The position numbers were made by a program, and so were the translations under genes. Shown piece by piece: positions 1 to 59,622 of a DNA stretch of 59,622 nt. Location: the IMG/VR virus record IMGVR_UViG_3300047546_002390, positions 1-59,622 of that record. One strand, 5' to 3'. How positions within the stretch are numbered: position 1 is the first letter of the stretch; every line of letters starts with the position of its first letter. Under the pieces are notes generated by a model. The model made no database searches, was not told the origin of the DNA, and saw only the letters and a program-made list of their open reading frames with translations. The DNA comes from a virus.

Positions 1-45
1 GACCTACCTACACCCCCCCTACCACCTGTTGGGTGTAGGTAGGTC
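1..45. repeat. 14-bp perfect inverted repeat built from the 12-mer repeat
   Basis: GACCTACCTACACC at 1-14 is the exact reverse complement of GGTGTAGGTAGGTC at 32-45, with a C-rich 17-nt spacer. Each arm is one copy of the dispersed GGTGTAGGTAAG family, so this is the only place where two copies face each other. It could be a two-subunit protein site or an RNA hairpin. The hairpin GCGGAAGCCCCGC follows at once (47-59). Confidence 0.85.
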
Positions 46-130
46 GGCGGAAGCCCCGCTTTGCTTGCAAACGGGTGTGAGCTGCAGGTAGCATGATGTC
101 ACACAGCCACTTCACCTCAAGGAGAGAACA

Positions 131-430
131 ATGGCAGCAGCAAAGAAGAAGCCAGCAAAGAAAGTCGCCTCCAAGAAGGCGGTAGCGAAGAAGACGCCGG
201 CTAAGAAGGCAGTAGCGAAGAAGGCGCCGGCCAAGAAGGCAGTAGCGAAGAAGGCGCCGGCCAAGAAGGGCGCGCTCCCCCGCAAGAAGGCCAAGACCGT
301 GTCGAGCACTGCCACTGCTACTTCCACGACTACGACGACAGCCCAAGTGAAGGTAACTCCGATTACCAAGACCAGCACCACTTCGTCTATCCCGAATGCG
401 AAGGTCACCTACAAGGTCATCAAGAAGTGA
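131..430 (+). CDS. H1-like lysine/alanine-rich DNA-binding protein
   Basis: A 99-residue basic protein. Residues 1-55 are tandem AKKAPAKKAV-type repeats like the tails of histone H1 and bacterial Hc1/Hc2 proteins. These bind DNA non-specifically and could compact phage DNA or mask host DNA. The rest is a Ser/Thr-rich low-complexity stretch with a short C-terminal segment. The start is supported by AAGGAGAG 6 nt upstream of ATG. The stop overlaps the GTG start of the next gene (GTGA), so the two are translationally coupled. The repeats are also visible in the DNA as near-identical blocks at 185-270. A second unrelated-by-position H1-like gene lies at 39292-39729. Confidence 0.8.
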   Translation: MAAAKKKPAKKVASKKAVAKKTPAKKAVAKKAPAKKAVAKKAPAKKGALPRKKAKTVSSTATATSTTTTTAQVKVTPITKTSTTSSIPNAKVTYKVIKK

Positions 431-678
431 GCGCAGAGGTCAAGCTCGAGGGCGTCTCGTTTACTGACTGGATGGCCTACGGAATCGAGCAGGGGTGGTG
501 CGGTCCCCCCGTGTGCTACACGCACGACGGACTTCCGATGTCAGAGGATGAGGAAGCAGAGTTCGAGGAGCACGACCCATGTATCCATATCGTGCGGATG
601 TACGAAGACGGCGAGCACAAGTCGGCGATTGAGAGCGCCCACTCGCCTTCACAGTGGCGCAATAACTACGCCCGCTAG
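427..678 (+). CDS. Conserved small phage protein, acidic
   Basis: An 83-residue acidic protein with a GTG start that overlaps the stop of the H1-like gene (GTGA), implying coupling. The segment around residues 23-36 (GWCGPPVCYTHDGLP) followed by an acidic stretch and a CIHIVRMY block resembles a small protein I recall from many actinobacteriophages. No function is known to me. The two nearby cysteines in WCGPPVC could bind metal or form a disulfide. It is the last gene of a two-gene plus-strand unit. Confidence 0.7.
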   Translation: MSAEVKLEGVSFTDWMAYGIEQGWCGPPVCYTHDGLPMSEDEEAEFEEHDPCIHIVRMYEDGEHKSAIESAHSPSQWRNNYAR

Positions 679-843
679 GGGCAGCAGGGGCGCTTAGGGG
701 TTCTGCGTAGGCGGCGCGAACTCTTTGCTTCGGAAACTGGCACAGCCTCTCTGCGGAACGATACGTTCTCGGCCGACTGCTCTTTCTTCTTCTTACCCAT
801 TTTCCCATTTTCCCACATCCACACGGGTGTGTGCGGCAGGTAA

Positions 844-1041
844 TTAGAAGAGTGGGACGTCCATGCTGATTGGCTTGTCGGAGCAGAATTCGTGCTTATA
901 CTCATGTAGTTCCTCAACAATCCTGTTTACAGTCTTGCCGTTGGCTTTGAGCCAGACGACCGTCTTGCGTTCGACGGTGTTGTCACCTGGGCGAATCGAC
1001 CGTCCGCAGACGGCGCAAGTGAATAGTGGTGGAAGCTTCAT
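844..1041 (-). CDS. Small zinc-ribbon-like protein
   Basis: A 65-residue protein starting at ATG 1041 behind AAGGACTGAA. A longer in-frame start at 1089 would cross a copy of the 12-mer repeat and has no ribosome binding site. A CxxC pair (CAVCG, residues 9-12) and a later HEYKHEFC segment form a plausible Cys2-His-Cys zinc site. Partner and function are unknown. It lies downstream of a second minus-strand zinc-ribbon gene (1123-1308). Confidence 0.65.
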   Translation of the reverse strand: MKLPPLFTCAVCGRSIRPGDNTVERKTVVWLKANGKTVNRIVEELHEYKHEFCSDKPISMDVPLF

Positions 1042-1122
1042 TTCAGTCCTTGTATCTGTCCGATTTACGTAGGTGTAGGTAAGTCGCAAGTAGGGCTACG
1101 AGCCCGATAATGCTCGAAAACT

Positions 1123-1308
1123 TCACTTGCGCCAGTCCGTCACGAACCCATCCATGAAGTCTTCCATGGCTTCTTCTGTGCCACAAGACGAGCAAATCTC
1201 GGTCTTGTTGTCGAGCCGCGAGAGGGCCCCAATGTATGCCCCAGGGGTGTCATTATTGGGGATGTAGCCCGAACAGCGTGGGCAGATTGGCTTGGCAATA
1301 GTGGACAT
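1123..1308 (-). CDS. Small double-CxxC zinc-ribbon protein
   Basis: A 61-residue protein with CPRC near residue 9 and CSSC near residue 39, followed by GTEEAMEDF. This layout (PNN-TPGAY-GALSR-DN-TEIC) matches a small zinc-ribbon protein that I recall as common in actinobacteriophages. The ATG at 1308 has a strong GGAGGGA site 5 nt upstream. Longer in-frame extensions upstream lack one. Probably a zinc-binding accessory or regulatory protein; the target is unknown. Divergent from the SNF2 helicase. Confidence 0.8.
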   Translation of the reverse strand: MSTIAKPICPRCSGYIPNNDTPGAYIGALSRLDNKTEICSSCGTEEAMEDFMDGFVTDWRK

Positions 1309-1490
1309 GTGTCCCTCCTTGTCTAGGTACATGAGAGATGTTAGCCGCGAATCAAGAAACCCGCAACAGTTTGTTCCGGCAGCCATTCCTGTGGTTAGTA
1401 TGTGTCCAGGACCGGTGGGGCTCGCGCAACCTCTCTCCTTTCGGTACATCCCCAGTGCGAGCCCTGCCGGTTTCTACTATTCTTTACTCA

Positions 1491-3407
1491 ATGAGGTTGT
1501 ACTTAGACAAGAGTGAGATAGTTCTCGACTTCCCCTACGACCCACAGCAGGTCGCGGAACTCAAACAGATTCGCGGCGCACGGTGGGACAAGCAGTCCAA
1601 GTTATGGCGCGTACCAGTGACGTCACTAGAACAAGCCCGTGACTTCGCTATCAAGTATGACTTCGACGTAACGATTGACGTACTCACATTCAGCGCCCCC
1701 AAGCCTCGCACGGGAACAGCGAAGGTGTACCTCGACGAGGACATGATTGCCATTCGTGTCCCGTATGAGCGTGTCATCGTCAAGGCAGTCAAGCAGATTC
1801 CTGCTGTTTCGTGGAATGCCAAGAAGCACTACTGGCAAGCGCCTGCCTCTTCTGTGCTCAACGTAATGGAGTGGGCGGAGAAGTTCGATGTACCCGTAGA
1901 GCCCGAAGTGGCGGCTATGTCAAGCGAAGTGACCGCTCGTATGAACCAGTTCATCGAAGCGTCGCGCTCAACAGAAGCAGAAATCAACATACCGACTCTC
2001 CACGGCGAGTTGCTTCCGTACCAACGCGCAGGTGTCGCATACGCGTCGAGCGCAAAGCGCACGTTCATCGCTGACGACATGGGGTTAGGCAAGACACTCC
2101 AATCCATTGCGACCGTTGAGTATGTAATGGATTCGTATCCTGCTGTCGTTGTGTGTCCACCAAGCCTCGTGCTGAACTGGGTATCAGAGTGGAATCGCTG
2201 GCTTCCTGATAGGCGTATTGCGCACGTCACCAATCGCAAGGACTTCCCTGAACGTGGTTCGTACGATGTTGTTGTCATCGGATACAGCAACATTGCCCAT
2301 TGGGAGAAACGACTTGCTGGTCATCGCTCGTACATCTTTGATGAGTCGCATTACGCAAAGACACCAACCGCCCAGCGCACAAAGGCGGCGGTGAAAATGG
2401 CGAAGTCTGCTCACAAAGACGGACTAGTCCTGTGTCTCACCGGAACACCCGTGACTAATCGCCCAAATGAATACGCATCGCAGTTGGAGATTCTCGGTCG
2501 TCTCAAAGACTTCGGTGGACTGTGGGGTTTCTATCGGCGTTATTGCGCGGCGTATCAAGACAACTTTGGACAGTGGAACATCAGTGGGCACTCGCACCTA
2601 GACGAACTCAATGAGCGCTTGCGTGGCACGTGCTACATCAGGCGAACCAAAGACCAAGTTCTCGCCGAACTACCACCCGTGATACACAGCAAGGTACTTG
2701 TCGAGGGGAACTCGACGACGATGAAAGAGTATGTCAAGGCGGAGAAAGACATTCTGCTGTACATCGCAGAACGAGCACGACAACTCGCAATAGAGCAAGG
2801 CAAGCCTTCATACGGGGCAGCAATAGCCGCCATGATTAGGGCAGAGGCAAATGAACACCTCGTTCGCCTGTCAGTGCTTCGCAAGATTGCCGCCAAAGCA
2901 AAGATGGAAGTAGCAGAGGAGTGGATAAATGCTCGAATCGAAAACGGCAAGAAAGTTGTTGTCGCTGCTCACCACCGTGACATCGTTGATGAACTCGCTC
3001 GTAAATACGGCAATCTTCGCATTCAGGGTGGCATGGCGGTCGAGGAAGTGGAAGCGAATAAGGCTCGTTTTCAGAACGAGAGCGTGGAGAGCGCGCCTGT
3101 CATGGTTCTGTCAATACAAGCGGCAAAGACGGGACACACCCTGACAGCCGCAGAGGAGTGTTTGTTCTTAGAACTACCGTGGACACCCGCCGATGTAGAC
3201 CAAACATACAGTCGCCTTCATCGTATTGGACAAAAAGGAAGCGTCACCGCTACCTACATGCTTACTTCGGGAACGATAGACGAAGAAATCTACGACATCA
3301 TTGAGGCAAAGAGGTCAGTGGTAGACGCCGCAGTCGAAGGTGGAAGTGTAGGTAACTCTGATTTGTCTACAAAGATGATTATGGGAATGCTCGACAAACT
3401 GTTCTAG
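1491..3407 (+). CDS. SNF2-family DNA helicase with tandem HARP-like repeats
   Basis: A 638-residue protein. Two similar N-terminal modules (about residues 7-50 and 80-125) each have a basic/aromatic pattern ending in LWRVP or HYWQAP. They resemble the HARP/annealing-helicase domain of SMARCAL1-type enzymes. The SNF2 ATPase core follows: DMGLGKT (Walker A, about 196), DESH (about 284), LTGTP, and the C-terminal lobe with TGHTLTAA and HRIGQKG (about 577). Annealing helicases rewind ssDNA and remodel forks, so a role in phage replication or recombination is likely. ATG 1491 was chosen because the repeat homology starts right after it and earlier codons look non-coding. The 3' end overlaps the convergent gene by 4 nt. 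Confidence 0.9.
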   Translation: MRLYLDKSEIVLDFPYDPQQVAELKQIRGARWDKQSKLWRVPVTSLEQARDFAIKYDFDVTIDVLTFSAPKPRTGTAKVYLDEDMIAIRVPYERVIVKAVKQIPAVSWNAKKHYWQAPASSVLNVMEWAEKFDVPVEPEVAAMSSEVTARMNQFIEASRSTEAEINIPTLHGELLPYQRAGVAYASSAKRTFIADDMGLGKTLQSIATVEYVMDSYPAVVVCPPSLVLNWVSEWNRWLPDRRIAHVTNRKDFPERGSYDVVVIGYSNIAHWEKRLAGHRSYIFDESHYAKTPTAQRTKAAVKMAKSAHKDGLVLCLTGTPVTNRPNEYASQLEILGRLKDFGGLWGFYRRYCAAYQDNFGQWNISGHSHLDELNERLRGTCYIRRTKDQVLAELPPVIHSKVLVEGNSTTMKEYVKAEKDILLYIAERARQLAIEQGKPSYGAAIAAMIRAEANEHLVRLSVLRKIAAKAKMEVAEEWINARIENGKKVVVAAHHRDIVDELARKYGNLRIQGGMAVEEVEANKARFQNESVESAPVMVLSIQAAKTGHTLTAAEECLFLELPWTPADVDQTYSRLHRIGQKGSVTATYMLTSGTIDEEIYDIIEAKRSVVDAAVEGGSVGNSDLSTKMIMGMLDKLF

Positions 3408-3856
3408 TCGTTTGTCTGTGTCGTATCTTCCGTCTCGATACCAGTGATGATTTCCTGAGCAATCAACTTGGCGTACTTGCGACGCAGACGCCAAATCTTG
3501 CGATTCATCTCGATTAGTTCCTTGCTCATGCGAGCTTTGATGATTGCGTCATCATCGAACACGCCATGAATGTTAAACAGTGCGTCATGTAGTTCTGTGT
3601 CCTCGATGAGAATGTCGGAAATCCAGCCAGCACGGTTGTCAATAGCCATCATCAACTCGCACATTCCCTCGACACCAAACTCATCGTAGAGTCGATTGAC
3701 AACGATGTTACAAAAGTGACTTCTGTACAACCTTTGTGCCTTCTGTGACTGCGACATGAACTCTGATAGCCATACTGCTAGTTCTGCGCTCGAACGCTCT
3801 TGTCCGTCGTCATAGGCAGAGTCGATGAAATCTTCGTCATCTCCGTCATCGTTCAT
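3404..3856 (-). CDS. Hypothetical acidic/helical protein
   Basis: A 150-residue protein not assigned to a family. It has a very acidic N-terminus (about the first 15 residues), a predicted helical middle with LYDEFGVEGMCELMMAID, and a basic IWRLRRKYAK segment near residue 125. ATG 3856 is preceded by GGGAGAGACGTC, a good ribosome binding site. It converges with the SNF2 gene, overlapping by 4 nt. It lies 53 nt downstream of no other gene; the DUF932 gene is downstream on the same strand. No membrane segment is seen. Confidence 0.65.
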   Translation of the reverse strand: MNDDGDDEDFIDSAYDDGQERSSAELAVWLSEFMSQSQKAQRLYRSHFCNIVVNRLYDEFGVEGMCELMMAIDNRAGWISDILIEDTELHDALFNIHGVFDDDAIIKARMSKELIEMNRKIWRLRRKYAKLIAQEIITGIETEDTTQTND

Positions 3857-3909
3857 GACGTCTCTCCCTCACTGCTAGAACTGTACACAAATGATAACAG
3901 CAGTGGACA

Positions 3910-4935
3910 TCATACTGCTGACAAGAGATAGTCCTGCGCCTTTACCTTTGCTCTTGATACCCACGAGTTCGCACTCATAGACGCAAGTGCTCGTTCTGTC
4001 AGTGTTGCGTCACGATAGTGGTCGAGATACTCGCCGACAGCATTGACGAGCGACCAGCCGTTGTACCCGTAGTTCTTCGCATTGTTGTCGTTTGCGTACA
4101 CAGCACGAACGAGCGCGACTACTTCTTCACGGTTCTTTTGCTGACGCTCTGTTGCGTCTTTTGCTAACGGAAACACTGCGTCAAGTGTCTTGTCGAGAAT
4201 CGGAGATGACGCAGGAACTTTGATTGACAACAGTTGTTCTGCCGTTCGTGCGAACTCACGAGCCCATGCGCTCGAAATGTTGAGAACTTCATTCGCTTGC
4301 TCGATTGCTCTGTCTGCGTTTCGTGTGTGACGAGCAGTGAATACTCGCTTAGCAGATGAAACGCCTGCGATTACAGTGTTCTTACACACGGCACGAATAC
4401 TCGTGTTTGCGAATGTGATTGCCGTCTTTCCGTCATGTCCGTTGTGAACGAGCAGATAACGCTCGATTGAGTCGTTGATTCCATACGGGTCAATAACGAG
4501 CGCACCCATGTCAATAGATGCGAAAAACTCACGCCCACTGTGTAGAACTCCACAAGTGTCCACAACTGCGTCACCGCCTGACGCACCAACGATGTCGAGC
4601 GCATAGTCAAGACATTCCTTGTTTTGCTGAACGACATAGCGTGTGCCGACAGTAGCGAGTCCGTCGAACGAACCGTCTGCGTTCACTCGTACTGTTGCCC
4701 GTGAATCGGGAACGAGAATCGGTGTTCCGTCAGGCTGACGGATTGGTTCACCGTTGTCGTCACACACGGCGACTCGTGTCGTCACCACATCAAAATCAGC
4801 TTGCGCCGCATTGAGCATTGCCTCTGCGGTTTGTAGCCCTTTCATGGGTTTCCCGAGTCTGTGCCACGGGATTTCTCTATCCGCATACGCCATGCGCACT
4901 GTGCCATCTTCGTTGATTTCTAGTTGGTGAGCCAT
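3910..4935 (-). CDS. DUF932 / TIGR03299 phage-plasmid protein
   Basis: A 341-residue protein with the hallmarks of the DUF932/TIGR03299 family: an N-terminal WHRLGKP block (about residue 24), a central VGTRYVVQQN block, GREFFASIDM, and FANTSIRAVCKNT (about residue 180). Family members are common on phages and plasmids and are usually near replication or recombination genes; the biochemical role is unsettled. ATG 4935 is preceded by CGGAGACACA. The palindrome-like GATAAATCTATCTGAAA lies about 30 nt upstream and has a near-identical copy at 12398, so the gene may be under a shared repressor. Confidence 0.85.
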   Translation of the reverse strand: MAHQLEINEDGTVRMAYADREIPWHRLGKPMKGLQTAEAMLNAAQADFDVVTTRVAVCDDNGEPIRQPDGTPILVPDSRATVRVNADGSFDGLATVGTRYVVQQNKECLDYALDIVGASGGDAVVDTCGVLHSGREFFASIDMGALVIDPYGINDSIERYLLVHNGHDGKTAITFANTSIRAVCKNTVIAGVSSAKRVFTARHTRNADRAIEQANEVLNISSAWAREFARTAEQLLSIKVPASSPILDKTLDAVFPLAKDATERQQKNREEVVALVRAVYANDNNAKNYGYNGWSLVNAVGEYLDHYRDATLTERALASMSANSWVSRAKVKAQDYLLSAV

Positions 4936-4960
4936 TGTGTCTCCGTCTCTCTATCTCGTA

Positions 4961-4977
4961 GATAAATCTATCTGAAA
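4961..4977. promoter_or_regulatory. Operator-like sequence GATAAATCTATCTGAAA
   Basis: This 17-mer contains an imperfect palindrome (AGATAAATCTATCT from 4960) and lies about 26 nt upstream of the DUF932 start. A copy differing at one base occurs at 12398-12414 upstream of the lysin gene. Two copies in promoter regions of otherwise unrelated genes suggest a common regulator. Confidence 0.5.
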
Positions 4978-5176
4978 GGTGCTGTCCGTAGGGGAAGGTG
5001 TAGGTAGGTCATGCCGGAGATAGCGGGGCTCCCGCAGGGAGAAGACCCCCACGCGCCCCCACGCAACGGGGAGGCACGGCAGGTACGGTGTAGGTAAGCC
5101 ACAACGGGAAGCCTGCCCCACCCGTGGTACGCTGGCGGTGTCGGGGGGGACGGTCTCCCCCGACGAAAGGGGAGCC
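4978..5176. other. Regulatory intergenic region with two 12-mer repeats and one hairpin
   Basis: This divergent gap holds 12-mer repeats at 4997-5008 and 5087-5098, the hairpin at 5023-5035, and the promoter-like element at 5107-5130. I see no credible gene in it. Confidence 0.6.
5107..5130 (+). promoter_or_regulatory. Promoter-like element GGAAGCCTGCCC-N6-TGGTAC
   Basis: One of five copies of a bipartite element (consensus GGAAGTCTGTCC-N6-TRGTAC). It lies 46 nt upstream of the ATG at 5177 and 8 nt downstream of a 12-mer repeat. This is the most diverged copy in the first half-site. Confidence 0.6.
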
Positions 5177-5737
5177 ATGCTCAGGATTGAGACGGAGTGC
5201 GAGTTGAGGGACGGGCGCGTCCTGTACGAGGGTGAGGTCGTCCTCACGGTGGACAGCGTGGACGGCGAGTCCGTCACGGGCTGGTTCCGCCCCGACTGGT
5301 GGGACCGCAACACCGCCCGTGCGCTGGTGCTGGACACCCCGTGCCTGTACGAGGGCAAGCCCGTGCCGTGCGACGAGAACGGCGAGTGGACGAACACGCT
5401 CGCCTGCGAGTGCGCCACCTGCCTCGTGGACGAGTTCCCGTACGACGACTGGGGCTGGCACGGTGCTGGCGCAGAAGTCACCCTGACCCTCCCCGAGACG
5501 GAGGCGAAGAAGGGCGACCGCATCGTCGTCGGAGTCCTGCTCACCCGAGAGAGGCTGGAAGGCTCTGACGACCGCCACGGCATCAGCGACTACTCGCTCT
5601 CGCCCACGACCTACTGCGGAAGCATCTCGTGGGACGAGTGGCAGGCATTGGAGGCGTACGAGACGACCCGAGGCTGGCTGGCGTACGACGCACAGATTCG
5701 GGAGAACGAGAACCCGACCGAACACAGGGACTGGTGA
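5177..5737 (+). CDS. Hypothetical protein, acidic, Trp-rich
   Basis: A 186-residue protein of unknown family. ATG 5177 has AAAGGGGA 5 nt upstream; an in-frame GTG at 5138 lacks a site. The sequence has a beta-rich feel (DGRVLYEGEVVLTV, GESVTGWFRPDWW). A CECATC cluster (about residues 77-82) could bind metal, and it has an acidic character. It is strongly GC-biased at third positions, unlike genes right of 11.6 kb. It is read from the promoter-like element at 5107. No function can be assigned. Confidence 0.6.
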   Translation: MLRIETECELRDGRVLYEGEVVLTVDSVDGESVTGWFRPDWWDRNTARALVLDTPCLYEGKPVPCDENGEWTNTLACECATCLVDEFPYDDWGWHGAGAEVTLTLPETEAKKGDRIVVGVLLTRERLEGSDDRHGISDYSLSPTTYCGSISWDEWQALEAYETTRGWLAYDAQIRENENPTEHRDW

Positions 5738-6018
5738 CGGGAAGGTGTAGGTAACCCCGAAAGAGGGGAACCACACCCACCACAGGCGCACAACCACACG
5801 CCACGCCACACGCCCGAACACCCACGGCAACCCACGCCACACAGGCAGAGGGCAAACCGTGCGAAGCACGGTGCGCCAGCCCAACGAGCGAAGCGAGGCG
5901 GGAGCGACAAGAAGCGAAACGGGGCTCCCGGAGGGAGGGCAGGCACGGCCTGCGCGCACGGGTGTGAACGGCAGGTAGCGGAGTTGGAAGTCTGTCCTGC
6001 TGGTGGTACATTCGGGGC
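5738..6018. other. Non-coding repeat-bearing gap
   Basis: About 280 nt with no credible gene. It contains a 12-mer repeat (5744-5755), a C/A-rich stretch with CCACACG-type repeats (5770-5850), the hairpin at 5920-5930, the split repeat at 5959-5978 and the promoter-like element at 5986-6009. Confidence 0.6.
5986..6009 (+). promoter_or_regulatory. Promoter-like element GGAAGTCTGTCC-N6-TGGTAC
   Basis: Best plus-strand copy of the five-member family. The TGGTAC half-site ends 9 nt before the ATG at 6019, and no Shine-Dalgarno intervenes. Transcription would therefore start near the ATG, giving a leaderless mRNA. Confidence 0.65.
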
Positions 6019-7221
6019 ATGGAAGAAATCTCGTCTGCCTCACTCGCCTTTGACCTCCACACGAAGTTGGTTGAGTTCCGCAACGGCCACCCCACGGCCG
6101 ACCGCCTGCTACACCACGGCTACTACCGCGCGTTCGTGGGCGCACCCGTGGACGACACGCTCTCGCGCGCGACGTTGGAATCCGCAATGAAGGAGAGCCA
6201 CGCGTATCACGAAGTCTCGCGCACACTTGACGACGCGATACTCACCCGTGCCGACACCGTGTTCCTGACCGACGACCTGCGCGAGTTGGTGAACACGGCC
6301 GAGGCCACGATGCCCGACGAGGTTCTGTTCGCGACGGACATTTACACACCGTGCGGATTCGTCGTCATGGAGACACCCATCACGATGGATGTTCTCTCGC
6401 GTATGAAGGCGCACGAATACGACTCACTGCTTGACCTCATCGTCGCGCGAGGTGGAAGCGTGAAGGGAACGCGACTCAACACCGCACCCGACGAGTTCGG
6501 CGATTACGTCGGCGCAGAGCATTGGGATGTTCGCGCGTTCGCATGGGGAGACATTGACAGCATCAAGCCCGACGCGCTGGCCGATGTTGAGAAGAGGTTT
6601 GGGCGCAAGTCGGCCGAGTACGCGCTGGCCGAGAAGTTGCTCTTCGCATCCGATGCGGAGAAGGGCGTGTATGTTCGCGTGTACGGCACGATGACTGGAA
6701 CGACCGTAGACGGCCTGACGGTGGAGATTCCCGAGATGGGTCGCGACCTGCGACTGATGGACATCTACGCGTTCTTCTACGACGAAGATGGACTGCGCGA
6801 GGAGAAGGACTACTACGAGAAAGACCGCGTGACCGATGAGATGCTCTCCGCGTCGCTTGACAGGAAGAACACCGTTCGTCGCTTTCTCGTCGCTCTGTTC
6901 CGTCTCATGGAAGAGTATGTAGATGTAGGTAAGTCCCCTCTCCATCGCGCGCACGGCCGTCGTGCCTCGCGTGTGGGTCGCGGTGGTGACCTACGGAACG
7001 TGACGATTCTCTCCCTGCGTCGCGCGCTTGACGATGAGAGCGATGGAACAGGTGTAGGTAACAAGGTGACACTCGCGCACCTTGTCCGTGGCCACTGGCG
7101 CAACCAGTGGTATCCGTCGCAGAAGCAACACCGTGCGAAGTGGATTCGCGCACACCGTCGCGGTGGCAACGCTGGCGATGAAGTGACCGCACGGCCTCGC
7201 GTCATCAAGGTAGACCGCTAG
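6019..7221 (+). CDS. Conserved hypothetical protein with VRGHWRNQWYPS C-terminal motif
   Basis: A 400-residue protein. The N-terminal 300 residues match no family I can name. The C-terminal 60 residues contain HLVRGHWRNQWYPS and a basic HRAKWIRAHRRG segment. This is a signature I recall at the C-terminus of actinobacterial plasmid and phage proteins of unknown function; the basic tail suggests nucleic-acid binding. Two copies of the 12-mer repeat lie in frame (6922, 7051), encoding D-V-G-K and G-V-G-N, and they flank a basic segment between the two halves. The start follows a promoter-like element by 9 nt, so the mRNA is probably leaderless. Confidence 0.75.
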   Translation: MEEISSASLAFDLHTKLVEFRNGHPTADRLLHHGYYRAFVGAPVDDTLSRATLESAMKESHAYHEVSRTLDDAILTRADTVFLTDDLRELVNTAEATMPDEVLFATDIYTPCGFVVMETPITMDVLSRMKAHEYDSLLDLIVARGGSVKGTRLNTAPDEFGDYVGAEHWDVRAFAWGDIDSIKPDALADVEKRFGRKSAEYALAEKLLFASDAEKGVYVRVYGTMTGTTVDGLTVEIPEMGRDLRLMDIYAFFYDEDGLREEKDYYEKDRVTDEMLSASLDRKNTVRRFLVALFRLMEEYVDVGKSPLHRAHGRRASRVGRGGDLRNVTILSLRRALDDESDGTGVGNKVTLAHLVRGHWRNQWYPSQKQHRAKWIRAHRRGGNAGDEVTARPRVIKVDR

Positions 7222-7286
7222 CACCCGTGGCCTTACCTACACCCGTAGCAGGCGCGCTACTAGGTGTAGGTAAGTCCGAAGCGGTG

Positions 7287-7478
7287 TCAGGCGCGCTGTG
7301 CGACGATGGAGTATTCCACCGTGTCCTCTCCGATGTTCGGGGCAGGGAAGTAGAGCGCGAGGCCGAGGAACTTCTCTGCGTCGCGCTTGGAAGCGAACGT
7401 CTCATTGAGAACGGTACGGCTGATACCGCCACCCGTGAGACGCGCCACGCGCTTGATGATGAATGTTGTTGATGCCAC
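7287..7478 (-). CDS. Small hypothetical protein
   Basis: A 63-residue protein. I chose GTG 7478 because AAAGGGG lies 6 nt upstream; an ATG 42 nt further up (7520) has no site and lies inside the promoter-like element. The AAAGGG-TTCACA context is shared with the start of the gene at 8736, hinting at a duplicated leader. Basic, with FASKRDAEKFLGLALY in the middle. Function unknown. A 12-mer repeat lies just beyond its 3' end (7263-7274). Confidence 0.55.
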   Translation of the reverse strand: MASTTFIIKRVARLTGGGISRTVLNETFASKRDAEKFLGLALYFPAPNIGEDTVEYSIVAQRA

Positions 7479-7511
7479 TGTGAACCCCTTTCGTTCGGCA
7501 ACGGCCACACA

Positions 7512-7535
7512 GTACCACACATCGGACAGACTTCC
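7512..7535 (-). promoter_or_regulatory. Promoter-like element GGAAGTCTGTCC-N6-TGGTAC
   Basis: Minus-strand copy of the five-member family, 34 nt upstream of the GTG at 7478. The TGGTAC half is at 7512-7517 and the GGAAGTCTGTCC half at 7524-7535. Confidence 0.65.
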
Positions 7536-7715
7536 CGAGTGGTGTTGTGCGCTATGGCAGGAGCCCCGCTCCTGACGCCCTCACTGCGTTCGGTTGTCCT
7601 CAACTCCGATGGTGAGTGTCGCGCGGAATGTGTGTAGGTAAGCGCGAAACACCGTGCCGACACTTACCTACACCTAAGTAGATGAGTGCCGACACGGTGC
7701 GCGTCGTGTACCGAG
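7536..7715. other. Gap with two facing 12-mer repeats and a 7-bp hairpin
   Basis: Holds the perfect hairpin CAGGAGC/GCTCCTG (7558-7574) and two 12-mer repeats in opposite orientation (7631-7642 and 7663-7674). These are flanked by the short inverted repeat CACCGTGCCGACA/TGCCGACACGGTG (7650 and 7687 areas, direct and inverted parts mixed). No gene seen. Confidence 0.5.
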
Positions 7716-8420
7716 TCAGTATGCGTACGGCGCGTCTACCGTCATCGCGGTGCGACACACGCAACAGAGTGGGGCGTCAGAGTCCTTCTCTCCGAATAGC
7801 GGTTTCTCATCATCTGCGAGGGAGAACCCGTGAACGAGTGAGAGCAACTCTCCGTAGACGCACTCCACCGAGTGTTCTTCATCGTTCAGACACACGAGCG
7901 AGTAGTTCGCATTGTCGTACGGGAACGACTCTGCCATGTCTACCGTGACACGGAACGCGCGCGGTGATGTGTAGCCACCGCGAACATCGCACCCCCCGTG
8001 AATCTGTAAGAGGGTGAACACTTCCCCGTCATGGGAGAATGTCACGCCTTGTAGCGTCTGCGCGAGCGAGTCCTCACCGTTGTAGGTGTTCCATGTGTGC
8101 GCGCTGGCATCCTTCTCGAACGCGAACGACTCCGCGAGCGAGAGCCAACCGTCATCGGGATTCTCCGAACAGAAAGCGCGGAACTCTGCGTCAAGTGTCG
8201 GCGCGTACTCCAAGCGTTCTGCGAGATAGTGATAGACCGAGAGCGTCACGCCCCAACGGTCAGCCCATGCGCGCGGTTGCGCGTTCCACTCTGCGAGTGT
8301 GCGCCCTGCGTTGCGTTCCCAGTGTCGCCCATACGCACCGCCACTGTCCAGTATGTGACGACCCGTGTTCTCCGTGAGCATTTCCGCGATGACCTCGCGT
8401 GTGCGTGTCAGCGTGTCCAT
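7716..8420 (-). CDS. Conserved hypothetical actinophage protein
   Basis: A 234-residue protein. The N-terminal TREVIAEMLTENTGRHILD segment followed by GGAYGRHWERN matches a protein I recall from many actinobacteriophages; no function is established. A C-terminal CCVC (about residue 221) might bind metal. Start ATG 8420 lies 4 nt after a copy of the 12-mer repeat (8425-8436). The repeat's AGGT part could serve as a weak ribosome binding site. It follows the membrane-protein gene 8422-8736 with 1 nt spacing, so the two are probably co-transcribed. Confidence 0.75.
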   Translation of the reverse strand: MDTLTRTREVIAEMLTENTGRHILDSGGAYGRHWERNAGRTLAEWNAQPRAWADRWGVTLSVYHYLAERLEYAPTLDAEFRAFCSENPDDGWLSLAESFAFEKDASAHTWNTYNGEDSLAQTLQGVTFSHDGEVFTLLQIHGGCDVRGGYTSPRAFRVTVDMAESFPYDNANYSLVCLNDEEHSVECVYGELLSLVHGFSLADDEKPLFGEKDSDAPLCCVCRTAMTVDAPYAY

Positions 8421-8421
8421 G

Positions 8422-8736
8422 TCACTTACCTACACCTTTGTAGGGGTATGACGGGTGAACGCGTCGCCCCTTGTCACGAAGCGAAGCGATTGCGTTACAC
8501 GCCCACAAGGTTGCGAGCGTTCCGCCGATAGCCGAACCAACTGTCAGCAGGATTCCGAAGAACAGGTCAAACGCGTTGCGCGTGATGTACGCCTTAGCGA
8601 TAGCGAACACACCCGTGAGCAGTGCGAATGTGAACATACCGACGACGTATCGGTAGATGAATGTCGGATACTTGTCATCCAACCAGTTTGTGACCCGTGC
8701 GTCTGCGCGGTCAAGAGTGTTGATAATGCTTGCCAT
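8422..8736 (-). CDS. Small membrane protein with three hydrophobic segments
   Basis: A 104-residue protein with hydrophobic stretches near residues 28-48, 55-72 and a shorter glycine/alanine-rich one near 66-85. Family unknown. ATG 8736 is preceded by GGAAAGGGATTCAC. Its last codons (YKGVGK then stop) are read from the 12-mer repeat at 8425-8436. The same repeat is thus both the end of this gene and the immediate leader of the next. It is driven by the promoter-like element at 8773-8796. Confidence 0.7.
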   Translation of the reverse strand: MASIINTLDRADARVTNWLDDKYPTFIYRYVVGMFTFALLTGVFAIAKAYITRNAFDLFFGILLTVGSAIGGTLATLWACNAIASLRDKGRRVHPSYPYKGVGK

Positions 8737-8772
8737 GTGAATCCCTTTCCGTAGATGTTGGCAACACGAAGC

Positions 8773-8796
8773 GTACCACGCACGGGACAGACTTCC
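8773..8796 (-). promoter_or_regulatory. Promoter-like element GGAAGTCTGTCC-N6-TGGTAC
   Basis: Minus-strand copy upstream of the membrane-protein gene at 8736 (TGGTAC half at 8773-8778). A 12-mer repeat (8801-8812) sits 4 nt upstream of the GGAAGT half. This repeat-then-promoter arrangement is repeated at 9661. Confidence 0.65.
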
Positions 8797-8923
8797 GCAA
8801 CTTACCTACACCTACCTGCTATCCAACCCCGTGCCATACAGGTGGCGTGTGTGTGCGTTCCGGTGGGAGCCCCGCAGTTGTTGGTGTTCCGATACAGAGA
8901 TGTTCGGCTGCGTTAGGTGTTAC

Positions 8924-9181
8924 CTACACCTCGGCATCGCCTCGTAGGTAGTTCGCGCGCATCACTTCCGTGGTCGCCTCTCCTGTCTGCTCGAACGTGG
9001 TGATGTCATAGATGGCACCGCACCGCAAGCAGAGGTACGAATGTCCATCCCAACTACCCGTGGCCTCTGGCGAAACCATAGTGCCTGTTGGTGAACAGGT
9101 GAAGAAACCGTCGAGGTCGGGTTCGTTACCGCACTGGCAGACGAGCCAGTCGGCGAGGGTCAGGTCAAGGTTGAGTGGCAT
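8924..9181 (-). CDS. Zinc-ribbon hypothetical protein
   Basis: An 85-residue acidic protein with VCQCG near residue 16, a single C at about 29, and LCLRCG near residue 51. This is a likely two-knuckle zinc ribbon. ATG 9181 is preceded by GAAAGGAAG; longer starts overlap the upstream gene and lack a site. It overlaps the 3' end of the 9165-9650 gene by 17 nt, indicating coupling. A 12-mer repeat overlaps its last codons (8919-8930). Function unknown. Confidence 0.65.
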   Translation of the reverse strand: MPLNLDLTLADWLVCQCGNEPDLDGFFTCSPTGTMVSPEATGSWDGHSYLCLRCGAIYDITTFEQTGEATTEVMRANYLRGDAEV

Positions 9182-9650
9182 CGTGCTTCCTTTCGTCATG
9201 ACGAGCATAGGGGTTGTGTGGCTCATCGTCATGCCACAGTCCGTCAGGCCATGCGGTGCGAGTGTGAACACCGTCGATGTTCTTGCCAAAGATGTCTGTC
9301 CCTTGCCAAGCGTGACGACAGCATGGCAATGTGTCATCGCGTCCTGCTGGATGGCAGTTCTGACCAATGTCCTGTGCGAGCAGGGGGAATGTGTCAAGGA
9401 ACTTCACAACACAGTCATGGCAGAGAATCCACTCACGACTGCGACGGCTCCCTGTGAGAACGCCAACATTGTCATCGAATCCGCCGTAGTAGCCGAATGT
9501 GTCGAACGGCAACACCCAACCGTTGTCGGGGTAGTGCTCTTGCTGGGTACACACGAAACTTCCACGACAGGCAGAGCATGTTGCGTGCTTGTACTGACGG
9601 AAGAACGGTGTGAACTCGGGGGTGGTGCTTGTCTCTGATGTGTCACTCAT
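9165..9650 (-). CDS. Conserved Cys-rich phage protein (CHDCVVKF motif)
   Basis: A 161-residue protein with CSAC (about residue 22), YYGGFDDN (about 53), ILCHDCVVKFLDTFP (about 73) and NCHP (about 96). This set of motifs resembles a small zinc-binding protein I recall in actinobacteriophages, function unknown. I prefer ATG 9650 to ATG 9656. It places the start 10 nt after the TAGTAC half-site, matching the spacing at 6019, and would give a leaderless message. The promoter and the upstream 12-mer repeat (9686) lie directly before it. Confidence 0.7.
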   Translation of the reverse strand: MSDTSETSTTPEFTPFFRQYKHATCSACRGSFVCTQQEHYPDNGWVLPFDTFGYYGGFDDNVGVLTGSRRSREWILCHDCVVKFLDTFPLLAQDIGQNCHPAGRDDTLPCCRHAWQGTDIFGKNIDGVHTRTAWPDGLWHDDEPHNPYARHDERKHDATQP

Positions 9651-9660
9651 GGACATGAGC

Positions 9661-9684
9661 GTACTATCACGGGGACAGACTTCC
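9661..9684 (-). promoter_or_regulatory. Promoter-like element GGAAGTCTGTCC-N6-TAGTAC
   Basis: Fifth copy of the family; TAGTAC half at 9661-9666. A 12-mer repeat (9686-9697) abuts it upstream. The gene start at 9650 is 10 nt downstream, so the transcript is probably leaderless. Confidence 0.65.
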
Positions 9685-9744
9685 ACCTACCTACACCACT
9701 ACCCGTAGGGCACCCGTGGCACCTGCGCCTTCGGGTGGGTTGGG

Positions 9745-10110
9745 CTACTGAACGATGACACCTGATGTCATGCGGTACATGACGGCATAGCAGTATCGCC
9801 TGCGTCGTGTCGTCTCCCACTCCACCTGATAGCGGTGGAACCTGTTGAGCATGTCAAGGTCGGCAGGCGAACGATAGATACCTAGTTCCATCTCGGTCTC
9901 TATCATCAGGGACACTAGGTTCACCTCACTACCCGTGGCACTGCGCGTCGTCACGCCTGCGTCACGGCACGCCTGAAACACCTTCGTCATGAACATGGCA
10001 CATGCGAGCATCTGTTCTAGTTCGCCCTCGTCAGTGAGGTAGTCATTGGTCAGACATGACACACGAATCGCTTGATGTACCTTGCGTCGTGGTACATAGA
10101 TGCCTGACAT
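9745..10110 (-). CDS. Hypothetical protein
   Basis: A 121-residue protein with no recognisable family. Helical content is likely (GELEQMLACAMFMTKVFQACRDAG), and the C-terminal half is Arg/Tyr-rich (WETTRRRRYCYAVMYRM). ATG 10110 has only a weak upstream purine run (GGGTAT... then CCCT), so the start is uncertain. Codon use resembles its minus-strand neighbours. One ACCCGTGGCACT element falls inside the gene. Confidence 0.5.
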   Translation of the reverse strand: MSGIYVPRRKVHQAIRVSCLTNDYLTDEGELEQMLACAMFMTKVFQACRDAGVTTRSATGSEVNLVSLMIETEMELGIYRSPADLDMLNRFHRYQVEWETTRRRRYCYAVMYRMTSGVIVQ

Positions 10111-10146
10111 AGGGCAAGGGTATCACTCACTAGGTGAGCGCGCCCT

Positions 10147-10320
10147 CTACCCCCACTTCACCTCTTTGGTCTGCTTGTCCTCTGGCTCGATGTCAATGAG
10201 GTCAATCATGGAGCCCCTTGTAAGCAGCTGACGCACCATGACTAGTGCTTCGTCAATGTTGTTGGGTGCTTCTAGGTCATTGCGCTTACGCACTGACACG
10301 GTGATTCGGTATGTGTCCAT
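10147..10320 (-). CDS. Small hypothetical protein, coupled to upstream gene
   Basis: A 57-residue protein (starts MDTYRITVSVRKRND). Its ATG at 10320 lies 2 nt after the stop of the 10323-10532 gene, so translation is probably coupled. It has an acidic-basic C-terminus (EPEDKQTKEVKWG). No family recognised. Confidence 0.55.
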   Translation of the reverse strand: MDTYRITVSVRKRNDLEAPNNIDEALVMVRQLLTRGSMIDLIDIEPEDKQTKEVKWG

Positions 10321-10322
10321 GC

Positions 10323-10532
10323 TCAATACCATACAGCCTTCCACAGTCGCGCAACACTCTGCGCCTGCTCGGGGGTCTGACATGGGATGCGTCTGATGAT
10401 GTGTCGTGTCCCCTCGTCAGTGGGCACGGACAACCACACCTCCACGTCATCTCCAATGGCATTGACATGAGTGACTGTCCCCTCTGATGAGAGGTCGTTG
10501 ATGGATGAGGTCAGTAGGTCTGATGTGTTCAT
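10323..10532 (-). CDS. Small hypothetical protein with leaderless promoter
   Basis: A 69-residue protein. ATG 10532 was chosen over a longer in-frame start at 10583 because TAGTGT (-10) lies exactly 7 nt upstream and TTGACA (-35) a further 16 nt away. This predicts a leaderless mRNA. The sequence has a beta-rich middle (DDVEVWLSVPTDEG) and an RRIPCQTPEQAQ tail. Function unknown. Confidence 0.6.
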   Translation of the reverse strand: MNTSDLLTSSINDLSSEGTVTHVNAIGDDVEVWLSVPTDEGTRHIIRRIPCQTPEQAQSVARLWKAVWY

Positions 10533-10539
10533 GGGTACG

Positions 10540-10567
10540 ACACTACATGAGGGGTGGTACATGTCAA
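10540..10567 (-). promoter_or_regulatory. Promoter TTGACA-N16-TAGTGT
   Basis: Perfect -35 at 10562-10567 and -10 TAGTGT at 10540-10545 on the minus strand. The ATG at 10532 begins 7 nt past the -10 box, so no untranslated leader is expected. Confidence 0.6.
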
Positions 10568-11071
10568 GTGGGTGTGATGACATTGGGTCAATGTGTCAAT
10601 AGGGGGTAGGGGTGGGAGTGGGTCATAGGCGGGATACTCAATGGGGTAGGCACTCGGTCATGGCGACAGCATGTCAATGGGTAGCCACACACATAGGGCT
10701 AGACATGTGATACATGGTGGCTAGGTGTATGCGTGAGGGTAGGGTTACCCGTATGACACCCGTGGCACCTCGCAAACCTTCACGCTCTCGCTCACCTCTG
10801 ATGAGAGGGTGGTCATCATGGTGCCAATGGTGCGAGGGTCAATGGGTGAGGTGGTCGAGATGGGTCGATGGCATTGGGCTCGAACCTGTTGCGCTGACCA
10901 TTGCCATCACATGCCTAGTCATGGGGGTCATGGTATTGCTCTCTATCGGGCGTGTCTAGTGATGTGCCACACTACCCGTGGCACCTAGCGATTCGCTTCG
11001 CCTTACCTACACCTCGTCGCCCCTCGTCATACCTCGCGCGCCTCTCGGCGTGATGCGTCGGTGCGTGCGTG
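10568..11071. other. G-biased, gene-poor stretch
   Basis: About 500 nt of GGGT- and GTCATG-rich sequence with two ACCCGTGGCACC elements (10758, 10974) and one 12-mer repeat (11002). The only candidate gene is the weak frame at 10714-10959. I see no tRNA or clear hairpin. Confidence 0.5.
10714..10959 (+). CDS. Possible small membrane protein (weak)
   Basis: An 81-codon frame with a basic first half and a hydrophobic C-terminal segment (LTIAITCLVMGVMVLLSI, about residues 61-78) that could span a membrane. There is no good ribosome binding site, the first half is compositionally odd (Arg/Trp/Ser-rich), and one dispersed element lies in it. It may be chance. Confidence 0.25.
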   Translation: MVARCMREGRVTRMTPVAPRKPSRSRSPLMRGWSSWCQWCEGQWVRWSRWVDGIGLEPVALTIAITCLVMGVMVLLSIGRV

Positions 11072-11242
11072 CTACTCGCCCTCGCTCGCACTCGCATGAC
11101 GGTACGCATGACGACACGCCTCTTTGCTCTGTGCCTTGCGTGCGTCGGGCACGGTGCTTGCTCGCATGCGCACGCCATCGGCGAACGATTGACGCTCGTC
11201 GTCTGACCATTTCGGTTGGGCTATGTGCTTGCGCTTTCGCAT
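11072..11242 (-). CDS. Small basic phage protein
   Basis: A 56-residue basic protein (starts MRKRKHIAQPKWSDDE). The FADGVRMRASTVPDARKAQSKEACR stretch has the shape of small basic actinophage proteins I recall (FADG-RLRAST then basic residues then ACR). The ATG at 11242 lacks a clear ribosome binding site, and the surrounding sequence is low in complexity. Function unknown, possibly nucleic-acid binding. Confidence 0.45.
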   Translation of the reverse strand: MRKRKHIAQPKWSDDERQSFADGVRMRASTVPDARKAQSKEACRHAYRHASASEGE

Positions 11243-11279
11243 GACGACAAGTGTACCTCGCGTGGTGCTTGCGTGTGTC

Positions 11280-11580
11280 ATCGTCGTGCGCGCGTGACTG
11301 TCGCACTGCGTGTGCGTTGGTCAATGCGCACTGCGTGTGCGTCGCACTGCGTGTGCGTGTCGTATCGCATTGCGTCACTGTGTGTGCGTTGCGTGTCGCA
11401 CTGCGTTGCGTTCACTTCATCGCTTGATGCTTCGCACTTCGCTTCGCACTTCGCATTGCGTGTGCGTACCCGAACCGGAACATGAATGTACCTGCCGTGC
11501 CCCCCGCCTGCGTGCGCCTGCGTGCGTGTGTGTGCGTGTGTGTGCGTGTGTGTGCGTGTGTTCATGCGTGTGCGTGCGTC
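11280..11580. repeat. TGCGTGTGCGT simple-sequence tract
   Basis: This stretch consists largely of TGCGTGTGCGT-type units. There is a CACTGCGTGTGCGT block around 11300-11400, CTTCGCACTTCG units near 11430, and a near-perfect GTGTGTGCGTGT run around 11523-11570. No credible gene. It marks the end of the GC-rich arm. Purine/pyrimidine alternation could favour Z-DNA or slippage. Confidence 0.75.
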
Positions 11581-11719
11581 AGAAATGCGCCGATGTGGTG
11601 GTGGGGAAATGGGGTGGTCAGAGAGCCCCGCGAACTTTCGAGCGCGTCCCCACAGCAGGGGGGAGCTAAAAATCAAAATTTTATGGTCGTCTTTTTTTAT
11701 TTTAATTTATCCAAACCGC

Positions 11720-11748
11720 TTGTGTCGGCCGGCGTGTGTATGTATGAT
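11720..11748 (+). promoter_or_regulatory. Promoter TTGTGT-N17-TATGAT, leaderless
   Basis: -35 TTGTGT at 11720-11725, 17-nt spacer, -10 TATGAT at 11743-11748. The ATG at 11755 begins 6 nt after the -10 box, and there is no Shine-Dalgarno, so the message is probably leaderless. Confidence 0.6.
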
Positions 11749-11754
11749 GGCGTC

Positions 11755-12012
11755 ATGAGTACTATTTACAGCTACAACGAGTTCCTGGTTTTTGTTGCTC
11801 AAGAGCATGGGCAGCTCAAGGCCGGCGACCCCACCATCCGCTTGGGGCAGACGTATTTCAACTGCCTGTGGGAGTTCCGTCCGAGCATCGCTAATGCCAT
11901 TCGGGCCACCAAATATGACCCTTTTCACAAAGATGACGTCCATCCAGACATCCACGTCCATGTTGAGGACCTGTGGAACGAGATGAACGCCAAGGTCTTG
12001 TCTGGCGAGTAA
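11755..12012 (+). CDS. Hypothetical protein
   Basis: An 85-residue acidic protein (starts MSTIYSYNEFLVF). It is rich in aromatic residues with a His/Asp-rich part (KYDPFHKDDVHPDIHVHVEDLW). The start follows a -10 box by 6 nt. An in-frame ATG at 11740 would sit inside the promoter. Family unknown. It is the first gene with the lower-GC style of the rest of the window. The next gene follows after 21 nt. Confidence 0.65.
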   Translation: MSTIYSYNEFLVFVAQEHGQLKAGDPTIRLGQTYFNCLWEFRPSIANAIRATKYDPFHKDDVHPDIHVHVEDLWNEMNAKVLSGE

Positions 12013-12033
12013 TAGGGACATGTAGGGGGCAAT

Positions 12034-12264
12034 ATGGAATTATTGATTCTTTTGGTGGTGTCTTTGGGGGTGTTTTGGTCACTCTCGGCCTATCTGGACA
12101 AATTCTTTGACGAGAAGCAGTGTCCACATTGTGGTGAATGGTCTAATGCTCGCCATATGATTGAGTTTCGCCCCTTAGGTAAGCCTGACCATGTGGAGTA
12201 CTGGCATCAGGGGTGTTTCCTGATGAAGCGTGTACCGCAATCTCCCCCTTCTGACAGCAAATAA
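12034..12264 (+). CDS. Small membrane-anchored CPHC protein
   Basis: A 76-residue protein. Residues 3-20 are hydrophobic (LLILLVVSLGVFWSL), forming an N-terminal membrane anchor or uncleaved signal. A CPHCGEW knuckle (about residues 30-36) with a later H and C (YWHQGCF) suggests a zinc ribbon or a redox CxxC facing the cytoplasm. ATG 12034 is preceded by AGGGGGC. Function unknown. Confidence 0.65.
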   Translation: MELLILLVVSLGVFWSLSAYLDKFFDEKQCPHCGEWSNARHMIEFRPLGKPDHVEYWHQGCFLMKRVPQSPPSDSK

Positions 12265-12397
12265 GCAATCAATCTCCAATTGGATGTCCATCTAGCTGTT
12301 TTCGCCATCTCCGTGAAGGAAGAAAAGCGCGTCCGTAATTTTTCCTAGCCCAAAAACACGGCACCCCTATAAATTTTGAGGTCTTGGCCGCCACTGG

Positions 12398-12414
12398 GAT
12401 AAATTTATCTGAAA
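12398..12414. promoter_or_regulatory. Operator-like sequence GATAAATTTATCTGAAA
   Basis: The palindrome GATAAATTTATC followed by TGAAA; 16 of 17 bases match the copy at 4961-4977. It lies about 90 nt upstream of the lysin promoter. Confidence 0.5.
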
Positions 12415-12500
12415 TAGGGGGTCCCAGAAAAAAAATCGCGCAAGTCTGTCATTTTTCTGTTTACTGGAGTCCTCCGGGGTGGCGGTTGCGGGGGGCGCGT

Positions 12501-12530
12501 TTGGAGGATAGGGTGTGTAAATGGTAGAAT
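12501..12530 (+). promoter_or_regulatory. Promoter TTGGAG-N18-TAGAAT
   Basis: -35-like TTGGAG at 12501-12506 and -10 TAGAAT at 12525-12530, about 70 nt upstream of the lysin GTG. The leader carries GGAG before the start. Confidence 0.5.
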
Positions 12531-12600
12531 TAATCACTGCCGAAAATGGGTCCGCTACTAACAGGGCCGTCCGTATCCGCCGAGTAATGGAGCACGAATA

Positions 12601-13818
12601 GTGAAACCAAACCGACTGATTGCCACTGCATTGTTTGCCCTAGCTTTGGGGTCTGTTCACCAGGCCCAGGCTGCCCCATTGGGGGGAACAGTAGAGGAGG
12701 TGGTCAGTCGGTCGGCGCTTACAGTACAAGCAGGAACTATTCCTGCAGCACACTCAGTTTTTGACCTTCGACAATCGTCCGTTGCGCGCAACCATGCTTA
12801 TGCCACTGATGAATTTTGGGATGAGCTAGCGCAGTGCGAGACTGCCCAGGAATGGGATAACGGCGGCAGGTACGCCGGCGGTCTTGGCATTATGAACAAC
12901 AGCCGCTTCCCGAAGGCTGCGATGGGCACCTGGGAGCGCTTCGGCGGTGAGGAGTTTGCCCCGTCCCCCGATAAGGCGACCAGAGAAGAACAGATAACTG
13001 TAGCGAACCGTATTTCGGTGGAGGGCTACAAGAAGCTTGTCCAGCGAGACCCTGACTGGGCTCGTCGCCAAGGGATTCCAGCCGAGTACGTATGGGACCA
13101 GCGTCCTGTTGGGTTCACGGGGTGGGGTTGCTATAAGTCCAAATCTACGGGTAAGTACAGAATGGCTAAGCCAAAAATGTACTACTACGAAAATTACGAG
13201 GATGTTGTTTTATTTTCGTTTAAATTTAACGAACATAGCAAGGCTGTCCATGACCTTCAGGTATTCCTTGGCTTAAAGGTAGATAGTAGCTATGGCCCGA
13301 AGACTAAGCGCGCGCATATTAAATATCTGCGGAAACATAATCTTCCGTTGACTGGTGTGCCGGGGATGGCGAGGGCTGTTGAGGTTTCACCGGTAAGGGC
13401 CATGGGCGTAAGCGCAACGCCTGCCAGCACAGAAGAAGTCAAGAGGTGCCCCAAGTGGGAAAAGATGCTCAAGGACTACGGGCTTCCTGTTAAGGAGTTT
13501 TCGTACATCATGTGGCGCGAGAGTAGGTGTCAGCCAAAAGCCATTGGCTGGAACTATAGAAGTGGCATGGGTCATTGGAGCTGCAAACTCGCCCCCGCTG
13601 ATGTGTATAAAAGGTGTAAGGCCGTGCGGTCTTACGACAGCGGATTGCTGCAAATTAATAGTTCGTGGACTACGGTTACTTCACAGGCTTGTAAATCAAA
13701 GTGGGGTGACATGTCCGTATTGCTAAATCCATCGTGCAATCTGGCTGTAGCTAAATATCTGTACGAAGACGGCGGCATGCATCACTGGAAAGCAACCTCT
13801 GGCAGATACTCAAGCTAG
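12601..13818 (+). CDS. Secreted Rpf-like / lytic transglycosylase cell-wall hydrolase
   Basis: A 405-residue protein with a signal peptide (residues 1-25, cut after AQA). The first catalytic module (about 72-145) resembles the resuscitation-promoting-factor fold: WDELAQCETAQEWDNGG then YAGGLGI, with the catalytic Glu in CETA. The middle (about 215-250) has a peptidoglycan-binding-like DLQVFLGLKVDSSYGPKT segment. The C-terminal module (about 290-400) is a second lysozyme-like domain with MWRESRCQPKA and YDSGLLQINSSW. Such proteins cleave actinobacterial peptidoglycan, so this is a candidate endolysin or exported muralytic enzyme. The GTG start is preceded by GGAG. The 3' end overlaps the convergent rmlD by 9 nt. 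Confidence 0.8.
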   Translation: MKPNRLIATALFALALGSVHQAQAAPLGGTVEEVVSRSALTVQAGTIPAAHSVFDLRQSSVARNHAYATDEFWDELAQCETAQEWDNGGRYAGGLGIMNNSRFPKAAMGTWERFGGEEFAPSPDKATREEQITVANRISVEGYKKLVQRDPDWARRQGIPAEYVWDQRPVGFTGWGCYKSKSTGKYRMAKPKMYYYENYEDVVLFSFKFNEHSKAVHDLQVFLGLKVDSSYGPKTKRAHIKYLRKHNLPLTGVPGMARAVEVSPVRAMGVSATPASTEEVKRCPKWEKMLKDYGLPVKEFSYIMWRESRCQPKAIGWNYRSGMGHWSCKLAPADVYKRCKAVRSYDSGLLQINSSWTTVTSQACKSKWGDMSVLLNPSCNLAVAKYLYEDGGMHHWKATSGRYSS

Positions 13819-14655
13819 TAATTGACGTACTAGGCGCTCCATAGGTACGAGATGGTGGTCTAGGAGTTCTAATCCACTGTCCTCCATTCTTTTATTGCGG
13901 AGAATTGAGTTGAGTGGGCGTATTGCGGGTCGCTGGTTGCGGATTGTTGCGCTTTTTATAGGATTTATAGGTACGTCGATGCCGGCGAAATCTATAACAT
14001 TCTTGGCAAAGTCGTACCATGACGTGGAGCCCTGGTTCGTGACGTGCCAAATGCCGCCGCTGTTATTGATTGCGAGCTCAAGTATTTTCAACGATGCGTC
14101 ATCTGCAAAAGTCGGGTTGCTGAACTGGTCATCAACGAATGAAAGCTCCGACGATTCTTTGGCTATTTTTAAAATTGTTTTGAGAATGTTTTTTCCGGTC
14201 TTTCCGCATACGGAAGAGACGCGAATAATGGCATCTGTCGGGCGCATGCACGTTTCTCCCTGGAGTTTCGTGAGACCGTACGCCGACAACGGTGATGGTG
14301 AGTCGTACTCTTCGTATGGAGATTCTTTCTTACCGTCAAAGATGTAGTCCGTGGATATGTACGTGACATGGGCACCAACATCGCCAGCCGCCAGGACTAT
14401 GTACCTTGTTCCATCAGCGTTGATTCTTTCAGCTTTGATTTGATTGCGCTCGCAAGCATCTACATCCGTCCAGGCAGCACAGTGAATAATATGTGTTGGC
14501 TCGTGGACGTGGATTGCCTCTGTAACCGCTGCTTCATCACAGATATCGAGAAGTTTGTGACTTAGCGCAACAACTTCGTATGCATGCTCGTCTGCTCGTT
14601 GGACAATTTCCGAGCCAAGCTGGCCAGTCGCGCCAGTGACGAGAATTTTAGGCAT
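13810..14655 (-). CDS. rmlD: dTDP-4-dehydrorhamnose reductase
   Basis: A 281-residue short-chain dehydrogenase. It has the NAD(P) motif TGATGQLGSE at the N-terminus, STDYIFDGKKE near residue 107, and the catalytic YGLTKLQGE (YxxxK, about 130). RmlD reduces dTDP-4-keto-L-rhamnose to dTDP-L-rhamnose, the last step of the pathway. ATG 14655 overlaps the end of rmlB by 8 nt, so the last two genes are coupled. The length is close to the family norm (about 280-300). It converges on the lysin gene. Confidence 0.93.
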   Translation of the reverse strand: MPKILVTGATGQLGSEIVQRADEHAYEVVALSHKLLDICDEAAVTEAIHVHEPTHIIHCAAWTDVDACERNQIKAERINADGTRYIVLAAGDVGAHVTYISTDYIFDGKKESPYEEYDSPSPLSAYGLTKLQGETCMRPTDAIIRVSSVCGKTGKNILKTILKIAKESSELSFVDDQFSNPTFADDASLKILELAINNSGGIWHVTNQGSTSWYDFAKNVIDFAGIDVPINPIKSATIRNQRPAIRPLNSILRNKRMEDSGLELLDHHLVPMERLVRQLLA

Positions 14656-15613
14656 TCTTTAGTGGCTCCCACCACCAGCGATTAGACCTATACCAAGATA
14701 TGACATACCAGATGTCGTCGACAAGGTTGTGTTTTCTTCTCCAATTAAGCGCTGCTATTTTGTCCACACTTACCGAGTATCTACGGTCATGGCCTTTTCT
14801 GTCAGGAACATATTCGACATGTTCATCGAATTCAAGCTCCATGTACTCGAGAATCATATGGACAATCTCGACATTGGGGGTTTCATTCCCGGCGCCGATA
14901 TTGTAAATTTCTCCGTCTTTTCCGTTAGTTAAGACCTTGTATACGCCAGAGCAGTGGTCTTCCACGTGTATCCAGTCGCGCTGATTCAGGCCATCTCCAT
15001 ACAGGGGTATCTTCCTACCCTGAAAGATATTGGTGATAAACAGCGGAATGGCTTTTTCAGGGAACTGGTATGGTCCGAAATTGTTGGTGCATCTCGTAAC
15101 AGAAACTGGGAGCCCATGCGTTGTGTAATGCGCCAGCGCCAGCAGGTCAGAACCAGCCTTTGACGCCGAATATGGTGAACGCGGCTCTAGTGGGTCTGAC
15201 TCTAGCGATGAGCCGACTTCTACAGAGCCATATACCTCATCCGTGCCTATGTGGACTATGCGCTCTATGTCCACATGTCGGGCTACGTCCATTACTGCAT
15301 CGGTTCCGAGGCAGTTGGTACGTACAAATGTGTCTGAAAGGGCAATTGAGCGGTCTACATGACTTTCTGCGGCAAAGTGAACAACGTAATCAGAGCCCTT
15401 CATTGCAGACAGCAATGAATCTTTATCACAGATATCGCCCTTGATAAATTTAACTCGAGTTGAATCGAGAAAATCATGCATTGTTTGCATTCTGCCGGCA
15501 TAGGTGAGGGAGTCGTATATAACAATACTGTCGTCAGTATTTGCTAATACATAACGAACATAATTAGAGCCTATAAATCCAGCTCCGCCAGTTACAAACT
15601 GCACTTTATTCAT
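14648..15613 (-). CDS. rmlB: dTDP-glucose 4,6-dehydratase
   Basis: A 321-residue extended short-chain dehydrogenase. It has TGGAGFIGSNYVRYV at residues 8-22, HFAAESHVDRS (about 78), the TDEVYG loop with catalytic Asp-Glu (about 124), and YSASKAGSD (YxxxK, about 147). The enzyme converts dTDP-D-glucose to the 4-keto-6-deoxy sugar. It is slightly shorter than typical (330-360). The start overlaps the rmlC stop as ATGA, and the gene lies in the thyX-rmlACBD operon. Confidence 0.94.
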   Translation of the reverse strand: MNKVQFVTGGAGFIGSNYVRYVLANTDDSIVIYDSLTYAGRMQTMHDFLDSTRVKFIKGDICDKDSLLSAMKGSDYVVHFAAESHVDRSIALSDTFVRTNCLGTDAVMDVARHVDIERIVHIGTDEVYGSVEVGSSLESDPLEPRSPYSASKAGSDLLALAHYTTHGLPVSVTRCTNNFGPYQFPEKAIPLFITNIFQGRKIPLYGDGLNQRDWIHVEDHCSGVYKVLTNGKDGEIYNIGAGNETPNVEIVHMILEYMELEFDEHVEYVPDRKGHDRRYSVSVDKIAALNWRRKHNLVDDIWYVISWYRSNRWWWEPLKNA

Positions 15614-16176
15614 GTTCGTAATCCATATGTCGGTATCAGTGCCTGCGGGATGTCGGCAATTAATGGATTTGCCATATCGCGAGAAGAAACGATTTTTTCG
15701 CCATCTCCCCAGTCGGCTTTTATTGCCGGGTCCGACCAGAGGACGCCAAGTTCATCATTTTTGTTGTAGTAGCTGTCTACCATGTAAGTAATCGTCATGT
15801 TTGTTACTGCCAAGAATCCATGCGCTACGCCTGGCGGGATAAATATTCCTCTGTGGTCGAAGCCATCATAACTAGTATCACCCACATCGGTTACATACGT
15901 ATTTCCCTGTGTAGGCGAACCTGCGCGAATGTCGTGCAAAACAATTCTGCATATACCAAAAGGAACATACCAATAATCAGCCTGATGTAGATGGTAGTGA
16001 AGCCCTACGAGAGAACCTAGAGCTCGGTCTCCCCTGTTGCCCTGTATCATCTCACGCCCTAGCGGGAACCACGACCGACGGTATGTCTCGATGAAGTTGC
16101 CCCTTTCGTCACCATGTACATCTGGGTTAACTATCAAAACGTCTTTTATTTCATTGCATTCTTCAATTATGGGCAT
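15610..16176 (-). CDS. rmlC: dTDP-4-dehydrorhamnose 3,5-epimerase
   Basis: A 188-residue cupin-fold epimerase of normal length. Key segments are RGNFIETYRRSW, LVGLHYHLHQADYWYV (catalytic His about residue 60) and HRGIFIPPGVAHGF (about 113-126). It epimerises C3 and C5 of the 4-keto sugar made by RmlB. The ATG shares its A with the stop of rmlA (TAATG). It ends in a 4-nt overlap with rmlB. Confidence 0.93.
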   Translation of the reverse strand: MPIIEECNEIKDVLIVNPDVHGDERGNFIETYRRSWFPLGREMIQGNRGDRALGSLVGLHYHLHQADYWYVPFGICRIVLHDIRAGSPTQGNTYVTDVGDTSYDGFDHRGIFIPPGVAHGFLAVTNMTITYMVDSYYNKNDELGVLWSDPAIKADWGDGEKIVSSRDMANPLIADIPQALIPTYGLRT

Positions 16177-17246
16177 TACTCAATCTCCACAATACTCTGG
16201 TCGCTTATCATCAGTTTTAGTGCTGCCGGCTTTCCAGATGAACGACTTATCCTTGCGCCACTGCCGATAAGCGAGTCGCTAATACGCGGTACGTCACGAA
16301 CAACATTATTCCCTAAAAGTACTGAGTTTTGTACCTCGGTATTTTCAACTATGCAGTTATTTCCTATTGACGTATATGGGCCTATAAATGCATCCCGTAT
16401 GACGCACCAATCCCCTATGGCGACAGGACCAATAATGCGCGAGTTATAGATTTGCGAATTTCCAATCTGGACACGCCCATCCGCAGTGAACTCGTTGAGC
16501 GACTTCTCATAAATATTTCGCTCAATCTTGTCAAGGACGAGGCGGTTGCATTCAAGCAGCGGGTCTTTTTTACCCGTATCAAGCCACCATCCTTCGAGTG
16601 TGTGGCATGTAACGCTCTTGCCGGCGTCAATCAGCCACTGTATTGCGTCGGTTATCTCAAGCTCTCCCCTGCGAGATGCTTTGATGTTCTGAATTGCTTC
16701 ATGGATGTCTTTCGTGAAGAAGTAGACACCTACCATTGCCATGTTTGAATTTGGAGAATCGGGTTTTTCTACAAGCCGTATTGGTTTTCCGTTTTCAAGC
16801 TCGACTACGCCAAAGCTTTCCGGATTAGGTACTTCTTTTACGAGAATTGAAGCCGATGGCTTACTTGTTGTGTGAGCAAACATTTCGTGAAATTCATGAA
16901 TGCTCTGCTGCAGCATGTTGTCGCCAAGGTACATGATGAAATCATCATCGCCAAGAAAATTGCGTGAGATGGAAACACAGTGAGCAAGGCCAAGCGGTGT
17001 TGCTTGCTCAATGTATGTAACTTGTGCTCCGAACTTTGAGCCGTCTCCAACCGCCGTCTTTATTTCATCTGCGGTAGAGCCAACCACAATGCCGATATTT
17101 ACAATGCCGGCGTCAACCATTGATTCGATGCCGTAAAACAAAATTGGCTTGTTTGCAATCGGCACAAGCTGTTTTGCTCCGGTATAGGTAATAGGCCTTA
17201 GCCGCGTACCGTTGCCTCCAGAAAGTATCAAACCCTTGATACTCAT
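16176..17246 (-). CDS. rmlA: Glucose-1-phosphate thymidylyltransferase (long form)
   Basis: A 356-residue nucleotidyltransferase. The N-terminal domain has LSGGNGTRLRPITYTGAKQL (signature, residues 8-27), YLGDNM (metal-binding Asp, about 107) and VEKP. The C-terminal 100 residues form a hexapeptide-like beta-helix (IGDWCVIRDAFIGPYTSIGN), as in the long-type actinobacterial enzymes. It makes dTDP-glucose from dTTP and glucose-1-phosphate. ATG 17246 was chosen because it overlaps the thyX stop (ATGA). An earlier in-frame start at 17273 lies inside thyX. Confidence 0.93.
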   Translation of the reverse strand: MSIKGLILSGGNGTRLRPITYTGAKQLVPIANKPILFYGIESMVDAGIVNIGIVVGSTADEIKTAVGDGSKFGAQVTYIEQATPLGLAHCVSISRNFLGDDDFIMYLGDNMLQQSIHEFHEMFAHTTSKPSASILVKEVPNPESFGVVELENGKPIRLVEKPDSPNSNMAMVGVYFFTKDIHEAIQNIKASRRGELEITDAIQWLIDAGKSVTCHTLEGWWLDTGKKDPLLECNRLVLDKIERNIYEKSLNEFTADGRVQIGNSQIYNSRIIGPVAIGDWCVIRDAFIGPYTSIGNNCIVENTEVQNSVLLGNNVVRDVPRISDSLIGSGARISRSSGKPAALKLMISDQSIVEIE

Positions 17247-17950
17247 GGTGCAACCTTCCCGTTGTCTATCCATGCTTGATACGTAACCGGCATTGTATTT
17301 TTGAACAATTCCTCAACAGCAGCGGCATATTCGCGGATTTCTAGTTGTGCATTTATGTCTGTACGGAGAGATAGGAAATTCATCAATGCCCGAGCATTTA
17401 CTGTCCAGTAGAACTGCGTAAACATGGAAACAGGGAGAACCATGCGTGCAACTTCTTTAGCAATACCTGACTCAATCATGTCGCGATAAAGCCTGTATGA
17501 CGCAATGTTATTTGAATTAATTGCTGTCATCGCCATCGATACGCGCGCATCACGTTTGTCAAGAATTTCGAATGTGTATGCTCCCGGCTTGCCAATCTGG
17601 GTACGTATGTGCTCCTCTTTGGGAACGTGAAACTCGTCGGGCACCTCCGAGTACCGTGCAGAAAATTCATTGAACGAGCCGATTCTATGACGGAACCACT
17701 CGCGGGCGACAAAGAGCGGGCACTTGATGTGGAATCTAAATGCGTTGTGCTCAAACGGCGTTCCGTGCCGCTCCCTCATCAGGAAACCGACAAGCCCCTT
17801 ATCTTTGCCGGAAAGCTCATCGTGCAGCTCCGACGAATGCTGAGCGAAAGATACACGTGCTGCATTCACTACAGACATATCGTCGGCCATATGAGCGTCA
17901 AGCCTGACAAAACCGCCAGTTTCCGGCATTACTTCAATCAGGTTCCCCAA
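17243..17950 (-). CDS. thyX: Flavin-dependent thymidylate synthase
   Basis: A 235-residue ThyX with the diagnostic FRHRIGSFNEFSARYSEV segment (RHR-x7-S motif, about residues 83-100) and MRERHGTPFEHNAFRFHI. It makes dTMP from dUMP with FAD, NADPH and methylenetetrahydrofolate. I place the start at TTG 17950 because AGGAG lies 7 nt upstream; no ATG in the first seven codons is better placed. It is the first gene of the coupled operon with rmlA. This makes a direct link between dTMP supply and dTDP-sugar synthesis. Confidence 0.93.
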   Translation of the reverse strand: MGNLIEVMPETGGFVRLDAHMADDMSVVNAARVSFAQHSSELHDELSGKDKGLVGFLMRERHGTPFEHNAFRFHIKCPLFVAREWFRHRIGSFNEFSARYSEVPDEFHVPKEEHIRTQIGKPGAYTFEILDKRDARVSMAMTAINSNNIASYRLYRDMIESGIAKEVARMVLPVSMFTQFYWTVNARALMNFLSLRTDINAQLEIREYAAAVEELFKNTMPVTYQAWIDNGKVAP

Positions 17951-17999
17951 AATCCACTCCTGCTTTGTCTATTTGCTAATTCCAAAACTAGCAGCACAG

Positions 18000-18072
18000 T
18001 GCGCCCTCTGGGGCTCGAACCCAGGACCCACGGATTAAAAGTCCGCTGCTCTACCGACTGAGCTAAAGGCGC
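18000..18072 (-). tRNA. tRNA-Lys (anticodon TTT)
   Basis: Acceptor GCGCCTT pairs with AGGGCGC. Loop CTTTTAA has anticodon TTT. The T-arm is intact, and CCA is not encoded. Confidence 0.95.
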
Positions 18073-18078
18073 GGATGT

Positions 18079-18378
18079 TTAAATAAAATGTTTTATTATC
18101 GCAGCAGAAGCAAGAATCACCCATAAGACATTAAAGATGATAATTGTTGGCAGTGTCTTTACTGTTGACGACCATATGAGGGCAATGCTGGAAAATATTG
18201 CAAAAATGTAGAGCCACCAGAATTGCTGTCCGAAAAGCAGCCCCGGAAAAATAATTGCAATCTTTGTGGCAAAACCCCAAGCCTCGACGGAGTTGGCGCG
18301 ATTCCAGTAGGAGCGCCGGGACATACTCCTAACGGCGTTGACTATCTTGGAAAAAAACGTTCTCAATGTGAGCAGCAT
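18079..18378 (-). CDS. Small membrane protein
   Basis: A 99-residue protein with an arginine-rich N-terminus (about 30 residues) followed by three hydrophobic segments (about residues 34-50, 52-70 and 75-95). It resembles a small polytopic inner-membrane protein of unknown family. I chose the ATG at 18378; a GTG three codons earlier is also possible. It overlaps the end of the 18363-18611 gene by 16 nt. It ends 6 nt before tRNA-Lys. Confidence 0.55.
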   Translation of the reverse strand: MLLTLRTFFSKIVNAVRSMSRRSYWNRANSVEAWGFATKIAIIFPGLLFGQQFWWLYIFAIFSSIALIWSSTVKTLPTIIIFNVLWVILASAAIIKHFI

Positions 18379-18611
18379 CCGTCGCACCCATGCACTCTAT
18401 CATTTGATATCTCATCTGGGTCTGGATGCCCAACTCCGTGTGGACAAATTCTTTCCATCATTTGTCTATCCGGTCGCCAGTTTTGTGGCCACTCCTTCAT
18501 GTGGTGGTCGCTCATGTTATGTATTACGCAATACTCTCCAGTGCACTTTGACTTGCTATGTACACCTATAAGTATTTGCCCACCGACAAGAGTGTGCGTA
18601 ATGCTTCCCAT
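18363..18611 (-). CDS. Conserved Cys/His-rich actinophage protein
   Basis: An 82-residue protein. It is dominated by a Cys/His pattern: SKCTGEYCVIHNMSDHHMK, then WRPDRQMMERICPHGVGHPD and HGCDGCC at the end. I recall this pattern (CPHG-GHPDPD and a terminal HGCDGCC) from many actinobacteriophages. It probably binds zinc; the function is unknown. ATG 18611 follows AGGGGAGAAAA. A possible structured RNA lies directly upstream. Confidence 0.8.
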   Translation of the reverse strand: MGSITHTLVGGQILIGVHSKSKCTGEYCVIHNMSDHHMKEWPQNWRPDRQMMERICPHGVGHPDPDEISNDRVHGCDGCCSH

Positions 18612-18627
18612 TTTTCTCCCCTGAAAT

Positions 18628-18713
18628 GCTGGCAGTGCGGCCCGCCTCTTAGCCTTCCCCGCGATGGGTCGTCACCCTGAGGACTTTTTCACCTCTCGTG
18701 GATGGGTACCAGC
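18628..18713 (-). ncRNA. Candidate structured RNA or leader element
   Basis: An 86-nt stretch enclosed by GCTGG (18713-18709) and CCAGC (18632-18628). Inside are hairpins GAGG/CCTC (loop TGAAAAAGT), GGGT-GACG-ACCC and a GC..GGC/GCC-GC stem. It lies between tRNA-Pro and the ribosome binding site of the Cys/His-rich gene. No family could be assigned. It may be a cis-acting leader, a small RNA, or chance. Confidence 0.35.
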
Positions 18714-18717
18714 TTCG

Positions 18718-18791
<74 letters not shown>

Positions 18792-18959
18792 CTATTGAAT
18801 GGATGAATAGTTTAGTGCAGTGACGATTAGTTGGGCAAATCGCCTATCAACTGTTCCTATCTCTTCCCACCCATCTACCTCTTGCGTAGAACAAAGCAGA
18901 GTGCATTTATCTGGTGTCGATTGATTAACTGAATATGCATAAATTGGCTTATCAGTCAA
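18792..18959 (-). CDS. Small hypothetical protein, TTG start
   Basis: A 55-codon frame (TTG start at 18959) that overlaps the stop of the 18952-19209 gene (TTGACTGA). It ends exactly before tRNA-Pro. Codons include a CTLLCS pair and WEEIGTVDRRFAQLIV, which reads like real protein. Upstream GGAAGAAGAAG gives a weak ribosome site. No ATG exists in this frame, so the start rests on coupling. Confidence 0.45.
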   Translation of the reverse strand: MTDKPIYAYSVNQSTPDKCTLLCSTQEVDGWEEIGTVDRRFAQLIVTALNYSSIQ

Positions 18960-19209
18960 TTTCGTCTTCTTCTTCCATTATTTTGAGCAGCTCTTCTCTA
19001 GACATCGTTTTACTTTTGTCGGTTGCCGCCCAAAGCCATTGACCGTCTTCGTTAACGCCGATAACTTCAATTAGTCCAGCTTTACGGAGAAACTCCATAT
19101 CATCATGAAGGTTTTCAATTGTGTATTCTTCGTCCACCAGCGAATAATATCCCTTCGCTCCAGGGATGTCAACTGTTCTCCTGTTTCGGAATGTAGTCAA
19201 ACTCGCCAT
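18952..19209 (-). CDS. Hypothetical acidic protein
   Basis: An 85-residue protein with no recognised family. DEEYTIENLHDDMEFLRKAGLIEV looks like a winged-helix-type helix pair with a following beta strand, so DNA binding is possible but unproven. The C-terminus is very acidic (EEEDEID). The start at 19209 overlaps the end of the upstream gene by 41 nt, which is long, so the start could be internal. Confidence 0.5.
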   Translation of the reverse strand: MASLTTFRNRRTVDIPGAKGYYSLVDEEYTIENLHDDMEFLRKAGLIEVIGVNEDGQWLWAATDKSKTMSREELLKIMEEEDEID

Positions 19210-19483
19210 TCATAACCCGCTCGGCGGTATTTACAGAACTCTTGTACCACTGACAGTCTGGGCATGAATCATCTACGTGACCGTCAGGTGCCGGTCCTAT
19301 GGATACTCCGTGTTTGACGTCATTCATAAAGAAAGGAAACATTTCTTTAAGGTGACTTATCATGACTGCCCCTTGCTGGCGTAGGCGTTCAATCTCATCA
19401 GCGGCATCACTCAAATCCGCAAATGTAAAGTCGGCAGGGTCGGCGTAATGCTCCCGTAGTCGGGTCACAATGTCATCAGTCAT
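19169..19483 (-). CDS. Hypothetical protein with CPDCQW motif
   Basis: A 104-residue protein. ATG 19483 follows GGAAAGGAATAATT. Starts further upstream would lie inside tRNA-Leu. It has a helical N-terminal half (DLSDAADEIERLRQQG) resembling small coiled-coil phage proteins, and a SCPDCQWYKS knuckle (about residue 78) with possible metal binding. Function unknown. It lies between tRNA-Leu and the 85-residue gene. Confidence 0.6.
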   Translation of the reverse strand: MTDDIVTRLREHYADPADFTFADLSDAADEIERLRQQGAVMISHLKEMFPFFMNDVKHGVSIGPAPDGHVDDSCPDCQWYKSSVNTAERVMNGEFDYIPKQENS

Positions 19484-19498
19484 AATTATTCCTTTCCG

Positions 19499-19578
19499 TA
19501 GGTCCGGAGGGACTCGAACCCTCACTCCGTAGAACCAGGACCTAAACCTGGCGCGTCTGCCAATTCCGCCACGAACCC
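19499..19578 (-). tRNA. tRNA-Leu (anticodon TAG)
   Basis: Acceptor GGGTTCG pairs with CGGACCT through two wobble pairs. The loop TTTAGGT carries TAG. There is a long class II variable arm. Confidence 0.93.
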
Positions 19579-19606
19579 ATGTGGCGCAATGATATCAACT
19601 GCTTTG

Positions 19607-19678
19607 TTGGGGAGCAAGGACTCGAACCCTGAACTACTGGACCAAAACCAGTCGTGTTGCCAATTACACCATTCCCCA
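19607..19678 (-). tRNA. tRNA-Gln (anticodon TTG)
   Basis: Acceptor TGGGGAA pairs with CTCCCCA apart from an A-C mismatch at the last pair. The loop TTTTGGT carries TTG. Confidence 0.92.
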
Positions 19679-19682
19679 TTAG

Positions 19683-19755
19683 CTGGCGAGGCAGGGCTCG
19701 AACCTGCGACCCAGGGATTAACAGTCCCTTGCTCTGCCAACTGAGCTACTCGCCA
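19683..19755 (-). tRNA. tRNA-Asn (anticodon GTT)
   Basis: Acceptor TGGCGAG pairs with CTCGCCA. The loop CTGTTAA carries GTT. It is only 4 nt from tRNA-Gln. Confidence 0.95.
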
Positions 19756-19814
19756 CTGTGACGACATTCTATGTACAGATGCTTGCGAAAAAACAAACGT
19801 TCTGGTCTTTCTAT

Positions 19815-19843
19815 TTATTGAGAAATAATAAATAAAGTATAAT
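19815..19843 (+). promoter_or_regulatory. Promoter with perfect -10 TATAAT
   Basis: TATAAT at 19838-19843 with a weak -35 TTATTG at 19815-19820 (17-nt spacer). The leader carries GGAAGGAAC before the ATG at 19875. An AT-rich hairpin-like TTTATT/AATAAA overlaps the spacer. Confidence 0.6.
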
Positions 19844-19874
19844 TATTAGCGTTGCACCATCCGGAAGGAACATT

Positions 19875-20555
19875 ATGTCAGGAATTATCCCGCCGTCAAT
19901 AGTTAGCTATGACTGGACTGTCAGAATCAGTGACCCATCCTACTTAAACGTCTCATTCCCTTTTAGGGTAAAGATTGAAAAAATATGGTTCACTACACAG
20001 CAGATTTATGGCTCAACACAGGGCCTTTATGAGGGCGTTAGCAATATTGAGACAACCGAGAGGCAATTATCTCTTGCTGTAATCAAAAATAAGAATTCAA
20101 AGACGCAGCATCGCACATACGATAATCCATCAGATTGGGTATTTGGTTTTGAGGATGTTGCATATTATGGCGACGTAAACGAAGACCTAAAGCCAACAAT
20201 GTGGCTTGGAAATCCCGATAATGCTGCAGGAAGAGTCGGTGCTTGGACTACGCAGCAATACTGGGGAAGCGGCGCACTTGACCTTCGTAGTACTGCAGCA
20301 GAACCAATTGACAAGGCTCATGCATTTAATAATAGTTGGAACGAAAGCGAATTCAACGCGCAGACATACCTGGCTGACGTTGCGGTAATGAATACAGACG
20401 AATTCCTTCAGATGTTTGTATACAACTCTGGTGGAGACTGGACTGACTATGAAAATGACGCAAAGGTCACAATCTGTGTTGCCTATACGGGAATGTCTTT
20501 CCCAGATGCTTCTTCTGCTTCTCCCAAGCCATGGACAGCATGGTGGAATGACTAA
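19875..20555 (+). CDS. Hypothetical protein, probably beta-rich
   Basis: A 226-residue acidic protein rich in aromatic residues and Asn/Thr. It has many predicted strands (YDWTVRIS, KIWFTTQQIYG, VTICVAYTGMSF). The composition is that of a virion decoration or tail-associated protein, but no family is recognised. The ATG has a strong GGAAGGAAC site and its own TATAAT promoter. The next gene follows after 9 nt, suggesting a two-gene unit embedded among minus-strand tRNAs. Confidence 0.65.
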   Translation: MSGIIPPSIVSYDWTVRISDPSYLNVSFPFRVKIEKIWFTTQQIYGSTQGLYEGVSNIETTERQLSLAVIKNKNSKTQHRTYDNPSDWVFGFEDVAYYGDVNEDLKPTMWLGNPDNAAGRVGAWTTQQYWGSGALDLRSTAAEPIDKAHAFNNSWNESEFNAQTYLADVAVMNTDEFLQMFVYNSGGDWTDYENDAKVTICVAYTGMSFPDASSASPKPWTAWWND

Positions 20556-20564
20556 TATGGCCTT

Positions 20565-21227
20565 ATGGCTTTTAAACAACTATGGTTCTGGAAACCTAGA
20601 CAATTAACAGACAAATGGGCTGAAGTTCATGCATTCTCTACGGATGAGTTCGAGCGTCCGTCTATTGTCGTTTCCGAAAATAAACCAACAATTTCTGAAT
20701 CAATCTGGTTTGGCTCCATTGATGCCAATGAGAATCTTTTTATAAACTGGAGAGACGGGGAGGTAATGGGGTTTGTTCCCCCGTTATGGTACTTTGTCCA
20801 AGAAGTTAACCGTCCATTTCCTGGTGGGCCAGAAATTCCGTTTGTTTTCTTATATGCCATGCACGGTCCGGACTTTGATTCGGGAACAATAGTCACTGCC
20901 GAAAAACTTAAAGCAATTGGTAAGATTCCAACGGATTCTGGTGTAGGAGAATCCGAGACGGTTGGATTTGTTCAATGGTTTAAAGATTCATCAAAGATTC
21001 AGCAGATTCTTGTTTATGAAAAATGGAGAAGGAAAAGAGTTACTCTTGCGCTTTTTGGCGTAGCAGACCTGGTTATTGTTTCTGGTTCATATGGCCAGTT
21101 TCTGAACGGTGGAGACATAACTACACCAGATGGGGAAACGTTGAGAAGCGCATGGAGCGGGTCGGCAAGGTTGCTACCCAGAATTGGTTCTGTTGTGGAG
21201 CAAAAAAGTAGGGATAGTGGGACTTGA
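20565..21227 (+). CDS. Hypothetical protein
   Basis: A 220-residue protein with no recognised family. It has repeated aromatic patches (KQLWFWKPRQL, SIWFGSIDAN, VPPLWYFVQEVN) and an FVQWFKDSSKIQQILVYEKW segment. Its last 19 nt overlap the antisense tRNA-Leu(TAA) gene, so the C-terminal residues QKSRDSGT are constrained by the tRNA. It is co-oriented with the 226-residue gene and probably transcribed from the same promoter. Confidence 0.6.
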   Translation: MAFKQLWFWKPRQLTDKWAEVHAFSTDEFERPSIVVSENKPTISESIWFGSIDANENLFINWRDGEVMGFVPPLWYFVQEVNRPFPGGPEIPFVFLYAMHGPDFDSGTIVTAEKLKAIGKIPTDSGVGESETVGFVQWFKDSSKIQQILVYEKWRRKRVTLALFGVADLVIVSGSYGQFLNGGDITTPDGETLRSAWSGSARLLPRIGSVVEQKSRDSGT

Positions 21228-21290
21228 ACCCACATGCCTTACGGCCAGGGATTTTAAGTCCCCTGCGTATGCCTATTCCGCCATATCCCC
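21209..21290 (-). tRNA. tRNA-Leu (anticodon TAA)
   Basis: Acceptor GGGGATA pairs with TATCCCT. The loop CTTAAAA carries TAA. There is a long variable arm. The 3' part overlaps the end of a plus-strand gene. Confidence 0.94.
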
Positions 21291-21303
21291 TTGAGGATTG
21301 GAA

Positions 21304-21471
21304 TTACCGTTTAGAGGCTTTTTGTATTGCTAAGCAATAAGAGCATTGAGCGGCAAATTCGCAATTGTCATCATGATGCGGCATTGTTAACCGGTACGCG
21401 ATATCTCGCCATTGATTTATCTCTTGTTGCATTTTTATTATGCGCTCAGCAAGAGCTTCGTGCGTTTCCAT
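21304..21471 (-). CDS. Small hypothetical Cys/His protein
   Basis: A 55-residue protein between two tRNA genes. It has an N-terminal helix (METHEALAERIIKMQQEINQ) and a short HHDDNCEF-AAQCSYCLA segment that could bind one metal. The frame is open between tRNA-Ser and tRNA-Leu and reads like protein, but no clear ribosome site was found. Confidence 0.45.
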   Translation of the reverse strand: METHEALAERIIKMQQEINQWRDIAYRLTMPHHDDNCEFAAQCSYCLAIQKASKR

Positions 21472-21496
21472 GGTAGCCAAATACTACACCATTCAG

Positions 21497-21583
21497 CGGA
21501 AGAGGAGGGATTTGAACCCCCGGTGGGCGCAAACCCACTCCTGTTTTCAAGACAGGTGCATTCGGCCGCTCTGCCACTCTTCC
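21497..21583 (-). tRNA. tRNA-Ser (anticodon TGA)
   Basis: Acceptor GGAAGAG pairs with CTCTTCC. The loop CTTGAAA carries TGA. It has the long variable arm of class II. Confidence 0.95.
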
Positions 21584-21628
21584 AAACTACCTTCACACGG
21601 TAGGTAGATGTTACACGTTTTGCCGGTA

Positions 21629-22024
21629 TTAGGCGTTGAGGGCAGAGTCAATAAACCACTGGTTTTCTGGGCAGAAGTTATGCACTGCTTCGCGAATTAG
21701 CGTACCGATAAAGCCGGAGTCAACACCGCTAGATTGGGCCATATTGACAAAGTCTGCAAGTGTCGAGCCCTCATCGATTGCGTCACACGTAAGGCGCCCC
21801 ATCTTCAGAACGCCAACCTTCCCAAGACGTGTCACCTCTGCTGGATAGTCGGCTGCAACGTTATTGAGAAACTGCTCTTCCCTGTCAATAGGCTTTGGAG
21901 CTGCTGTTTGCTGAGTGGCGGCAACAGTATCGGGTACTGCCTTCTCTACGACGATAGTACGTGTTCCGCATGCTGATAGTGATGCTGCCGTCAACACAAT
22001 TGCGGTAATCGCTAGTTTCTTCAT
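21629..22024 (-). CDS. DUF732-like lipoprotein
   Basis: A 131-residue protein with a lipoprotein signal: basic N-terminus, hydrophobic core, and lipobox LSAC (Cys 19). The mature part has the DUF732 layout: FLNNVAADYP, a conserved Cys after LGKVG.. (LTCDAI), SGVDSGFIGTLIREAVHNFCP at the end. DUF732 is typical of mycobacterial and actinophage exported proteins, function unknown. It may act at the cell envelope, for example in superinfection exclusion (inference only). Confidence 0.75.
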   Translation of the reverse strand: MKKLAITAIVLTAASLSACGTRTIVVEKAVPDTVAATQQTAAPKPIDREEQFLNNVAADYPAEVTRLGKVGVLKMGRLTCDAIDEGSTLADFVNMAQSSGVDSGFIGTLIREAVHNFCPENQWFIDSALNA

Positions 22025-22064
22025 TTACTTTGCTTTCTTTTAAGAGTTGCTTTCGCAACTATAG

Positions 22065-22137
<73 letters not shown>

Positions 22138-22206
22138 TAGATTTATTGTGTCAAATATTACCGCGATTATCCACAATGTGAAATTAAATTCTCATTTTGT
22201 GAGAAC

Positions 22207-22365
22207 TTAGGCATTGAGGTATTTACCCTTTTCGCATTCATGTTCCAACTCGCAGTAACAGTCATAGTACGGAAATTTTAATCCGCACTCATCACATACT
22301 GTGACGTTCATGTGATAGGTAAACCCGGTTGGCCTTGGGGTATCACAATCCCATTCGTCTTCCAT
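22207..22365 (-). CDS. Small Cys-rich protein
   Basis: A 52-residue acidic protein with VCDECG, CYC and HEC spaced like a zinc-ribbon. The C-terminus is charged (EKGKYLNA). It lies between two tRNAs and downstream of a 22-codon membrane peptide, 6 nt away. A clear ribosome site is not visible, so coupling to that peptide is possible. Confidence 0.5.
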   Translation of the reverse strand: MEDEWDCDTPRPTGFTYHMNVTVCDECGLKFPYYDCYCELEHECEKGKYLNA

Positions 22366-22371
22366 GTGCGG

Positions 22372-22440
22372 CTAATCCCCAAACATGTAGTCAAGGACTC
22401 CGAATGTTGCTATTAGGCAAAGTATCAAGAGTACGGTCAT
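22372..22440 (-). CDS. 22-residue membrane peptide
   Basis: A very short frame with a good site (AAAGGA 6 nt before ATG). The peptide is almost entirely hydrophobic (MTVLLILCLIATFGVLDYM) with a short polar end. A single-span membrane peptide is plausible, such as a toxin, holin-like or regulator peptide. At this size coding cannot be proved. Confidence 0.4.
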   Translation of the reverse strand: MTVLLILCLIATFGVLDYMFGD

Positions 22441-22459
22441 ATATTGTCCTTTCATTTTG

Positions 22460-22531
22460 TGGGCGCTGAGGGTCTCGAACCCCCGGCCTACTCGGTGTAA
22501 ACGAGTTGCTCTACCGCTGAGCTAAGCGCCC
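22460..22531 (-). tRNA. tRNA-Val (anticodon TAC)
   Basis: Acceptor GGGCGCT pairs with AGCGCCC. The loop TTTACAC carries TAC. The 5' part overlaps the end of the upstream DUF2061 gene. Confidence 0.95.
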
Positions 22532-22734
22532 CTGTGTTTTGAGAATCTTACCCAAATTCTTTCGTGTACGAAATACAAAAGAAGCTCCCACGTCTGTTGA
22601 GCAACTCCAATAGCAATCGATGAGCGCACATTACGCGTTACGGCAAATGCGATTGCAAACGTAAGGATGAGGTCAGAGAAATACCATGTCGTAGTTTTTA
22701 GAAGAGATTTCTTGACAGAGTCGCTATGACTCAT
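22522..22734 (-). CDS. DUF2061 membrane protein
   Basis: A 70-residue protein with two hydrophobic helices (about residues 20-34 and 43-57) and the DUF2061 signature at both ends: KTTTWYFSDLILTF and LLYFVHERIW. Members are small inner-membrane proteins, function unknown. The last 10 nt overlap tRNA-Val, so the stop lies in the tRNA. Confidence 0.75.
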   Translation of the reverse strand: MSHSDSVKKSLLKTTTWYFSDLILTFAIAFAVTRNVRSSIAIGVAQQTWELLLYFVHERIWVRFSKHRGA

Positions 22735-22736
22735 GT

Positions 22737-22895
22737 TTATTTGCCCTTTTCTGACTCATCTAAATACCGCTTTACCGCTTCTCTCACTATCGAGCCAAAC
22801 GAAAGTTTATTCTTTGCGGACGCACGCTCCATCCTTTCGACCATTTCTGGCGAAAGATGTAGTACTACTTTTTTATATTGATTCTTATCGTTCAT
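22737..22895 (-). CDS. Ribbon-helix-helix-type DNA-binding protein
   Basis: A 52-residue protein: KKVVLHLSPEMVERMERASAK is followed by SFGSIVREAVKRYL. This matches the CopG/Arc-like ribbon-helix-helix fold (strand VVLHLS then two helices). It is a likely repressor, perhaps of the neighbouring tRNA/small-gene cluster. It is separated by 2 nt from the DUF2061 gene. Confidence 0.65.
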   Translation of the reverse strand: MNDKNQYKKVVLHLSPEMVERMERASAKNKLSFGSIVREAVKRYLDESEKGK

Positions 22896-22900
22896 AAAAG

Positions 22901-22976
22901 TGCTGGAGGCGGGATTTGAACCCGCGTGTCACCGCTACGGTTTCTACACTTTATAAGAGTGAGCCGATACTCCAGC
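22901..22976 (-). tRNA. tRNA-like element with atypical or missing D-arm
   Basis: Acceptor GCTGGAG pairs with CTCCAGC. The T-arm GCGGG-TTCAAAT-CCCGC is canonical. A CACT-CTTATAA-AGTG stem-loop would give anticodon TAT, leaving only about 8 nt for the D-arm and a 20-nt variable region that contains ACCG-TAG-CGGT. It may be an Ile(TAT) tRNA with no D-arm, or a decayed tRNA. Confidence 0.5.
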
Positions 22977-22996
22977 CATCGCTGACTATGAAATGC

Positions 22997-23326
22997 CTAG
23001 TCGGCGATGGCTATTCGAATGTTCTCGGTGAGGCGGCCTTTCTGGAATCCACTTGCTGTGGCAACTCGGCCCATGTATGAGCCATTCTTGAGGACGACTA
23101 GCGCAGGTATTGACTTGATGTCGTACTTGATGCCGAATTCCGGGAACTCCTCAATGTTGAGCTTTGCAAATGCTACTTCGCCCTCCATCTCCACGGATAG
23201 TTCATCAATAATTGGTGCAATCATCTTGCATGGACCACACCATGGTGCCCAGAAATCCACAATTACGGGAACTTCTGAACTGTTGACGAACTCGTCGTAA
23301 GTATCTGCTGTTAGTTCTATTGTCAT
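22997..23326 (-). CDS. trxA: Thioredoxin
   Basis: A 109-residue thioredoxin with the redox site FWAPWCGPCKMIAP (WCGPC, residues 29-33) and the cis-Pro loop IKSIPALVVLKNG (about 76). It reduces disulfides. In this genome its likely partner is the class II ribonucleotide reductase, which regenerates through a C-terminal cysteine pair. ATG overlaps the upstream gene's stop by 4 nt (ATGA). Length is standard. Confidence 0.93.
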   Translation of the reverse strand: MTIELTADTYDEFVNSSEVPVIVDFWAPWCGPCKMIAPIIDELSVEMEGEVAFAKLNIEEFPEFGIKYDIKSIPALVVLKNGSYMGRVATASGFQKGRLTENIRIAIAD

Positions 23327-23754
23327 AGCGCAGATACTACATCTTCAGTAGGCCAGAAATACGGTGTCTCTGGATTTTCTGTCCAACCAAACTGTGAATA
23401 GTGGACGATGTCTTTACGCAACAAGTTAGCCCTGTGTGAAGAATGAACTCTTTCATCTCCCCACCATAAAGGCATGTCTTCGAAGTCCGGCTCGCCGTAT
23501 GAAAGCATCTTCTCTCGGCACGTATCCTTATAGCCGCGCGCAATCCAAATGTCGCACATGGTAATTCCATAGGCAATAAGACCGTTTACGTTGTCTGCCC
23601 ACATCTTTGCTGCAGGGTGATTTTTCCACCCGAGGGTCACGTCGAGATTGCAGCGAATCAACTGCAATGTTTCAACTCGCTGTTTTCCAAGCCGTGCCCT
23701 GTCTAGCACGTGGCCACATTCGTAAATATCTGTAGACGGTACGAACGTCTGCAT
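23323..23754 (-). CDS. MSMEG_6728-type / pyrimidine-dimer glycosylase-like protein
   Basis: A 143-residue protein resembling the MSMEG_6728 family. It has MQTFVPSTD, LDRARLGKQRVETLQL (about residues 17-33), GWKNHPAAKMW, ICMCDIW-like helix and SSHRANLLRKD (about 107). Family members are annotated as related to pyrimidine dimer DNA glycosylases, which cut at UV lesions; activity here is inferred. ATG 23754 has an excellent GGGAGG site. Coupled to thioredoxin by a 4-nt overlap. Confidence 0.7.
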   Translation of the reverse strand: MQTFVPSTDIYECGHVLDRARLGKQRVETLQLIRCNLDVTLGWKNHPAAKMWADNVNGLIAYGITMCDIWIARGYKDTCREKMLSYGEPDFEDMPLWWGDERVHSSHRANLLRKDIVHYSQFGWTENPETPYFWPTEDVVSAL

Positions 23755-23795
23755 TTTCCCTCCCGTTTAGTTGTTGGTTTAGTTATCTATTTACT

Positions 23796-24245
23796 CTAGT
23801 CATAAAGTTCGTTAGTAAGCAAGTCTTTCACGTCGTCGGCCATGAGCAAAAACCCCCTGGCTGGATTGTCTTCTCCGCCGAGTGATATTTTTGTGCTCTC
23901 ATTAAATTTATCTTTGTTGAAGCGTAGGTACCTCTTAAGGCGTCTGACATCTACGATTACAAAACCCTGAGCCGGTGAGAAAACGTAAACCCACCACTTG
24001 GCTTCCGTCACGTTTATCCCGCTCTTTGTCCAGACCCGCTGTCCATCCTCGTCGCGCATTCCTCGCGGGTTTTGGTCTGTCTCAACTACCATTCGACCAT
24101 TTCTGTATCGGTCTGTTTTGACTTCGAACGCACCATCAGATAGGTCGTCTAGGAAGCCGGATATATCTTTTTCGCTTTGCTTGCCAAATTCTAGGTCTGC
24201 TTGGAAATCAAATTTCCGTGCCGGTATATCAAATGCGGAACTCAT
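23796..24245 (-). CDS. PD-(D/E)XK-like nuclease candidate
   Basis: A 149-residue protein. The layout EFGKQSEKDISGFLDDL, then AFEVKTDRY with the E-V-K of a nuclease core, then VVETDQNP and YVFSPAQGFVIVDVRRLKRYL, is typical of the PD-(D/E)XK/endonuclease-like fold. It could be a recombination or repair nuclease, but no close family is known. I chose ATG 24245 (AAGG about 10 nt upstream), which overlaps the 24229-24474 gene by 17 nt. Longer in-frame starts exist up to 24299. Confidence 0.55.
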   Translation of the reverse strand: MSSAFDIPARKFDFQADLEFGKQSEKDISGFLDDLSDGAFEVKTDRYRNGRMVVETDQNPRGMRDEDGQRVWTKSGINVTEAKWWVYVFSPAQGFVIVDVRRLKRYLRFNKDKFNESTKISLGGEDNPARGFLLMADDVKDLLTNELYD

Positions 24246-24474
24246 GGGGAATGGCCTTAGTAAGAGTGGCTTCGATTTCGCCATTTTCGTTTGGTCCATC
24301 GTTAACGGTTAATCCGATAATTCCCAGGATGCTGTCAGCGGCGTCTTCTGTAGCGAGCCTGTTTTCCCTATCGTCTTCAGGGCTGGCGTTTTCATTATCT
24401 AAAAAGTTATAAATTGTGTTTGCTATTAATTCGTTTATGGAAAGTTTTAGTTCTGCCGAGCTCTGCTTTGTCAT
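24229..24474 (-). CDS. Hypothetical acidic protein
   Basis: An 81-residue protein with an N-terminal helix (LSINELIANTIYNFLDNE) and an acidic loop region. Family unknown. I prefer ATG 24474 over ATG 24498: TAGTGT lies 7 nt upstream, giving the leaderless spacing also seen at 10532. It faces the divergent ssb gene. Confidence 0.5.
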   Translation of the reverse strand: MTKQSSAELKLSINELIANTIYNFLDNENASPEDDRENRLATEDAADSILGIIGLTVNDGPNENGEIEATLTKAIPHEFRI

Positions 24475-24476
24475 GG

Positions 24477-24505
24477 TTGACACACTAGCACTGACCATGT
24501 AGTCT
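24477..24505 (+). promoter_or_regulatory. ssb promoter: TTGACA with weak -10
   Basis: Perfect -35 TTGACA at 24477-24482. The best -10 is TGTAGT (16-nt spacer) or TAGTCT (17-nt). The inverted repeat GACCA/TGGTC (24493-24509) overlaps the -10 and could be an operator shared with the divergent gene. Confidence 0.5.
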
Positions 24506-24547
24506 GGTCATGCCTTATGGCATTCTTAAGAGAAAAGAGACAAACCA

Positions 24548-25030
24548 ATGAACCTGTCACCAGTGACAATCATCGGGAATCTGACAGCAGACCCCGAACT
24601 CACCTACACAACTAACGGGCAAGCAAAGCTCAGCTTCTCCGTTGCAAATACCCACATCTGGTATGACGCAAACAATGAGAAGCAGGAAAAGACCAGCTAC
24701 TTCAACGTGACTGCATGGCGGTACCTCGCAGAGAACTCCGCCCGCACCCTTGAAAAGGGAATTGGAGTTGTCGTGTACGGGCGCCTCGAGCAGCGCAGCT
24801 ACGAGGACAAGGAAGGCGTTAAGCGCTCCATTGTCGAGCTAGTCGCAGAGGATGTTGCAATCTCAACAAAGTCACTGGAGTCAATCGAGCGTCGCCAGCG
24901 CAGCGAAAACTCAGATGGTGGGGCTAACCGCGGCGGTTCGGCTCAGCCGCGCCGTGCCCGTCCGAGCACCGCAAAGGTTCCTGCCGGCGGCGGGATGCTG
25001 GAAGACCCAGAGGCAGACGAGCCGTTCTGA
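24548..25030 (+). CDS. ssb: Single-stranded DNA-binding protein
   Basis: A 160-residue SSB with an OB fold of about 110 residues: NLTADPELTYTTNGQAKLSFSVA, YFNVTAWRYLAEN and GRLEQRSYEDKEGVKR. A flexible Gly/Arg/Pro-rich linker and the acidic tip DPEADEPF follow. It protects ssDNA at replication forks and recruits partners through the tip. AAGAGA precedes the ATG. A strong terminator follows at 25081, so it is monocistronic. Confidence 0.95.
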   Translation: MNLSPVTIIGNLTADPELTYTTNGQAKLSFSVANTHIWYDANNEKQEKTSYFNVTAWRYLAENSARTLEKGIGVVVYGRLEQRSYEDKEGVKRSIVELVAEDVAISTKSLESIERRQRSENSDGGANRGGSAQPRRARPSTAKVPAGGGMLEDPEADEPF

Positions 25031-25080
25031 GAACGAAATAGCCGTTAAATAGGCCCTGAGAGGCCTAGACGGACAGCAGG

Positions 25081-25116
25081 CCCGGCCCCTGGGGAAACCC
25101 AGAATGGCCGGGTTTT
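25081..25116 (+). terminator. Rho-independent terminator after ssb
   Basis: Stem CCCGGCC/GGCCGGG with an inner CTGGG-GAAA-CCCAG hairpin, followed directly by TTTT. It lies 50 nt beyond the ssb stop. Confidence 0.85.
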
Positions 25117-25176
25117 CTGCATTTTGGGGGTGATTTTTGAAGAAAAAAATATCTCAAAAAAATCTCTGCGAAAGTG

Positions 25177-25205
25177 TTGCCAAACAAAAAACAGTGCCTT
25201 ATGAT
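25177..25205 (+). promoter_or_regulatory. Promoter TTGCCA-N17-TATGAT
   Basis: -35 TTGCCA at 25177-25182, 17-nt spacer, -10 TATGAT at 25200-25205. It drives the small gene at 25247, whose leader has GGGGAGA. Confidence 0.7.
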
Positions 25206-25246
25206 TTGCTCAACCCATTCACCTACTTATAAACGGGGAGATAGAA

Positions 25247-25498
25247 ATGTCGGAATACAACAAGCTTCGCGAAAAGGGAATCAATCGAGGTCGCCCTCGT
25301 CATAGCCCTGAGCAAAAGGCTGCTTCGCAGCTTCGCAACTCGCTTCGCCAAGAGGCTCGTCGCCGTGCCCATCTAGTTCTCAAGGCTCGTCACGCTGATG
25401 AGTTCAACGAAATCTACGAGACGGAAATGAACGACCTCATCAAGGAGCAGTCAGCGACAACAGCAGCTCCGAAGACAAAGAAGACTCGTAAGTCTTAG
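25247..25498 (+). CDS. Small basic hypothetical protein
   Basis: An 83-residue protein: the Arg-rich first half (NRGRPRHSPEQ, RQEARRRAHLVLKARH) is followed by an acidic helix and a Lys-rich tail. Its composition suggests nucleic-acid binding; no family is recognised. It has a clear promoter and GGGGAGATAGAA before the ATG. It ends in a 4-nt convergent overlap with the minus-strand gene at 25495. Confidence 0.65.
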   Translation: MSEYNKLREKGINRGRPRHSPEQKAASQLRNSLRQEARRRAHLVLKARHADEFNEIYETEMNDLIKEQSATTAAPKTKKTRKS

Positions 25499-25644
25499 TC
25501 CTCGGTTGGCGGTTCGTCCTTGGTTTCTCCAGGGCGAATGAAATCACGAAGAAAACTCTTGGCCCATTCCCGGCGCTCTTCATCAGATTTGTTGAAGATG
25601 TCGTCGGGAATTGGTCGCACTCGGGGAAGTCTATTCTCCGTCAT
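25495..25644 (-). CDS. Small hypothetical protein
   Basis: A 49-residue protein (starts MTENRLPRVRPIPDDIF) with WAKSFLRDFIRPGE near the end. It starts inside the last codons of the 25631-25831 gene (overlap 14 nt), a sign of coupled translation. It ends the minus-strand block. No family known. Confidence 0.55.
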   Translation of the reverse strand: MTENRLPRVRPIPDDIFNKSDEERREWAKSFLRDFIRPGETKDEPPTED

Positions 25645-25831
25645 CCTGAGCCTCGTCTTCTAATTCAGGGAATACCTTTTCTCCAGTCTTGTAGCGCATG
25701 TTGCGACGCATGTGCTCGTATGCGGCGACCAAGTCCAGGGCGCGCTCTTCTCCCTGAATATTTCGCTTTTGGTCAACTGCAGCAATGTCTGCCAGAAGAC
25801 GTATATCTCCATCGAATCCCGGGAATGTCAT
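25631..25831 (-). CDS. Small hypothetical protein
   Basis: A 66-residue protein with a helical core (LVAAYEHMRRNMRYKTGEK) and an acidic tail (ELEDEAQDDGE). The ATG at 25831 lies 1 nt after the stop of the 25833-26018 gene. Function unknown. Confidence 0.6.
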   Translation of the reverse strand: MTFPGFDGDIRLLADIAAVDQKRNIQGEERALDLVAAYEHMRRNMRYKTGEKVFPELEDEAQDDGE

Positions 25832-25832
25832 A

Positions 25833-26018
25833 CTAAAAGTCCTTCTCTTTAGAGCGCCGCACGTTCCTCTTCAGGGCTTTGCGTCGTGAGTTACCATACT
25901 CTACTTCAAGCCAGTCGTCGAAGTCCTCGTATGCCCCAGGGCTGTGCTGGATATATCGCTCGTATTCGGCCAGAAGCTCTAAATACTCGTCGTCGTCTTC
26001 ATCAAAACGTGATGACAT
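25833..26018 (-). CDS. Small hypothetical protein, acidic N-terminus
   Basis: A 61-residue protein: the acidic first third (DEDDDEYLELLAEYERYI) is followed by EDFDDWLEVEYGNSRRKALKRNV and a basic tail. ATG 26018 is preceded by AAAGGACGATTATA. Function unknown. Part of the operon running from 26779 to 25495. Confidence 0.6.
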   Translation of the reverse strand: MSSRFDEDDDEYLELLAEYERYIQHSPGAYEDFDDWLEVEYGNSRRKALKRNVRRSKEKDF

Positions 26019-26030
26019 TATAATCGTCCT

Positions 26031-26528
26031 TTAGCTATTTCTAACTTTTTTCCCGGCACTGGCCGCAGATTCTGTATTCGCTACAAACTGCCTGCCCTTG
26101 CGGCTTCCTATTACCTTCTTACGATTAGTGGCGGCTCTTTGCGCTGGTGTCAGCTTTGACCATGCTTTTGCTGGCAAATATCTCCGCGTGCCGCCCTTTC
26201 TGATTGCCGGTTTTCCATCGGATGTAGTCCATTTTTCTCTTGTCCACTTCTTCAGTGAGCGCTGGGCCTTCTTCGGCTTGCCCCTGTACCCACCGCCAGC
26301 CTTGCGGTATTCCATGGCAACGAGCTGGGCCTTGCGCGCGCTCCACTGCCCCGGTTTCCCGCCACGCGAACCAGCCATAATACGATTCTTGATTTTCTCG
26401 CGCAGCTCTGGCTTTGTATAAGACATTTTTGCCGTCTTCTCAAGCATGCCCGGCGCGTCTTCAACAAACTTGATAATCGAATCTTCTACCCACGCCGGGG
26501 ACTCTATGGAGTTTTTATATTCTCTCAT
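26031..26528 (-). CDS. DUF5872-type protein
   Basis: A 165-residue basic protein. The core (about residues 40-150) matches what I know as DUF5872: YTKPELREKIKNRIMAGSRG-GKPGQWSARKAQL, KKWTREKWTTSDGKPAI, RYLPAKAWSKLTPAQRAATNRKK and SRKGRQFVANT. The family occurs in large phages and algal viruses; its function is unknown. Overlaps the upstream gene by 4 nt. Confidence 0.75.
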   Translation of the reverse strand: MREYKNSIESPAWVEDSIIKFVEDAPGMLEKTAKMSYTKPELREKIKNRIMAGSRGGKPGQWSARKAQLVAMEYRKAGGGYRGKPKKAQRSLKKWTREKWTTSDGKPAIRKGGTRRYLPAKAWSKLTPAQRAATNRKKVIGSRKGRQFVANTESAASAGKKVRNS

Positions 26529-26779
26529 GGTTTGTTTTTCTTCTCTACCCGCTTGCGGGCGCTATTAATTATCCATGCTGTCTCTAGGTTCATGTTGTCA
26601 ACCCATGGATGAGATTCGGCAAAACGCACAACCTGCTCGTCGCCGTCTTCCGCCTGATACTCAACACCAGCACGCTCCATGAGCTGGTAGATGTTGCTAA
26701 CCCCGGGAATGTCCAATTGCCTAAATTTCGTAAAATCGCAGTTTTCCTGTGAATCATCAATAATCATTAGTTCAGCCAT
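26525..26779 (-). CDS. Small hypothetical protein after the giant gene
   Basis: An 84-residue acidic protein (starts MAELMIIDDSQENCDF). A GTG at 26794, five codons further up, overlaps the stop of the giant gene and is an alternative start; ATG 26779 has GAGG 10 nt upstream. It has a basic C-terminus (SARKRVEKKNKP). Function unknown. Confidence 0.6.
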   Translation of the reverse strand: MAELMIIDDSQENCDFTKFRQLDIPGVSNIYQLMERAGVEYQAEDGDEQVVRFAESHPWVDNMNLETAWIINSARKRVEKKNKP

Positions 26780-26790
26780 TGTCTTTAACC

Positions 26791-29700
26791 TCACGCCATA
26801 GCCGCGACAACCTTGTCGCCCATTTGAACTCCGACATTATTTAGGCCATTTGCAAATCCATATAGATTTGCCATCGCCGCAGCCAGACCGCGACCCTTAT
26901 GCTCCTTGGATATCGTCGGCTTGCCAACCGTACGCCTACTTCCGAAAGACATCGTGGCCGCTGGCTTCAACTTCTCAGCCTCGAACATGCTTCTGAGAAT
27001 GTCAGAAGGATTTGACATTTTGTCAAATAGGCCCTGTATTTTTCCGTCCCTTACCTTGATGTACTGTTCATGCGTAAATACTTTTACCATTCCGTCCGCT
27101 CCGGAAATTACCCAGTAATCATTGGTTTCACCTGTGGATAAATCTGTATTCCTGACCCTACGAGCTCCAGTTATTGGGCCCTCGGTAAATTTCCTGGTGT
27201 TACCAATTCGTTTGAGATGCGAAGAGCCAGTATTGAACTTGTTTGACTTAAGTTCGCTCAGTGCGGCACTAACTTTTCTTACCGACTCCTCGTCTAGGGT
27301 GAATCCACCAGTGCCACCAGAGTCAATAAATGCAGGGCTTGGGTCTTCATTTCGTCCAAGCAATTCCCAAAGCTTGTTCAGGTCGGTTACGGCTATTTGG
27401 TCTTCCTGGAGCCCCATGTCGGCAGCCCTGGAAAGGTTCTCTTCATTGTTTGGATAAACGTCAACAACATCAAGGTAGACTGTCCCATCGGAAACCCATC
27501 CGCCGATTGTTGTTTTGTCTGCCCCCTGCTTTGGGTTTGCAAACGTTTTAGGCCCATGGAAGTCCATCCATGACAAGAAGGTTTCTACTAGCTCGTCAGA
27601 CGGATTACCTTCAGCGTCAAAATCTGCTACGGCGTCAACTTTCATGCCGTGCTTATTTCTGGCTATGGCTATACCTTCTTTTATGTCATCCATCCTGTCG
27701 ACTTCGACGGTAAAGCCGCCCATAAAGCCCTTGGTGAGCGTTGCTTTCACCGCGGCAACTCTCTCCGGGTCACGATTGAAAGTAATCCTCATATCGCTGG
27801 CCTTCATGCGCGCTTCAATCAGGTTATATTTAATAACCTTCCCAGAAGATAAGCGAGTTGATTTGCTTGGCTTGAATCGCCTGGCTCGTGATTCACTATG
27901 GCCGATAATGTCCTGGGCTACGGCTAGCTCTATATCGTCTTTTGACGCATCTTGAATTTTCTTTCTGCCTGATGACAGCTTGTTGTTAATCGAGACCCTC
28001 TCCATCTCCTCGGCTGCCGTTCGGAAGTCGCCTGCATAAACAAGCGAAACCCGCCTCCCCCTGAGCTCGCCATCCCTTATACCAAACGTATCCGTCACTG
28101 CATGTATGAAGCCGGGGTCGCCAGAATCATCTCGCCGTGAGCGTCCAAGTCTTCTTGCTGCATATAACTGGAAGTGCAAATGCTTTACAGCAAGCTTCTC
28201 TAAGTCGGATAGCGGAGAGTCGGGGTGGTCCGCCATTGACATCATGGCAATGTCATTTGCCCATTCTCCGTGTCTGTCAAATGCGCGGCCAGTACCAAGG
28301 TGTCCGAATAGGTCGTGGAGGGCCTGAAGCGCCTTTCCAGATAGGCCCATATTGAAGTAGATAGGGTCCTCTATTCCTCCGACGTACGACTCAACAAAAG
28401 AACTGGAATCTCTTCTGTTTTTCGTTCCATCAAACAGGGAATTGTCACCCATCGCTGCGCCAGCTTTTGCAGCCAGCTCCATCATAAATTCGCTGTGTTT
28501 ACGCCATGCTTCGCCATATATCCCGGGCAGCACATCACGCTGGAGGGCGCTATTCCCTATTGCGTCGGATGGTAGTACATAACCCTTTGGTGCTATAGCT
28601 TCCAAAAGTGGGAATTTAGCTTTTGCCGCTTCGTCTACATATTGGAGAACTGATTCACCATTTACTGAAGCTTGTCTTGCAACAGCGTTGCCCAAAACAT
28701 CTAACCATTCTTTCTTTTCGTCGTCAAACAACAGCGAACCGGCCACTGCCCTGTCAAGGATTGGAAGCAACGAACTACGCGAAGGAAGTTCCACTGTTCT
28801 CCAATCAATTTTCTTTGGTATGTGTTCCGCTATCTGCGGGATTGGGTCAGCCGACACGAAGGGTATACCGTCTGCAGCGATGCTTATCGATATTGAGTCT
28901 AGTAATTGTCTTCCTGTATCACTGAACGCGGGGTGTGGCTTCACTTCCTGAAGCCTTCTTTTGTTCAGCGCTTTAAGAAGATTTGGCATTATATCTTGAA
29001 TTGTTTTTCTCTGATAGTCATCGAGAGTAATTCCAAGTGTCTTTTCAAGTACTGCGGCAATTCTTTTTCCAAATGCAATCTTGGATATGCCACCTTCCGT
29101 TTCTCCGGTCGTTTCAGCTACGCTAAGCTCTCCCTCTATCGGTAGTTTTTCCGTGACCTGGGACAGTCTGGCGCCTGACGAAAGTCTTTCTGAATCATTA
29201 CGCGTTGGACCACTGCTGAATTTGTCAAATCCCGTCCTACGCAATTCCCTATATGCGGCGTTTGTAATCTTGTCTCTGTTTGTAGCAATATCAAGTGTTT
29301 GTTGGATGACTTCGCGAGCACCTTCCGTCCCTTCGCCATCAGATGGCATTTCCGGAAGGAAATTAGCCGGAGGAGTAATCATCAACGTCTTTGTTGGACG
29401 ACCAAGCACTACAACCTCGTCCTCTCCGAGGCAGCCAAATCCGGTTAGTGGGTTTGAGAATATTTGTTCTACAGGAATGTATGCCTTCATGAGGACGTTT
29501 GAATCAAATACAGCCTGAGCTTCCTCTAGCGCATCTATCCCTGGTTTTTTAGCGGCAGCGAGCGATGTTGAAAAAGCCTGGGCCATAGTGCTGCTCGTTG
29601 TCCACGACGAAAGCGGACGCATAGCCACTTCTCTTTCGGCAATCTCTCCTCTTCCGACTGCCATTTGTGGCGTGGCTTTCATGCCTCGCCATACACCAAG

Positions 29701-32700
29701 ATGCGTAATTCCTTTTGACTTGTAGTAATGCTGCGTAGCGTCGTATATTGCCTTCACTACAGAGCGAATCACTTCTGACTGTTTTTCGCTAAGTTCTGGG
29801 GTATCGTCAAAAGCAAGGTCGCCAAACTCTGAACGCCGCTCAATCGGTATAGCCGAATCGTAGAGAATGTCATTTCTCTTGCCACGCACGCCTCCGTACC
29901 AACCAACTGCATCGTCCAGCCCAAACATTTTTCGTGCTTCGTGCTGTATTGCCATGGCTACAGGGTTTGAGTTATTGGAAGAAATTGCCCATGTATGGAT
30001 GATGTCGGAAACTATTGCTAACCGCGCCTCTCTTATCCCTTCCGGAGAATTTATATCGAAAAATGAAATACCGCTCTTGTATTCATAACGCGCTTTATAA
30101 TCCTCTGCATTGCCGGCAATAAACCGCAATCTATTTATCAAAAAGTTTTTTAATAATTCTTTTGTTTCTGGGGAATCAACATTTGTTGCGTCAACAACAA
30201 ATAATCCAGCAGCTGCCACCCTCTCCAGGTAGTCATCTTTCGCTCCGTAATTTACGTAAAGTCTGTCGTAGGCCTTGTGTTGCTCATCTGTTCTTTCTAG
30301 CTCTGGAACAATCTTTCCATCACGGATAAGTGATTTGAAATCCCTTGCGTACTGGTCACTTATTGAGCCACCCTTAGAAATCAATGCCATCCCAGGCTTT
30401 CCTGTGCGTGGGTCAATCTCGCCCATTGGAGAGAACATTAGGGCTAATCCATCCCCGTCTTTCAATGGTCTTCCAGTTAGCGGGTCTTTACGGTCGGCGC
30501 CGTTAGCGCCCTTCATCTCCGCTATTAAATCGTTGAACATTGTCCTTATTTGGAGGCCAAAATTGAGCATGTCTTTTTTGATTTCGTCTCCACCAAGACG
30601 CGTTATCAAGTATGGAGTCAATATTGACTTCTCGTCGCCTAGCGCAATGTTTGTTAGTTCATTCCATTTGTCGCCGAACAGGTCCTCGTATGAGCGTTTT
30701 TCCAGCTCATCTATGATTTCGTCAAACCAGAACCTCTTTTGGATTATTTTGTCATGCTTCTCTACGGACACCACCGCGCCAGAGGACCTGTCAATAGCAA
30801 ACCTTCCGGCAGCACGCCTTTCTTCTTCAGTTGCATTTTCTGGAAGATTGTCAACGGCATCAAATATTCCTTTTAGTGCCCTGAAATTTGCAGCCGCATG
30901 GAAAAATCTTCGTTGAGCAGCTAAATCTAGACCGCTTTCTTTAATTGATTCTTCAGAGAACGATTTAATGAATTCACGCGGTTCAATCTTTGCTGTTTCT
31001 GCAATATTTGACGCAATCATTCTCTTTGCTGAGGAGCTAGCTTTTCTATCCTCCTCGGATGAAAACATGCTTACGCCAAACCCTGTTACATCAAGTGTGG
31101 ATAGGCCCTCGATAACTGGGTCAAGAATCATTGCCCTCACGTCATGTTCTAGTTCCGCAGTTAAATCCTCCTCTGAGGGTATTGGAAGCGAGGCGCGCAG
31201 GCGCTCAGATGGTCCTGTAGCAAAGGATGCTAGGCCTTCCGGCCTTTCTGGGGCCTCGAATGTGTATGGCTCCTGAGTCTTCTCTGGTTCTTCGGCAGCC
31301 TCGTCCCCGCCTATGAGCTGTCTTAGCGCCCTGGCCATCCGTCCCCTGCGCTTCTCGCGCTCTGGTTTTTGCGTAGCCCCAGAAGAAAGTCTTATTGTCG
31401 GACGCCCGTCCGCACGTCTATCCCACGGAAGGTCATCTTTATCTACCCCAGCAAGGGTGTAAATGTCATCGCGCAATTTTTTGCTTAAAGCGCGCTTTGC
31501 CATTTCTCTGTTTGGGTGCATTATTGCAACAAACGCCTCAGCTATTGCTTCGCGCTTATTGACATTTCCATAAGATGTTGCAGTTAGCGCTTTGTCCGGA
31601 TTTGCCCTAAACATTTCCTCGGCGTCACGACCAGTCAGGTCAACAAACTGCGTATATATTTCTATTGCTTCATTGTCCGTATCGGGGTTTGCATATTCCT
31701 CAGCAACATCGAGTGCTGCGGTGTATTTAGGGTCCCTTAAATCGCCATTTCCGTAGTACGAACGCGCCTTGCCGGATGCCCCATTTGTCTCCGTATCCCA
31801 TATGGCGCGATAGTGGAGCCAGTGGCCATATTCGTGCACTAGTGTGCCCTCAAGGCTTCTGTCCATATGTGCATCGCGCGGTTCTGGGAGCCTGTCTGGA
31901 TTTAGTGAAATTGGATATACGCCCTTTTCGGATGTCGTTAACGACTCCCTATCAATTATTGCTCGCGGTGTAAATCCAATGAGCCCGTATTCGCGCACTG
32001 CGAGCCCACTAACGAATGGCGTCTTCTCTACCCCGCGCTGAATCCGTAGCTGCTCCATGCGCTGTTTCATATCCCCGTTGTTTTCGTAAGCATCTACAGC
32101 TTCGCGTGAAAACACTGTTATCAGGGGGGCGCCATGGTTCTCGAACATCCACCTCATCTGCGGGGACGACTCAAGTAGCCCACGAACAAGGTCTTGTGCT
32201 GCCTTTACCGACTCTGGGGAATAATCAATAGGTAGAGAATTGTCAGCTTTGCCTAGTTCCGAATAATACTTTTCTAGGAATTTTCTCCACTTACGATTTG
32301 TGCGCCAAGTATCACCGGCTATGTCATCAGCCCACATTTCAAAACGCTGTTCGTCGCTGGTTGGGACAACCACTTGCGCGATTTCGTCAGGAGTCATCCC
32401 AGCTAGCCATTTGGTGTTGGTTCTGCGTACTTCTTTTCCGGATGCATCAGGCTGGCCATAGCCCTTGACCGCGCGCTTACCTGGCTCTGTTGGCTTCTGT
32501 TCCTGTGTTGGCTTGATTTGAATGACCGGCCGGTTGCGACCAGATGAAAGCGACTCAGAATTTGATGAAAGTGATTCGAAATACGAAGCTTTGTCTTTTT
32601 CAAACTGGGCTACTTCTTCATTAAATTTGTCGACTGTTTGCTTATGCAGCGAATCGCGCTTTTGTTTATTCAGAGCATCTGTCGGCCAATTCTTTTCGAT

Positions 32701-35637
32701 AGCCCCATCAATAATCCGGCGCATTACTTGGCTTGTTGCAAAAGCATCTGAGTCAGCGTTATGGTGGCCATCGCCGAGGTTTACTCCGAGATATTCGGTT
32801 ATTGCAGCAAGGCTACTAGATGGCTTTTTATTTCCTTCTTTGTCAAGCATGAACGGACCGTCATCCGTTTCCGGGGTCCACTTTGGGAGAGTTAGGGAAG
32901 CTATTTCTCTCGTGTCCAGGTATCCAGATGGGCGCCACTTTTCACCCATTTGTTCCAGAACGCCGTCAAGAACTCCCTTATCAAATGTGGCATTCTGAAC
33001 GCCAAATATTGCTTCTGGGCCCGCAAACTCAATCAGCTGCTTATGTGCTTCGTCTATAGATATCTGGCTGCCCAGCCATTCATCTGTTAGTGGATTTCCG
33101 TCTTTATCTTTGAGATTATTCCTAGACCACTCACCGAGTGGCTCTCCAGGATTCATGAACAGATTTATTCTTTCGACCTCTTTGCCGTTTTTTATTTTCA
33201 CGGCACCGAACTGGACTGGCGCACCTTTACTAATCTCTTTCCCGAATTCGTCAAAAACTAATCCGGTTGTTTCATAGTCAAAAAATATAACTTCTTTGTC
33301 GTCGTACAGCTTCTTAAACTCGTCCCACGATTTTATGTCTGCGAATTCTTCATCAGCAGTACCGATAAATGCACCAAGCGTTGGCGTTCTTGGGTGACGT
33401 GGTGGTTTCCCGCTACTTAGCGTATTGGAATCAACATTATCTAGTGCTACTTCTTTTGCCCCAGAACTGAGCTTGCCTTGACCGGAAAGTTTGACGTCCC
33501 AGATTTCACGTCCATCATCAGTCTGCGTCTTCTTAACCAGCTTGTATGTTGCACCAGCAGGCAGCAATACTTCGTGTTCATTTATTCCAAAATATCTTTC
33601 GTCGAGAGGCTTCCGGGTATCAAAGTTTTCTAGGTTATAGTCATTTGGGCGTCTAGATATGTATCTGCCACGCGTGTTCTTTGTTGTTAATAAGCGAAGA
33701 ACTATTGGCCTTTTGTCTCCCATTCCAGAGTATTGGCCTGGGGCCATCACTGTAAAGCTCTGGAAGCCCCTATCGCCAAATGTGTCACCCTCTTTAAGCG
33801 ATGCAATTTCTGGCGTATTCGCGATTGACCTATACAACGTTATGCCGGCGGTTATTCTGTTGTCCATTAGGAGCCGCTGCATAGACGCATATTCGTACAG
33901 GTTGGGGGACCGCGGGTCATCAAATGTGTAACCCAGCCTTAGTGAGTCATTAATTACTGACCCAAAATCTTTATACTCAGTTATTTTTTCAAGAGCTCCA
34001 TCGTATTTAGGCAAAGACGCATCTATATCGTTTTTTTCAAACACTCTAGATATGAGTCTGTATAGTGATTCTGGAGTGAGCAATGCCCCCTCTTCCCACG
34101 TGCCATAGTCGCCGTCGTACAGCTCTGATACGTGGACTCCACGAGAGCTACGCTTAGTTGAGCCGGACGATAGACGGCCCGAGGATGCCACTGCGAGCTG
34201 TTTTAGCGGCCTTGAGTACATTATCTGTGCTTCTTCATCCGCAAATACTTCATATGCGGCGGGGAAGTCGACAAGCTCCTCGGCTGTTGCTTCTGTTTCA
34301 AAAAGCCCAGTATCTGGATTTTTTCTATATAGAGAAGATATTTTCTTTTTATCTTCCGCAGAGAATATTTCTGGTTGCTCCGTGATGGCCTTGTCGATTA
34401 TCGATAAGAACTTCTGTTTGTCGTTTTCTCCAGCCCACGTAAATCCATTCTTGGGCCAATGGACAGCGCCGCGTGCCCCCTTGCCTGAATGGCCGTGTGT
34501 ATATATCGAAGCAACATCAAGCTCGTTATATAGTTTTTCATTTCTGGCATTAAACGCCGAACCTATCCCCTGGCCCTGAGCCATGCCAAGAACATAAAAT
34601 GAATCATGAGAAATTAATCCCAGGTTTTTTTCGTCATTAGAAACATTGATATATGTTCTATATGCGCGTGCTAGCGATAAACGTCCATCTTCATAGGAGA
34701 GAAATGATTTTTTATTTTCGTCCGTTAATGATTCGATGAGTTCTTTTTCGTACTCTGGAAGCGGTCTAACCAAAAACCCAAGCTGAACCTCGGTCAGCAT
34801 GTCGCCCGGTTCGAATGTATCACCATATAGCTCTTTGGCATCAGCGATATCCGCATCGTTAGCCTTATGAACTTTTACAGAAGTAGAGTATTTCGAGTCA
34901 CTGCTAGGAGCAATGTCTATCAATACCCTGTTGCCTATATTTATTTTTTTCCCATCGTCGGTGGTAATAATAATGTCTTCATCAAGTGTCATTTCACCTT
35001 TAAAAAGCTCAGCCAACAAATCGCGGACACGCTGTTTTTCTAGCTTCCTGTCTTCATTGTCCTGGATTACCATTAACGGTTTTGGCTCCGGCATTCCAGG
35101 CGGCCGTGGTGGGCGAGGACCTTTTTCTTCCTCGTATACGTCTTCTTTTAAAAATTCACCCTGCTTTATATCGTCTATAAACTCAGATGCAAGTTTTTTC
35201 TTTTCGTCAGACACGGGTGGCTGGGAATCAACAATCTCCTGATACTTCTTCCCTGAAGAAAGCGTTCTCGACGTGTCTGGCTCTTCCGCCATTCTCGTAC
35301 CTGACGCTCGGGTATTGCGATTTTCAGCACCGCCAATGCCAACCCATACCGGCTTAGTTGTCCCCTCGTCTGCCCAGCCATCATTATCTGGGTCTAGGCG
35401 GCTACCGGTTGGGCGTCTGTTTCCCGGTCTACCGCCGGTCGGCAGGTCTATGTTTAATCCATGGTCCCTTCCGCGTCTTCTATCACGGTGACCGTCGCCA
35501 ATTCGTGGCCTATCGATAGCTCTTGAGCCAAGATAGCGGCCAAGTCTTCCTAGGGCAGCTTTCTTTTCCGGGCTTGAATTTGCACCGCGACGAGATTCCT
35601 CAAAGGGAATGTGAAACTCTTGATTATCTGCAGACAT
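26791..35637 (-). CDS. Giant multidomain polyvalent protein (2948 residues)
   Basis: Visible modules: a Ca-site-like LDPDNDGWADEGT (about 81); a GNAT-like region with GQGIGSA (about 355); an ADP-ribosyltransferase-like domain (about 595-720) with LYRSI, FQSFT and NEHEVLLPAG (ExE, about 689); a DEDD exonuclease (about 780-975) with FFDYETTGL, VQNATFDKG and HHNADSDAF; a metallopeptidase (about 1100-1420) with LVHEYGHWLH and a downstream REAIAEAF; a second ART-like domain (about 1975-2090) with VWRGM, SSWTTS and GEDEVVVLG; and an HDLFGHLGTGRAF region (about 2440). Nine LSSG linkers and one FSSG separate regions, at about 126, 488, 723, 739, 1029, 1416, 2140 (FSSG), 2151, 2553 and 2596. Phage polyvalent proteins of this kind are thought to enter with the DNA and counter host defences. 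Confidence 0.85.
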   Translation of the reverse strand: MSADNQEFHIPFEESRRGANSSPEKKAALGRLGRYLGSRAIDRPRIGDGHRDRRRGRDHGLNIDLPTGGRPGNRRPTGSRLDPDNDGWADEGTTKPVWVGIGGAENRNTRASGTRMAEEPDTSRTLSSGKKYQEIVDSQPPVSDEKKKLASEFIDDIKQGEFLKEDVYEEEKGPRPPRPPGMPEPKPLMVIQDNEDRKLEKQRVRDLLAELFKGEMTLDEDIIITTDDGKKINIGNRVLIDIAPSSDSKYSTSVKVHKANDADIADAKELYGDTFEPGDMLTEVQLGFLVRPLPEYEKELIESLTDENKKSFLSYEDGRLSLARAYRTYINVSNDEKNLGLISHDSFYVLGMAQGQGIGSAFNARNEKLYNELDVASIYTHGHSGKGARGAVHWPKNGFTWAGENDKQKFLSIIDKAITEQPEIFSAEDKKKISSLYRKNPDTGLFETEATAEELVDFPAAYEVFADEEAQIMYSRPLKQLAVASSGRLSSGSTKRSSRGVHVSELYDGDYGTWEEGALLTPESLYRLISRVFEKNDIDASLPKYDGALEKITEYKDFGSVINDSLRLGYTFDDPRSPNLYEYASMQRLLMDNRITAGITLYRSIANTPEIASLKEGDTFGDRGFQSFTVMAPGQYSGMGDKRPIVLRLLTTKNTRGRYISRRPNDYNLENFDTRKPLDERYFGINEHEVLLPAGATYKLVKKTQTDDGREIWDVKLSGQGKLSSGAKEVALDNVDSNTLSSGKPPRHPRTPTLGAFIGTADEEFADIKSWDEFKKLYDDKEVIFFDYETTGLVFDEFGKEISKGAPVQFGAVKIKNGKEVERINLFMNPGEPLGEWSRNNLKDKDGNPLTDEWLGSQISIDEAHKQLIEFAGPEAIFGVQNATFDKGVLDGVLEQMGEKWRPSGYLDTREIASLTLPKWTPETDDGPFMLDKEGNKKPSSSLAAITEYLGVNLGDGHHNADSDAFATSQVMRRIIDGAIEKNWPTDALNKQKRDSLHKQTVDKFNEEVAQFEKDKASYFESLSSNSESLSSGRNRPVIQIKPTQEQKPTEPGKRAVKGYGQPDASGKEVRRTNTKWLAGMTPDEIAQVVVPTSDEQRFEMWADDIAGDTWRTNRKWRKFLEKYYSELGKADNSLPIDYSPESVKAAQDLVRGLLESSPQMRWMFENHGAPLITVFSREAVDAYENNGDMKQRMEQLRIQRGVEKTPFVSGLAVREYGLIGFTPRAIIDRESLTTSEKGVYPISLNPDRLPEPRDAHMDRSLEGTLVHEYGHWLHYRAIWDTETNGASGKARSYYGNGDLRDPKYTAALDVAEEYANPDTDNEAIEIYTQFVDLTGRDAEEMFRANPDKALTATSYGNVNKREAIAEAFVAIMHPNREMAKRALSKKLRDDIYTLAGVDKDDLPWDRRADGRPTIRLSSGATQKPEREKRRGRMARALRQLIGGDEAAEEPEKTQEPYTFEAPERPEGLASFATGPSERLRASLPIPSEEDLTAELEHDVRAMILDPVIEGLSTLDVTGFGVSMFSSEEDRKASSSAKRMIASNIAETAKIEPREFIKSFSEESIKESGLDLAAQRRFFHAAANFRALKGIFDAVDNLPENATEEERRAAGRFAIDRSSGAVVSVEKHDKIIQKRFWFDEIIDELEKRSYEDLFGDKWNELTNIALGDEKSILTPYLITRLGGDEIKKDMLNFGLQIRTMFNDLIAEMKGANGADRKDPLTGRPLKDGDGLALMFSPMGEIDPRTGKPGMALISKGGSISDQYARDFKSLIRDGKIVPELERTDEQHKAYDRLYVNYGAKDDYLERVAAAGLFVVDATNVDSPETKELLKNFLINRLRFIAGNAEDYKARYEYKSGISFFDINSPEGIREARLAIVSDIIHTWAISSNNSNPVAMAIQHEARKMFGLDDAVGWYGGVRGKRNDILYDSAIPIERRSEFGDLAFDDTPELSEKQSEVIRSVVKAIYDATQHYYKSKGITHLGVWRGMKATPQMAVGRGEIAEREVAMRPLSSWTTSSTMAQAFSTSLAAAKKPGIDALEEAQAVFDSNVLMKAYIPVEQIFSNPLTGFGCLGEDEVVVLGRPTKTLMITPPANFLPEMPSDGEGTEGAREVIQQTLDIATNRDKITNAAYRELRRTGFDKFSSGPTRNDSERLSSGARLSQVTEKLPIEGELSVAETTGETEGGISKIAFGKRIAAVLEKTLGITLDDYQRKTIQDIMPNLLKALNKRRLQEVKPHPAFSDTGRQLLDSISISIAADGIPFVSADPIPQIAEHIPKKIDWRTVELPSRSSLLPILDRAVAGSLLFDDEKKEWLDVLGNAVARQASVNGESVLQYVDEAAKAKFPLLEAIAPKGYVLPSDAIGNSALQRDVLPGIYGEAWRKHSEFMMELAAKAGAAMGDNSLFDGTKNRRDSSSFVESYVGGIEDPIYFNMGLSGKALQALHDLFGHLGTGRAFDRHGEWANDIAMMSMADHPDSPLSDLEKLAVKHLHFQLYAARRLGRSRRDDSGDPGFIHAVTDTFGIRDGELRGRRVSLVYAGDFRTAAEEMERVSINNKLSSGRKKIQDASKDDIELAVAQDIIGHSESRARRFKPSKSTRLSSGKVIKYNLIEARMKASDMRITFNRDPERVAAVKATLTKGFMGGFTVEVDRMDDIKEGIAIARNKHGMKVDAVADFDAEGNPSDELVETFLSWMDFHGPKTFANPKQGADKTTIGGWVSDGTVYLDVVDVYPNNEENLSRAADMGLQEDQIAVTDLNKLWELLGRNEDPSPAFIDSGGTGGFTLDEESVRKVSAALSELKSNKFNTGSSHLKRIGNTRKFTEGPITGARRVRNTDLSTGETNDYWVISGADGMVKVFTHEQYIKVRDGKIQGLFDKMSNPSDILRSMFEAEKLKPAATMSFGSRRTVGKPTISKEHKGRGLAAAMANLYGFANGLNNVGVQMGDKVVAAMA

Positions 35638-35671
35638 CTAAATAAATAATACCATTACAAATAAAGGCCAA

Positions 35672-35995
35672 TTAGAGGCGCTTACCGCATTTGGTGCATA
35701 TTTTTGACCACGGGTAGAAGCGGACCATATTCATTGGATGGTCACATTCCAGGAGGCGCTTTGCTTCAGAATTGAGGACTGTTCGAATCCACGCAGAAAG
35801 GGAAATCTGCTCAATGGAGGCGGCTTCTTTCCAGCGATTTCGTTCATAATCGTTAGTTCTGATTAGAACCTGCTTGTCTGCTGGCCCATCTTCAGCATCT
35901 ATTGACGTGGAAATGCTGGGGGTTAACGTTTCCGCCACCTTGTCCATGGCGGAGCGGATGTTGTCAGTCTCTTCTTGGTTATTTTCCTGGCTCAT
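35672..35995 (-). CDS. Ribbon-helix-helix-like protein with C-terminal zinc knuckle
   Basis: A 107-residue protein. Residues 45-78 (VLIRTNDYERNRWKEAA then LSAWIRTVLNSEA) have the strand-helix-helix pattern of ribbon-helix-helix DNA-binding proteins. The C-terminus has ECDHPM and ICTKCGKRL, a zinc knuckle. It is probably a DNA-binding regulator. It overlaps the upstream gene by 17 nt. Confidence 0.6.
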   Translation of the reverse strand: MSQENNQEETDNIRSAMDKVAETLTPSISTSIDAEDGPADKQVLIRTNDYERNRWKEAASIEQISLSAWIRTVLNSEAKRLLECDHPMNMVRFYPWSKICTKCGKRL

Positions 35996-36647
35996 CGTCG
36001 CTGAAATCCCTGTATCTAGGCTCTTCTTCTGAGTCAGATACTACTTCAGCATCAATTATCAAACCTTCATCTTCTTGATGTTTCCGAAGAATTGAAGAAA
36101 CAGTTTCCTCCGGCAATACGCCAGAAATCGCCATGAGTTCAAGCAGCTTTTTAGCTTCAGATTCAGCGTCAAAACCAGACGCCGGCGTCGTAACTCCAGG
36201 CTGGCCAGCAATTGTTGCGCGAACCTGAGAGTTGATATTCCCGTCAATATTTACATTGACATTTGTTTGCTCCATGCCAAGAAGTTTCGTTCTTCTGTCC
36301 ATAATTGAGAGCACCTGCTGGATTGCTTTCAGGTCTGGTTCTACCTGCATCTCTGTACCGTCGTCCATTACAACGCGCCTGTGCTGCGTCATGGGCCAAA
36401 TAGCCTGCTGGAGGTTGTCTAGGCGCTCCAACTCCATTCTGAGCACCTCTGGGTAGGCCAGGATGGCTTCCTTATTCATCTTTTCCAGTTGACGCTGAAT
36501 TGAGCGTGAAACAGACGATGTTGAGATGCCGAATCTTCTGGCTATCTCATTGACAGACGTACCGGCCTGGCGCATCTTGAAAATACGCATGTCTCTCTCG
36601 TTGAGAAACTCTTTAGTAGTAATCGGTTTTGATTTTTCGTCGCTCAT
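35979..36647 (-). CDS. HTH protein, terminase-small-subunit-like
   Basis: A 222-residue protein. A helix-turn-helix near residues 25-50 (KMRQAGTSVNEIARRFGISTSSVSRSI) is followed by a helical middle with LSIMDRRTKLLGME, as in many phage small terminase subunits. The C-terminus is acidic. It could recognise packaging DNA or regulate genes; the large terminase is not in the window. It overlaps primase-helicase by 4 nt. Confidence 0.55.
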   Translation of the reverse strand: MSDEKSKPITTKEFLNERDMRIFKMRQAGTSVNEIARRFGISTSSVSRSIQRQLEKMNKEAILAYPEVLRMELERLDNLQQAIWPMTQHRRVVMDDGTEMQVEPDLKAIQQVLSIMDRRTKLLGMEQTNVNVNIDGNINSQVRATIAGQPGVTTPASGFDAESEAKKLLELMAISGVLPEETVSSILRKHQEDEGLIIDAEVVSDSEEEPRYRDFSDDEPGK

Positions 36648-38488
36648 TTAACAGCCTTAGACCACTCGATGACCTCAAATGGAAATCTGACGCCTCTTTT
36701 CATTTTAGTCGGCCACTGACGCTCGTCACGAGCACCACGGAAATGTCGAACATCGTAAACATATGCCCCGAGGGCCGTGGGGTCTGGCTGAAGGGAAATA
36801 CCGAATTCTGGCCAGCGCGACCAGACTGCCGAACCAAAGGGCCGAAGGTCTCTGCTCGTCATGCTGGTTCCCAGTGGAGCGTGATGTTCAATCCATAGGG
36901 CGCACTTGTAGATGGTTCTAATGGTGTCAAGGTATTTTGCAACCTCTAGCGCAATTGATTCAGACGTTCTTCCGCCTGGGTCAAGAAACGCCTTGTAAAG
37001 AGGCCCAATCACTAGTAACTCTGGCTTAACCCTGTCGAGGGTATCCTCGAGAATTGCCCTATCCGAAGCTTTAAGCAGGTCCATTCCTGATGGGCGTGTT
37101 AGTAGTTCTGCGTTCAGTCTTGAAACCCGGGCATGAGCCATTGCCTGCATCGCGATTGAGCGTCCAGTTCGGCGAATAATTCTGTCAGGGTTTTCAAGGT
37201 CTACCGTAAGTGTCTTGATTGGATTCATCGGCTGAAACGAGAACGGATGGATTCCGGCGGCAGACAGGAGTGCTACTTGCCTAGCGAGCATTGTCTTGCC
37301 GACACCTTCGGCGGCAACAACAATCACTCTTTCGCCTCTCTCAATTAGTCCTGGTATTGCCCATTCGTACGAGTCGCCGTCTGTTTCTTTAAGAAAATCA
37401 TTCCAATGAACCAGTCGGCCTGTATCAAGAGTAAATGACACAGTTGCTGTTGAGAGGATGAGATTGCTTTTTGCAATTTTCTGTTTTGTATTGAGGTCGT
37501 CGCGCTCTAACAGCTCCTGTAAATTTAAAAGCGCAAGCCCTTCTGGGGACGCCTCATCGTCAATTCGGTGTACTGCTGGCTCAATATCGCTAAAACCATC
37601 TTCAGAAACGTTCGCAGAATATGTTTCTGCGTGCTCTTCGTAGGCAAGAAGTTCATCGATGGATTTACCTGATGAAAGATGGTCTGTGATGTCTTTGTGC
37701 GATGGGCAAATCCATACCTGCGCATCACAGCCAGCTTCATTTAGTTTTTGTTGAACATCAAGAGCATGCTTGATTCCGACTTCATCATTGTCTGCAACTA
37801 TTTCAACAAGACTTCCAGCGAGTGGTTCCGTGTGGATATCTAGCCATTTCCCAGCTCCGCCTGGCATTGTCGTTGCGATAAATCCAGCCTCTATGAGGGT
37901 GTCTGCATCTTTCTCCCCCTCTACAACCCACACTGGAGCGTTATATGTTTTGGCAGAAATAACAGCTGGCAAGTTGTATAGGACTTTTGGCACGTCACCA
38001 AGACTGTATTCCCATCCGCCTTTCCCGTCTGGTTTGCGCTGGCGAAACGTTTTCTTTCCGTCTTCATCTACGTATCGCAGTTTTTGGAAAAGAAGCACGC
38101 CGTTTTCATCCGTGTAGTCATATGTGGCTACAAGTGTTTGTTTTTTTGGTGGCTCAACCTGCTTTGGCGTTACATGTTTTTGCTCTGTCTTTTTTGGTGC
38201 CGGTGGCGGCCTATGGTCGGTTTTGTATGTCTGTTCAAAATCGTCTTTCTTAGGCATCAAGTCAGCGACGCTAAGACCAACAGCCGCACATATTTCCTCG
38301 ACATTGCAGGACATTCCACGATGACACGTAACAAGGACTCGGCCATCTGCTCCTTGCCCGACGGAAAGCGATGGATTTGAGTCGTCATTTCTGCACGGAC
38401 AACGCGCCACCCAGCCAGAGCCAGCTCTTCTGACGCCGTCAAGCAGGCCGAGAAAATTTTCTGTTTCTTCTGATGGAACTGTTGTCAT
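36644..38488 (-). CDS. Bifunctional TOPRIM primase / RecA-like helicase
   Basis: A 614-residue protein. The N-terminus (about 15-65) is a CHC2-like zinc region with CPCRNDD and CHRGMSC. TOPRIM follows with VVEGEKDAD (about 189) and a VADNDEVG motif. The C-terminal ATPase has VAAEGVGKTMLARQ (Walker A, about 393) and LLVIGPLYKAF. Such fusions prime and unwind DNA. The start shares one base with the WhiB gene stop (TAATG). Confidence 0.9.
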   Translation of the reverse strand: MTTVPSEETENFLGLLDGVRRAGSGWVARCPCRNDDSNPSLSVGQGADGRVLVTCHRGMSCNVEEICAAVGLSVADLMPKKDDFEQTYKTDHRPPPAPKKTEQKHVTPKQVEPPKKQTLVATYDYTDENGVLLFQKLRYVDEDGKKTFRQRKPDGKGGWEYSLGDVPKVLYNLPAVISAKTYNAPVWVVEGEKDADTLIEAGFIATTMPGGAGKWLDIHTEPLAGSLVEIVADNDEVGIKHALDVQQKLNEAGCDAQVWICPSHKDITDHLSSGKSIDELLAYEEHAETYSANVSEDGFSDIEPAVHRIDDEASPEGLALLNLQELLERDDLNTKQKIAKSNLILSTATVSFTLDTGRLVHWNDFLKETDGDSYEWAIPGLIERGERVIVVAAEGVGKTMLARQVALLSAAGIHPFSFQPMNPIKTLTVDLENPDRIIRRTGRSIAMQAMAHARVSRLNAELLTRPSGMDLLKASDRAILEDTLDRVKPELLVIGPLYKAFLDPGGRTSESIALEVAKYLDTIRTIYKCALWIEHHAPLGTSMTSRDLRPFGSAVWSRWPEFGISLQPDPTALGAYVYDVRHFRGARDERQWPTKMKRGVRFPFEVIEWSKAVK

Positions 38489-38823
38489 TAATTTGCCTGC
38501 GATGAGAGGAAAAGCAGATTAACAGGTATGCGTGGTATGGGAACAATGTTCAGCTGTTTACGAATCTTCTGACGTTCCCGCTCTGTCGCCCCACCCCATA
38601 TTCCAAACATTTCGTGATAAAGCGAGTAGGACAAACATTCCTGCCGGATGTGGCAAGTTGAGCAGATTTTCTTGGCAATCTCTGTGTTTAGTTTGGCCTC
38701 ACGGATTTTTCGGGAGAATTCGCCGGGCTCTGATTTATCGGCCATCGGGAACCAAATGTCGGGGTCATGCCCAGCGCAGTCACCTCCGCGTGGAAGTTCG
38801 TCTATGCGACTAATTGCTTTCAT
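38488..38823 (-). CDS. whiB: WhiB-family Fe-S transcription regulator
   Basis: A 111-residue WhiB-like protein. The four iron-sulfur cysteines are Cys 16 (GGDCAG) and the cluster ICSTCHIRQEC (about 53-63). DPDIWFP and the GIWGG turn (about 74-78) are present, followed by a basic segment. WhiB proteins bind a 4Fe-4S cluster and the sigma-A subunit to redirect transcription; they are restricted to actinobacteria and their phages. It is translationally coupled to the primase. Confidence 0.92.
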   Translation of the reverse strand: MKAISRIDELPRGGDCAGHDPDIWFPMADKSEPGEFSRKIREAKLNTEIAKKICSTCHIRQECLSYSLYHEMFGIWGGATERERQKIRKQLNIVPIPRIPVNLLFLSSQAN

Positions 38824-38849
38824 CTGGCCCTCCCATGAATTACCGGAGG

Positions 38850-39263
38850 CTAGGTGTCCCCCGAAATGCGATTTACATCACGTGCAGAAAGATACACGAC
38901 GGCGCTGCGGATTACAAGAATTCCGCCAACATCCTCTGCGGCAATATCGACGGCCTCCATGGGCACACCAATTCTTGCCGCTATTGCCGCTCGCGTTTTT
39001 TCAATTCGCGTCTCCTCTTCTGCGAGGTTGTCGTCATAGAAAACGCTTTGAACTGGCGGTGCTGTTAACTTCTTTAGTTCTACTGCTTGTTCTTCGGCGC
39101 GCAAACACCACATACATGCTATTTCGTCAGAGTTCGCAGCTCTTTTTCTAACATCGACATGACCACACTCGAGCTTGTGGTTGTACGTTAGCTGTCCCCA
39201 TCTACCAATTTTTTCGATAGATAATATTTTGCGCCTTGGCGCTCTTCGTCTTTCCGTAGTCAT
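38850..39263 (-). CDS. Hypothetical zinc-finger-like protein
   Basis: A 137-residue protein: a basic start (TTERRRAPRRK), then LECGHVDVRKRAANSDEIACMWC, a C-H-C-C metal site (about 32-55), then a long helical stretch and a beta-rich end (VGGILVIRSAVVYLSARDV). Function unknown. Lies between WhiB and the H1-like gene. Confidence 0.6.
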   Translation of the reverse strand: MTTERRRAPRRKILSIEKIGRWGQLTYNHKLECGHVDVRKRAANSDEIACMWCLRAEEQAVELKKLTAPPVQSVFYDDNLAEEETRIEKTRAAIAARIGVPMEAVDIAAEDVGGILVIRSAVVYLSARDVNRISGDT

Positions 39264-39291
39264 TCGGCAAGACCCCTCTTACCGAATTCGT

Positions 39292-39729
39292 TTAGCGCTT
39301 AATAAACGAAGCAATGAAGCGCTTGAAGAATCCCTTTTTTGCCACCGGTGTTGATGGCGAGTCAGGGGTAACCCACTCCTGGGCCCACTCAACAATGTTG
39401 TCGCGAGTGTCGTCGATAAAATCAATCTTTATTGTCTCAGCGGCATCGAGAGCCTTCATCATGTGGCTGTTGAGGGCGTTCATCATTTCCTCATGATGCA
39501 GCTCATGTGCTTCAATCGAATCAATCGCCTCAAAAGCAGTCTCGACAGGCGTCTTCTTCTTCTTAGCAGGAGCCTTTGTTGGCTGCGCCTTCTTGGCAGG
39601 GGCCTTCTTTGCGGGGGCCTTCTTGGCGGCCTGCTTTTTAGCAGGAACTTTTTTGGCTGTTGCCTTCTTTGCAGGAGCCTTCTTGGCGGGCTGCTTCTTG
39701 GCTGGGGTCTTTTTCTTGCTATCGCTCAT
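39292..39729 (-). CDS. H1-like protein with helical C-terminal part
   Basis: A 145-residue protein. Residues 1-60 are KKAPAKKA repeats as in histone H1 and Hc1 proteins. The C-terminal part (about 62-145) is a separate helical region with HELHHEEMMNALNSHMM and a basic end (KKGFFKRFIASFIKR). It probably binds DNA through the tail and tethers it through the helical part. Compare the H1-like gene at 131. Confidence 0.8.
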   Translation of the reverse strand: MSDSKKKTPAKKQPAKKAPAKKATAKKVPAKKQAAKKAPAKKAPAKKAQPTKAPAKKKKTPVETAFEAIDSIEAHELHHEEMMNALNSHMMKALDAAETIKIDFIDDTRDNIVEWAQEWVTPDSPSTPVAKKGFFKRFIASFIKR

Positions 39730-39810
39730 ATCGAAGACACTAGCGCATACGTGTGGCGCGCGAGTGAAAAGACGTTTATTTCTTTACCTTAAAATGTAGA
39801 CATATTTGTT

Positions 39811-39822
39811 TAGTATTCATGC
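39811..39822 (+). promoter_or_regulatory. -10 box TAGTAT, leaderless start
   Basis: TAGTAT at 39811-39816 is 6 nt before the ATG at 39823. No clear -35. The same 6-nt spacing is seen at 11743 and 40463. Confidence 0.45.
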
Positions 39823-40461
39823 ATGGAACAGTATGTCAATGATTTTAGTAAAATGGCGCTTGCGTTGACGTCTGCACAAATGGCTAAAGATGATGCAGTC
39901 CAGGAACATGGCGTGGGCGAGGAGATAGCTGTTCACTTTCTCGCATGGGTAGATGATGGGTTAATCGCAATCTGCCAGATGGGTGCGGATACCAGCAAGA
40001 TGGACCCCGATGAGCGTTTTAATAGATGTAAAGAGCTATGCAAGATTCTCAGGAAAGACCTGTGGTGTACGGCTTTAACGATGGTTTCAGAAGGTTACTG
40101 CTCGCTCGACTCCTCCAAGACAAACAACATGGACCTCGCCACGGCCTTTGCAGACCCAAAATTGCCCGTCTACGAATGTATAACGATTAGCCATATCTCT
40201 ATAGATGAAGATACTGGCCATATAGCCCCAGTTTCCATGGTTGCCGCCCCCTACAAAATTAACGTCGGCAGAAAAGTGCAGTGGAAAGAAGTTCTGGTTT
40301 ATCCCGAGAAGGCCGAACAGCACACGAAACAAACAAGATACCCAGCCATGCTACGCCGTGTTCTGCAAATGTCCCCAGATGAGTCAATAAATGATGAAAC
40401 ACTCAATGCTGCTGCATCCAATATTGTCAATCTAGGTTTTGTTATGCAGAGCATTATTTAG
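39823..40461 (+). CDS. Hypothetical protein
   Basis: A 212-residue protein of unknown family. It has a helical start, alternating strands in the middle (CTALTMVSEGYC, VYECITISHISI), and a KKVQWKEVLVYP segment. No motif or membrane segment is visible. The start follows a -10 box by 6 nt, and the next gene starts 14 nt after its stop. Confidence 0.65.
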   Translation: MEQYVNDFSKMALALTSAQMAKDDAVQEHGVGEEIAVHFLAWVDDGLIAICQMGADTSKMDPDERFNRCKELCKILRKDLWCTALTMVSEGYCSLDSSKTNNMDLATAFADPKLPVYECITISHISIDEDTGHIAPVSMVAAPYKINVGRKVQWKEVLVYPEKAEQHTKQTRYPAMLRRVLQMSPDESINDETLNAAASNIVNLGFVMQSII

Positions 40462-40474
40462 ATAAAATATAAAT

Positions 40475-40810
40475 GTGAATCCATTTTATACGAGTCCGGG
40501 CTTTGGCGAGGTATCGATTTTTGAGAGCCCATCAGGCGAAGTTAAAATTGCCAGGGCTGACAGAATGCCGTGTCCAGTATGCGGTCACCCTACCGGCGAC
40601 TGTGTGGGCGACAGTGAGACATTGAGGCAGGAAACGGTGTGGGGATTCAATACTAATTCATCACTAGATGAGTCTGTTACTTTTTATTTAGAAGATGATT
40701 ACATTGAAGAGCGAGAAATTGCGCCTGGAATCACAACACGAGTGGTTATCCACAAGAAGGGTAAGAGTATTCCGCTTGGCGAAGCGAAGCGTCTTGGCCT
40801 AATCCAATAA
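40475..40810 (+). CDS. Zinc-ribbon hypothetical protein
   Basis: A 111-residue protein (GTG start). Its CPVCGHPTGDC (about residues 33-43) is a zinc-ribbon knuckle. A GKSIPLGEAKRLGLI C-terminus resembles short zinc-ribbon proteins found in actinophages. TAAAAT lies 6 nt before the GTG, so the transcript may be leaderless. Function unknown. Confidence 0.6.
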   Translation: MNPFYTSPGFGEVSIFESPSGEVKIARADRMPCPVCGHPTGDCVGDSETLRQETVWGFNTNSSLDESVTFYLEDDYIEEREIAPGITTRVVIHKKGKSIPLGEAKRLGLIQ

Positions 40811-40897
40811 ATCACATCTACTCTCGACTTTTTCTGTATTCATATCTGCGCTACACTCTTTTCCTCCAGTTGTTAATCAACCTACGTTAAGGAAATT

Positions 40898-42823
40898 ATG
40901 AGCCTCATTGATGATGAATTCGTTGCTTCGTACGCCAATCGTCCAGTTCCCTGGGGATTTAATGGCATGGGAGAAATTGTCTTCCTACGCACATATAGCC
41001 GCACGAAAGACAATGGGAGCATCGAGACGTGGGCAGAAACAGTTCAGCGTGTTATCAATGGCGCAGTAGAAATCGGCGTCCCTTATACCCGTGCCGAAGC
41101 TGAAGAACTTTTCGACCACATGTATAACCTCCGCTGCTCAATGAGTGGGCGCGCATTATGGCAACTCGGCACGTCGATGGTCGCGCGTTTTGGTGGTGCG
41201 TCACTCAATAACTGTTACTTCACAAATATCGAGAAGATTGAAGACTTTGAGTTCCTCTTTGATTATCTGATGCTTGGCGGCGGAGTTGGTTTCTCCGTGG
41301 AGCGCTCGAAGATTCACGACCTACCGAAGGTCAAGAGTGGTGTTTCTATTTCACATGAAAGAACCAATGATGCTGATATCATCGTCCCAGATAGCCGCAC
41401 TGGCTGGCGCCGTCTACTGCACAGCGTTCTTAAGTCTTACTTCGACACTGGTAAGTCATTTACGTACTCCACGATTCTTATTCGCGAGTTTGGTGCGCCT
41501 CTCAAGACATTTGGCGGAACCGCATCTGGTCCTGGCGCACTCATTGATGGAATCACCGATATTTGTAAAGTTCTCGACAACCGCGTCGGCAAGAAGTTGA
41601 GGTCAGTTGATGTTCTTGATATTTGCAACATTATTGGTCGCATTGTTGTTTCCGGCTCGTCTAGGCGGTCGGCGCAAATAGCAATGGGAGACCCGGATGA
41701 TGTTCTTTTCCTTCGTGCAAAGAACTGGGGTTCCGGGAATATCCCAGGATGGCGTGCAAATAGCAACAACTCCCTCTATGCCGACGGATGGGACGAGATG
41801 CCCACGGAACTGTGGCGTGGCTATGACGGTTCAGGGGAACCATACGGTCTCGTGAATCGCAAGCTGGCGCGCACATACGGGCGCCTTGGCGAGAAGCGCC
41901 CTGACCCAACAATCGAGGGTTTCAATCCGTGCGCGGAAATTGCTTTGGCAGATGGTGAGTCGTGCAATCTTGCAACCATTTTCCTGCCGAACATCGAGTC
42001 GCTTCCGCAGCTCTTGTCGATTTCACGCCTCTTGTACATGACACAAAAGCAGATTACGCGCCTTCCATATCCTTATGAGAAGACGACGTCAATTGTCCGC
42101 GCAAACGCGCGCCTTGGTCAGAGCATTACAGGCGTTCTTCAGGCTACAGAACAGCAAATTGCATGGCTAGATGCCACGTACCAGTACCTTCGCGACCTCG
42201 ATAAGGAGTACTCTGCCGAAAAGGGATTCCCAGAGTCTGTGCGCATGACAACTGTTCAGCCGTCTGGCACGCTTTCGCTTCTTCCAGGAGTCACACCTGG
42301 CGTCCACCCGGCATTTGCCCCATACTACATTCGTCGCGTTCGTTTCGGCTCTGCCGACCCGCTCGTTGACGCTTGCCGCAAGCGCGGATACAAGGTCGTT
42401 TGGGATATTGGAATCGACGGCCGAGAAGACCATACTCGCTATGTTGTTGAGTTCCCCTGCATGTCCCCAGAGGGTTCAACAATGGCGAGCGAAATGACTG
42501 CAGTGCAACAGCTTGAGTGGGTCAAGAAGATGCAAACAGAATGGGCAGACAACGCAGTTTCCGTGACTGTGTACTATCGTAAAGAAGAGCTAGACAGCAT
42601 TAAAGACTGGTTGTCGAAGAACTATGACAAGGGAGTAAAGTCAGTGTCTTTCCTGCTTCACAGCGACCACAATTTCGTTCTCCCTCCGTATGAGGAAATC
42701 GACAAGCAGACATACGAAAAGATGGTGTCAAAGATTGACTTCTCCATCCCGCTTGTTCAAGACAGGTTCAACGGCGATATCGATATGGATGATTGCGCTA
42801 CCGGAGCATGCCCAGTAAAGTAG
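40898..42823 (+). CDS. nrdJ: Adenosylcobalamin-dependent (class II) ribonucleotide reductase
   Basis: A 641-residue reductase of the monomeric class II type. The cysteine pattern is complete: NNCYFTN (about 107), the pair CAEIALADGESC (about 345 and 356, spaced as the radical and redox sites of the Lactobacillus enzyme), and a terminal CATGACPVK pair (633, 638). It reduces ribonucleotides using B12, independent of oxygen. It is shorter than the family norm of about 730. Thioredoxin is also encoded. AAGGAAATT precedes the ATG. Confidence 0.93.
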   Translation: MSLIDDEFVASYANRPVPWGFNGMGEIVFLRTYSRTKDNGSIETWAETVQRVINGAVEIGVPYTRAEAEELFDHMYNLRCSMSGRALWQLGTSMVARFGGASLNNCYFTNIEKIEDFEFLFDYLMLGGGVGFSVERSKIHDLPKVKSGVSISHERTNDADIIVPDSRTGWRRLLHSVLKSYFDTGKSFTYSTILIREFGAPLKTFGGTASGPGALIDGITDICKVLDNRVGKKLRSVDVLDICNIIGRIVVSGSSRRSAQIAMGDPDDVLFLRAKNWGSGNIPGWRANSNNSLYADGWDEMPTELWRGYDGSGEPYGLVNRKLARTYGRLGEKRPDPTIEGFNPCAEIALADGESCNLATIFLPNIESLPQLLSISRLLYMTQKQITRLPYPYEKTTSIVRANARLGQSITGVLQATEQQIAWLDATYQYLRDLDKEYSAEKGFPESVRMTTVQPSGTLSLLPGVTPGVHPAFAPYYIRRVRFGSADPLVDACRKRGYKVVWDIGIDGREDHTRYVVEFPCMSPEGSTMASEMTAVQQLEWVKKMQTEWADNAVSVTVYYRKEELDSIKDWLSKNYDKGVKSVSFLLHSDHNFVLPPYEEIDKQTYEKMVSKIDFSIPLVQDRFNGDIDMDDCATGACPVK

Positions 42824-42827
42824 CCAT

Positions 42828-43334
42828 ATGGCGAAATATATGTCCCTCGAGGGGCGTTTTCTTCAGAAAACCACTAAAACGGATTCGTGCTGGTTGTGGA
42901 CGGGGGCACTCAATTCACAGGGGTATGGCTCCATTGGTGTCAACGGCAAATCTGTCAGCGCCCATCGCTTTTCTTACGAATTGTATGTAGGTGAAATACC
43001 GGCAGGAATGGTTGTTTGCCATTCGTGCGACGTAAGGCATTGCGTAAATCCTGAGCACCTCTGGGTGGGGACAACTGCTGACAATAACCGCGACATGTTC
43101 ACCAAAGACAGAAATGGTTCGTCTTCCAGAAAAAGGACACACTGCAGGCGAGGCCATTCGTTTGATGAGTTTGGCGTCTATGAGAAACAAAGAAAGAACG
43201 GAACAGTTGACAGAATTTGCCGGGAGTGCAAGCGCATTGCGGCCAAAAATATGAGGACGAATCCTGAAACACGAGAGGCCTACTTGCAATACCAGCGCGA
43301 ATATCAACGAAAATATCAGCGTAGGAAAAAGTAG
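42828..43334 (+). CDS. HNH homing-type endonuclease
   Basis: A 168-residue protein with the HNH core: CWLWTGALNSQGYG (about 22-35), SAHRFSYELYVGEIPAG, VVCHSCDVRHCVNPEHLWVGT (about 63-83) and a trailing CRECKR zinc pair. HNH proteins nick or cut DNA. It lies 4 nt after nrdJ, a frequent target of homing endonucleases, but no intron is seen in nrdJ. The start has no obvious ribosome site. Confidence 0.85.
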   Translation: MAKYMSLEGRFLQKTTKTDSCWLWTGALNSQGYGSIGVNGKSVSAHRFSYELYVGEIPAGMVVCHSCDVRHCVNPEHLWVGTTADNNRDMFTKDRNGSSSRKRTHCRRGHSFDEFGVYEKQRKNGTVDRICRECKRIAAKNMRTNPETREAYLQYQREYQRKYQRRKK

Positions 43335-43340
43335 ACTCAG

Positions 43341-43416
<76 letters not shown>

Positions 43417-43437
43417 TTTTATGTATAAACTGCTGTC

Positions 43438-43803
43438 ATGAAAGAGTACATAGAATCAGACCCAGAGTTCCAGAACATACTCGACCGTTTTGCCGATGAT
43501 ATCCCGGCGAGAATCGACTGTGGATATGGCTGGGCTGAACTTATAAGGGAATGTGACGCCGCCCTATTCGCTCAGGACCCCAATTACGTAATTGCCCAGA
43601 TAAAGGAAAAGTTTGGGGGCTTGCGGTTTTACTTCAACCCATCGGATATGAAGCAGTACAGTCGCCTTAATTCAATTGTCATGGCGATTGAAGAGAGGTC
43701 TCTTGAGACATGTGAAGAATGCGGAGCCCCTGGCTATAGGAGGCGGTTGGGCGTTGGTGGGTACATGTACACTTCATGCGACGAACACGAAGACAAGAGA
43801 TAG
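43438..43803 (+). CDS. Hypothetical protein with CEECG knuckle
   Basis: A 121-residue protein. KEKFGGLRFYF (about 60-70) is followed by CEECGAPGYRRRL and a C-terminal SCDEHED, together a zinc-binding-like arrangement. The pattern resembles a small protein sometimes found in phage genomes. Function unknown. TAAACT precedes the ATG by 6 nt. Confidence 0.6.
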   Translation: MKEYIESDPEFQNILDRFADDIPARIDCGYGWAELIRECDAALFAQDPNYVIAQIKEKFGGLRFYFNPSDMKQYSRLNSIVMAIEERSLETCEECGAPGYRRRLGVGGYMYTSCDEHEDKR

Positions 43804-43929
43804 CTATTCCCACATTTCTGGGTTAGGGTGGTTTACTGCTCGCTTAATTCCGACAGCAGTTTTAGCAATTACAAAAGAGCCGACTATTACGGTCAGCCAC
43901 GAAAATGCTTTACTTAGGCTTTTCTTCAC
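43804..43929 (-). CDS. Small membrane protein
   Basis: A 41-residue frame (GTG start) overlapping the last codons of the 43910-44365 gene by 20 nt. One hydrophobic segment (WLTVIVGSFVIAKTAV) follows a Lys-rich start. It abuts the convergent gene exactly. Probable, but short. Confidence 0.45.
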   Translation of the reverse strand: MKKSLSKAFSWLTVIVGSFVIAKTAVGIKRAVNHPNPEMWE

Positions 43930-44365
43930 GTATCGGTCCACCCGTCACCCACGCACGGCATGTCCTCTTTGATGCACACTTGAAATCGAAAGCTTCGCAG
44001 TACCCAAGTTCGCCGGCAGCATCAATTGCTCCCCACTCGTCTGGTCTATCCTCCCCGACAAGGCCAGACTCAATGCAGGATTTCATTCTAGGGCTAACTA
44101 TGAAGACTGCACAGTTTCCACAGCGCTGCTTTTGCGCCTCTTCTGGTGTTACATCCCACTCTTTGGCCATCTTTGCCCAGTAACCATCGTTTGCTTCGCC
44201 TGGGTTAAGTGGTCCATAGTCCGCAACAGCAATGGCTTTTGCTCTATTTTTTAGGTTAACTGCGATGTCCTGTGTTGCTGTTGGGCACTGCTCGCCATCA
44301 GCCTTCACTTCGATGCGAATTCCCTTAATAGGGCCTCTGTACGAACCCCATGTTGTCTCTGTCAT
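43910..44365 (-). CDS. Cys-rich protein, possibly Fe-S or zinc binding
   Basis: A 151-residue protein. The cysteines RCGNCAVF, MKSCIE, LGYCEAF and KCASKRTC, with a closing RAWVTGGPI, resemble a Cys-rich protein I recall from cyanophage and other aquatic phage genomes. It may bind an iron-sulfur cluster or zinc. The first 70 residues lack Cys except one. It overlaps the SNase gene by 4 nt. Confidence 0.65.
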   Translation of the reverse strand: MTETTWGSYRGPIKGIRIEVKADGEQCPTATQDIAVNLKNRAKAIAVADYGPLNPGEANDGYWAKMAKEWDVTPEEAQKQRCGNCAVFIVSPRMKSCIESGLVGEDRPDEWGAIDAAGELGYCEAFDFKCASKRTCRAWVTGGPIREEKPK

Positions 44366-44763
44366 TTCTTAAACTCTTCCCATGTCTTATCGCCAACGCC
44401 AAAGTAGGCCCTAGCGTAACCAGAAGACACAATATCCTCATTGAGGCATGCTGTCTGCTCTGATTTTATGTCTTTATCTGAATATATTTGGGCAAGTATT
44501 CTCCCGTATTTGTCATCCTTGCCAGCAATTGTCTGCAAAAACACAGTTTGATGACGGGTAGTCCAGTCTGATGTGAACGACTTTGCCTTAAGGCCCATGT
44601 CTTTCTCGGCGAGGTCCTTTGTCCGTGACTCCGGGGTATTTACACCATATAGCCGGACCCTTGCTTTGTGGTGAATATTGAATCCAAGGTCAATCATCAC
44701 GTCCAAGGTGTCGCCATCGATTACCTTGAGAACCGTTGCGGAGTACCAGTATTGCTCAGCCAT
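44362..44763 (-). CDS. Staphylococcal-nuclease-like (SNase/TNase) protein
   Basis: A 133-residue SNase-fold nuclease. It has VIDGDTLDVMIDL (about 14-26), RLYGVNTPE (about 38-46) and DDKYGRILAQ (about 83-92), which carry the catalytic Asp, Arg and Glu positions. No signal peptide is seen, so it would act in the cytoplasm unless packaged. It overlaps its upstream DUF6321 gene by 8 nt. Confidence 0.9.
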   Translation of the reverse strand: MAEQYWYSATVLKVIDGDTLDVMIDLGFNIHHKARVRLYGVNTPESRTKDLAEKDMGLKAKSFTSDWTTRHQTVFLQTIAGKDDKYGRILAQIYSDKDIKSEQTACLNEDIVSSGYARAYFGVGDKTWEEFKK

Positions 44764-45571
44764 TTTGTTTCTTATTCCGACGCTTGTTCATCACTTTAGC
44801 GGCATGGTGTATACGCCTCTTCGTATCTTCGTCGCTAGGAACATATGAGGTAATTGACTTTTTGGATGCACCCATATGCGCAAGGTTGCTTCTTATTGCA
44901 ATACGCATATTCTTTTCTGCTTCAAAATCAAAGTCGTCTAAATCGACGATGTTTCCGCTCCACACGCCTTCCATGTCTGGGTCGTTCTTATGGGAAAAAT
45001 AGTTCTCGCTTGCTGTTTTGTTGAAGATGTCAACTTCTGAATCAGACTTCTTTTTCTTCTTTGTATTCTGATATCTTTCAAGCATTCGCCGCCCCTTGGC
45101 AGCCAATTTTCTGGCATCCTCCATGTCCTGAGGAACCGGCTCCCCCCACGCGGCGGCAGAGAGTGCCAATCTTGTGGAACGTCCCTTTTCATCCTTCATT
45201 GGACCAGATGGATTGGTAAAAAATCTTGTCAGAAATGAACCCTTGCGACGCATTTTTTCAGGCGTATTTGCCGCACCGCGAACCCCGGGTTTGAGGTTGG
45301 CCCCCTCTTTCCTTTTGAAGTATGCCCTTCCCGCAGCCGTTAATCCCCCTTTGGGGTCTCTCAAAACTGGCCTCTTAGTGCCCTTCTCCGCTATGTCGGC
45401 AAATAAATCAGACGCATAGTACTCGTCAAAAATTGGCATCATCTCTAGCCGCTTTAGCTCTATTAGCGACTGCTCGGCGATGCGCTCCAGCTCTAGCTCT
45501 GTCTCTATATGGTCGGCTACCGACTGTAGCTCTTCATAGAGTTTTTCGGTGTCATCAATAGGATTTGTCAT
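44756..45571 (-). CDS. DUF6321-domain protein
   Basis: A 271-residue basic protein. The central region (about 77-145) matches DUF6321: PKGGLTAAGRAYFKRKEGAN, LKPGVRGAANTPEKMRRKGS, FLTRFF and TRLALSAAAWGEPVP. The domain occurs in phages; its function is unknown. It is flanked by a helical N-terminus and a Lys-rich C-terminus. I chose ATG 45571 (GGAAG upstream), 18 codons inside a longer frame. Confidence 0.75.
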   Translation of the reverse strand: MTNPIDDTEKLYEELQSVADHIETELELERIAEQSLIELKRLEMMPIFDEYYASDLFADIAEKGTKRPVLRDPKGGLTAAGRAYFKRKEGANLKPGVRGAANTPEKMRRKGSFLTRFFTNPSGPMKDEKGRSTRLALSAAAWGEPVPQDMEDARKLAAKGRRMLERYQNTKKKKKSDSEVDIFNKTASENYFSHKNDPDMEGVWSGNIVDLDDFDFEAEKNMRIAIRSNLAHMGASKKSITSYVPSDEDTKRRIHHAAKVMNKRRNKKQNG

Positions 45572-45610
45572 ACACACCATCTTCCCACATATTGTCGTCC
45601 ATAAAGGTAA

Positions 45611-45652
45611 AACCCCCGGTTTCACCGCATTGAGCGATTACTCCCGGGGGTT
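45611..45652 (-). terminator. Strong terminator downstream of the capsid gene
   Basis: Perfect 9-bp stem AACCCCCGG/CCGGGGGTT with a 24-nt loop. On the minus strand it is followed by TTTTACC. It lies 20 nt after the capsid gene stop. Confidence 0.8.
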
Positions 45653-45672
45653 ACCCCACTACTCAGCCTCTA

Positions 45673-47031
45673 TCAGTCAGGGGCGTTGTCGAAGTCCACC
45701 TTCACGAAGGCCTCCGGACGCTTGACGGCGAGTGCCAGTCTCTGCTCCGCGAGGATGACGATGGCGTTGCGGACGAAGAAGTCCGAGTGCTGCTCGCTGA
45801 TGCGGATGCTCGCCTGCTCGCGGTCGTACAGCTGTGCGCCGGTACCGAACGCACCGACCAGTGCTGTACCCTCGGTCATTGCCGGGGTGTCCACGATTGG
45901 CATTCTCCAGACGCGTGGCTCGCCACCCATTGCGACCGAAACCGCGATGAGGTACTGACCATTGGCGTCCTTTGTCAGCTCGATGTCTTCCCAGTCGTTC
46001 GGGTGAACCACGATGCCTGACGGCTCGTAGTATGCCAAGAATGAGAGGGTCGCAGCGCGACGGAGAGCATCAGCCTTTGTGTCCGGGACCGGGGTAACGG
46101 CACCGGATGACCATGCGTACTCCTGGATGTTCGGGGTGTTCAGAACGCCGAGCAGGTTCTCGCCGACGCCGTCACCGTTGAGGATTTGGTTGTCCTCAAG
46201 GAGACGGAGACCATACATGAGCTCGTTGTCGATGATTGAACGCAGCTGCGGCTCATCTGCGAGGACGTTGCGGTGCGCTGCTTCCCAGTGGGCGAGCGTA
46301 CGAACCGGCGCCTGCTCGCCAACAAAGGCGAACGATGACTGCGGCTTGATACCGAATGCTGTGTTGCCGGCGTTGCGCTCAGCGACCGAAGAAGCCGAGT
46401 TCGTGCCATGACCAGCCTGAAGCGTGGTGAAGCCGAGTTGACGGAAGTACTCAATCACTGCAGCGTTTGTGGTGCGTGTTGGGAACAGGTCGCGAACGCG
46501 CTTTGTGCGCATTGGCGGTGTTACCATTGGGTCACGCTGAACCGTGCCGAATGAACCGAGACGGCTACCGGTAACGTCTGTTGTAGGCAGACCTGAGTAC
46601 ACGTCCTTGACGTTGTAGCCAGATGTTAGCGAAGCGGCAACCTGCCACGGAGCGGCCATGTTTGCGCCATTACGGCCACCGTTGAGAGCCTTGAACTCTG
46701 CTGACTCAAGGAACATCTGACCAATGCTCTTGATTTCACGAGATGACAGTTGGTTCATGTCTGCGGCAGCAGCTGCGTAAGCGGCGGCTGCTGAATCGCC
46801 TGACGGCTCTGAACCCCAGCTATCAACTGAGTTCATGGTCTCAAGGTCGCCGAGAAGGCCCTTGATTTCCTTGATGTCGCGCATGTTCTTGTCGAACGCG
46901 CTCTTCTGCTCTGGAGTAACGACAACGGTGCCGTCCTCAACTCTGAATGAGTCAGCGATGGTCTTATTGTCTGCCATCTTCTGACGGAGGGCTGATTGCA
47001 GCTCCTCGATACGGGCTTTGTCTTCCGACAT
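45673..47031 (-). CDS. Major capsid protein (HK97 fold)
   Basis: A 452-residue protein with an N-terminal coiled-coil delta-like region (about 1-70) and an Ala/Ser-rich linker (SAAAAYAAAAADM). The capsid core follows: FPTRTTNAAVIEYFR (about 185), VGEQAPVRTLAHWE, NELMYGLRLLEDNQILNGDG (about 272-291), LNTPNIQEY and SGIVVHPNDWEDI (about 343). The HK97-type shell is assembled from hundreds of copies. AAGGAGAAAGTA precedes the ATG. It is followed by a strong terminator. Confidence 0.93.
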   Translation of the reverse strand: MSEDKARIEELQSALRQKMADNKTIADSFRVEDGTVVVTPEQKSAFDKNMRDIKEIKGLLGDLETMNSVDSWGSEPSGDSAAAAYAAAAADMNQLSSREIKSIGQMFLESAEFKALNGGRNGANMAAPWQVAASLTSGYNVKDVYSGLPTTDVTGSRLGSFGTVQRDPMVTPPMRTKRVRDLFPTRTTNAAVIEYFRQLGFTTLQAGHGTNSASSVAERNAGNTAFGIKPQSSFAFVGEQAPVRTLAHWEAAHRNVLADEPQLRSIIDNELMYGLRLLEDNQILNGDGVGENLLGVLNTPNIQEYAWSSGAVTPVPDTKADALRRAATLSFLAYYEPSGIVVHPNDWEDIELTKDANGQYLIAVSVAMGGEPRVWRMPIVDTPAMTEGTALVGAFGTGAQLYDREQASIRISEQHSDFFVRNAIVILAEQRLALAVKRPEAFVKVDFDNAPD

Positions 47032-47192
47032 TACTTTCTCCTTGTTTGTGAAAGTGATTTGGGTTGTTGGGTTAGCAATGGCTTAGGTCAGCACCCAGCC
47101 CTACGTATAAATAAAAATAACAGATGATTTACACTCTTTAGTGGAACTAATAAGATTTTGAAACTAAAGTGTGTAAATAGATATTTGCTTAA
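47032..47192. other. Gap upstream of the capsid gene with long imperfect stem
   Basis: This holds the inverted repeat at 47127-47178, an AT-rich tract (47103-47126) and the capsid ribosome site AAGGAG. No gene seen. Confidence 0.5.
47127..47178 (-). terminator. Inverted repeat, likely terminator or processing stem
   Basis: ATTTACACTCTTTAGT (47127-47142) and ACTAAAGTGTGTAAAT (47163-47178) pair at 15 of 16 positions, with a 20-nt loop. On the minus strand a T-rich run (TTATTTTTATTTAT) follows. It lies between the 47193-47849 gene and the capsid gene. Confidence 0.55.
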
Positions 47193-47849
47193 TTAAAGCA
47201 GCTCTTTGGCAAGAGATGTTTTTCTTTTAAGAGTTGCTTTTGGCTTTTCGCGCAGGACTGTACGCACGGCCTGTCTAGTCTCGTTTTCACGCCGCTTATT
47301 CATATTTCTGCGGCCTAAATCAGTAGACCCCGCCCTATTTGCGTAGTCGCTCATATTGGTGCATGGCATCCAGACGGTTCTTCCAGATTTGCTGACTCGC
47401 CTGCTTATGCCTATGCACCCAAGCTGCCGAGACCTAAATCTCGCGGATTCAGCGTCCATGAACACGTCAGGGTCATTGTCCCTCACGAATTCAGGACCAA
47501 TCCCCTTTGTTCCACAGCAGTCAAGTGATTTACCACTTAGAGATGGTGAAGAAACTATGCTTCCGTCCTCCAGGGTTGCAATACCTCTGATTGGTGCCTC
47601 CCTGAGGTTTTCCCAATCATCACGACGCCTTTTGTTTTTGCCCTTTGTTCTTACCTTTGACGATTTGTACCCAGGTACAACACTGCGCCACTTTGATGTT
47701 TCCGCAACATTAGATATTCTTTCAAGCTCTTCCATAGATGCGCATGGCATCCAATTTCCCTTTTTATCTTTGTGCGCACCAGAGCATCCAATTTCCTTCG
47801 CTAGACGCAGCGCATCTGCTTTTTTAACTGCTTCTTTTTTAGCGGCCAT
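47193..47849 (-). CDS. Protein with repeated GCxG...WMPC modules
   Basis: A 218-residue basic protein. Two modules share a pattern: GCSGAHKDKKGNWMPC (about 20-36) and GCIGISRRVSKSGRTVWMPC (about 146-165), each followed by a helix (SMEELER; TNMSDYANRAG). The LDCCGTKG segment lies between them. The paired Cys suggests metal binding or disulfides. Phage proteins with such modules are known to me only as unknowns. ATG 47849 follows AAGGA. It overlaps the upstream gene by 11 nt. Confidence 0.7.
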   Translation of the reverse strand: MAAKKEAVKKADALRLAKEIGCSGAHKDKKGNWMPCASMEELERISNVAETSKWRSVVPGYKSSKVRTKGKNKRRRDDWENLREAPIRGIATLEDGSIVSSPSLSGKSLDCCGTKGIGPEFVRDNDPDVFMDAESARFRSRQLGCIGISRRVSKSGRTVWMPCTNMSDYANRAGSTDLGRRNMNKRRENETRQAVRTVLREKPKATLKRKTSLAKELL

Positions 47850-48519
47850 TTTTAACATCCTTACGAGCTGTGTTAATACGTGAAAGTATGTTTTTCTTTG
47901 GCTTTGATTTTTCTTCTTCGTTCATACTCGAAAGAACGCGAGCACGCCTAGCCGCACGGCGATTCAGCGTTGTTTTTTGAGCAGTCTTTCTCATGAACCC
48001 GTCACTGAAATAACTCTTTAAACCCTCTTCTTCCAGATGGCTGAATGCAAATTTGGGGTTATTAGAAACACGCGCAAGCCTCTGGTCGAACAAGATTTTT
48101 TTAGAACTTATTCTGGCCAAAAATTCCCCACGTCTGCTTGATGACTTAAAGGCTGATGCCTTAAATGAAATTGCATTTAATTTGTCGGCGCTGTTTGTAA
48201 ATTTGTTGATTGAAATGTTAGAAACTGCTGATTTTTTGCCGATTTGCTCTGCAGTAAATGAACAGGAATATGCAAGTGATTTTGTTTTGACATGGTCTGG
48301 CGATTGTTCAAATTCTGCTGGAATGGCTTTTTCCGTAAAGCCCGTAAACACGAATCCTTCCGGCAAAGTACTCGATATGTTGTCTTTATCAAAATCAAAA
48401 TTGTTGATTATTGACTTGCCAAATTCAGTTATTGACTTTACTTCAATCTTCCCATCGGCCTCTGTCGCCACAGCATGCGGCATGTTGCCGAATGCATTTT
48501 TGATAAAACCTATTTTCAT
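47839..48519 (-). CDS. Hypothetical protein in head operon
   Basis: A 226-residue protein with no recognised family. The N-terminus is beta-rich (GNMPHAVATEADGKIEVKSI); the C-terminus is very basic (NRRAARRARVLSSM, then KSKPKKNILSRINTARKDVKNGR). It may be a minor capsid or connector-associated protein by position. It overlaps the next upstream gene by 4 nt. Confidence 0.6.
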   Translation of the reverse strand: MKIGFIKNAFGNMPHAVATEADGKIEVKSITEFGKSIINNFDFDKDNISSTLPEGFVFTGFTEKAIPAEFEQSPDHVKTKSLAYSCSFTAEQIGKKSAVSNISINKFTNSADKLNAISFKASAFKSSSRRGEFLARISSKKILFDQRLARVSNNPKFAFSHLEEEGLKSYFSDGFMRKTAQKTTLNRRAARRARVLSSMNEEEKSKPKKNILSRINTARKDVKNGR

Positions 48520-50549
48520 TGCGAAGCTCCAGTAACTATCTTCCTTAGAGTATTTTTTTGAATCTTTAGAACTTCAAGGCGCGACTCAAAAAGTTTGCCA
48601 AGAATATTTAGATGGATTTTTTCACCTTCGGACAATCCATACTGGTTGAGTGAGTCTTTAAAGTTATTTGGGTTAAACTTTCTTGCGCGATTAATCATTT
48701 CCGAGAGGTATTTCATAAAAATAATGCGCTGCTCGGCCTTAAGGGCCTGATAATAATCAGAGTAAGACGGCGTTAATTGCGATGAATAAAACTCTTCAAG
48801 GCTCAGCTTCATTCTCTTGGTAATTTCAATCTTTGATAAATCAATTAATCCAGAAGTTGAATTCTGTCCAAGAACCAGACGTCGAGCATCTGGAGTGTCA
48901 AGCGTATATATTGACGTCATTGGGCGCTCACGCTGGTCGGTTAAGAAATCCGATACGAGCATCGCTGCCACATCACGTGGCTCCAGCTCGTTGAATTTTG
49001 CATCCGGGTTGAAGTTACTACCAGGTATTGCAGATGTAACTTCTTGCCGTAGGAACTGCCTAGTGTCTCCGGGTTTACCAGCAAAAATAACGTCAGGAGA
49101 CTCGAGCCCCAGTGCCTGCTGAACGTCTGAGGCAAATCTTTCGCCAATGTGCTGAAACGTTTTTGGCTTTTCATATAGAAACAGGTTTTCTGATGGCGTA
49201 GCGATTGCGGTGATGTTGTTAGCCATCCTCTGTTTTTGGATTACACCAGATTTAGCTAATACTTTCGGCATTATTGATGGGTCAATTGCAGACATGCTCC
49301 CACCATCGACCAGGAACTGCACCGCCTCATCAACACTCTTTATCAGTTTGCGACGTGGCCCAAATGTTTCCGTGTTTCTTATTGACGAAGATTCTGGCTG
49401 AGAAGCAAGTCTTCCGCCCCATACCTGGGAGGCCCAACTAATTCTTCCCTTGATTATTTCGTTGGGATTCTTCACGCCCTTGAAGTTTTCTGAGTACTTA
49501 AGGCCGGTTCCAATTTCATCAGCCACGAAACGGAGACGTTTTGAGGGGTCACGTGAATTGTCAATTGACACAACCTGGTTAACGACGCGTCCAAGCTTGC
49601 GTCTTTCGCCTATTTCCAATGGTCTTGCTTTTTCTAGCGTGATAGACGAACCTCCTGGAAGGACGTAAATAAGTGACTTCACGCCAGTGTTTGACAAGAG
49701 CCCTAACTCTTCACCGCCAATATCCCTGGGGGATAGCGCAGACATAAGGAATGACGCGCCCTCCATATCTCTGTTGTCAGGTATTGCGCGGAGAACCTTG
49801 TTTGGAACTACTGGTTCCAGGACAAATCCGTCTCGTCGAACCATCCTTCTTGCTTTGATGCCAGATTCTTTATTGAATTTTCCTATGGCATTTATTTCAT
49901 CGGTGACTCTTCCAGCGGCAAGTCTTGGATTTCCCGATGTGACCTTCGGGATTTGCGGAGCCCTTGAAAGAATTATCGAGCTATCGTATGGGGCTCCGGT
50001 GATATCTCTTCCGCGAGTTTGTGGAGATATCCCAGATGTAAGTGCTCGTCTTGCTGCTCCGATTGCTAGCCCAAGAACTGACGGTATGTCAAACAATTTT
50101 GCGCCGCATGTTGACAGGCGGTTGTCGGTAAATCGGCCACCAAATTGGTAGCCCTCGGGACATCTTGCTGCCCTATTCTGACCAGGAAGAGAACCACCGC
50201 GCCGTCCGCCACCAAATCCAGGAGTTACTGTTCGGTAAAATGCAGAGCGAACTGGAGACCGAAGTGGTCCAGTATCTCCCGGAAGTATTGTGCTAAGGAC
50301 CGTGCTCCCTATTTGACGCGCTGCATTTGCCTTGAACTGCATACCATTCGTAACGTCATTTCGCTGTGTGCGCCTGGTGTTGCCGAACCGCTTTGAAAGA
50401 GCCTTATAGTCGGTAGCTTCTTGAGAAAATGCCTTAATGCCGCGTATGTGGTCAATGTTTTGTTTTTGTGCAGGGTTAAAAAGAAGTACTCGCGTTACGA
50501 GAACTTCACTATCCCCACAGCACTGTCCAAAATCATCCACAGCATTCAT
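48516..50549 (-). CDS. Large head-operon protein with C-P-x-G...FTD...C motif
   Basis: A 677-residue protein. The motif RCPEGYQFGGRFTDNRLSTC (about 130-149) has the same order as RCPPGTPAANQFTDATGSNC in the 2491-residue protein. A later DVAAMLVSDFLTDQRERPMT segment faintly resembles a catalytic loop of HipA/FAM20-like kinases, but the key Asp/Asn residues are not obvious. The rest is unassigned. It overlaps the 50533-51186 gene by 17 nt. Confidence 0.6.
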   Translation of the reverse strand: MNAVDDFGQCCGDSEVLVTRVLLFNPAQKQNIDHIRGIKAFSQEATDYKALSKRFGNTRRTQRNDVTNGMQFKANAARQIGSTVLSTILPGDTGPLRSPVRSAFYRTVTPGFGGGRRGGSLPGQNRAARCPEGYQFGGRFTDNRLSTCGAKLFDIPSVLGLAIGAARRALTSGISPQTRGRDITGAPYDSSIILSRAPQIPKVTSGNPRLAAGRVTDEINAIGKFNKESGIKARRMVRRDGFVLEPVVPNKVLRAIPDNRDMEGASFLMSALSPRDIGGEELGLLSNTGVKSLIYVLPGGSSITLEKARPLEIGERRKLGRVVNQVVSIDNSRDPSKRLRFVADEIGTGLKYSENFKGVKNPNEIIKGRISWASQVWGGRLASQPESSSIRNTETFGPRRKLIKSVDEAVQFLVDGGSMSAIDPSIMPKVLAKSGVIQKQRMANNITAIATPSENLFLYEKPKTFQHIGERFASDVQQALGLESPDVIFAGKPGDTRQFLRQEVTSAIPGSNFNPDAKFNELEPRDVAAMLVSDFLTDQRERPMTSIYTLDTPDARRLVLGQNSTSGLIDLSKIEITKRMKLSLEEFYSSQLTPSYSDYYQALKAEQRIIFMKYLSEMINRARKFNPNNFKDSLNQYGLSEGEKIHLNILGKLFESRLEVLKIQKNTLRKIVTGASQ

Positions 50550-51186
50550 CTTCTATTGATTTTGTGCTCACATATACGGAATAAACCTTCTGGCCCGTCG
50601 CGTCTTCGCCCTCAACTTGCCAGTTTTCGTCGTTTTGTAGGAATTTTGTAAAATCTGGCTCCATCTCGCAGAATTCACCAAGAACCTTTATTGCGTGATT
50701 TATGTCTTCTTCAGTTACGACGTAGTTATCGTCCGACTTGACATCCATGTCCGGATATTCGTAAAAGAAAACGTCAGAGTATCCGTTCTCTATTGATTTA
50801 CCAGCGGAACGAATTGTGTTCTTTGGCTTCTTGCCAGCCAGGGCTCTGGCAAACTGTGAATCGTTCCAGTTCATTAGCTTGCGCAGCTTTTTTCTGCAAT
50901 TCTTCATTGTAGGGTGATGGCACCCCTCATTTGGCCAAAGGCCGGTTGTCTCATGGTGCAGCCATGCGCAGATGTTGCTTAATGGATAAAGCTCTGGGTG
51001 GTTTGCAAGAATAAGCCTGCAACGCCGAAAGCCGCCGGGCTTTTTCATTATTGGACGCCAATAACGGAGTAGGCGCTCGAGATTGCCGCGTCGCGGTCCT
51101 CTGCCCTTAAGTATGTCGCCAGTGATTAACTCTTGAGGAAGTAACCCACCAAGCGGGTCCGCTTTTATAAAATCATCAGTTGACAC
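50533..51186 (-). CDS. Hypothetical protein (YWRPIMKKPGGF motif)
   Basis: A 217-residue protein. LLRYWRPIMKKPGGFRRCRL, AWLHHETTGLWPNEG and CHHPTMKNC are likely metal- or DNA-binding patches. This resembles a short head-associated phage protein I recall but cannot name. The C-terminal half is acidic. It overlaps its neighbours by 17 nt (downstream) and 11 nt (upstream). Confidence 0.6.
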   Translation of the reverse strand: MSTDDFIKADPLGGLLPQELITGDILKGRGPRRGNLERLLRYWRPIMKKPGGFRRCRLILANHPELYPLSNICAWLHHETTGLWPNEGCHHPTMKNCRKKLRKLMNWNDSQFARALAGKKPKNTIRSAGKSIENGYSDVFFYEYPDMDVKSDDNYVVTEEDINHAIKVLGEFCEMEPDFTKFLQNDENWQVEGEDATGQKVYSVYVSTKSIEDECCG

Positions 51187-51691
51187 TATTGTTCTCCTCT
51201 AGTTCGCGAAGAAGAAGCATGGCTTTCCATGCAAAATCACGCTCTTCCAGCGTTTTGAATTTATATATATTGACATCTAACTTTATCATTTCATCGCAAC
51301 ATGAGCTCGTCAGCATTTTCTGTTCGATGTCTCTATCAATGAATGATTTGACAGCCCTTTCAGTTTTGTCAATCTTTTTCTTGTTTTTGCCAACAGACTT
51401 TTTGGCTGGCATCTTGTCAAGCATTGAGTCTTTTATTGGGCGTGTTTTTTCAATAAAAGTTTCATACCACGCTCCAGACGTCGGGTCCTTGGGCGCGTCC
51501 CATAGAAATCTCTGAAATGGCGTTGAACGAAGCTTCCTGAAGTCACGAGCAGTTGTTGAAATGCTCATTATGTACCCCTTGATAGTAGTCCCATCTGGTT
51601 TTTCTATTATTGCGTCTTTTTCCCCGGGCTTTGCCTCAGCGTTGTAGTAGACCCTGCTGTCATTGAGGAGACCTACGAGTATTGACTTCAT
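51176..51691 (-). CDS. Hypothetical protein
   Basis: A 171-residue protein with a beta-rich N-terminus (YYNAEAKPGEKDAIIEKPDG), a basic middle (KKSVGKNKKKIDKTERAVKSF) and a helical end (LEERDFAWKAMLLLRELEEN). No family known. Its ATG overlaps the stop of the giant 2491-residue gene by 4 nt. Confidence 0.55.
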   Translation of the reverse strand: MKSILVGLLNDSRVYYNAEAKPGEKDAIIEKPDGTTIKGYIMSISTTARDFRKLRSTPFQRFLWDAPKDPTSGAWYETFIEKTRPIKDSMLDKMPAKKSVGKNKKKIDKTERAVKSFIDRDIEQKMLTSSCCDEMIKLDVNIYKFKTLEERDFAWKAMLLLRELEENNSVN

Positions 51692-54600
51692 AGCATTCCA
51701 CCAGAAGTTGACGTTATTTGCGGCTTACGGCTGTTTTTCATTTCTTTCATCATGTCTTTCGCAGCTTCGACTATTTCATCCCCAATAGCCCTAATCAGGA
51801 CGGACTCGACCGACTCTCCTCCCCTTGCTGCCTTGGAGTGCGACCGCGGGTCTTCTATGTTGAAACCGGTTGGATGGGCAAACTTGACATTATTAAGACC
51901 CTTGCTGGCCATGTCTGTTTTTATTTTTTGAGATGCTCTGTACTGTCGCAGCATTGCCATGCTTTGCGTGTTGATATTTTTGCCACCGCCGATTGAGTAA
52001 AAATATTGAATCTCTTCTGGAGAGAACCCAGCAGACCTCAGTTTCTCTGCTATTGACCGCTCGTTGACCGCATCGCTAATATTTTCTTTTTCGCCAGCAG
52101 ACTGAAGCCTCTTGAATGGGATATTGACTTGTTCGACTTCATTTATGTCAAATCCACCAAGTATCTGCGCTTCAAACGGCTCTCTTGATGAACCATCTGG
52201 AAGATTCTTGTCAAAGGAACTTGGCATTGTTCCTTTCGAGCCTCTTGACGCGTTTACGTTTGAGAAATCGTTATTTATTGACGACGAAAGCATGTGCAGG
52301 AACGCTTCCTGCGCCTGCTTATCTCCGTTGATGCCGTCTGGGTTCAATATAGCATCAGCAACGTCTTCTCTGTTGCGGGAGTTTAGCTTGACAGGTCGAT
52401 GAGCAGACGATATTGAATTGCCGCGACCATAAGCAGTTCTCTCGGATACTGATGGTCTAAGAACAATTTCTATGTCGCCAAATGCTGTCAGTCCATCGCC
52501 AACAACGTCTTCGTCCCCTATCTCGTAAACAGCATCCGGCCTTAGGTTGCCATTCTTTGAATTCATTATTTGCTGTCTCTTGGCATCAAGATGCGACTTG
52601 TGAACTAGATATCCGCTTACTGGCAGAGAGTCGTTGCTTACGGATTCTGGAAGACCTATTCGAGAATAGTATTCACGTGCATACTGTTCAGACGACCTGT
52701 TGAGTGTTTTCCCAGACGATAATCTTCCTGATGTTTCTGTTGGTAATGGGCCATTTCGTGTTATTGCCCTATCCCGTAGTTCCTGTTGTGTTTCTGCATC
52801 AAGATTTTTAAATCGCTCGATAGCACTATTTACTTCATCAGTTGATATCTCATATCTGCGGGCCACTCTTTCAATTTTTTCGCCGCCCTCAACAAAATCA
52901 TTGTAAATCATTAGGTCAGCATCGTCGCGAGACAGCATTCCACTGAAATAACGTGTTATATCTCCAACATCTTCGCCATACAGATTACGTAGCTCACGCT
53001 CGCGCTCAATTTTGCGCTTATCAGCCTTAGATTTGCGCATTTTTGCTAAACGTCCAACGCTCTGTCTACCAGGCGAACCTTTCTTGCCACTTGATAAGCG
53101 GCCGGAACGTTCTATATCTGCCGCTCTTATCGCCTCATCAAGTTGTCTTTCGCGCGCCGCGGCTATATCGCTTTGCCCGCGCGTACGTGCAAGTCTTTGT
53201 CTGAACTCAACTGCTTGTGCATAGTCTGGATTATTACGGAGTCCTACTGACCCGAGCTGGATATAGTCTCCCTGATTATATTTCTCATCGATTAGCCTTG
53301 GTGCATTTGCAGTTAAGTCTGTAGATATTGCATCAAATTCATCTGGAGATATCTGAGGTATGTTTTCTTGTTTTCCATCCCAGCGAAGCTCTGCACCAAG
53401 ACGCGCTTCCTTAATCCCAAACGCATCCTGGAATACTTTTCCAAGCGTAAGTCCCTCGATGATATCTGTTTGAACCTCATTAGCAGAAAGTGGTATTTGA
53501 AGCTCAGGCGGCAGAGACCTATTGCCGACAACTATCCCTGCCCACCTATGGTGACCATCTAAGATGTACTTATCTCGTGTTGTAAGGATTGGCTGCATGA
53601 ACCATTCTTTACCCATTTCTTCTAAATACTTTACTCTAAATTCTTCATCTGATATTCCTGGCGATGCAGCCCTTATCTGCTCTGCGATTTTTATCGCAGT
53701 TTCCTGAATTGTTTGTGCGGTTGAGTCAACTTTTGATGCTACAAGTTGTTGCTGTGACGGTGCATATTCGCTAGGGTCAACTTTTCTCAATCGAACTGCC
53801 GCACCATTCTGTGGGTCCTCAACATCTATTACGCCATTGAGCCAATTTATGAATGGCGTTTCTAGGTTAACCTCTGTATCGTTCCAGTCAGTATTTTCAT
53901 ATAGCCACTGCTTTGCTTTATCTGAAAGCAAACTAAATGAGTCTTCCATATGTTCGCGCTGCGTTTTGCCACTTAGCTCATTGCGCAGCGAGTGCTTGTC
54001 TGCAATTATTTCATAAAGAATTCCTGGAATTTCATCATCAGAAACAGCATCCTTAGGTGGTATTTCTTGTGACCTCTTCCTATTGATTTTTGCTATTTTT
54101 GCGTCTAGCTCTTCGGCAAACTCAATTTCAAGTTCCCTATTTCTCGTTATTCCGTCCTTTGATGGCTCCCATTTTCCTGCAGCCACGCCAGCTTTAAGGG
54201 CCATTATTGCCTTTGTATTTTGACCAGATGAGCGACCATTTGTCTGTGGCATTTTTTCTCTGTCGATACCTATGTGGCCAGAGCACATTAAGTTGTTCGC
54301 AGGGTTATAAAGCGAACATAGGTCAGCCTGATAGTTGCCTACGTACTCGCTTTCCATTGCTTTTCTAACATCCGGGTTGTCGATATCTAGTCCTGGGTTT
54401 TTGAGTGCATATTCCTCTTGAAATGCTCTCCAGCGCGGATGGTTTTCTTTAATATGCTTTTTAGCTACTGATTTAACCTCTTTTTCAAAGACTTTTTGTG
54501 CCTGCTCCGTAAGGCGAATATCTTGGTCTCTTACCTCAACGTGGTGTCCAAGCATCATGAGCGCTACGGCAGTAGAAACATCGTCAACCTCATAAAGGTT

Positions 54601-57600
54601 CGAGTCTTTTTCGCTGATTGACTTTCTTGCAGACCGCTTAACCGACCCACCAAATCTCTTTGATATCTCGTCATCAGACATGTCGTTTACGTTTTGCCCA
54701 CTATTGATAACGTCGTCAAAGACGGACAGGGCGCGTTTGGCAACGTCTTTTTCCTGACGCCTGCGTTCGGCTAGGTTTTCGCTTGAATCAATTGTCCTAC
54801 CAGAAGAAAGTCTTGCAGAACGCTGTTCTGGCGGCATACCGGCTAGGCGTTCAGCCCTTCTCGATGCCCTTGCAGTTTCATCTGATGGGGACGAGAACGG
54901 AGAGCGTATTCCGCGGCCTGATGAAAGTCTTTCTATGTCAGCGTCAGTCGCGCGCACTCTGACTCTTCTATCAAAACCTTCATGCATTCTGTATGCGGTT
55001 GCCTGTGCCCTTGAAATGAGAACCTCTTCGGGGAGTCCGGCTATCAGGTCAGCAACTTCTGGGTGAATATCTCCCCGAGAAATACTGCCGTCGCCACGTC
55101 CACCGCCAAGTGCGGTTTTAATATTTCTCGTAACGGAAGACATTCTCGATTCGCGTGATTGAGTCCGTTGCTGTCGTGTCGCAGGCACGCCAAGGGCACT
55201 TCTTTTCCCATTTACGGCGCCAGATGACAGTGAACCTGAACGTCCTGACGGCCCATCTGGTGGCAGGTCATCAATGCCTTCTCCAAATGAGCCACCGGCG
55301 TCTATGACGTCATCAAGCACGTCAGATGTTGATTTTGCAGCTACGTCGTCATAGTCGCTTCGCGAGCCTGGGAACGTTTTCCCAGATGCCCGTCTCTTTG
55401 AAACATATTTGTCTGCAACTGCCTGTATTTTTTTGGCATGGCTCTGAGCCCATATTGCATCAGTTTTATTCTTTGACAAGCTATCCGCCATGCCATCGAC
55501 AACTTCAACAGCATCTTTTTGATAAGAAATTTCTGCCCTGATTGTACCGTCGGAGTCCCTGCCGATAATTCTCAATCGTCCTGGCGGGGCAACGAACTTC
55601 TGTTCGCCCTCTCCGCCTGTTGCTGGGAATAATCCACGGTCGCCTTCTCTCACCTGGACAACAACGCGCCTAGAAGTGCGGCCTGTTTTTGCATCTCGCC
55701 GGCCGCGTTCTGGCATGTCTGTCTTTTTTGTTCTACTAGTTATGACACGACCAGAAACAAACTTGTCAACATCAACTTCTTTTCCATCTAGTTTGCCCTT
55801 TAAGACGCCTGCCTCGAAATCAATAATTGCTTCCATTTCAAACGGGTCGGCAACAGATGTTCCATCAATCGCCTCCATTGTTGGTATCAAAAGTTTTTCG
55901 ACTTGCTGAACAGTGTCCGCTTCATCAGAAGACATTGGGTCAACCTCTAGGCCTAGCCTCTTTAGTCTTGCATTTCTCTTGTTCATTGCGCGTCCGGCCC
56001 GCGTCTGTGTCGCCGGGTCAAGGAGCATGCCAACGTCAGATTCGGCTACATCGCCTAGCTCTTTCATGGCCTTTTTCTGTTCTGGAGTGGCTTTTACCCG
56101 TCTGCGCTCGCGCGCGCCATGGTCAGATGCTTCTTTTGCACTCTTAAATTTTTTGCTTGGCTTCGGCGGAGGGCTGATTGTGTCCTTTACCTTCTTGTCG
56201 ATATCTCTCTTAACAGCTGTGATGCTTCTGGTATCGCCAGCCTCTTTTAGATTTTTCGCATGTTGGTCTTTTATGACGTCAATACGCTCTGCGAGGTCTC
56301 TTGCCTCTGGAGATGCTGGGTCCATCGTTGAAAGACGAACCTCATCGTCGGCGAGCTTCCGTATAACCTTTTTCTCAGGCATTCCCTTTACGCTCTCGCG
56401 CAGGTCGTCAAGGTCCGCAAGTCTTGCTATTTCTTCCATCTCCCCGACATCTAGAAGACCCTCTCGCTCCCTAACCTCTCGGACACTGTCTTCGAAACGC
56501 TTCTTTTCTCCGCTGGCACCTACGCCATATTTTTTTCTCCATATCTTTGATGCTTCGTCGTATTTTTTAGTGTGATAATCCAGGGCCCGTTGGCAATCTT
56601 TTATTGCCTCTGCCTTCATGGATTCAAGTGAAATTCTCTCGTCGTCAGGAAGGGTCGGGTCGATTTCAAAATCTCTTACTGCATCTAGCCTGCGTTTTGC
56701 ATTATCTCTTTGTGAAGCAATAATTGCAGCTTCATCGAACATTTCTTCTTCTGGAAGCTCGCCAAATACCGTCTTAAATCGCTTTATTTCCTCGCGCAAC
56801 TCAGAAGCGAGTCTCTCGTCTCTATCAGCGAGCGTCTCCTCAATGACATCATCCGGCATATCGTCTGGAACCGTGGTTGGCGTAGGGATACGGAACACGT
56901 CGTCCATGGAATCCATTGCTGAATCATCGTCGGCAGAGGCTCTTTCGCGGGCTGCGGCTGCAAAGCTTGCGCTGTCCATCCACTCAAGTGCTGCATCAAT
57001 ATCTTCGCCATAGATGATTCCGCGCTCGCGCAATGCCCATAACTCGGCTGAGGCCTCAAGCGCCCATACCTCTGAACCCTCTATGTATGTATCTCGTGGA
57101 TACGAGCCGGCGAGTGGGGCGATTGCCTTGATTCTCTCCATAGCATCATTAAGTGAATCAAGATTTATTGAGTCGGCGGTATCCGTCATGATTGCCATGA
57201 GGTCATCTCCGCTCAATTTATAAATTGAATCGACGTTGCGTTCGCCTATTTTGACTCCGTCCCTAATGACGGGGACAGTAATGAATCCCTTGTCTGCTAT
57301 TTCAGACATTATTTTCTCTTGAAATAGTTGCGCTTGTTTATGGTGTGCTGATTCGTGGAGCATGATGTGGCTAGAGAATGAATAGACGCCATCCAGCAAG
57401 CCGGCCATTCCCCTAGATGCATAGTCGGCATTAATCAGGAAGTCAGCGACAGCAAGACGCCCCTCCGCTTCACTTCTTGCGCCAACGGCAGATATTGCCA
57501 GGCGCTGGTCTGGACGCATGTCTGGGAGCATCGATTCCTGATTGGAAAGAATTTCAGCCATATTGATGTGAATTGCAGTGCGCATTTCCCCAGGCACTTT

Positions 57601-59163
57601 ACGCATAACTGGATTGCCATCTCTGTCTAGTCGTGGGGTCCCATCCGGGTTCAGTGCTTGAACTAGTTTTGGTGCATCTCTGTATAGTGATGTTCCGGCT
57701 TCGTCATCTGAAAAAAAGTTGTATTCGATACGGCCTATGCTGCGCATGCCAGCTGGGTCTTTTGAAAATAGGTCAAGCAACGTGTCGAACATTGCTTTTT
57801 GTGTTTCTTTGTATCTGCCAATATCTGAAAGGAGCAGTCTGTCCCGTTCTTCTTTAGACAACGCTCCCCATCCGGGAACAGACTGAAGGCGAGCTTCCAT
57901 GAACTGTTTTATTTCAAAATCATCAAGTAAAGCCGCGCCATCACCTGAAACATTAAGTATCTCAAGGTCCCATCCGGCAGCGCCGCCAGTGTCCTCCCAC
58001 ATTTTTCTTAAAGCCTGAGCGGCCTTAAGTGATGCGTCTGGGTCTGCTGGGTCTATCCCGAGAGACTCAACAATTCTGGCCACTGATGCTTTTTGTCGCG
58101 CAATATCGTCCTGCCCGCGAACAGCACCATTCTTGAACATCCGCAGATTTCCTGGCACTTCAATCTCGCGCCATGATGGCGGTTTGAATCTGTCCCCGCT
58201 GATTGAGTCCCAGTAAACGCTTCTCCCAAGAAGTGCTGGGTCTGCTACGCCACGCGCTTCTGCGCTGTATTGGTCGTTATACAGGAAGTTGAAGAATGAC
58301 CTCGCGTTATTACGAAGACCCTGATATTCGCCTTCTGCTGTAAGTTTTGCAGCCTGTCTTGCCGCAAAACGAGCAAACCTGGATGGGCTGAAACCAAAAC
58401 AGTTGGAACCTGTCGCATCCGTAAACTGGTTTGCGGCTGGAGTTCCCGGCGGGCACCTGAACTTGTTGTTCTCGTCACGAAGAATGCCAAATACCGCAGC
58501 GGCACGCGACAGTAGCGAGCCGCCTGGTACACGAGATTCAAGACTGCGACCAGGAAGCATTTTCTTCTCTATAAGGTTTCCCTTATATTTTTGAATAGCT
58601 TTTTGTTTTTCTTCGTAGCTTAGGCCTGCAGTGATGCCAAATGGGTCAATTACCTGTTCGGAATCGGGGATTACCTCGTCGGTTTTGGGATTTACTTTGT
58701 ACTTGCTCAGTTTTATTGTCGGCTTTGAGCGGATTCGCTCAAGCGTTTCTGCAAAATTCTTCGGAGCATTCTTGTCTGGCTTAATCCAGCCAACGTTTGG
58801 CTCTGTGCCCATTCCTTCTCTTGATTTGAATGATGGACTTATTACGAGCCTCGAGCCGGGTTCCCATGTAGCCGACTTTTCCCACCTGTAGCCGTATTCG
58901 TTAGATTCAACACCCGGACGAGAATCGCCAGTGAACTCGCGTTTCTTATTGTCCGTGTCAACGTACGCCTTAACACGTATTCCAAATCCACTAGTTATCG
59001 CTTTTGTAGCCATCTCCGCTTGTAGCCGACCGCTAGAAACCGAAGAATTGATAGACGTCCTGAATCGGACTGCCTTTTCATTAAAGCCACCGCAGCATGA
59101 GGTTGGCACAATTAGTCGTGCCGAAACTATTACTCTTTCCCGCGTTTGTGGGGTCTTCGCCAT
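51688..59163 (-). CDS. Giant head-operon protein (2491 residues): metallopeptidase plus ParB-like motif
   Basis: Modules seen: the CPPGTPAANQFTDATGSNCFG patch (about 237-257); a zinc metallopeptidase with LHESAHHKQ (HExxH, about 603) and a downstream WALEASAELWA third-ligand region; long coiled-coil stretches (about 800-1100); and a ParB-type ILDGHHRWAGI (about 1868). Five RLSSG or SLSSG linkers lie at about 1311, 1412, 1451, 2022 and 2147, and SVSSG near residue 43. Lying next to the head-maturation gene, it may be injected with DNA. The ATG has AGAAGGGGA upstream. Confidence 0.85.
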   Translation of the reverse strand: MAKTPQTRERVIVSARLIVPTSCCGGFNEKAVRFRTSINSSVSSGRLQAEMATKAITSGFGIRVKAYVDTDNKKREFTGDSRPGVESNEYGYRWEKSATWEPGSRLVISPSFKSREGMGTEPNVGWIKPDKNAPKNFAETLERIRSKPTIKLSKYKVNPKTDEVIPDSEQVIDPFGITAGLSYEEKQKAIQKYKGNLIEKKMLPGRSLESRVPGGSLLSRAAAVFGILRDENNKFRCPPGTPAANQFTDATGSNCFGFSPSRFARFAARQAAKLTAEGEYQGLRNNARSFFNFLYNDQYSAEARGVADPALLGRSVYWDSISGDRFKPPSWREIEVPGNLRMFKNGAVRGQDDIARQKASVARIVESLGIDPADPDASLKAAQALRKMWEDTGGAAGWDLEILNVSGDGAALLDDFEIKQFMEARLQSVPGWGALSKEERDRLLLSDIGRYKETQKAMFDTLLDLFSKDPAGMRSIGRIEYNFFSDDEAGTSLYRDAPKLVQALNPDGTPRLDRDGNPVMRKVPGEMRTAIHINMAEILSNQESMLPDMRPDQRLAISAVGARSEAEGRLAVADFLINADYASRGMAGLLDGVYSFSSHIMLHESAHHKQAQLFQEKIMSEIADKGFITVPVIRDGVKIGERNVDSIYKLSGDDLMAIMTDTADSINLDSLNDAMERIKAIAPLAGSYPRDTYIEGSEVWALEASAELWALRERGIIYGEDIDAALEWMDSASFAAAARERASADDDSAMDSMDDVFRIPTPTTVPDDMPDDVIEETLADRDERLASELREEIKRFKTVFGELPEEEMFDEAAIIASQRDNAKRRLDAVRDFEIDPTLPDDERISLESMKAEAIKDCQRALDYHTKKYDEASKIWRKKYGVGASGEKKRFEDSVREVREREGLLDVGEMEEIARLADLDDLRESVKGMPEKKVIRKLADDEVRLSTMDPASPEARDLAERIDVIKDQHAKNLKEAGDTRSITAVKRDIDKKVKDTISPPPKPSKKFKSAKEASDHGARERRRVKATPEQKKAMKELGDVAESDVGMLLDPATQTRAGRAMNKRNARLKRLGLEVDPMSSDEADTVQQVEKLLIPTMEAIDGTSVADPFEMEAIIDFEAGVLKGKLDGKEVDVDKFVSGRVITSRTKKTDMPERGRRDAKTGRTSRRVVVQVREGDRGLFPATGGEGEQKFVAPPGRLRIIGRDSDGTIRAEISYQKDAVEVVDGMADSLSKNKTDAIWAQSHAKKIQAVADKYVSKRRASGKTFPGSRSDYDDVAAKSTSDVLDDVIDAGGSFGEGIDDLPPDGPSGRSGSLSSGAVNGKRSALGVPATRQQRTQSRESRMSSVTRNIKTALGGGRGDGSISRGDIHPEVADLIAGLPEEVLISRAQATAYRMHEGFDRRVRVRATDADIERLSSGRGIRSPFSSPSDETARASRRAERLAGMPPEQRSARLSSGRTIDSSENLAERRRQEKDVAKRALSVFDDVINSGQNVNDMSDDEISKRFGGSVKRSARKSISEKDSNLYEVDDVSTAVALMMLGHHVEVRDQDIRLTEQAQKVFEKEVKSVAKKHIKENHPRWRAFQEEYALKNPGLDIDNPDVRKAMESEYVGNYQADLCSLYNPANNLMCSGHIGIDREKMPQTNGRSSGQNTKAIMALKAGVAAGKWEPSKDGITRNRELEIEFAEELDAKIAKINRKRSQEIPPKDAVSDDEIPGILYEIIADKHSLRNELSGKTQREHMEDSFSLLSDKAKQWLYENTDWNDTEVNLETPFINWLNGVIDVEDPQNGAAVRLRKVDPSEYAPSQQQLVASKVDSTAQTIQETAIKIAEQIRAASPGISDEEFRVKYLEEMGKEWFMQPILTTRDKYILDGHHRWAGIVVGNRSLPPELQIPLSANEVQTDIIEGLTLGKVFQDAFGIKEARLGAELRWDGKQENIPQISPDEFDAISTDLTANAPRLIDEKYNQGDYIQLGSVGLRNNPDYAQAVEFRQRLARTRGQSDIAAARERQLDEAIRAADIERSGRLSSGKKGSPGRQSVGRLAKMRKSKADKRKIERERELRNLYGEDVGDITRYFSGMLSRDDADLMIYNDFVEGGEKIERVARRYEISTDEVNSAIERFKNLDAETQQELRDRAITRNGPLPTETSGRLSSGKTLNRSSEQYAREYYSRIGLPESVSNDSLPVSGYLVHKSHLDAKRQQIMNSKNGNLRPDAVYEIGDEDVVGDGLTAFGDIEIVLRPSVSERTAYGRGNSISSAHRPVKLNSRNREDVADAILNPDGINGDKQAQEAFLHMLSSSINNDFSNVNASRGSKGTMPSSFDKNLPDGSSREPFEAQILGGFDINEVEQVNIPFKRLQSAGEKENISDAVNERSIAEKLRSAGFSPEEIQYFYSIGGGKNINTQSMAMLRQYRASQKIKTDMASKGLNNVKFAHPTGFNIEDPRSHSKAARGGESVESVLIRAIGDEIVEAAKDMMKEMKNSRKPQITSTSGGML

Positions 59164-59177
59164 TTGGCGTCCCCTTC

Positions 59178-59622
59178 TCAGTTGTCGTCTAGTGTGTCTT
59201 CGAGAAGCTGGAACTCGACAAGTGAGGCCATGAATTCGGCATCGCTAACGTCGCCGGCCTTCTCTTCTCCACCAGCAATCCAGTTCCCAGGAATCAGGCT
59301 CTCCAGCTTCAACGCCCGAGCACGCTTCATGATGTGCTTCTTTGTGGCTTCTTTATCCTTGGCACGACCATAAGCCTGAATGGCATTGCGGAGGTCGGTC
59401 TCCGACACGATTGGATATGAGCCGTCTGGCATTGCCTCGCCGCTCTTGGCTAAGTCAAATCTGCGCTCCTGCGAGAACGCGCGCTTAAGAGCGATTTCGG
59501 CAGCTTCAGCCTCAATTTCCTCAACCTCATCTGCTTCGTACTTGTCGTAACCAAGCAGCTCGCCATCAAGTGCAACAAAGACGTCGTACGACTTGCCGTC
59601 AAAACCTTCGATTTCTACGGCA
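59178..59622 (-). CDS. C-terminal part of a head-maturation/scaffold gene (DUF6582-type), 5' end beyond window
   Basis: 147 codons are open to the window edge. The end (DGSYPIVSETDLRNAIQAYG, GRAKDKEATKKHIMKRARAL) is a DUF6582-type tail often fused to phage head-maturation proteases. The part before it is acidic (EADEVEEIEAEAAEIALK). The catalytic domain, if present, lies outside the window. The giant 2491-residue gene starts 14 nt after its stop. Confidence 0.7.
   Translation of the reverse strand, partial: AVEIEGFDGKSYDVFVALDGELLGYDKYEADEVEEIEAEAAEIALKRAFSQERRFDLAKSGEAMPDGSYPIVSETDLRNAIQAYGRAKDKEATKKHIMKRARALKLESLIPGNWIAGGEEKAGDVSDAEFMASLVEFQLLEDTLDDN

What the first reader, a model, noticed from the sequence alone, without database searches (positions are those of the whole stretch)
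26791..59163. Two giant phage proteins share a recurring RLSSG linker, consistent with a processed or modular polyprotein system
The 2948-residue (26791-35637) and 2491-residue (51688-59163) proteins contain nine and five LSSG tetrapeptides, most as RLSSG or KLSSG followed by K, R or A. The copies lie at or near module edges: just before the exonuclease, after it, after the HEYGH domain, and on both sides of the HDxFGH region. The flanking sequence is Ser/Gly/Arg-rich and looks disordered. The two genes are 16 kb apart and their domain contents differ, so the shared linker is hard to explain by common descent alone. Possible readings are a protease site cut during head maturation, a linker used by modular domain exchange, or a packaging tag. 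Cleavage itself is inference.
Basis: partly seen in the sequence, partly recalled or inferred. Interest (0 to 1): 0.88.

Follow-up and report, generated by a model that had tools for sequence, protein, structure and literature searches.

The report
Phage giant proteins with lineage-specific linkers
Some phages seem to make several enormous multi-part proteins whose parts are separated by one short recurring sequence that is shared within a phage but differs between phage lineages, as expected if a single phage protease cuts them into separate working pieces.

Summary
In detail: 9 and 5 LSSG where about 0.1 is expected, with varied codons. Relatives show it is punctuation. (1) Blocks of the 2948-aa protein are permuted or swapped between phages, with breakpoints enriched at LSSG. 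(2) A third giant beside the window begins with an HK97-type prohead protease domain and carries LSSG. (3) The motif is genome-specific: [LF]SSG in 19 of 27 genomes compared, [IV][ST]GxM in 3, GLAS, STRS, GFAS, GMRS in one each, none in one. One exonuclease module has its own genome's motif within 30 residues on both sides in 14 of 20 cases. (4) In a presumed tape measure protein not used to find the motifs, the genome's own motif occurs in 14 of 16; 1.4 expected. (5) In a confident model four of four LSSG fall in the only three disordered segments. Best explanation: cut sites of a phage protease, most likely that S78 domain, releasing separate modules. Cleavage is inferred, not shown. No report of such punctuation appeared in eight library searches.

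The parts
26791..35637 (-). Giant protein A, 2948 aa, 9 LSSG; multi-module polyvalent-type protein
   Evidence: Pfam RNase_T at 784-971
51688..59163 (-). Giant protein B, 2491 aa, 5 LSSG
   Evidence: Mor-type match at 2079-2127, 19.1 bits, below the Pfam cut-off of 24.9
35251..35262 (-). A LSSG at residue 126 (TLSSGK), after the N-terminal IDRP domain
34162..34173 (-). A LSSG at residue 489 (RLSSGS); left edge of a module swapped between phages
33460..33471 (-). A LSSG at residue 723 (KLSSGA); disordered in the model
33409..33420 (-). A LSSG at residue 740 (TLSSGK); left edge of the exonuclease module; disordered in the model
32539..32550 (-). A LSSG at residue 1030 (SLSSGR); right edge of the exonuclease module; disordered in the model
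31378..31389 (-). A LSSG at residue 1417 (RLSSGA), after the HEYGH module; disordered in the model
29173..29184 (-). A LSSG at residue 2152 (RLSSGA); left edge of a block that is moved in G004 and G006
27967..27978 (-). A LSSG at residue 2554 (KLSSGR)
27841..27852 (-). A LSSG at residue 2596 (RLSSGK); right edge of the moved block
55219..55230 (-). B LSSG at residue 1312
54916..54927 (-). B LSSG at residue 1413
54799..54810 (-). B LSSG at residue 1452
53086..53097 (-). B LSSG at residue 2023; left edge of a 125-aa module missing from relatives
52711..52722 (-). B LSSG at residue 2148; right edge of that module
33463..34164 (-). A module 492-725 with ART-like residues (YRS ... EHE; motif recalled, no family match); 97.3% identical in DNA to phage G001 while the neighbouring modules are 61-62%
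32542..33411 (-). A module 743-1032, DnaQ/RNase_T-type exonuclease
31381..32541 (-). A module 1033-1419 with HEYGH (zincin-like signature, recalled; no Pfam match)
27970..29175 (-). A module 2155-2556 (HDLFGH); at another place in the protein in G004 and G006
52714..53088 (-). B module 2026-2150, weakly Mor-like; no homologue among proteins of 650 aa or more of the other 26 genomes
45673..47031 (-). HK97-fold major capsid protein; LSSRE at residue 95, near the expected delta/mature border

Best explanation
The LSSG linkers are cut sites (punctuation) in phage polyproteins. Three giant proteins (A and B in the window, C beside it) and a long presumed tape measure protein are made as single chains. 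A phage protease, most likely the Peptidase_S78 domain at the start of C (a separate protein in some relatives), cuts at the motif in disordered linkers and releases separately folded modules (exonuclease, zincin-like, ART-like, ArdC/metallopeptidase, helicase), presumably packaged and delivered into the host with the DNA. Because modules work after release, their order is free and they can be inserted, lost or swapped at linkers. When the protease's preference drifts, the sites of a genome drift together, so relatives use FSSG, GLSSG, [IV][ST]GxM, GLAS, STRS, GFAS or GMRS. SHOWN: the motif and its excess, protein-level conservation, genome-specific sharing, module permutation and one recent swap, disorder of four linkers in one model, an S78 domain in C. 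INFERRED: cleavage, that S78 does it, the scissile bond (perhaps after the Ser of LSS, LAS, FAS, MRS, TRS), packaging and injection.
For: Excess in A and B: 9 and 5 against about 0.1; 0 of 2000 shuffles. In 53 LSSG-class giants LSSG occurs 273 times, its 11 anagrams 2-18 times each except GLSS 67, which GLSSG inflates. Codon diversity, distinct 12-mers: FSSG/LSSG 13 of 14, 22 of 24, 17 of 23, 18 of 20; GLAS 22 of 25; STRS 30 of 35; GFAS 17 of 20; SGRM 12 of 14; GMRS only 19 of 38. Genome-specific: 26 of 27 genomes have one class, and counts are nearly block-diagonal. Non-giant proteins of four genomes (2,576-7,861 aa each) and one shuffled set gave no such motif. Exonuclease module: own motif within 30 residues on both sides in 14 of 20 rows, on one side in 5, neither in 1. 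Presumed tape measure proteins, not used to find the motifs: 14 of 16, expected 1.4, label permutation P 0.0002. Permutation and breakpoints. Swap at LSSG: 97.3% DNA identity against 62.1% and 61.2%. Disorder: 4 of 4 LSSG in the only three segments below pLDDT 50; 75 of 726 residues are below 50. Protease: S78 at the N terminus of C (Pfam 1.7e-11, PHROG 1.1e-27). MPTase-PolyVal, the rival processor, was found in only 19 of 27 genomes. In 17 of 22 genomes with S78 fused to a giant the first motif falls at residue 586-720; the 5 stand-alone S78 proteins are 460-881 aa.
Against: No proteomic or biochemical data. S78 is present in 27 of 27 compared genomes, but 23 of these were fetched because S78 had been found in them, so this is selection, not support. 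The capsid, the expected S78 substrate, does not carry the exact genome motif: L[ST]SxE is in 19 of 19 LSSG-class genomes and 0 of 4 GLAS/STRS/GFAS/GMRS genomes, but also in 2 of 3 [IV][ST]GxM genomes, and kinship confounds this. If the 1600-aa protein is a tape measure (by length and place only; no Pfam or PHROG match), a prohead protease would hardly meet it. Two of 16 such proteins lack their motif (G009, G010), and off-class GLAS occurs in 5 of 15. Stand-alone S78 proteins of G017, G020, G022 lack their genome's motif. Not all giants carry it: 2 of 4 in G019, 4 of 5 in G022, 3 of 4 in G004 and G006. Most breakpoints are not at the motif: 30 of 57, 1010 of 1297; anagram sites show a slight excess too, 56 against 36.5. 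Motif classes were chosen from the giants they were counted in; for G017 and G019 the class was suggested by exonuclease flanks and G020. The model of C is poor (pLDDT 60).
Confidence: 0.63

Rival explanations
1. The motif is cut, but not by S78: a host protease, the ArdC-linked metallopeptidase, the HEYGH module of A, or an unrecognised phage protease does it, perhaps after injection.
For: Motif carriers could all be ejected proteins, including a presumed tape measure outside the prohead. Iyer et al. 2017 propose metallopeptidases as processors of polyvalent proteins (PMC5512222, passages). The presence of S78 in all compared genomes is partly by selection.
Against: MPTase-PolyVal was not found in 8 of 27 genomes, among them punctuated G017, G019, G020, G021, G022; records may be incomplete. 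Homologues of the HEYGH module were found in 11 of the other 26 genomes. Motif change among related phages fits a phage-borne reader better (inference).
Confidence: 0.2
2. The motif is a docking or ejection signal (packaging tag, scaffold or portal binding, start of unfolding) and the chains stay intact.
For: Present in giants and in the presumed tape measure protein; in disordered linkers.
Against: Many copies per protein, often at module edges. Another domain occurs about once per A- and C-type giant and is a better tag candidate. Free module order is not predicted.
Confidence: 0.11
3. The linkers are only a by-product of module exchange: a favoured joint spread by recombination.
For: One module was exchanged at LSSG (97.3% DNA identity against 61-62%). 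GMRS spellings are less diverse, 19 of 38.
Against: Most motifs differ widely in codons, so DNA copying does not maintain them. It does not explain why the sites of a genome change together, nor sites in unalignable linkers of the presumed tape measure protein.
Confidence: 0.05
4. Chance, or the composition of Ser/Gly/Arg-rich linkers.
For: The linkers are S/G/R-rich.
Against: Shuffles, anagrams, non-giants and permuted motif labels do not reproduce it.
Confidence: 0.01

Closest known systems
Polyvalent proteins of phages and conjugative elements (Iyer et al. 2017, PMC5512222; passages read)
   Same: Giant multi-domain proteins near virion genes with ArdC, MPTase-PolyVal, nuclease and helicase domains; the authors liken them to RNA-virus polyproteins and predict processing by embedded peptidases.
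   Different: In the passages read there is no linker motif ('linker' occurs 0 times in the text) and assemblin-like peptidases are said to be always C-terminal. Here S78 is N-terminal, linkers share a motif, and the motif is lineage-specific.
Prohead-protease processing in SPN3US, phiKZ, 201phi2-1 and T4 (PMC5694885 passages; PMC10052503 abstract and outline)
   Same: One phage protease cuts many head and ejection proteins at a short motif (A-X-E; S/A/G-X-E), and specificity differs among relatives.
   Different: In the passages read the sites are mainly in propeptides, cut after Glu. Here the motif separates several folded modules within one chain and has no Glu.
P1 DarA and prohead protease Pro (PMC12810830, passages)
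   Same: An injected anti-restriction protein is trimmed by the prohead protease.
   Different: One N-terminal cut, not multi-site separation of modules.
Polyproteins of eukaryotic RNA viruses (recalled)
   Same: Repeated cut sites of one viral protease between functional units, drifting between lineages.
   Different: A tailed DNA phage, an unrelated protease, several polyproteins per genome, and free module order.

Membership tests
Polyvalent proteins | Several unrelated enzymatic or DNA-binding domains in one chain | tested here: met
   C: Peptidase_S78, ArdcN, MPTase-PolyVal, UvrD-helicase; A: RNase_T plus HEYGH and ART-like signatures (recalled)
Polyvalent proteins | Encoded with virion genes | tested here: met
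   HK97-type capsid gene between A and B; portal next to C and tail sheath in G002 by PHROG
Polyvalent proteins | Packaged and injected into the host | not testable with these tools
   needs virion proteomics
HK97-type prohead protease (Peptidase_S78) | Match to the family profile | tested here: met
   PF04586 1.7e-11, above cut-off; PHROG_80 1.1e-27; NCBIfam proheadase_HK97 2.3e-13 but 50.5 bits, below its cut-off of 59
HK97-type prohead protease (Peptidase_S78) | Conserved catalytic His and Ser | tested here: inconclusive
   H70 and S134 invariant in 5 of 5 aligned sequences; their catalytic role is recalled
HK97-type prohead protease (Peptidase_S78) | Cuts the capsid delta domain | not testable with these tools
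   candidate site only
Protease-cut viral polyprotein | Shared short motif between units | tested here: met
Protease-cut viral polyprotein | Sites lie in flexible linkers | tested here: met
   4 of 4 in A 715-1440; the model of C is too poor to judge; other proteins not modelled
Protease-cut viral polyprotein | Cleavage at the motif by a viral protease | not testable with these tools
   no proteomic or biochemical data
T4/phiKZ-type head processing | Cleavage after Glu at X-X-E motifs | tested here: not met
   no motif class contains Glu

The most novel reading that the evidence does not exclude
A widespread group of tailed phages runs a true polyprotein system: several giant chains plus a tape-measure-like protein are cut at one phage-wide punctuation code by the phage's own S78 protease, and code and protease drift together, so each lineage has its own code while modules are shuffled between codes.
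Probability: 0.52. Interest if true: 0.92.

Novelty: new variant of a known kind. Interest (0 to 1): 0.85.

Why it matters
That phage polyvalent proteins are processed like polyproteins has been a prediction (PMC5512222, passages). Here putative cut sites can be read from sequence in 26 genomes, so the expected fragments can be listed and tested directly. A lineage-specific code is a natural series of protease-substrate pairs for studying specificity drift. If cleavage is real, it would explain how one phage can carry many delivered activities and exchange them freely, and it gives a way to divide giant phage proteins of unknown function into units.

Tried and rejected
Chance or composition: rejected. 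DNA repeat or gene conversion: rejected for most motifs by codon diversity; GMRS is less clear, 19 of 38 distinct 12-mers. Common descent of linkers alone: does not explain sites beside one module in different proteins or in unalignable linkers.

Cultured relatives by capsid (Cantare, Gray, GMA6, Gilgamesh; about 34-49% capsid identity): in 29 of their proteins one LSSG was found, in the GMA6 protein annotated as tape measure. A wider motif search of Gilgamesh gp48 and of 18 proteins of the other three gave nothing similar. Only parts of these genomes were looked at. A match between capsid border and genome motif was sought and not found. G029 has S78 but no motif and no protein above 1616 aa in the 60 kb fetched. 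tblastn of A in the phage collection matched only its exonuclease part, of B nothing. No PDB sequence match to the S78 domain at E up to 1. The long presumed tape measure protein had no PHROG or Pfam match. One family scan was wasted on a meaningless 33-aa stretch.

Selection and dropped rows: searches gave 47 loci and the best 80 of 199; 30 records were searched for S78 (25 positive) and 23 of the positives were fetched in part. G003, which overlaps G001, was left out of the ortholog and genome tables; fragments G005, G007, G008 are not among the 27 (G007 was used in some alignments). Alignment ends are not independent between related genomes.

For the last two reasons I lowered the best explanation from 0.66 to 0.63 and the novel case from 0.55 to 0.52, and raised the other-protease rival from 0.17 to 0.20.

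Full report
Observation. A (35637-26791, minus) has 9 LSSG and B (59163-51688, minus) has 5; composition shuffles expect 0.098 and 0.087, and none of 2000 reached either count. The copies are spelled with many codon combinations, so selection acts on the protein. Fourteen of the 22 LSSG in all six frames of the window lie in A and B.

The phage. Window 2170-59622 is 99.995% identical to contig G002, 145,204 bases. There a third giant, C (2943 aa, 4 LSSG), lies next to B. C matches Peptidase_S78 (32-175), ArdcN, MPTase-PolyVal and UvrD-helicase and a PHROG head maturation protease at 1.1e-27. The gene before C is a portal protein and G002 has a contractile-tail sheath. The window's capsid is HK97-type. 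A WhiB-type regulator at 38488-38823 (Pfam 2.2e-15) suggests an actinobacterial host, as do the nearest cultured capsids, of Brevibacterium and Gordonia phages. Of 157 ORFs called in G002, 7 contain LSSG; A, B and C hold 18 of the 23 copies and a 1604-aa presumed tape measure protein 2.

Modules move at the motif. Compared with G002, blocks of A are in another order in G004 and G006, with breakpoints at or next to LSSG 126, 489, 740, 1030, 2152 and 2596. A 125-aa module of B between LSSG 2023 and 2148 is missing from G001 and G004. In A and B of the relatives compared, 27 of 57 merged breakpoints lie within 12 residues of LSSG, where 3-8% of positions do. Over 26 genomes, 287 of 1297 merged alignment ends lie within 20 residues of the genome's own motif (1000 circular shifts: mean 109, maximum 147). 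In LSSG-class genomes it is 245 of 1063 (mean 87, maximum 123), in the others 42 of 234 (mean 22, maximum 37), and for anagram control sites 56 of 970 (mean 36.5, maximum 58). These ends are not independent. One module, A 489-723, is 97.3% identical in DNA between G002 and G001, its neighbouring modules 62.1% and 61.2%, with the steps at LSSG: a recent swap.

The motif is lineage-specific. IMG/VR gave 47 loci with the S78 domain and the best 80 of 199 with the capsid. I searched 30 records for S78 (25 positive) and fetched head regions of 23 of the positives; with G001, G002, G004 and G006 this makes 27 genomes. Their giants are enriched for [LF]SSG in 19 (with local preferences such as RLSSG, KLSSG, SLSSG, GLSSG, RFSSG), for [IV][ST]GxM in 3 (G017, G019, G020), and for GLAS, STRS, GFAS and GMRS in one each; G029 has none. 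The count table is nearly block-diagonal: STRS 35 in G022 and at most 1 elsewhere, GMRS 38 in G031 and at most 1 elsewhere, GLAS 23 in G021 and at most 3 elsewhere. In 22 of the 26 motif genomes all proteins of 1000 aa or more in the table carry the motif; in G004 and G006 3 of 4 do, in G019 2 of 4, in G022 4 of 5. Codon spellings are diverse, least so for GMRS. On the capsid tree the non-LSSG classes do not form one group, though many forks are weak.

Same module, different punctuation. The exonuclease module was found in 20 of the 27 genomes, in different giants and positions. The genome's own motif lies within 30 residues on both sides in 14 of 20 rows (LSSG, FSSG, [IV][ST]GxM in G017 and G020, GMRS in G031), on one side only in 5 (G004, G011, G015, G019, G023) and on neither in G018.

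Held-out test. A long protein next to the tail genes, presumed to be the tape measure protein from length and place (no family match), was fetched for 16 genomes; none of these copies lay in the stretches used to find the motifs. It carries its own genome's motif in 14 of 16, against 1.4 expected from shuffles; permuting motif labels among genomes gives a mean of 6.3, a maximum of 13 and P = 0.0002. Off-class hits exist, mainly GLAS in 5 of 15. Over 20 genomes the site lies between residues 500 and 850 in 17 and before residue 60 in 12; in the four closest genomes the middle site lies in an unalignable linker.

Structure. The model of A 715-1440 (mean pLDDT 84) has three segments below pLDDT 50, and they contain the four LSSG of the stretch. 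Its exonuclease resembles PolC/DnaQ exonucleases. The model of C 1-1110 is poor (pLDDT 60); its three LSSG are in low-confidence segments, but so are 508 of 1110 residues.

Which protease. S78 is in 27 of 27 compared genomes, but 23 were chosen for having it. MPTase-PolyVal is found in 19 of 27 and not in G017, G019, G020, G021, G022, which are punctuated; records may be incomplete. In 17 of 22 fused genomes the first motif falls at residue 586-720 of the S78 giant (others 411, 526, 746, 882, 1042); the 5 stand-alone S78 proteins are 460, 789, 823, 868 and 881 aa. Against S78: the capsid border does not match the genome motif exactly, and a tape measure protein would lie outside the head.

Known work. 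Iyer et al. 2017 (PMC5512222, passages) define polyvalent proteins, liken them to RNA-virus polyproteins and predict processing by embedded peptidases. SPN3US and phiKZ head proteases cut many proteins at X-X-E motifs and differ in specificity between relatives (PMC5694885, passages; PMC10052503, abstract and outline). P1 DarA is trimmed by the prohead protease (PMC12810830, passages). Eight library searches, of which two listed only their best 10, showed no title or abstract reporting a shared, lineage-specific linker motif in phage giants; the library lacks most subscription papers.

Verdict. A real, strong and unusual signal. One trans-acting reader of the motif is the simplest explanation (inference); that it is a protease is likely; that it is S78 is the best current guess.

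Noticed in passing
A residues 24-102 (window about 35568-35332); C of G002 residues 547-641: A shared domain (GSRxIDRPxIG) occurs once near the N terminus of A-type giants and once shortly before the first motif in C-type giants of many genomes; B-type giants instead have a Cys-containing domain at about 212-275, part of which recurs in the 677-aa head-region protein. Candidate capsid-targeting parts.
   Followed up: partly
window 38488-38823, minus: WhiB-type transcription factor (Pfam 2.2e-15), pointing to an actinobacterial host.
   Followed up: partly
window 26791-35637, A residues about 602-687 and 1983-2072: Two stretches with ART-like residues (YRS...EHE; WRG...EDE), motif recalled; no family match at the thresholds used.
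   Followed up: no
G001, G002, G004, G006, proteins of 650 aa or more: GATGPTG-type collagen-like repeats give the most enriched 4-mer (GATG) in these genomes' large proteins; which proteins hold them was not looked up.
   Followed up: no
window 17999-22531 and 43341-43416: Ten tRNA genes, nine within 17999-22531.
   Followed up: no
window 4951-9686: Long ORFs on both strands overlap heavily here, so gene calls are ambiguous.
   Followed up: no
window 37667-37678, minus: A single LSSG in the Toprim/AAA ORF 36644-38488; taken as chance.
   Followed up: no
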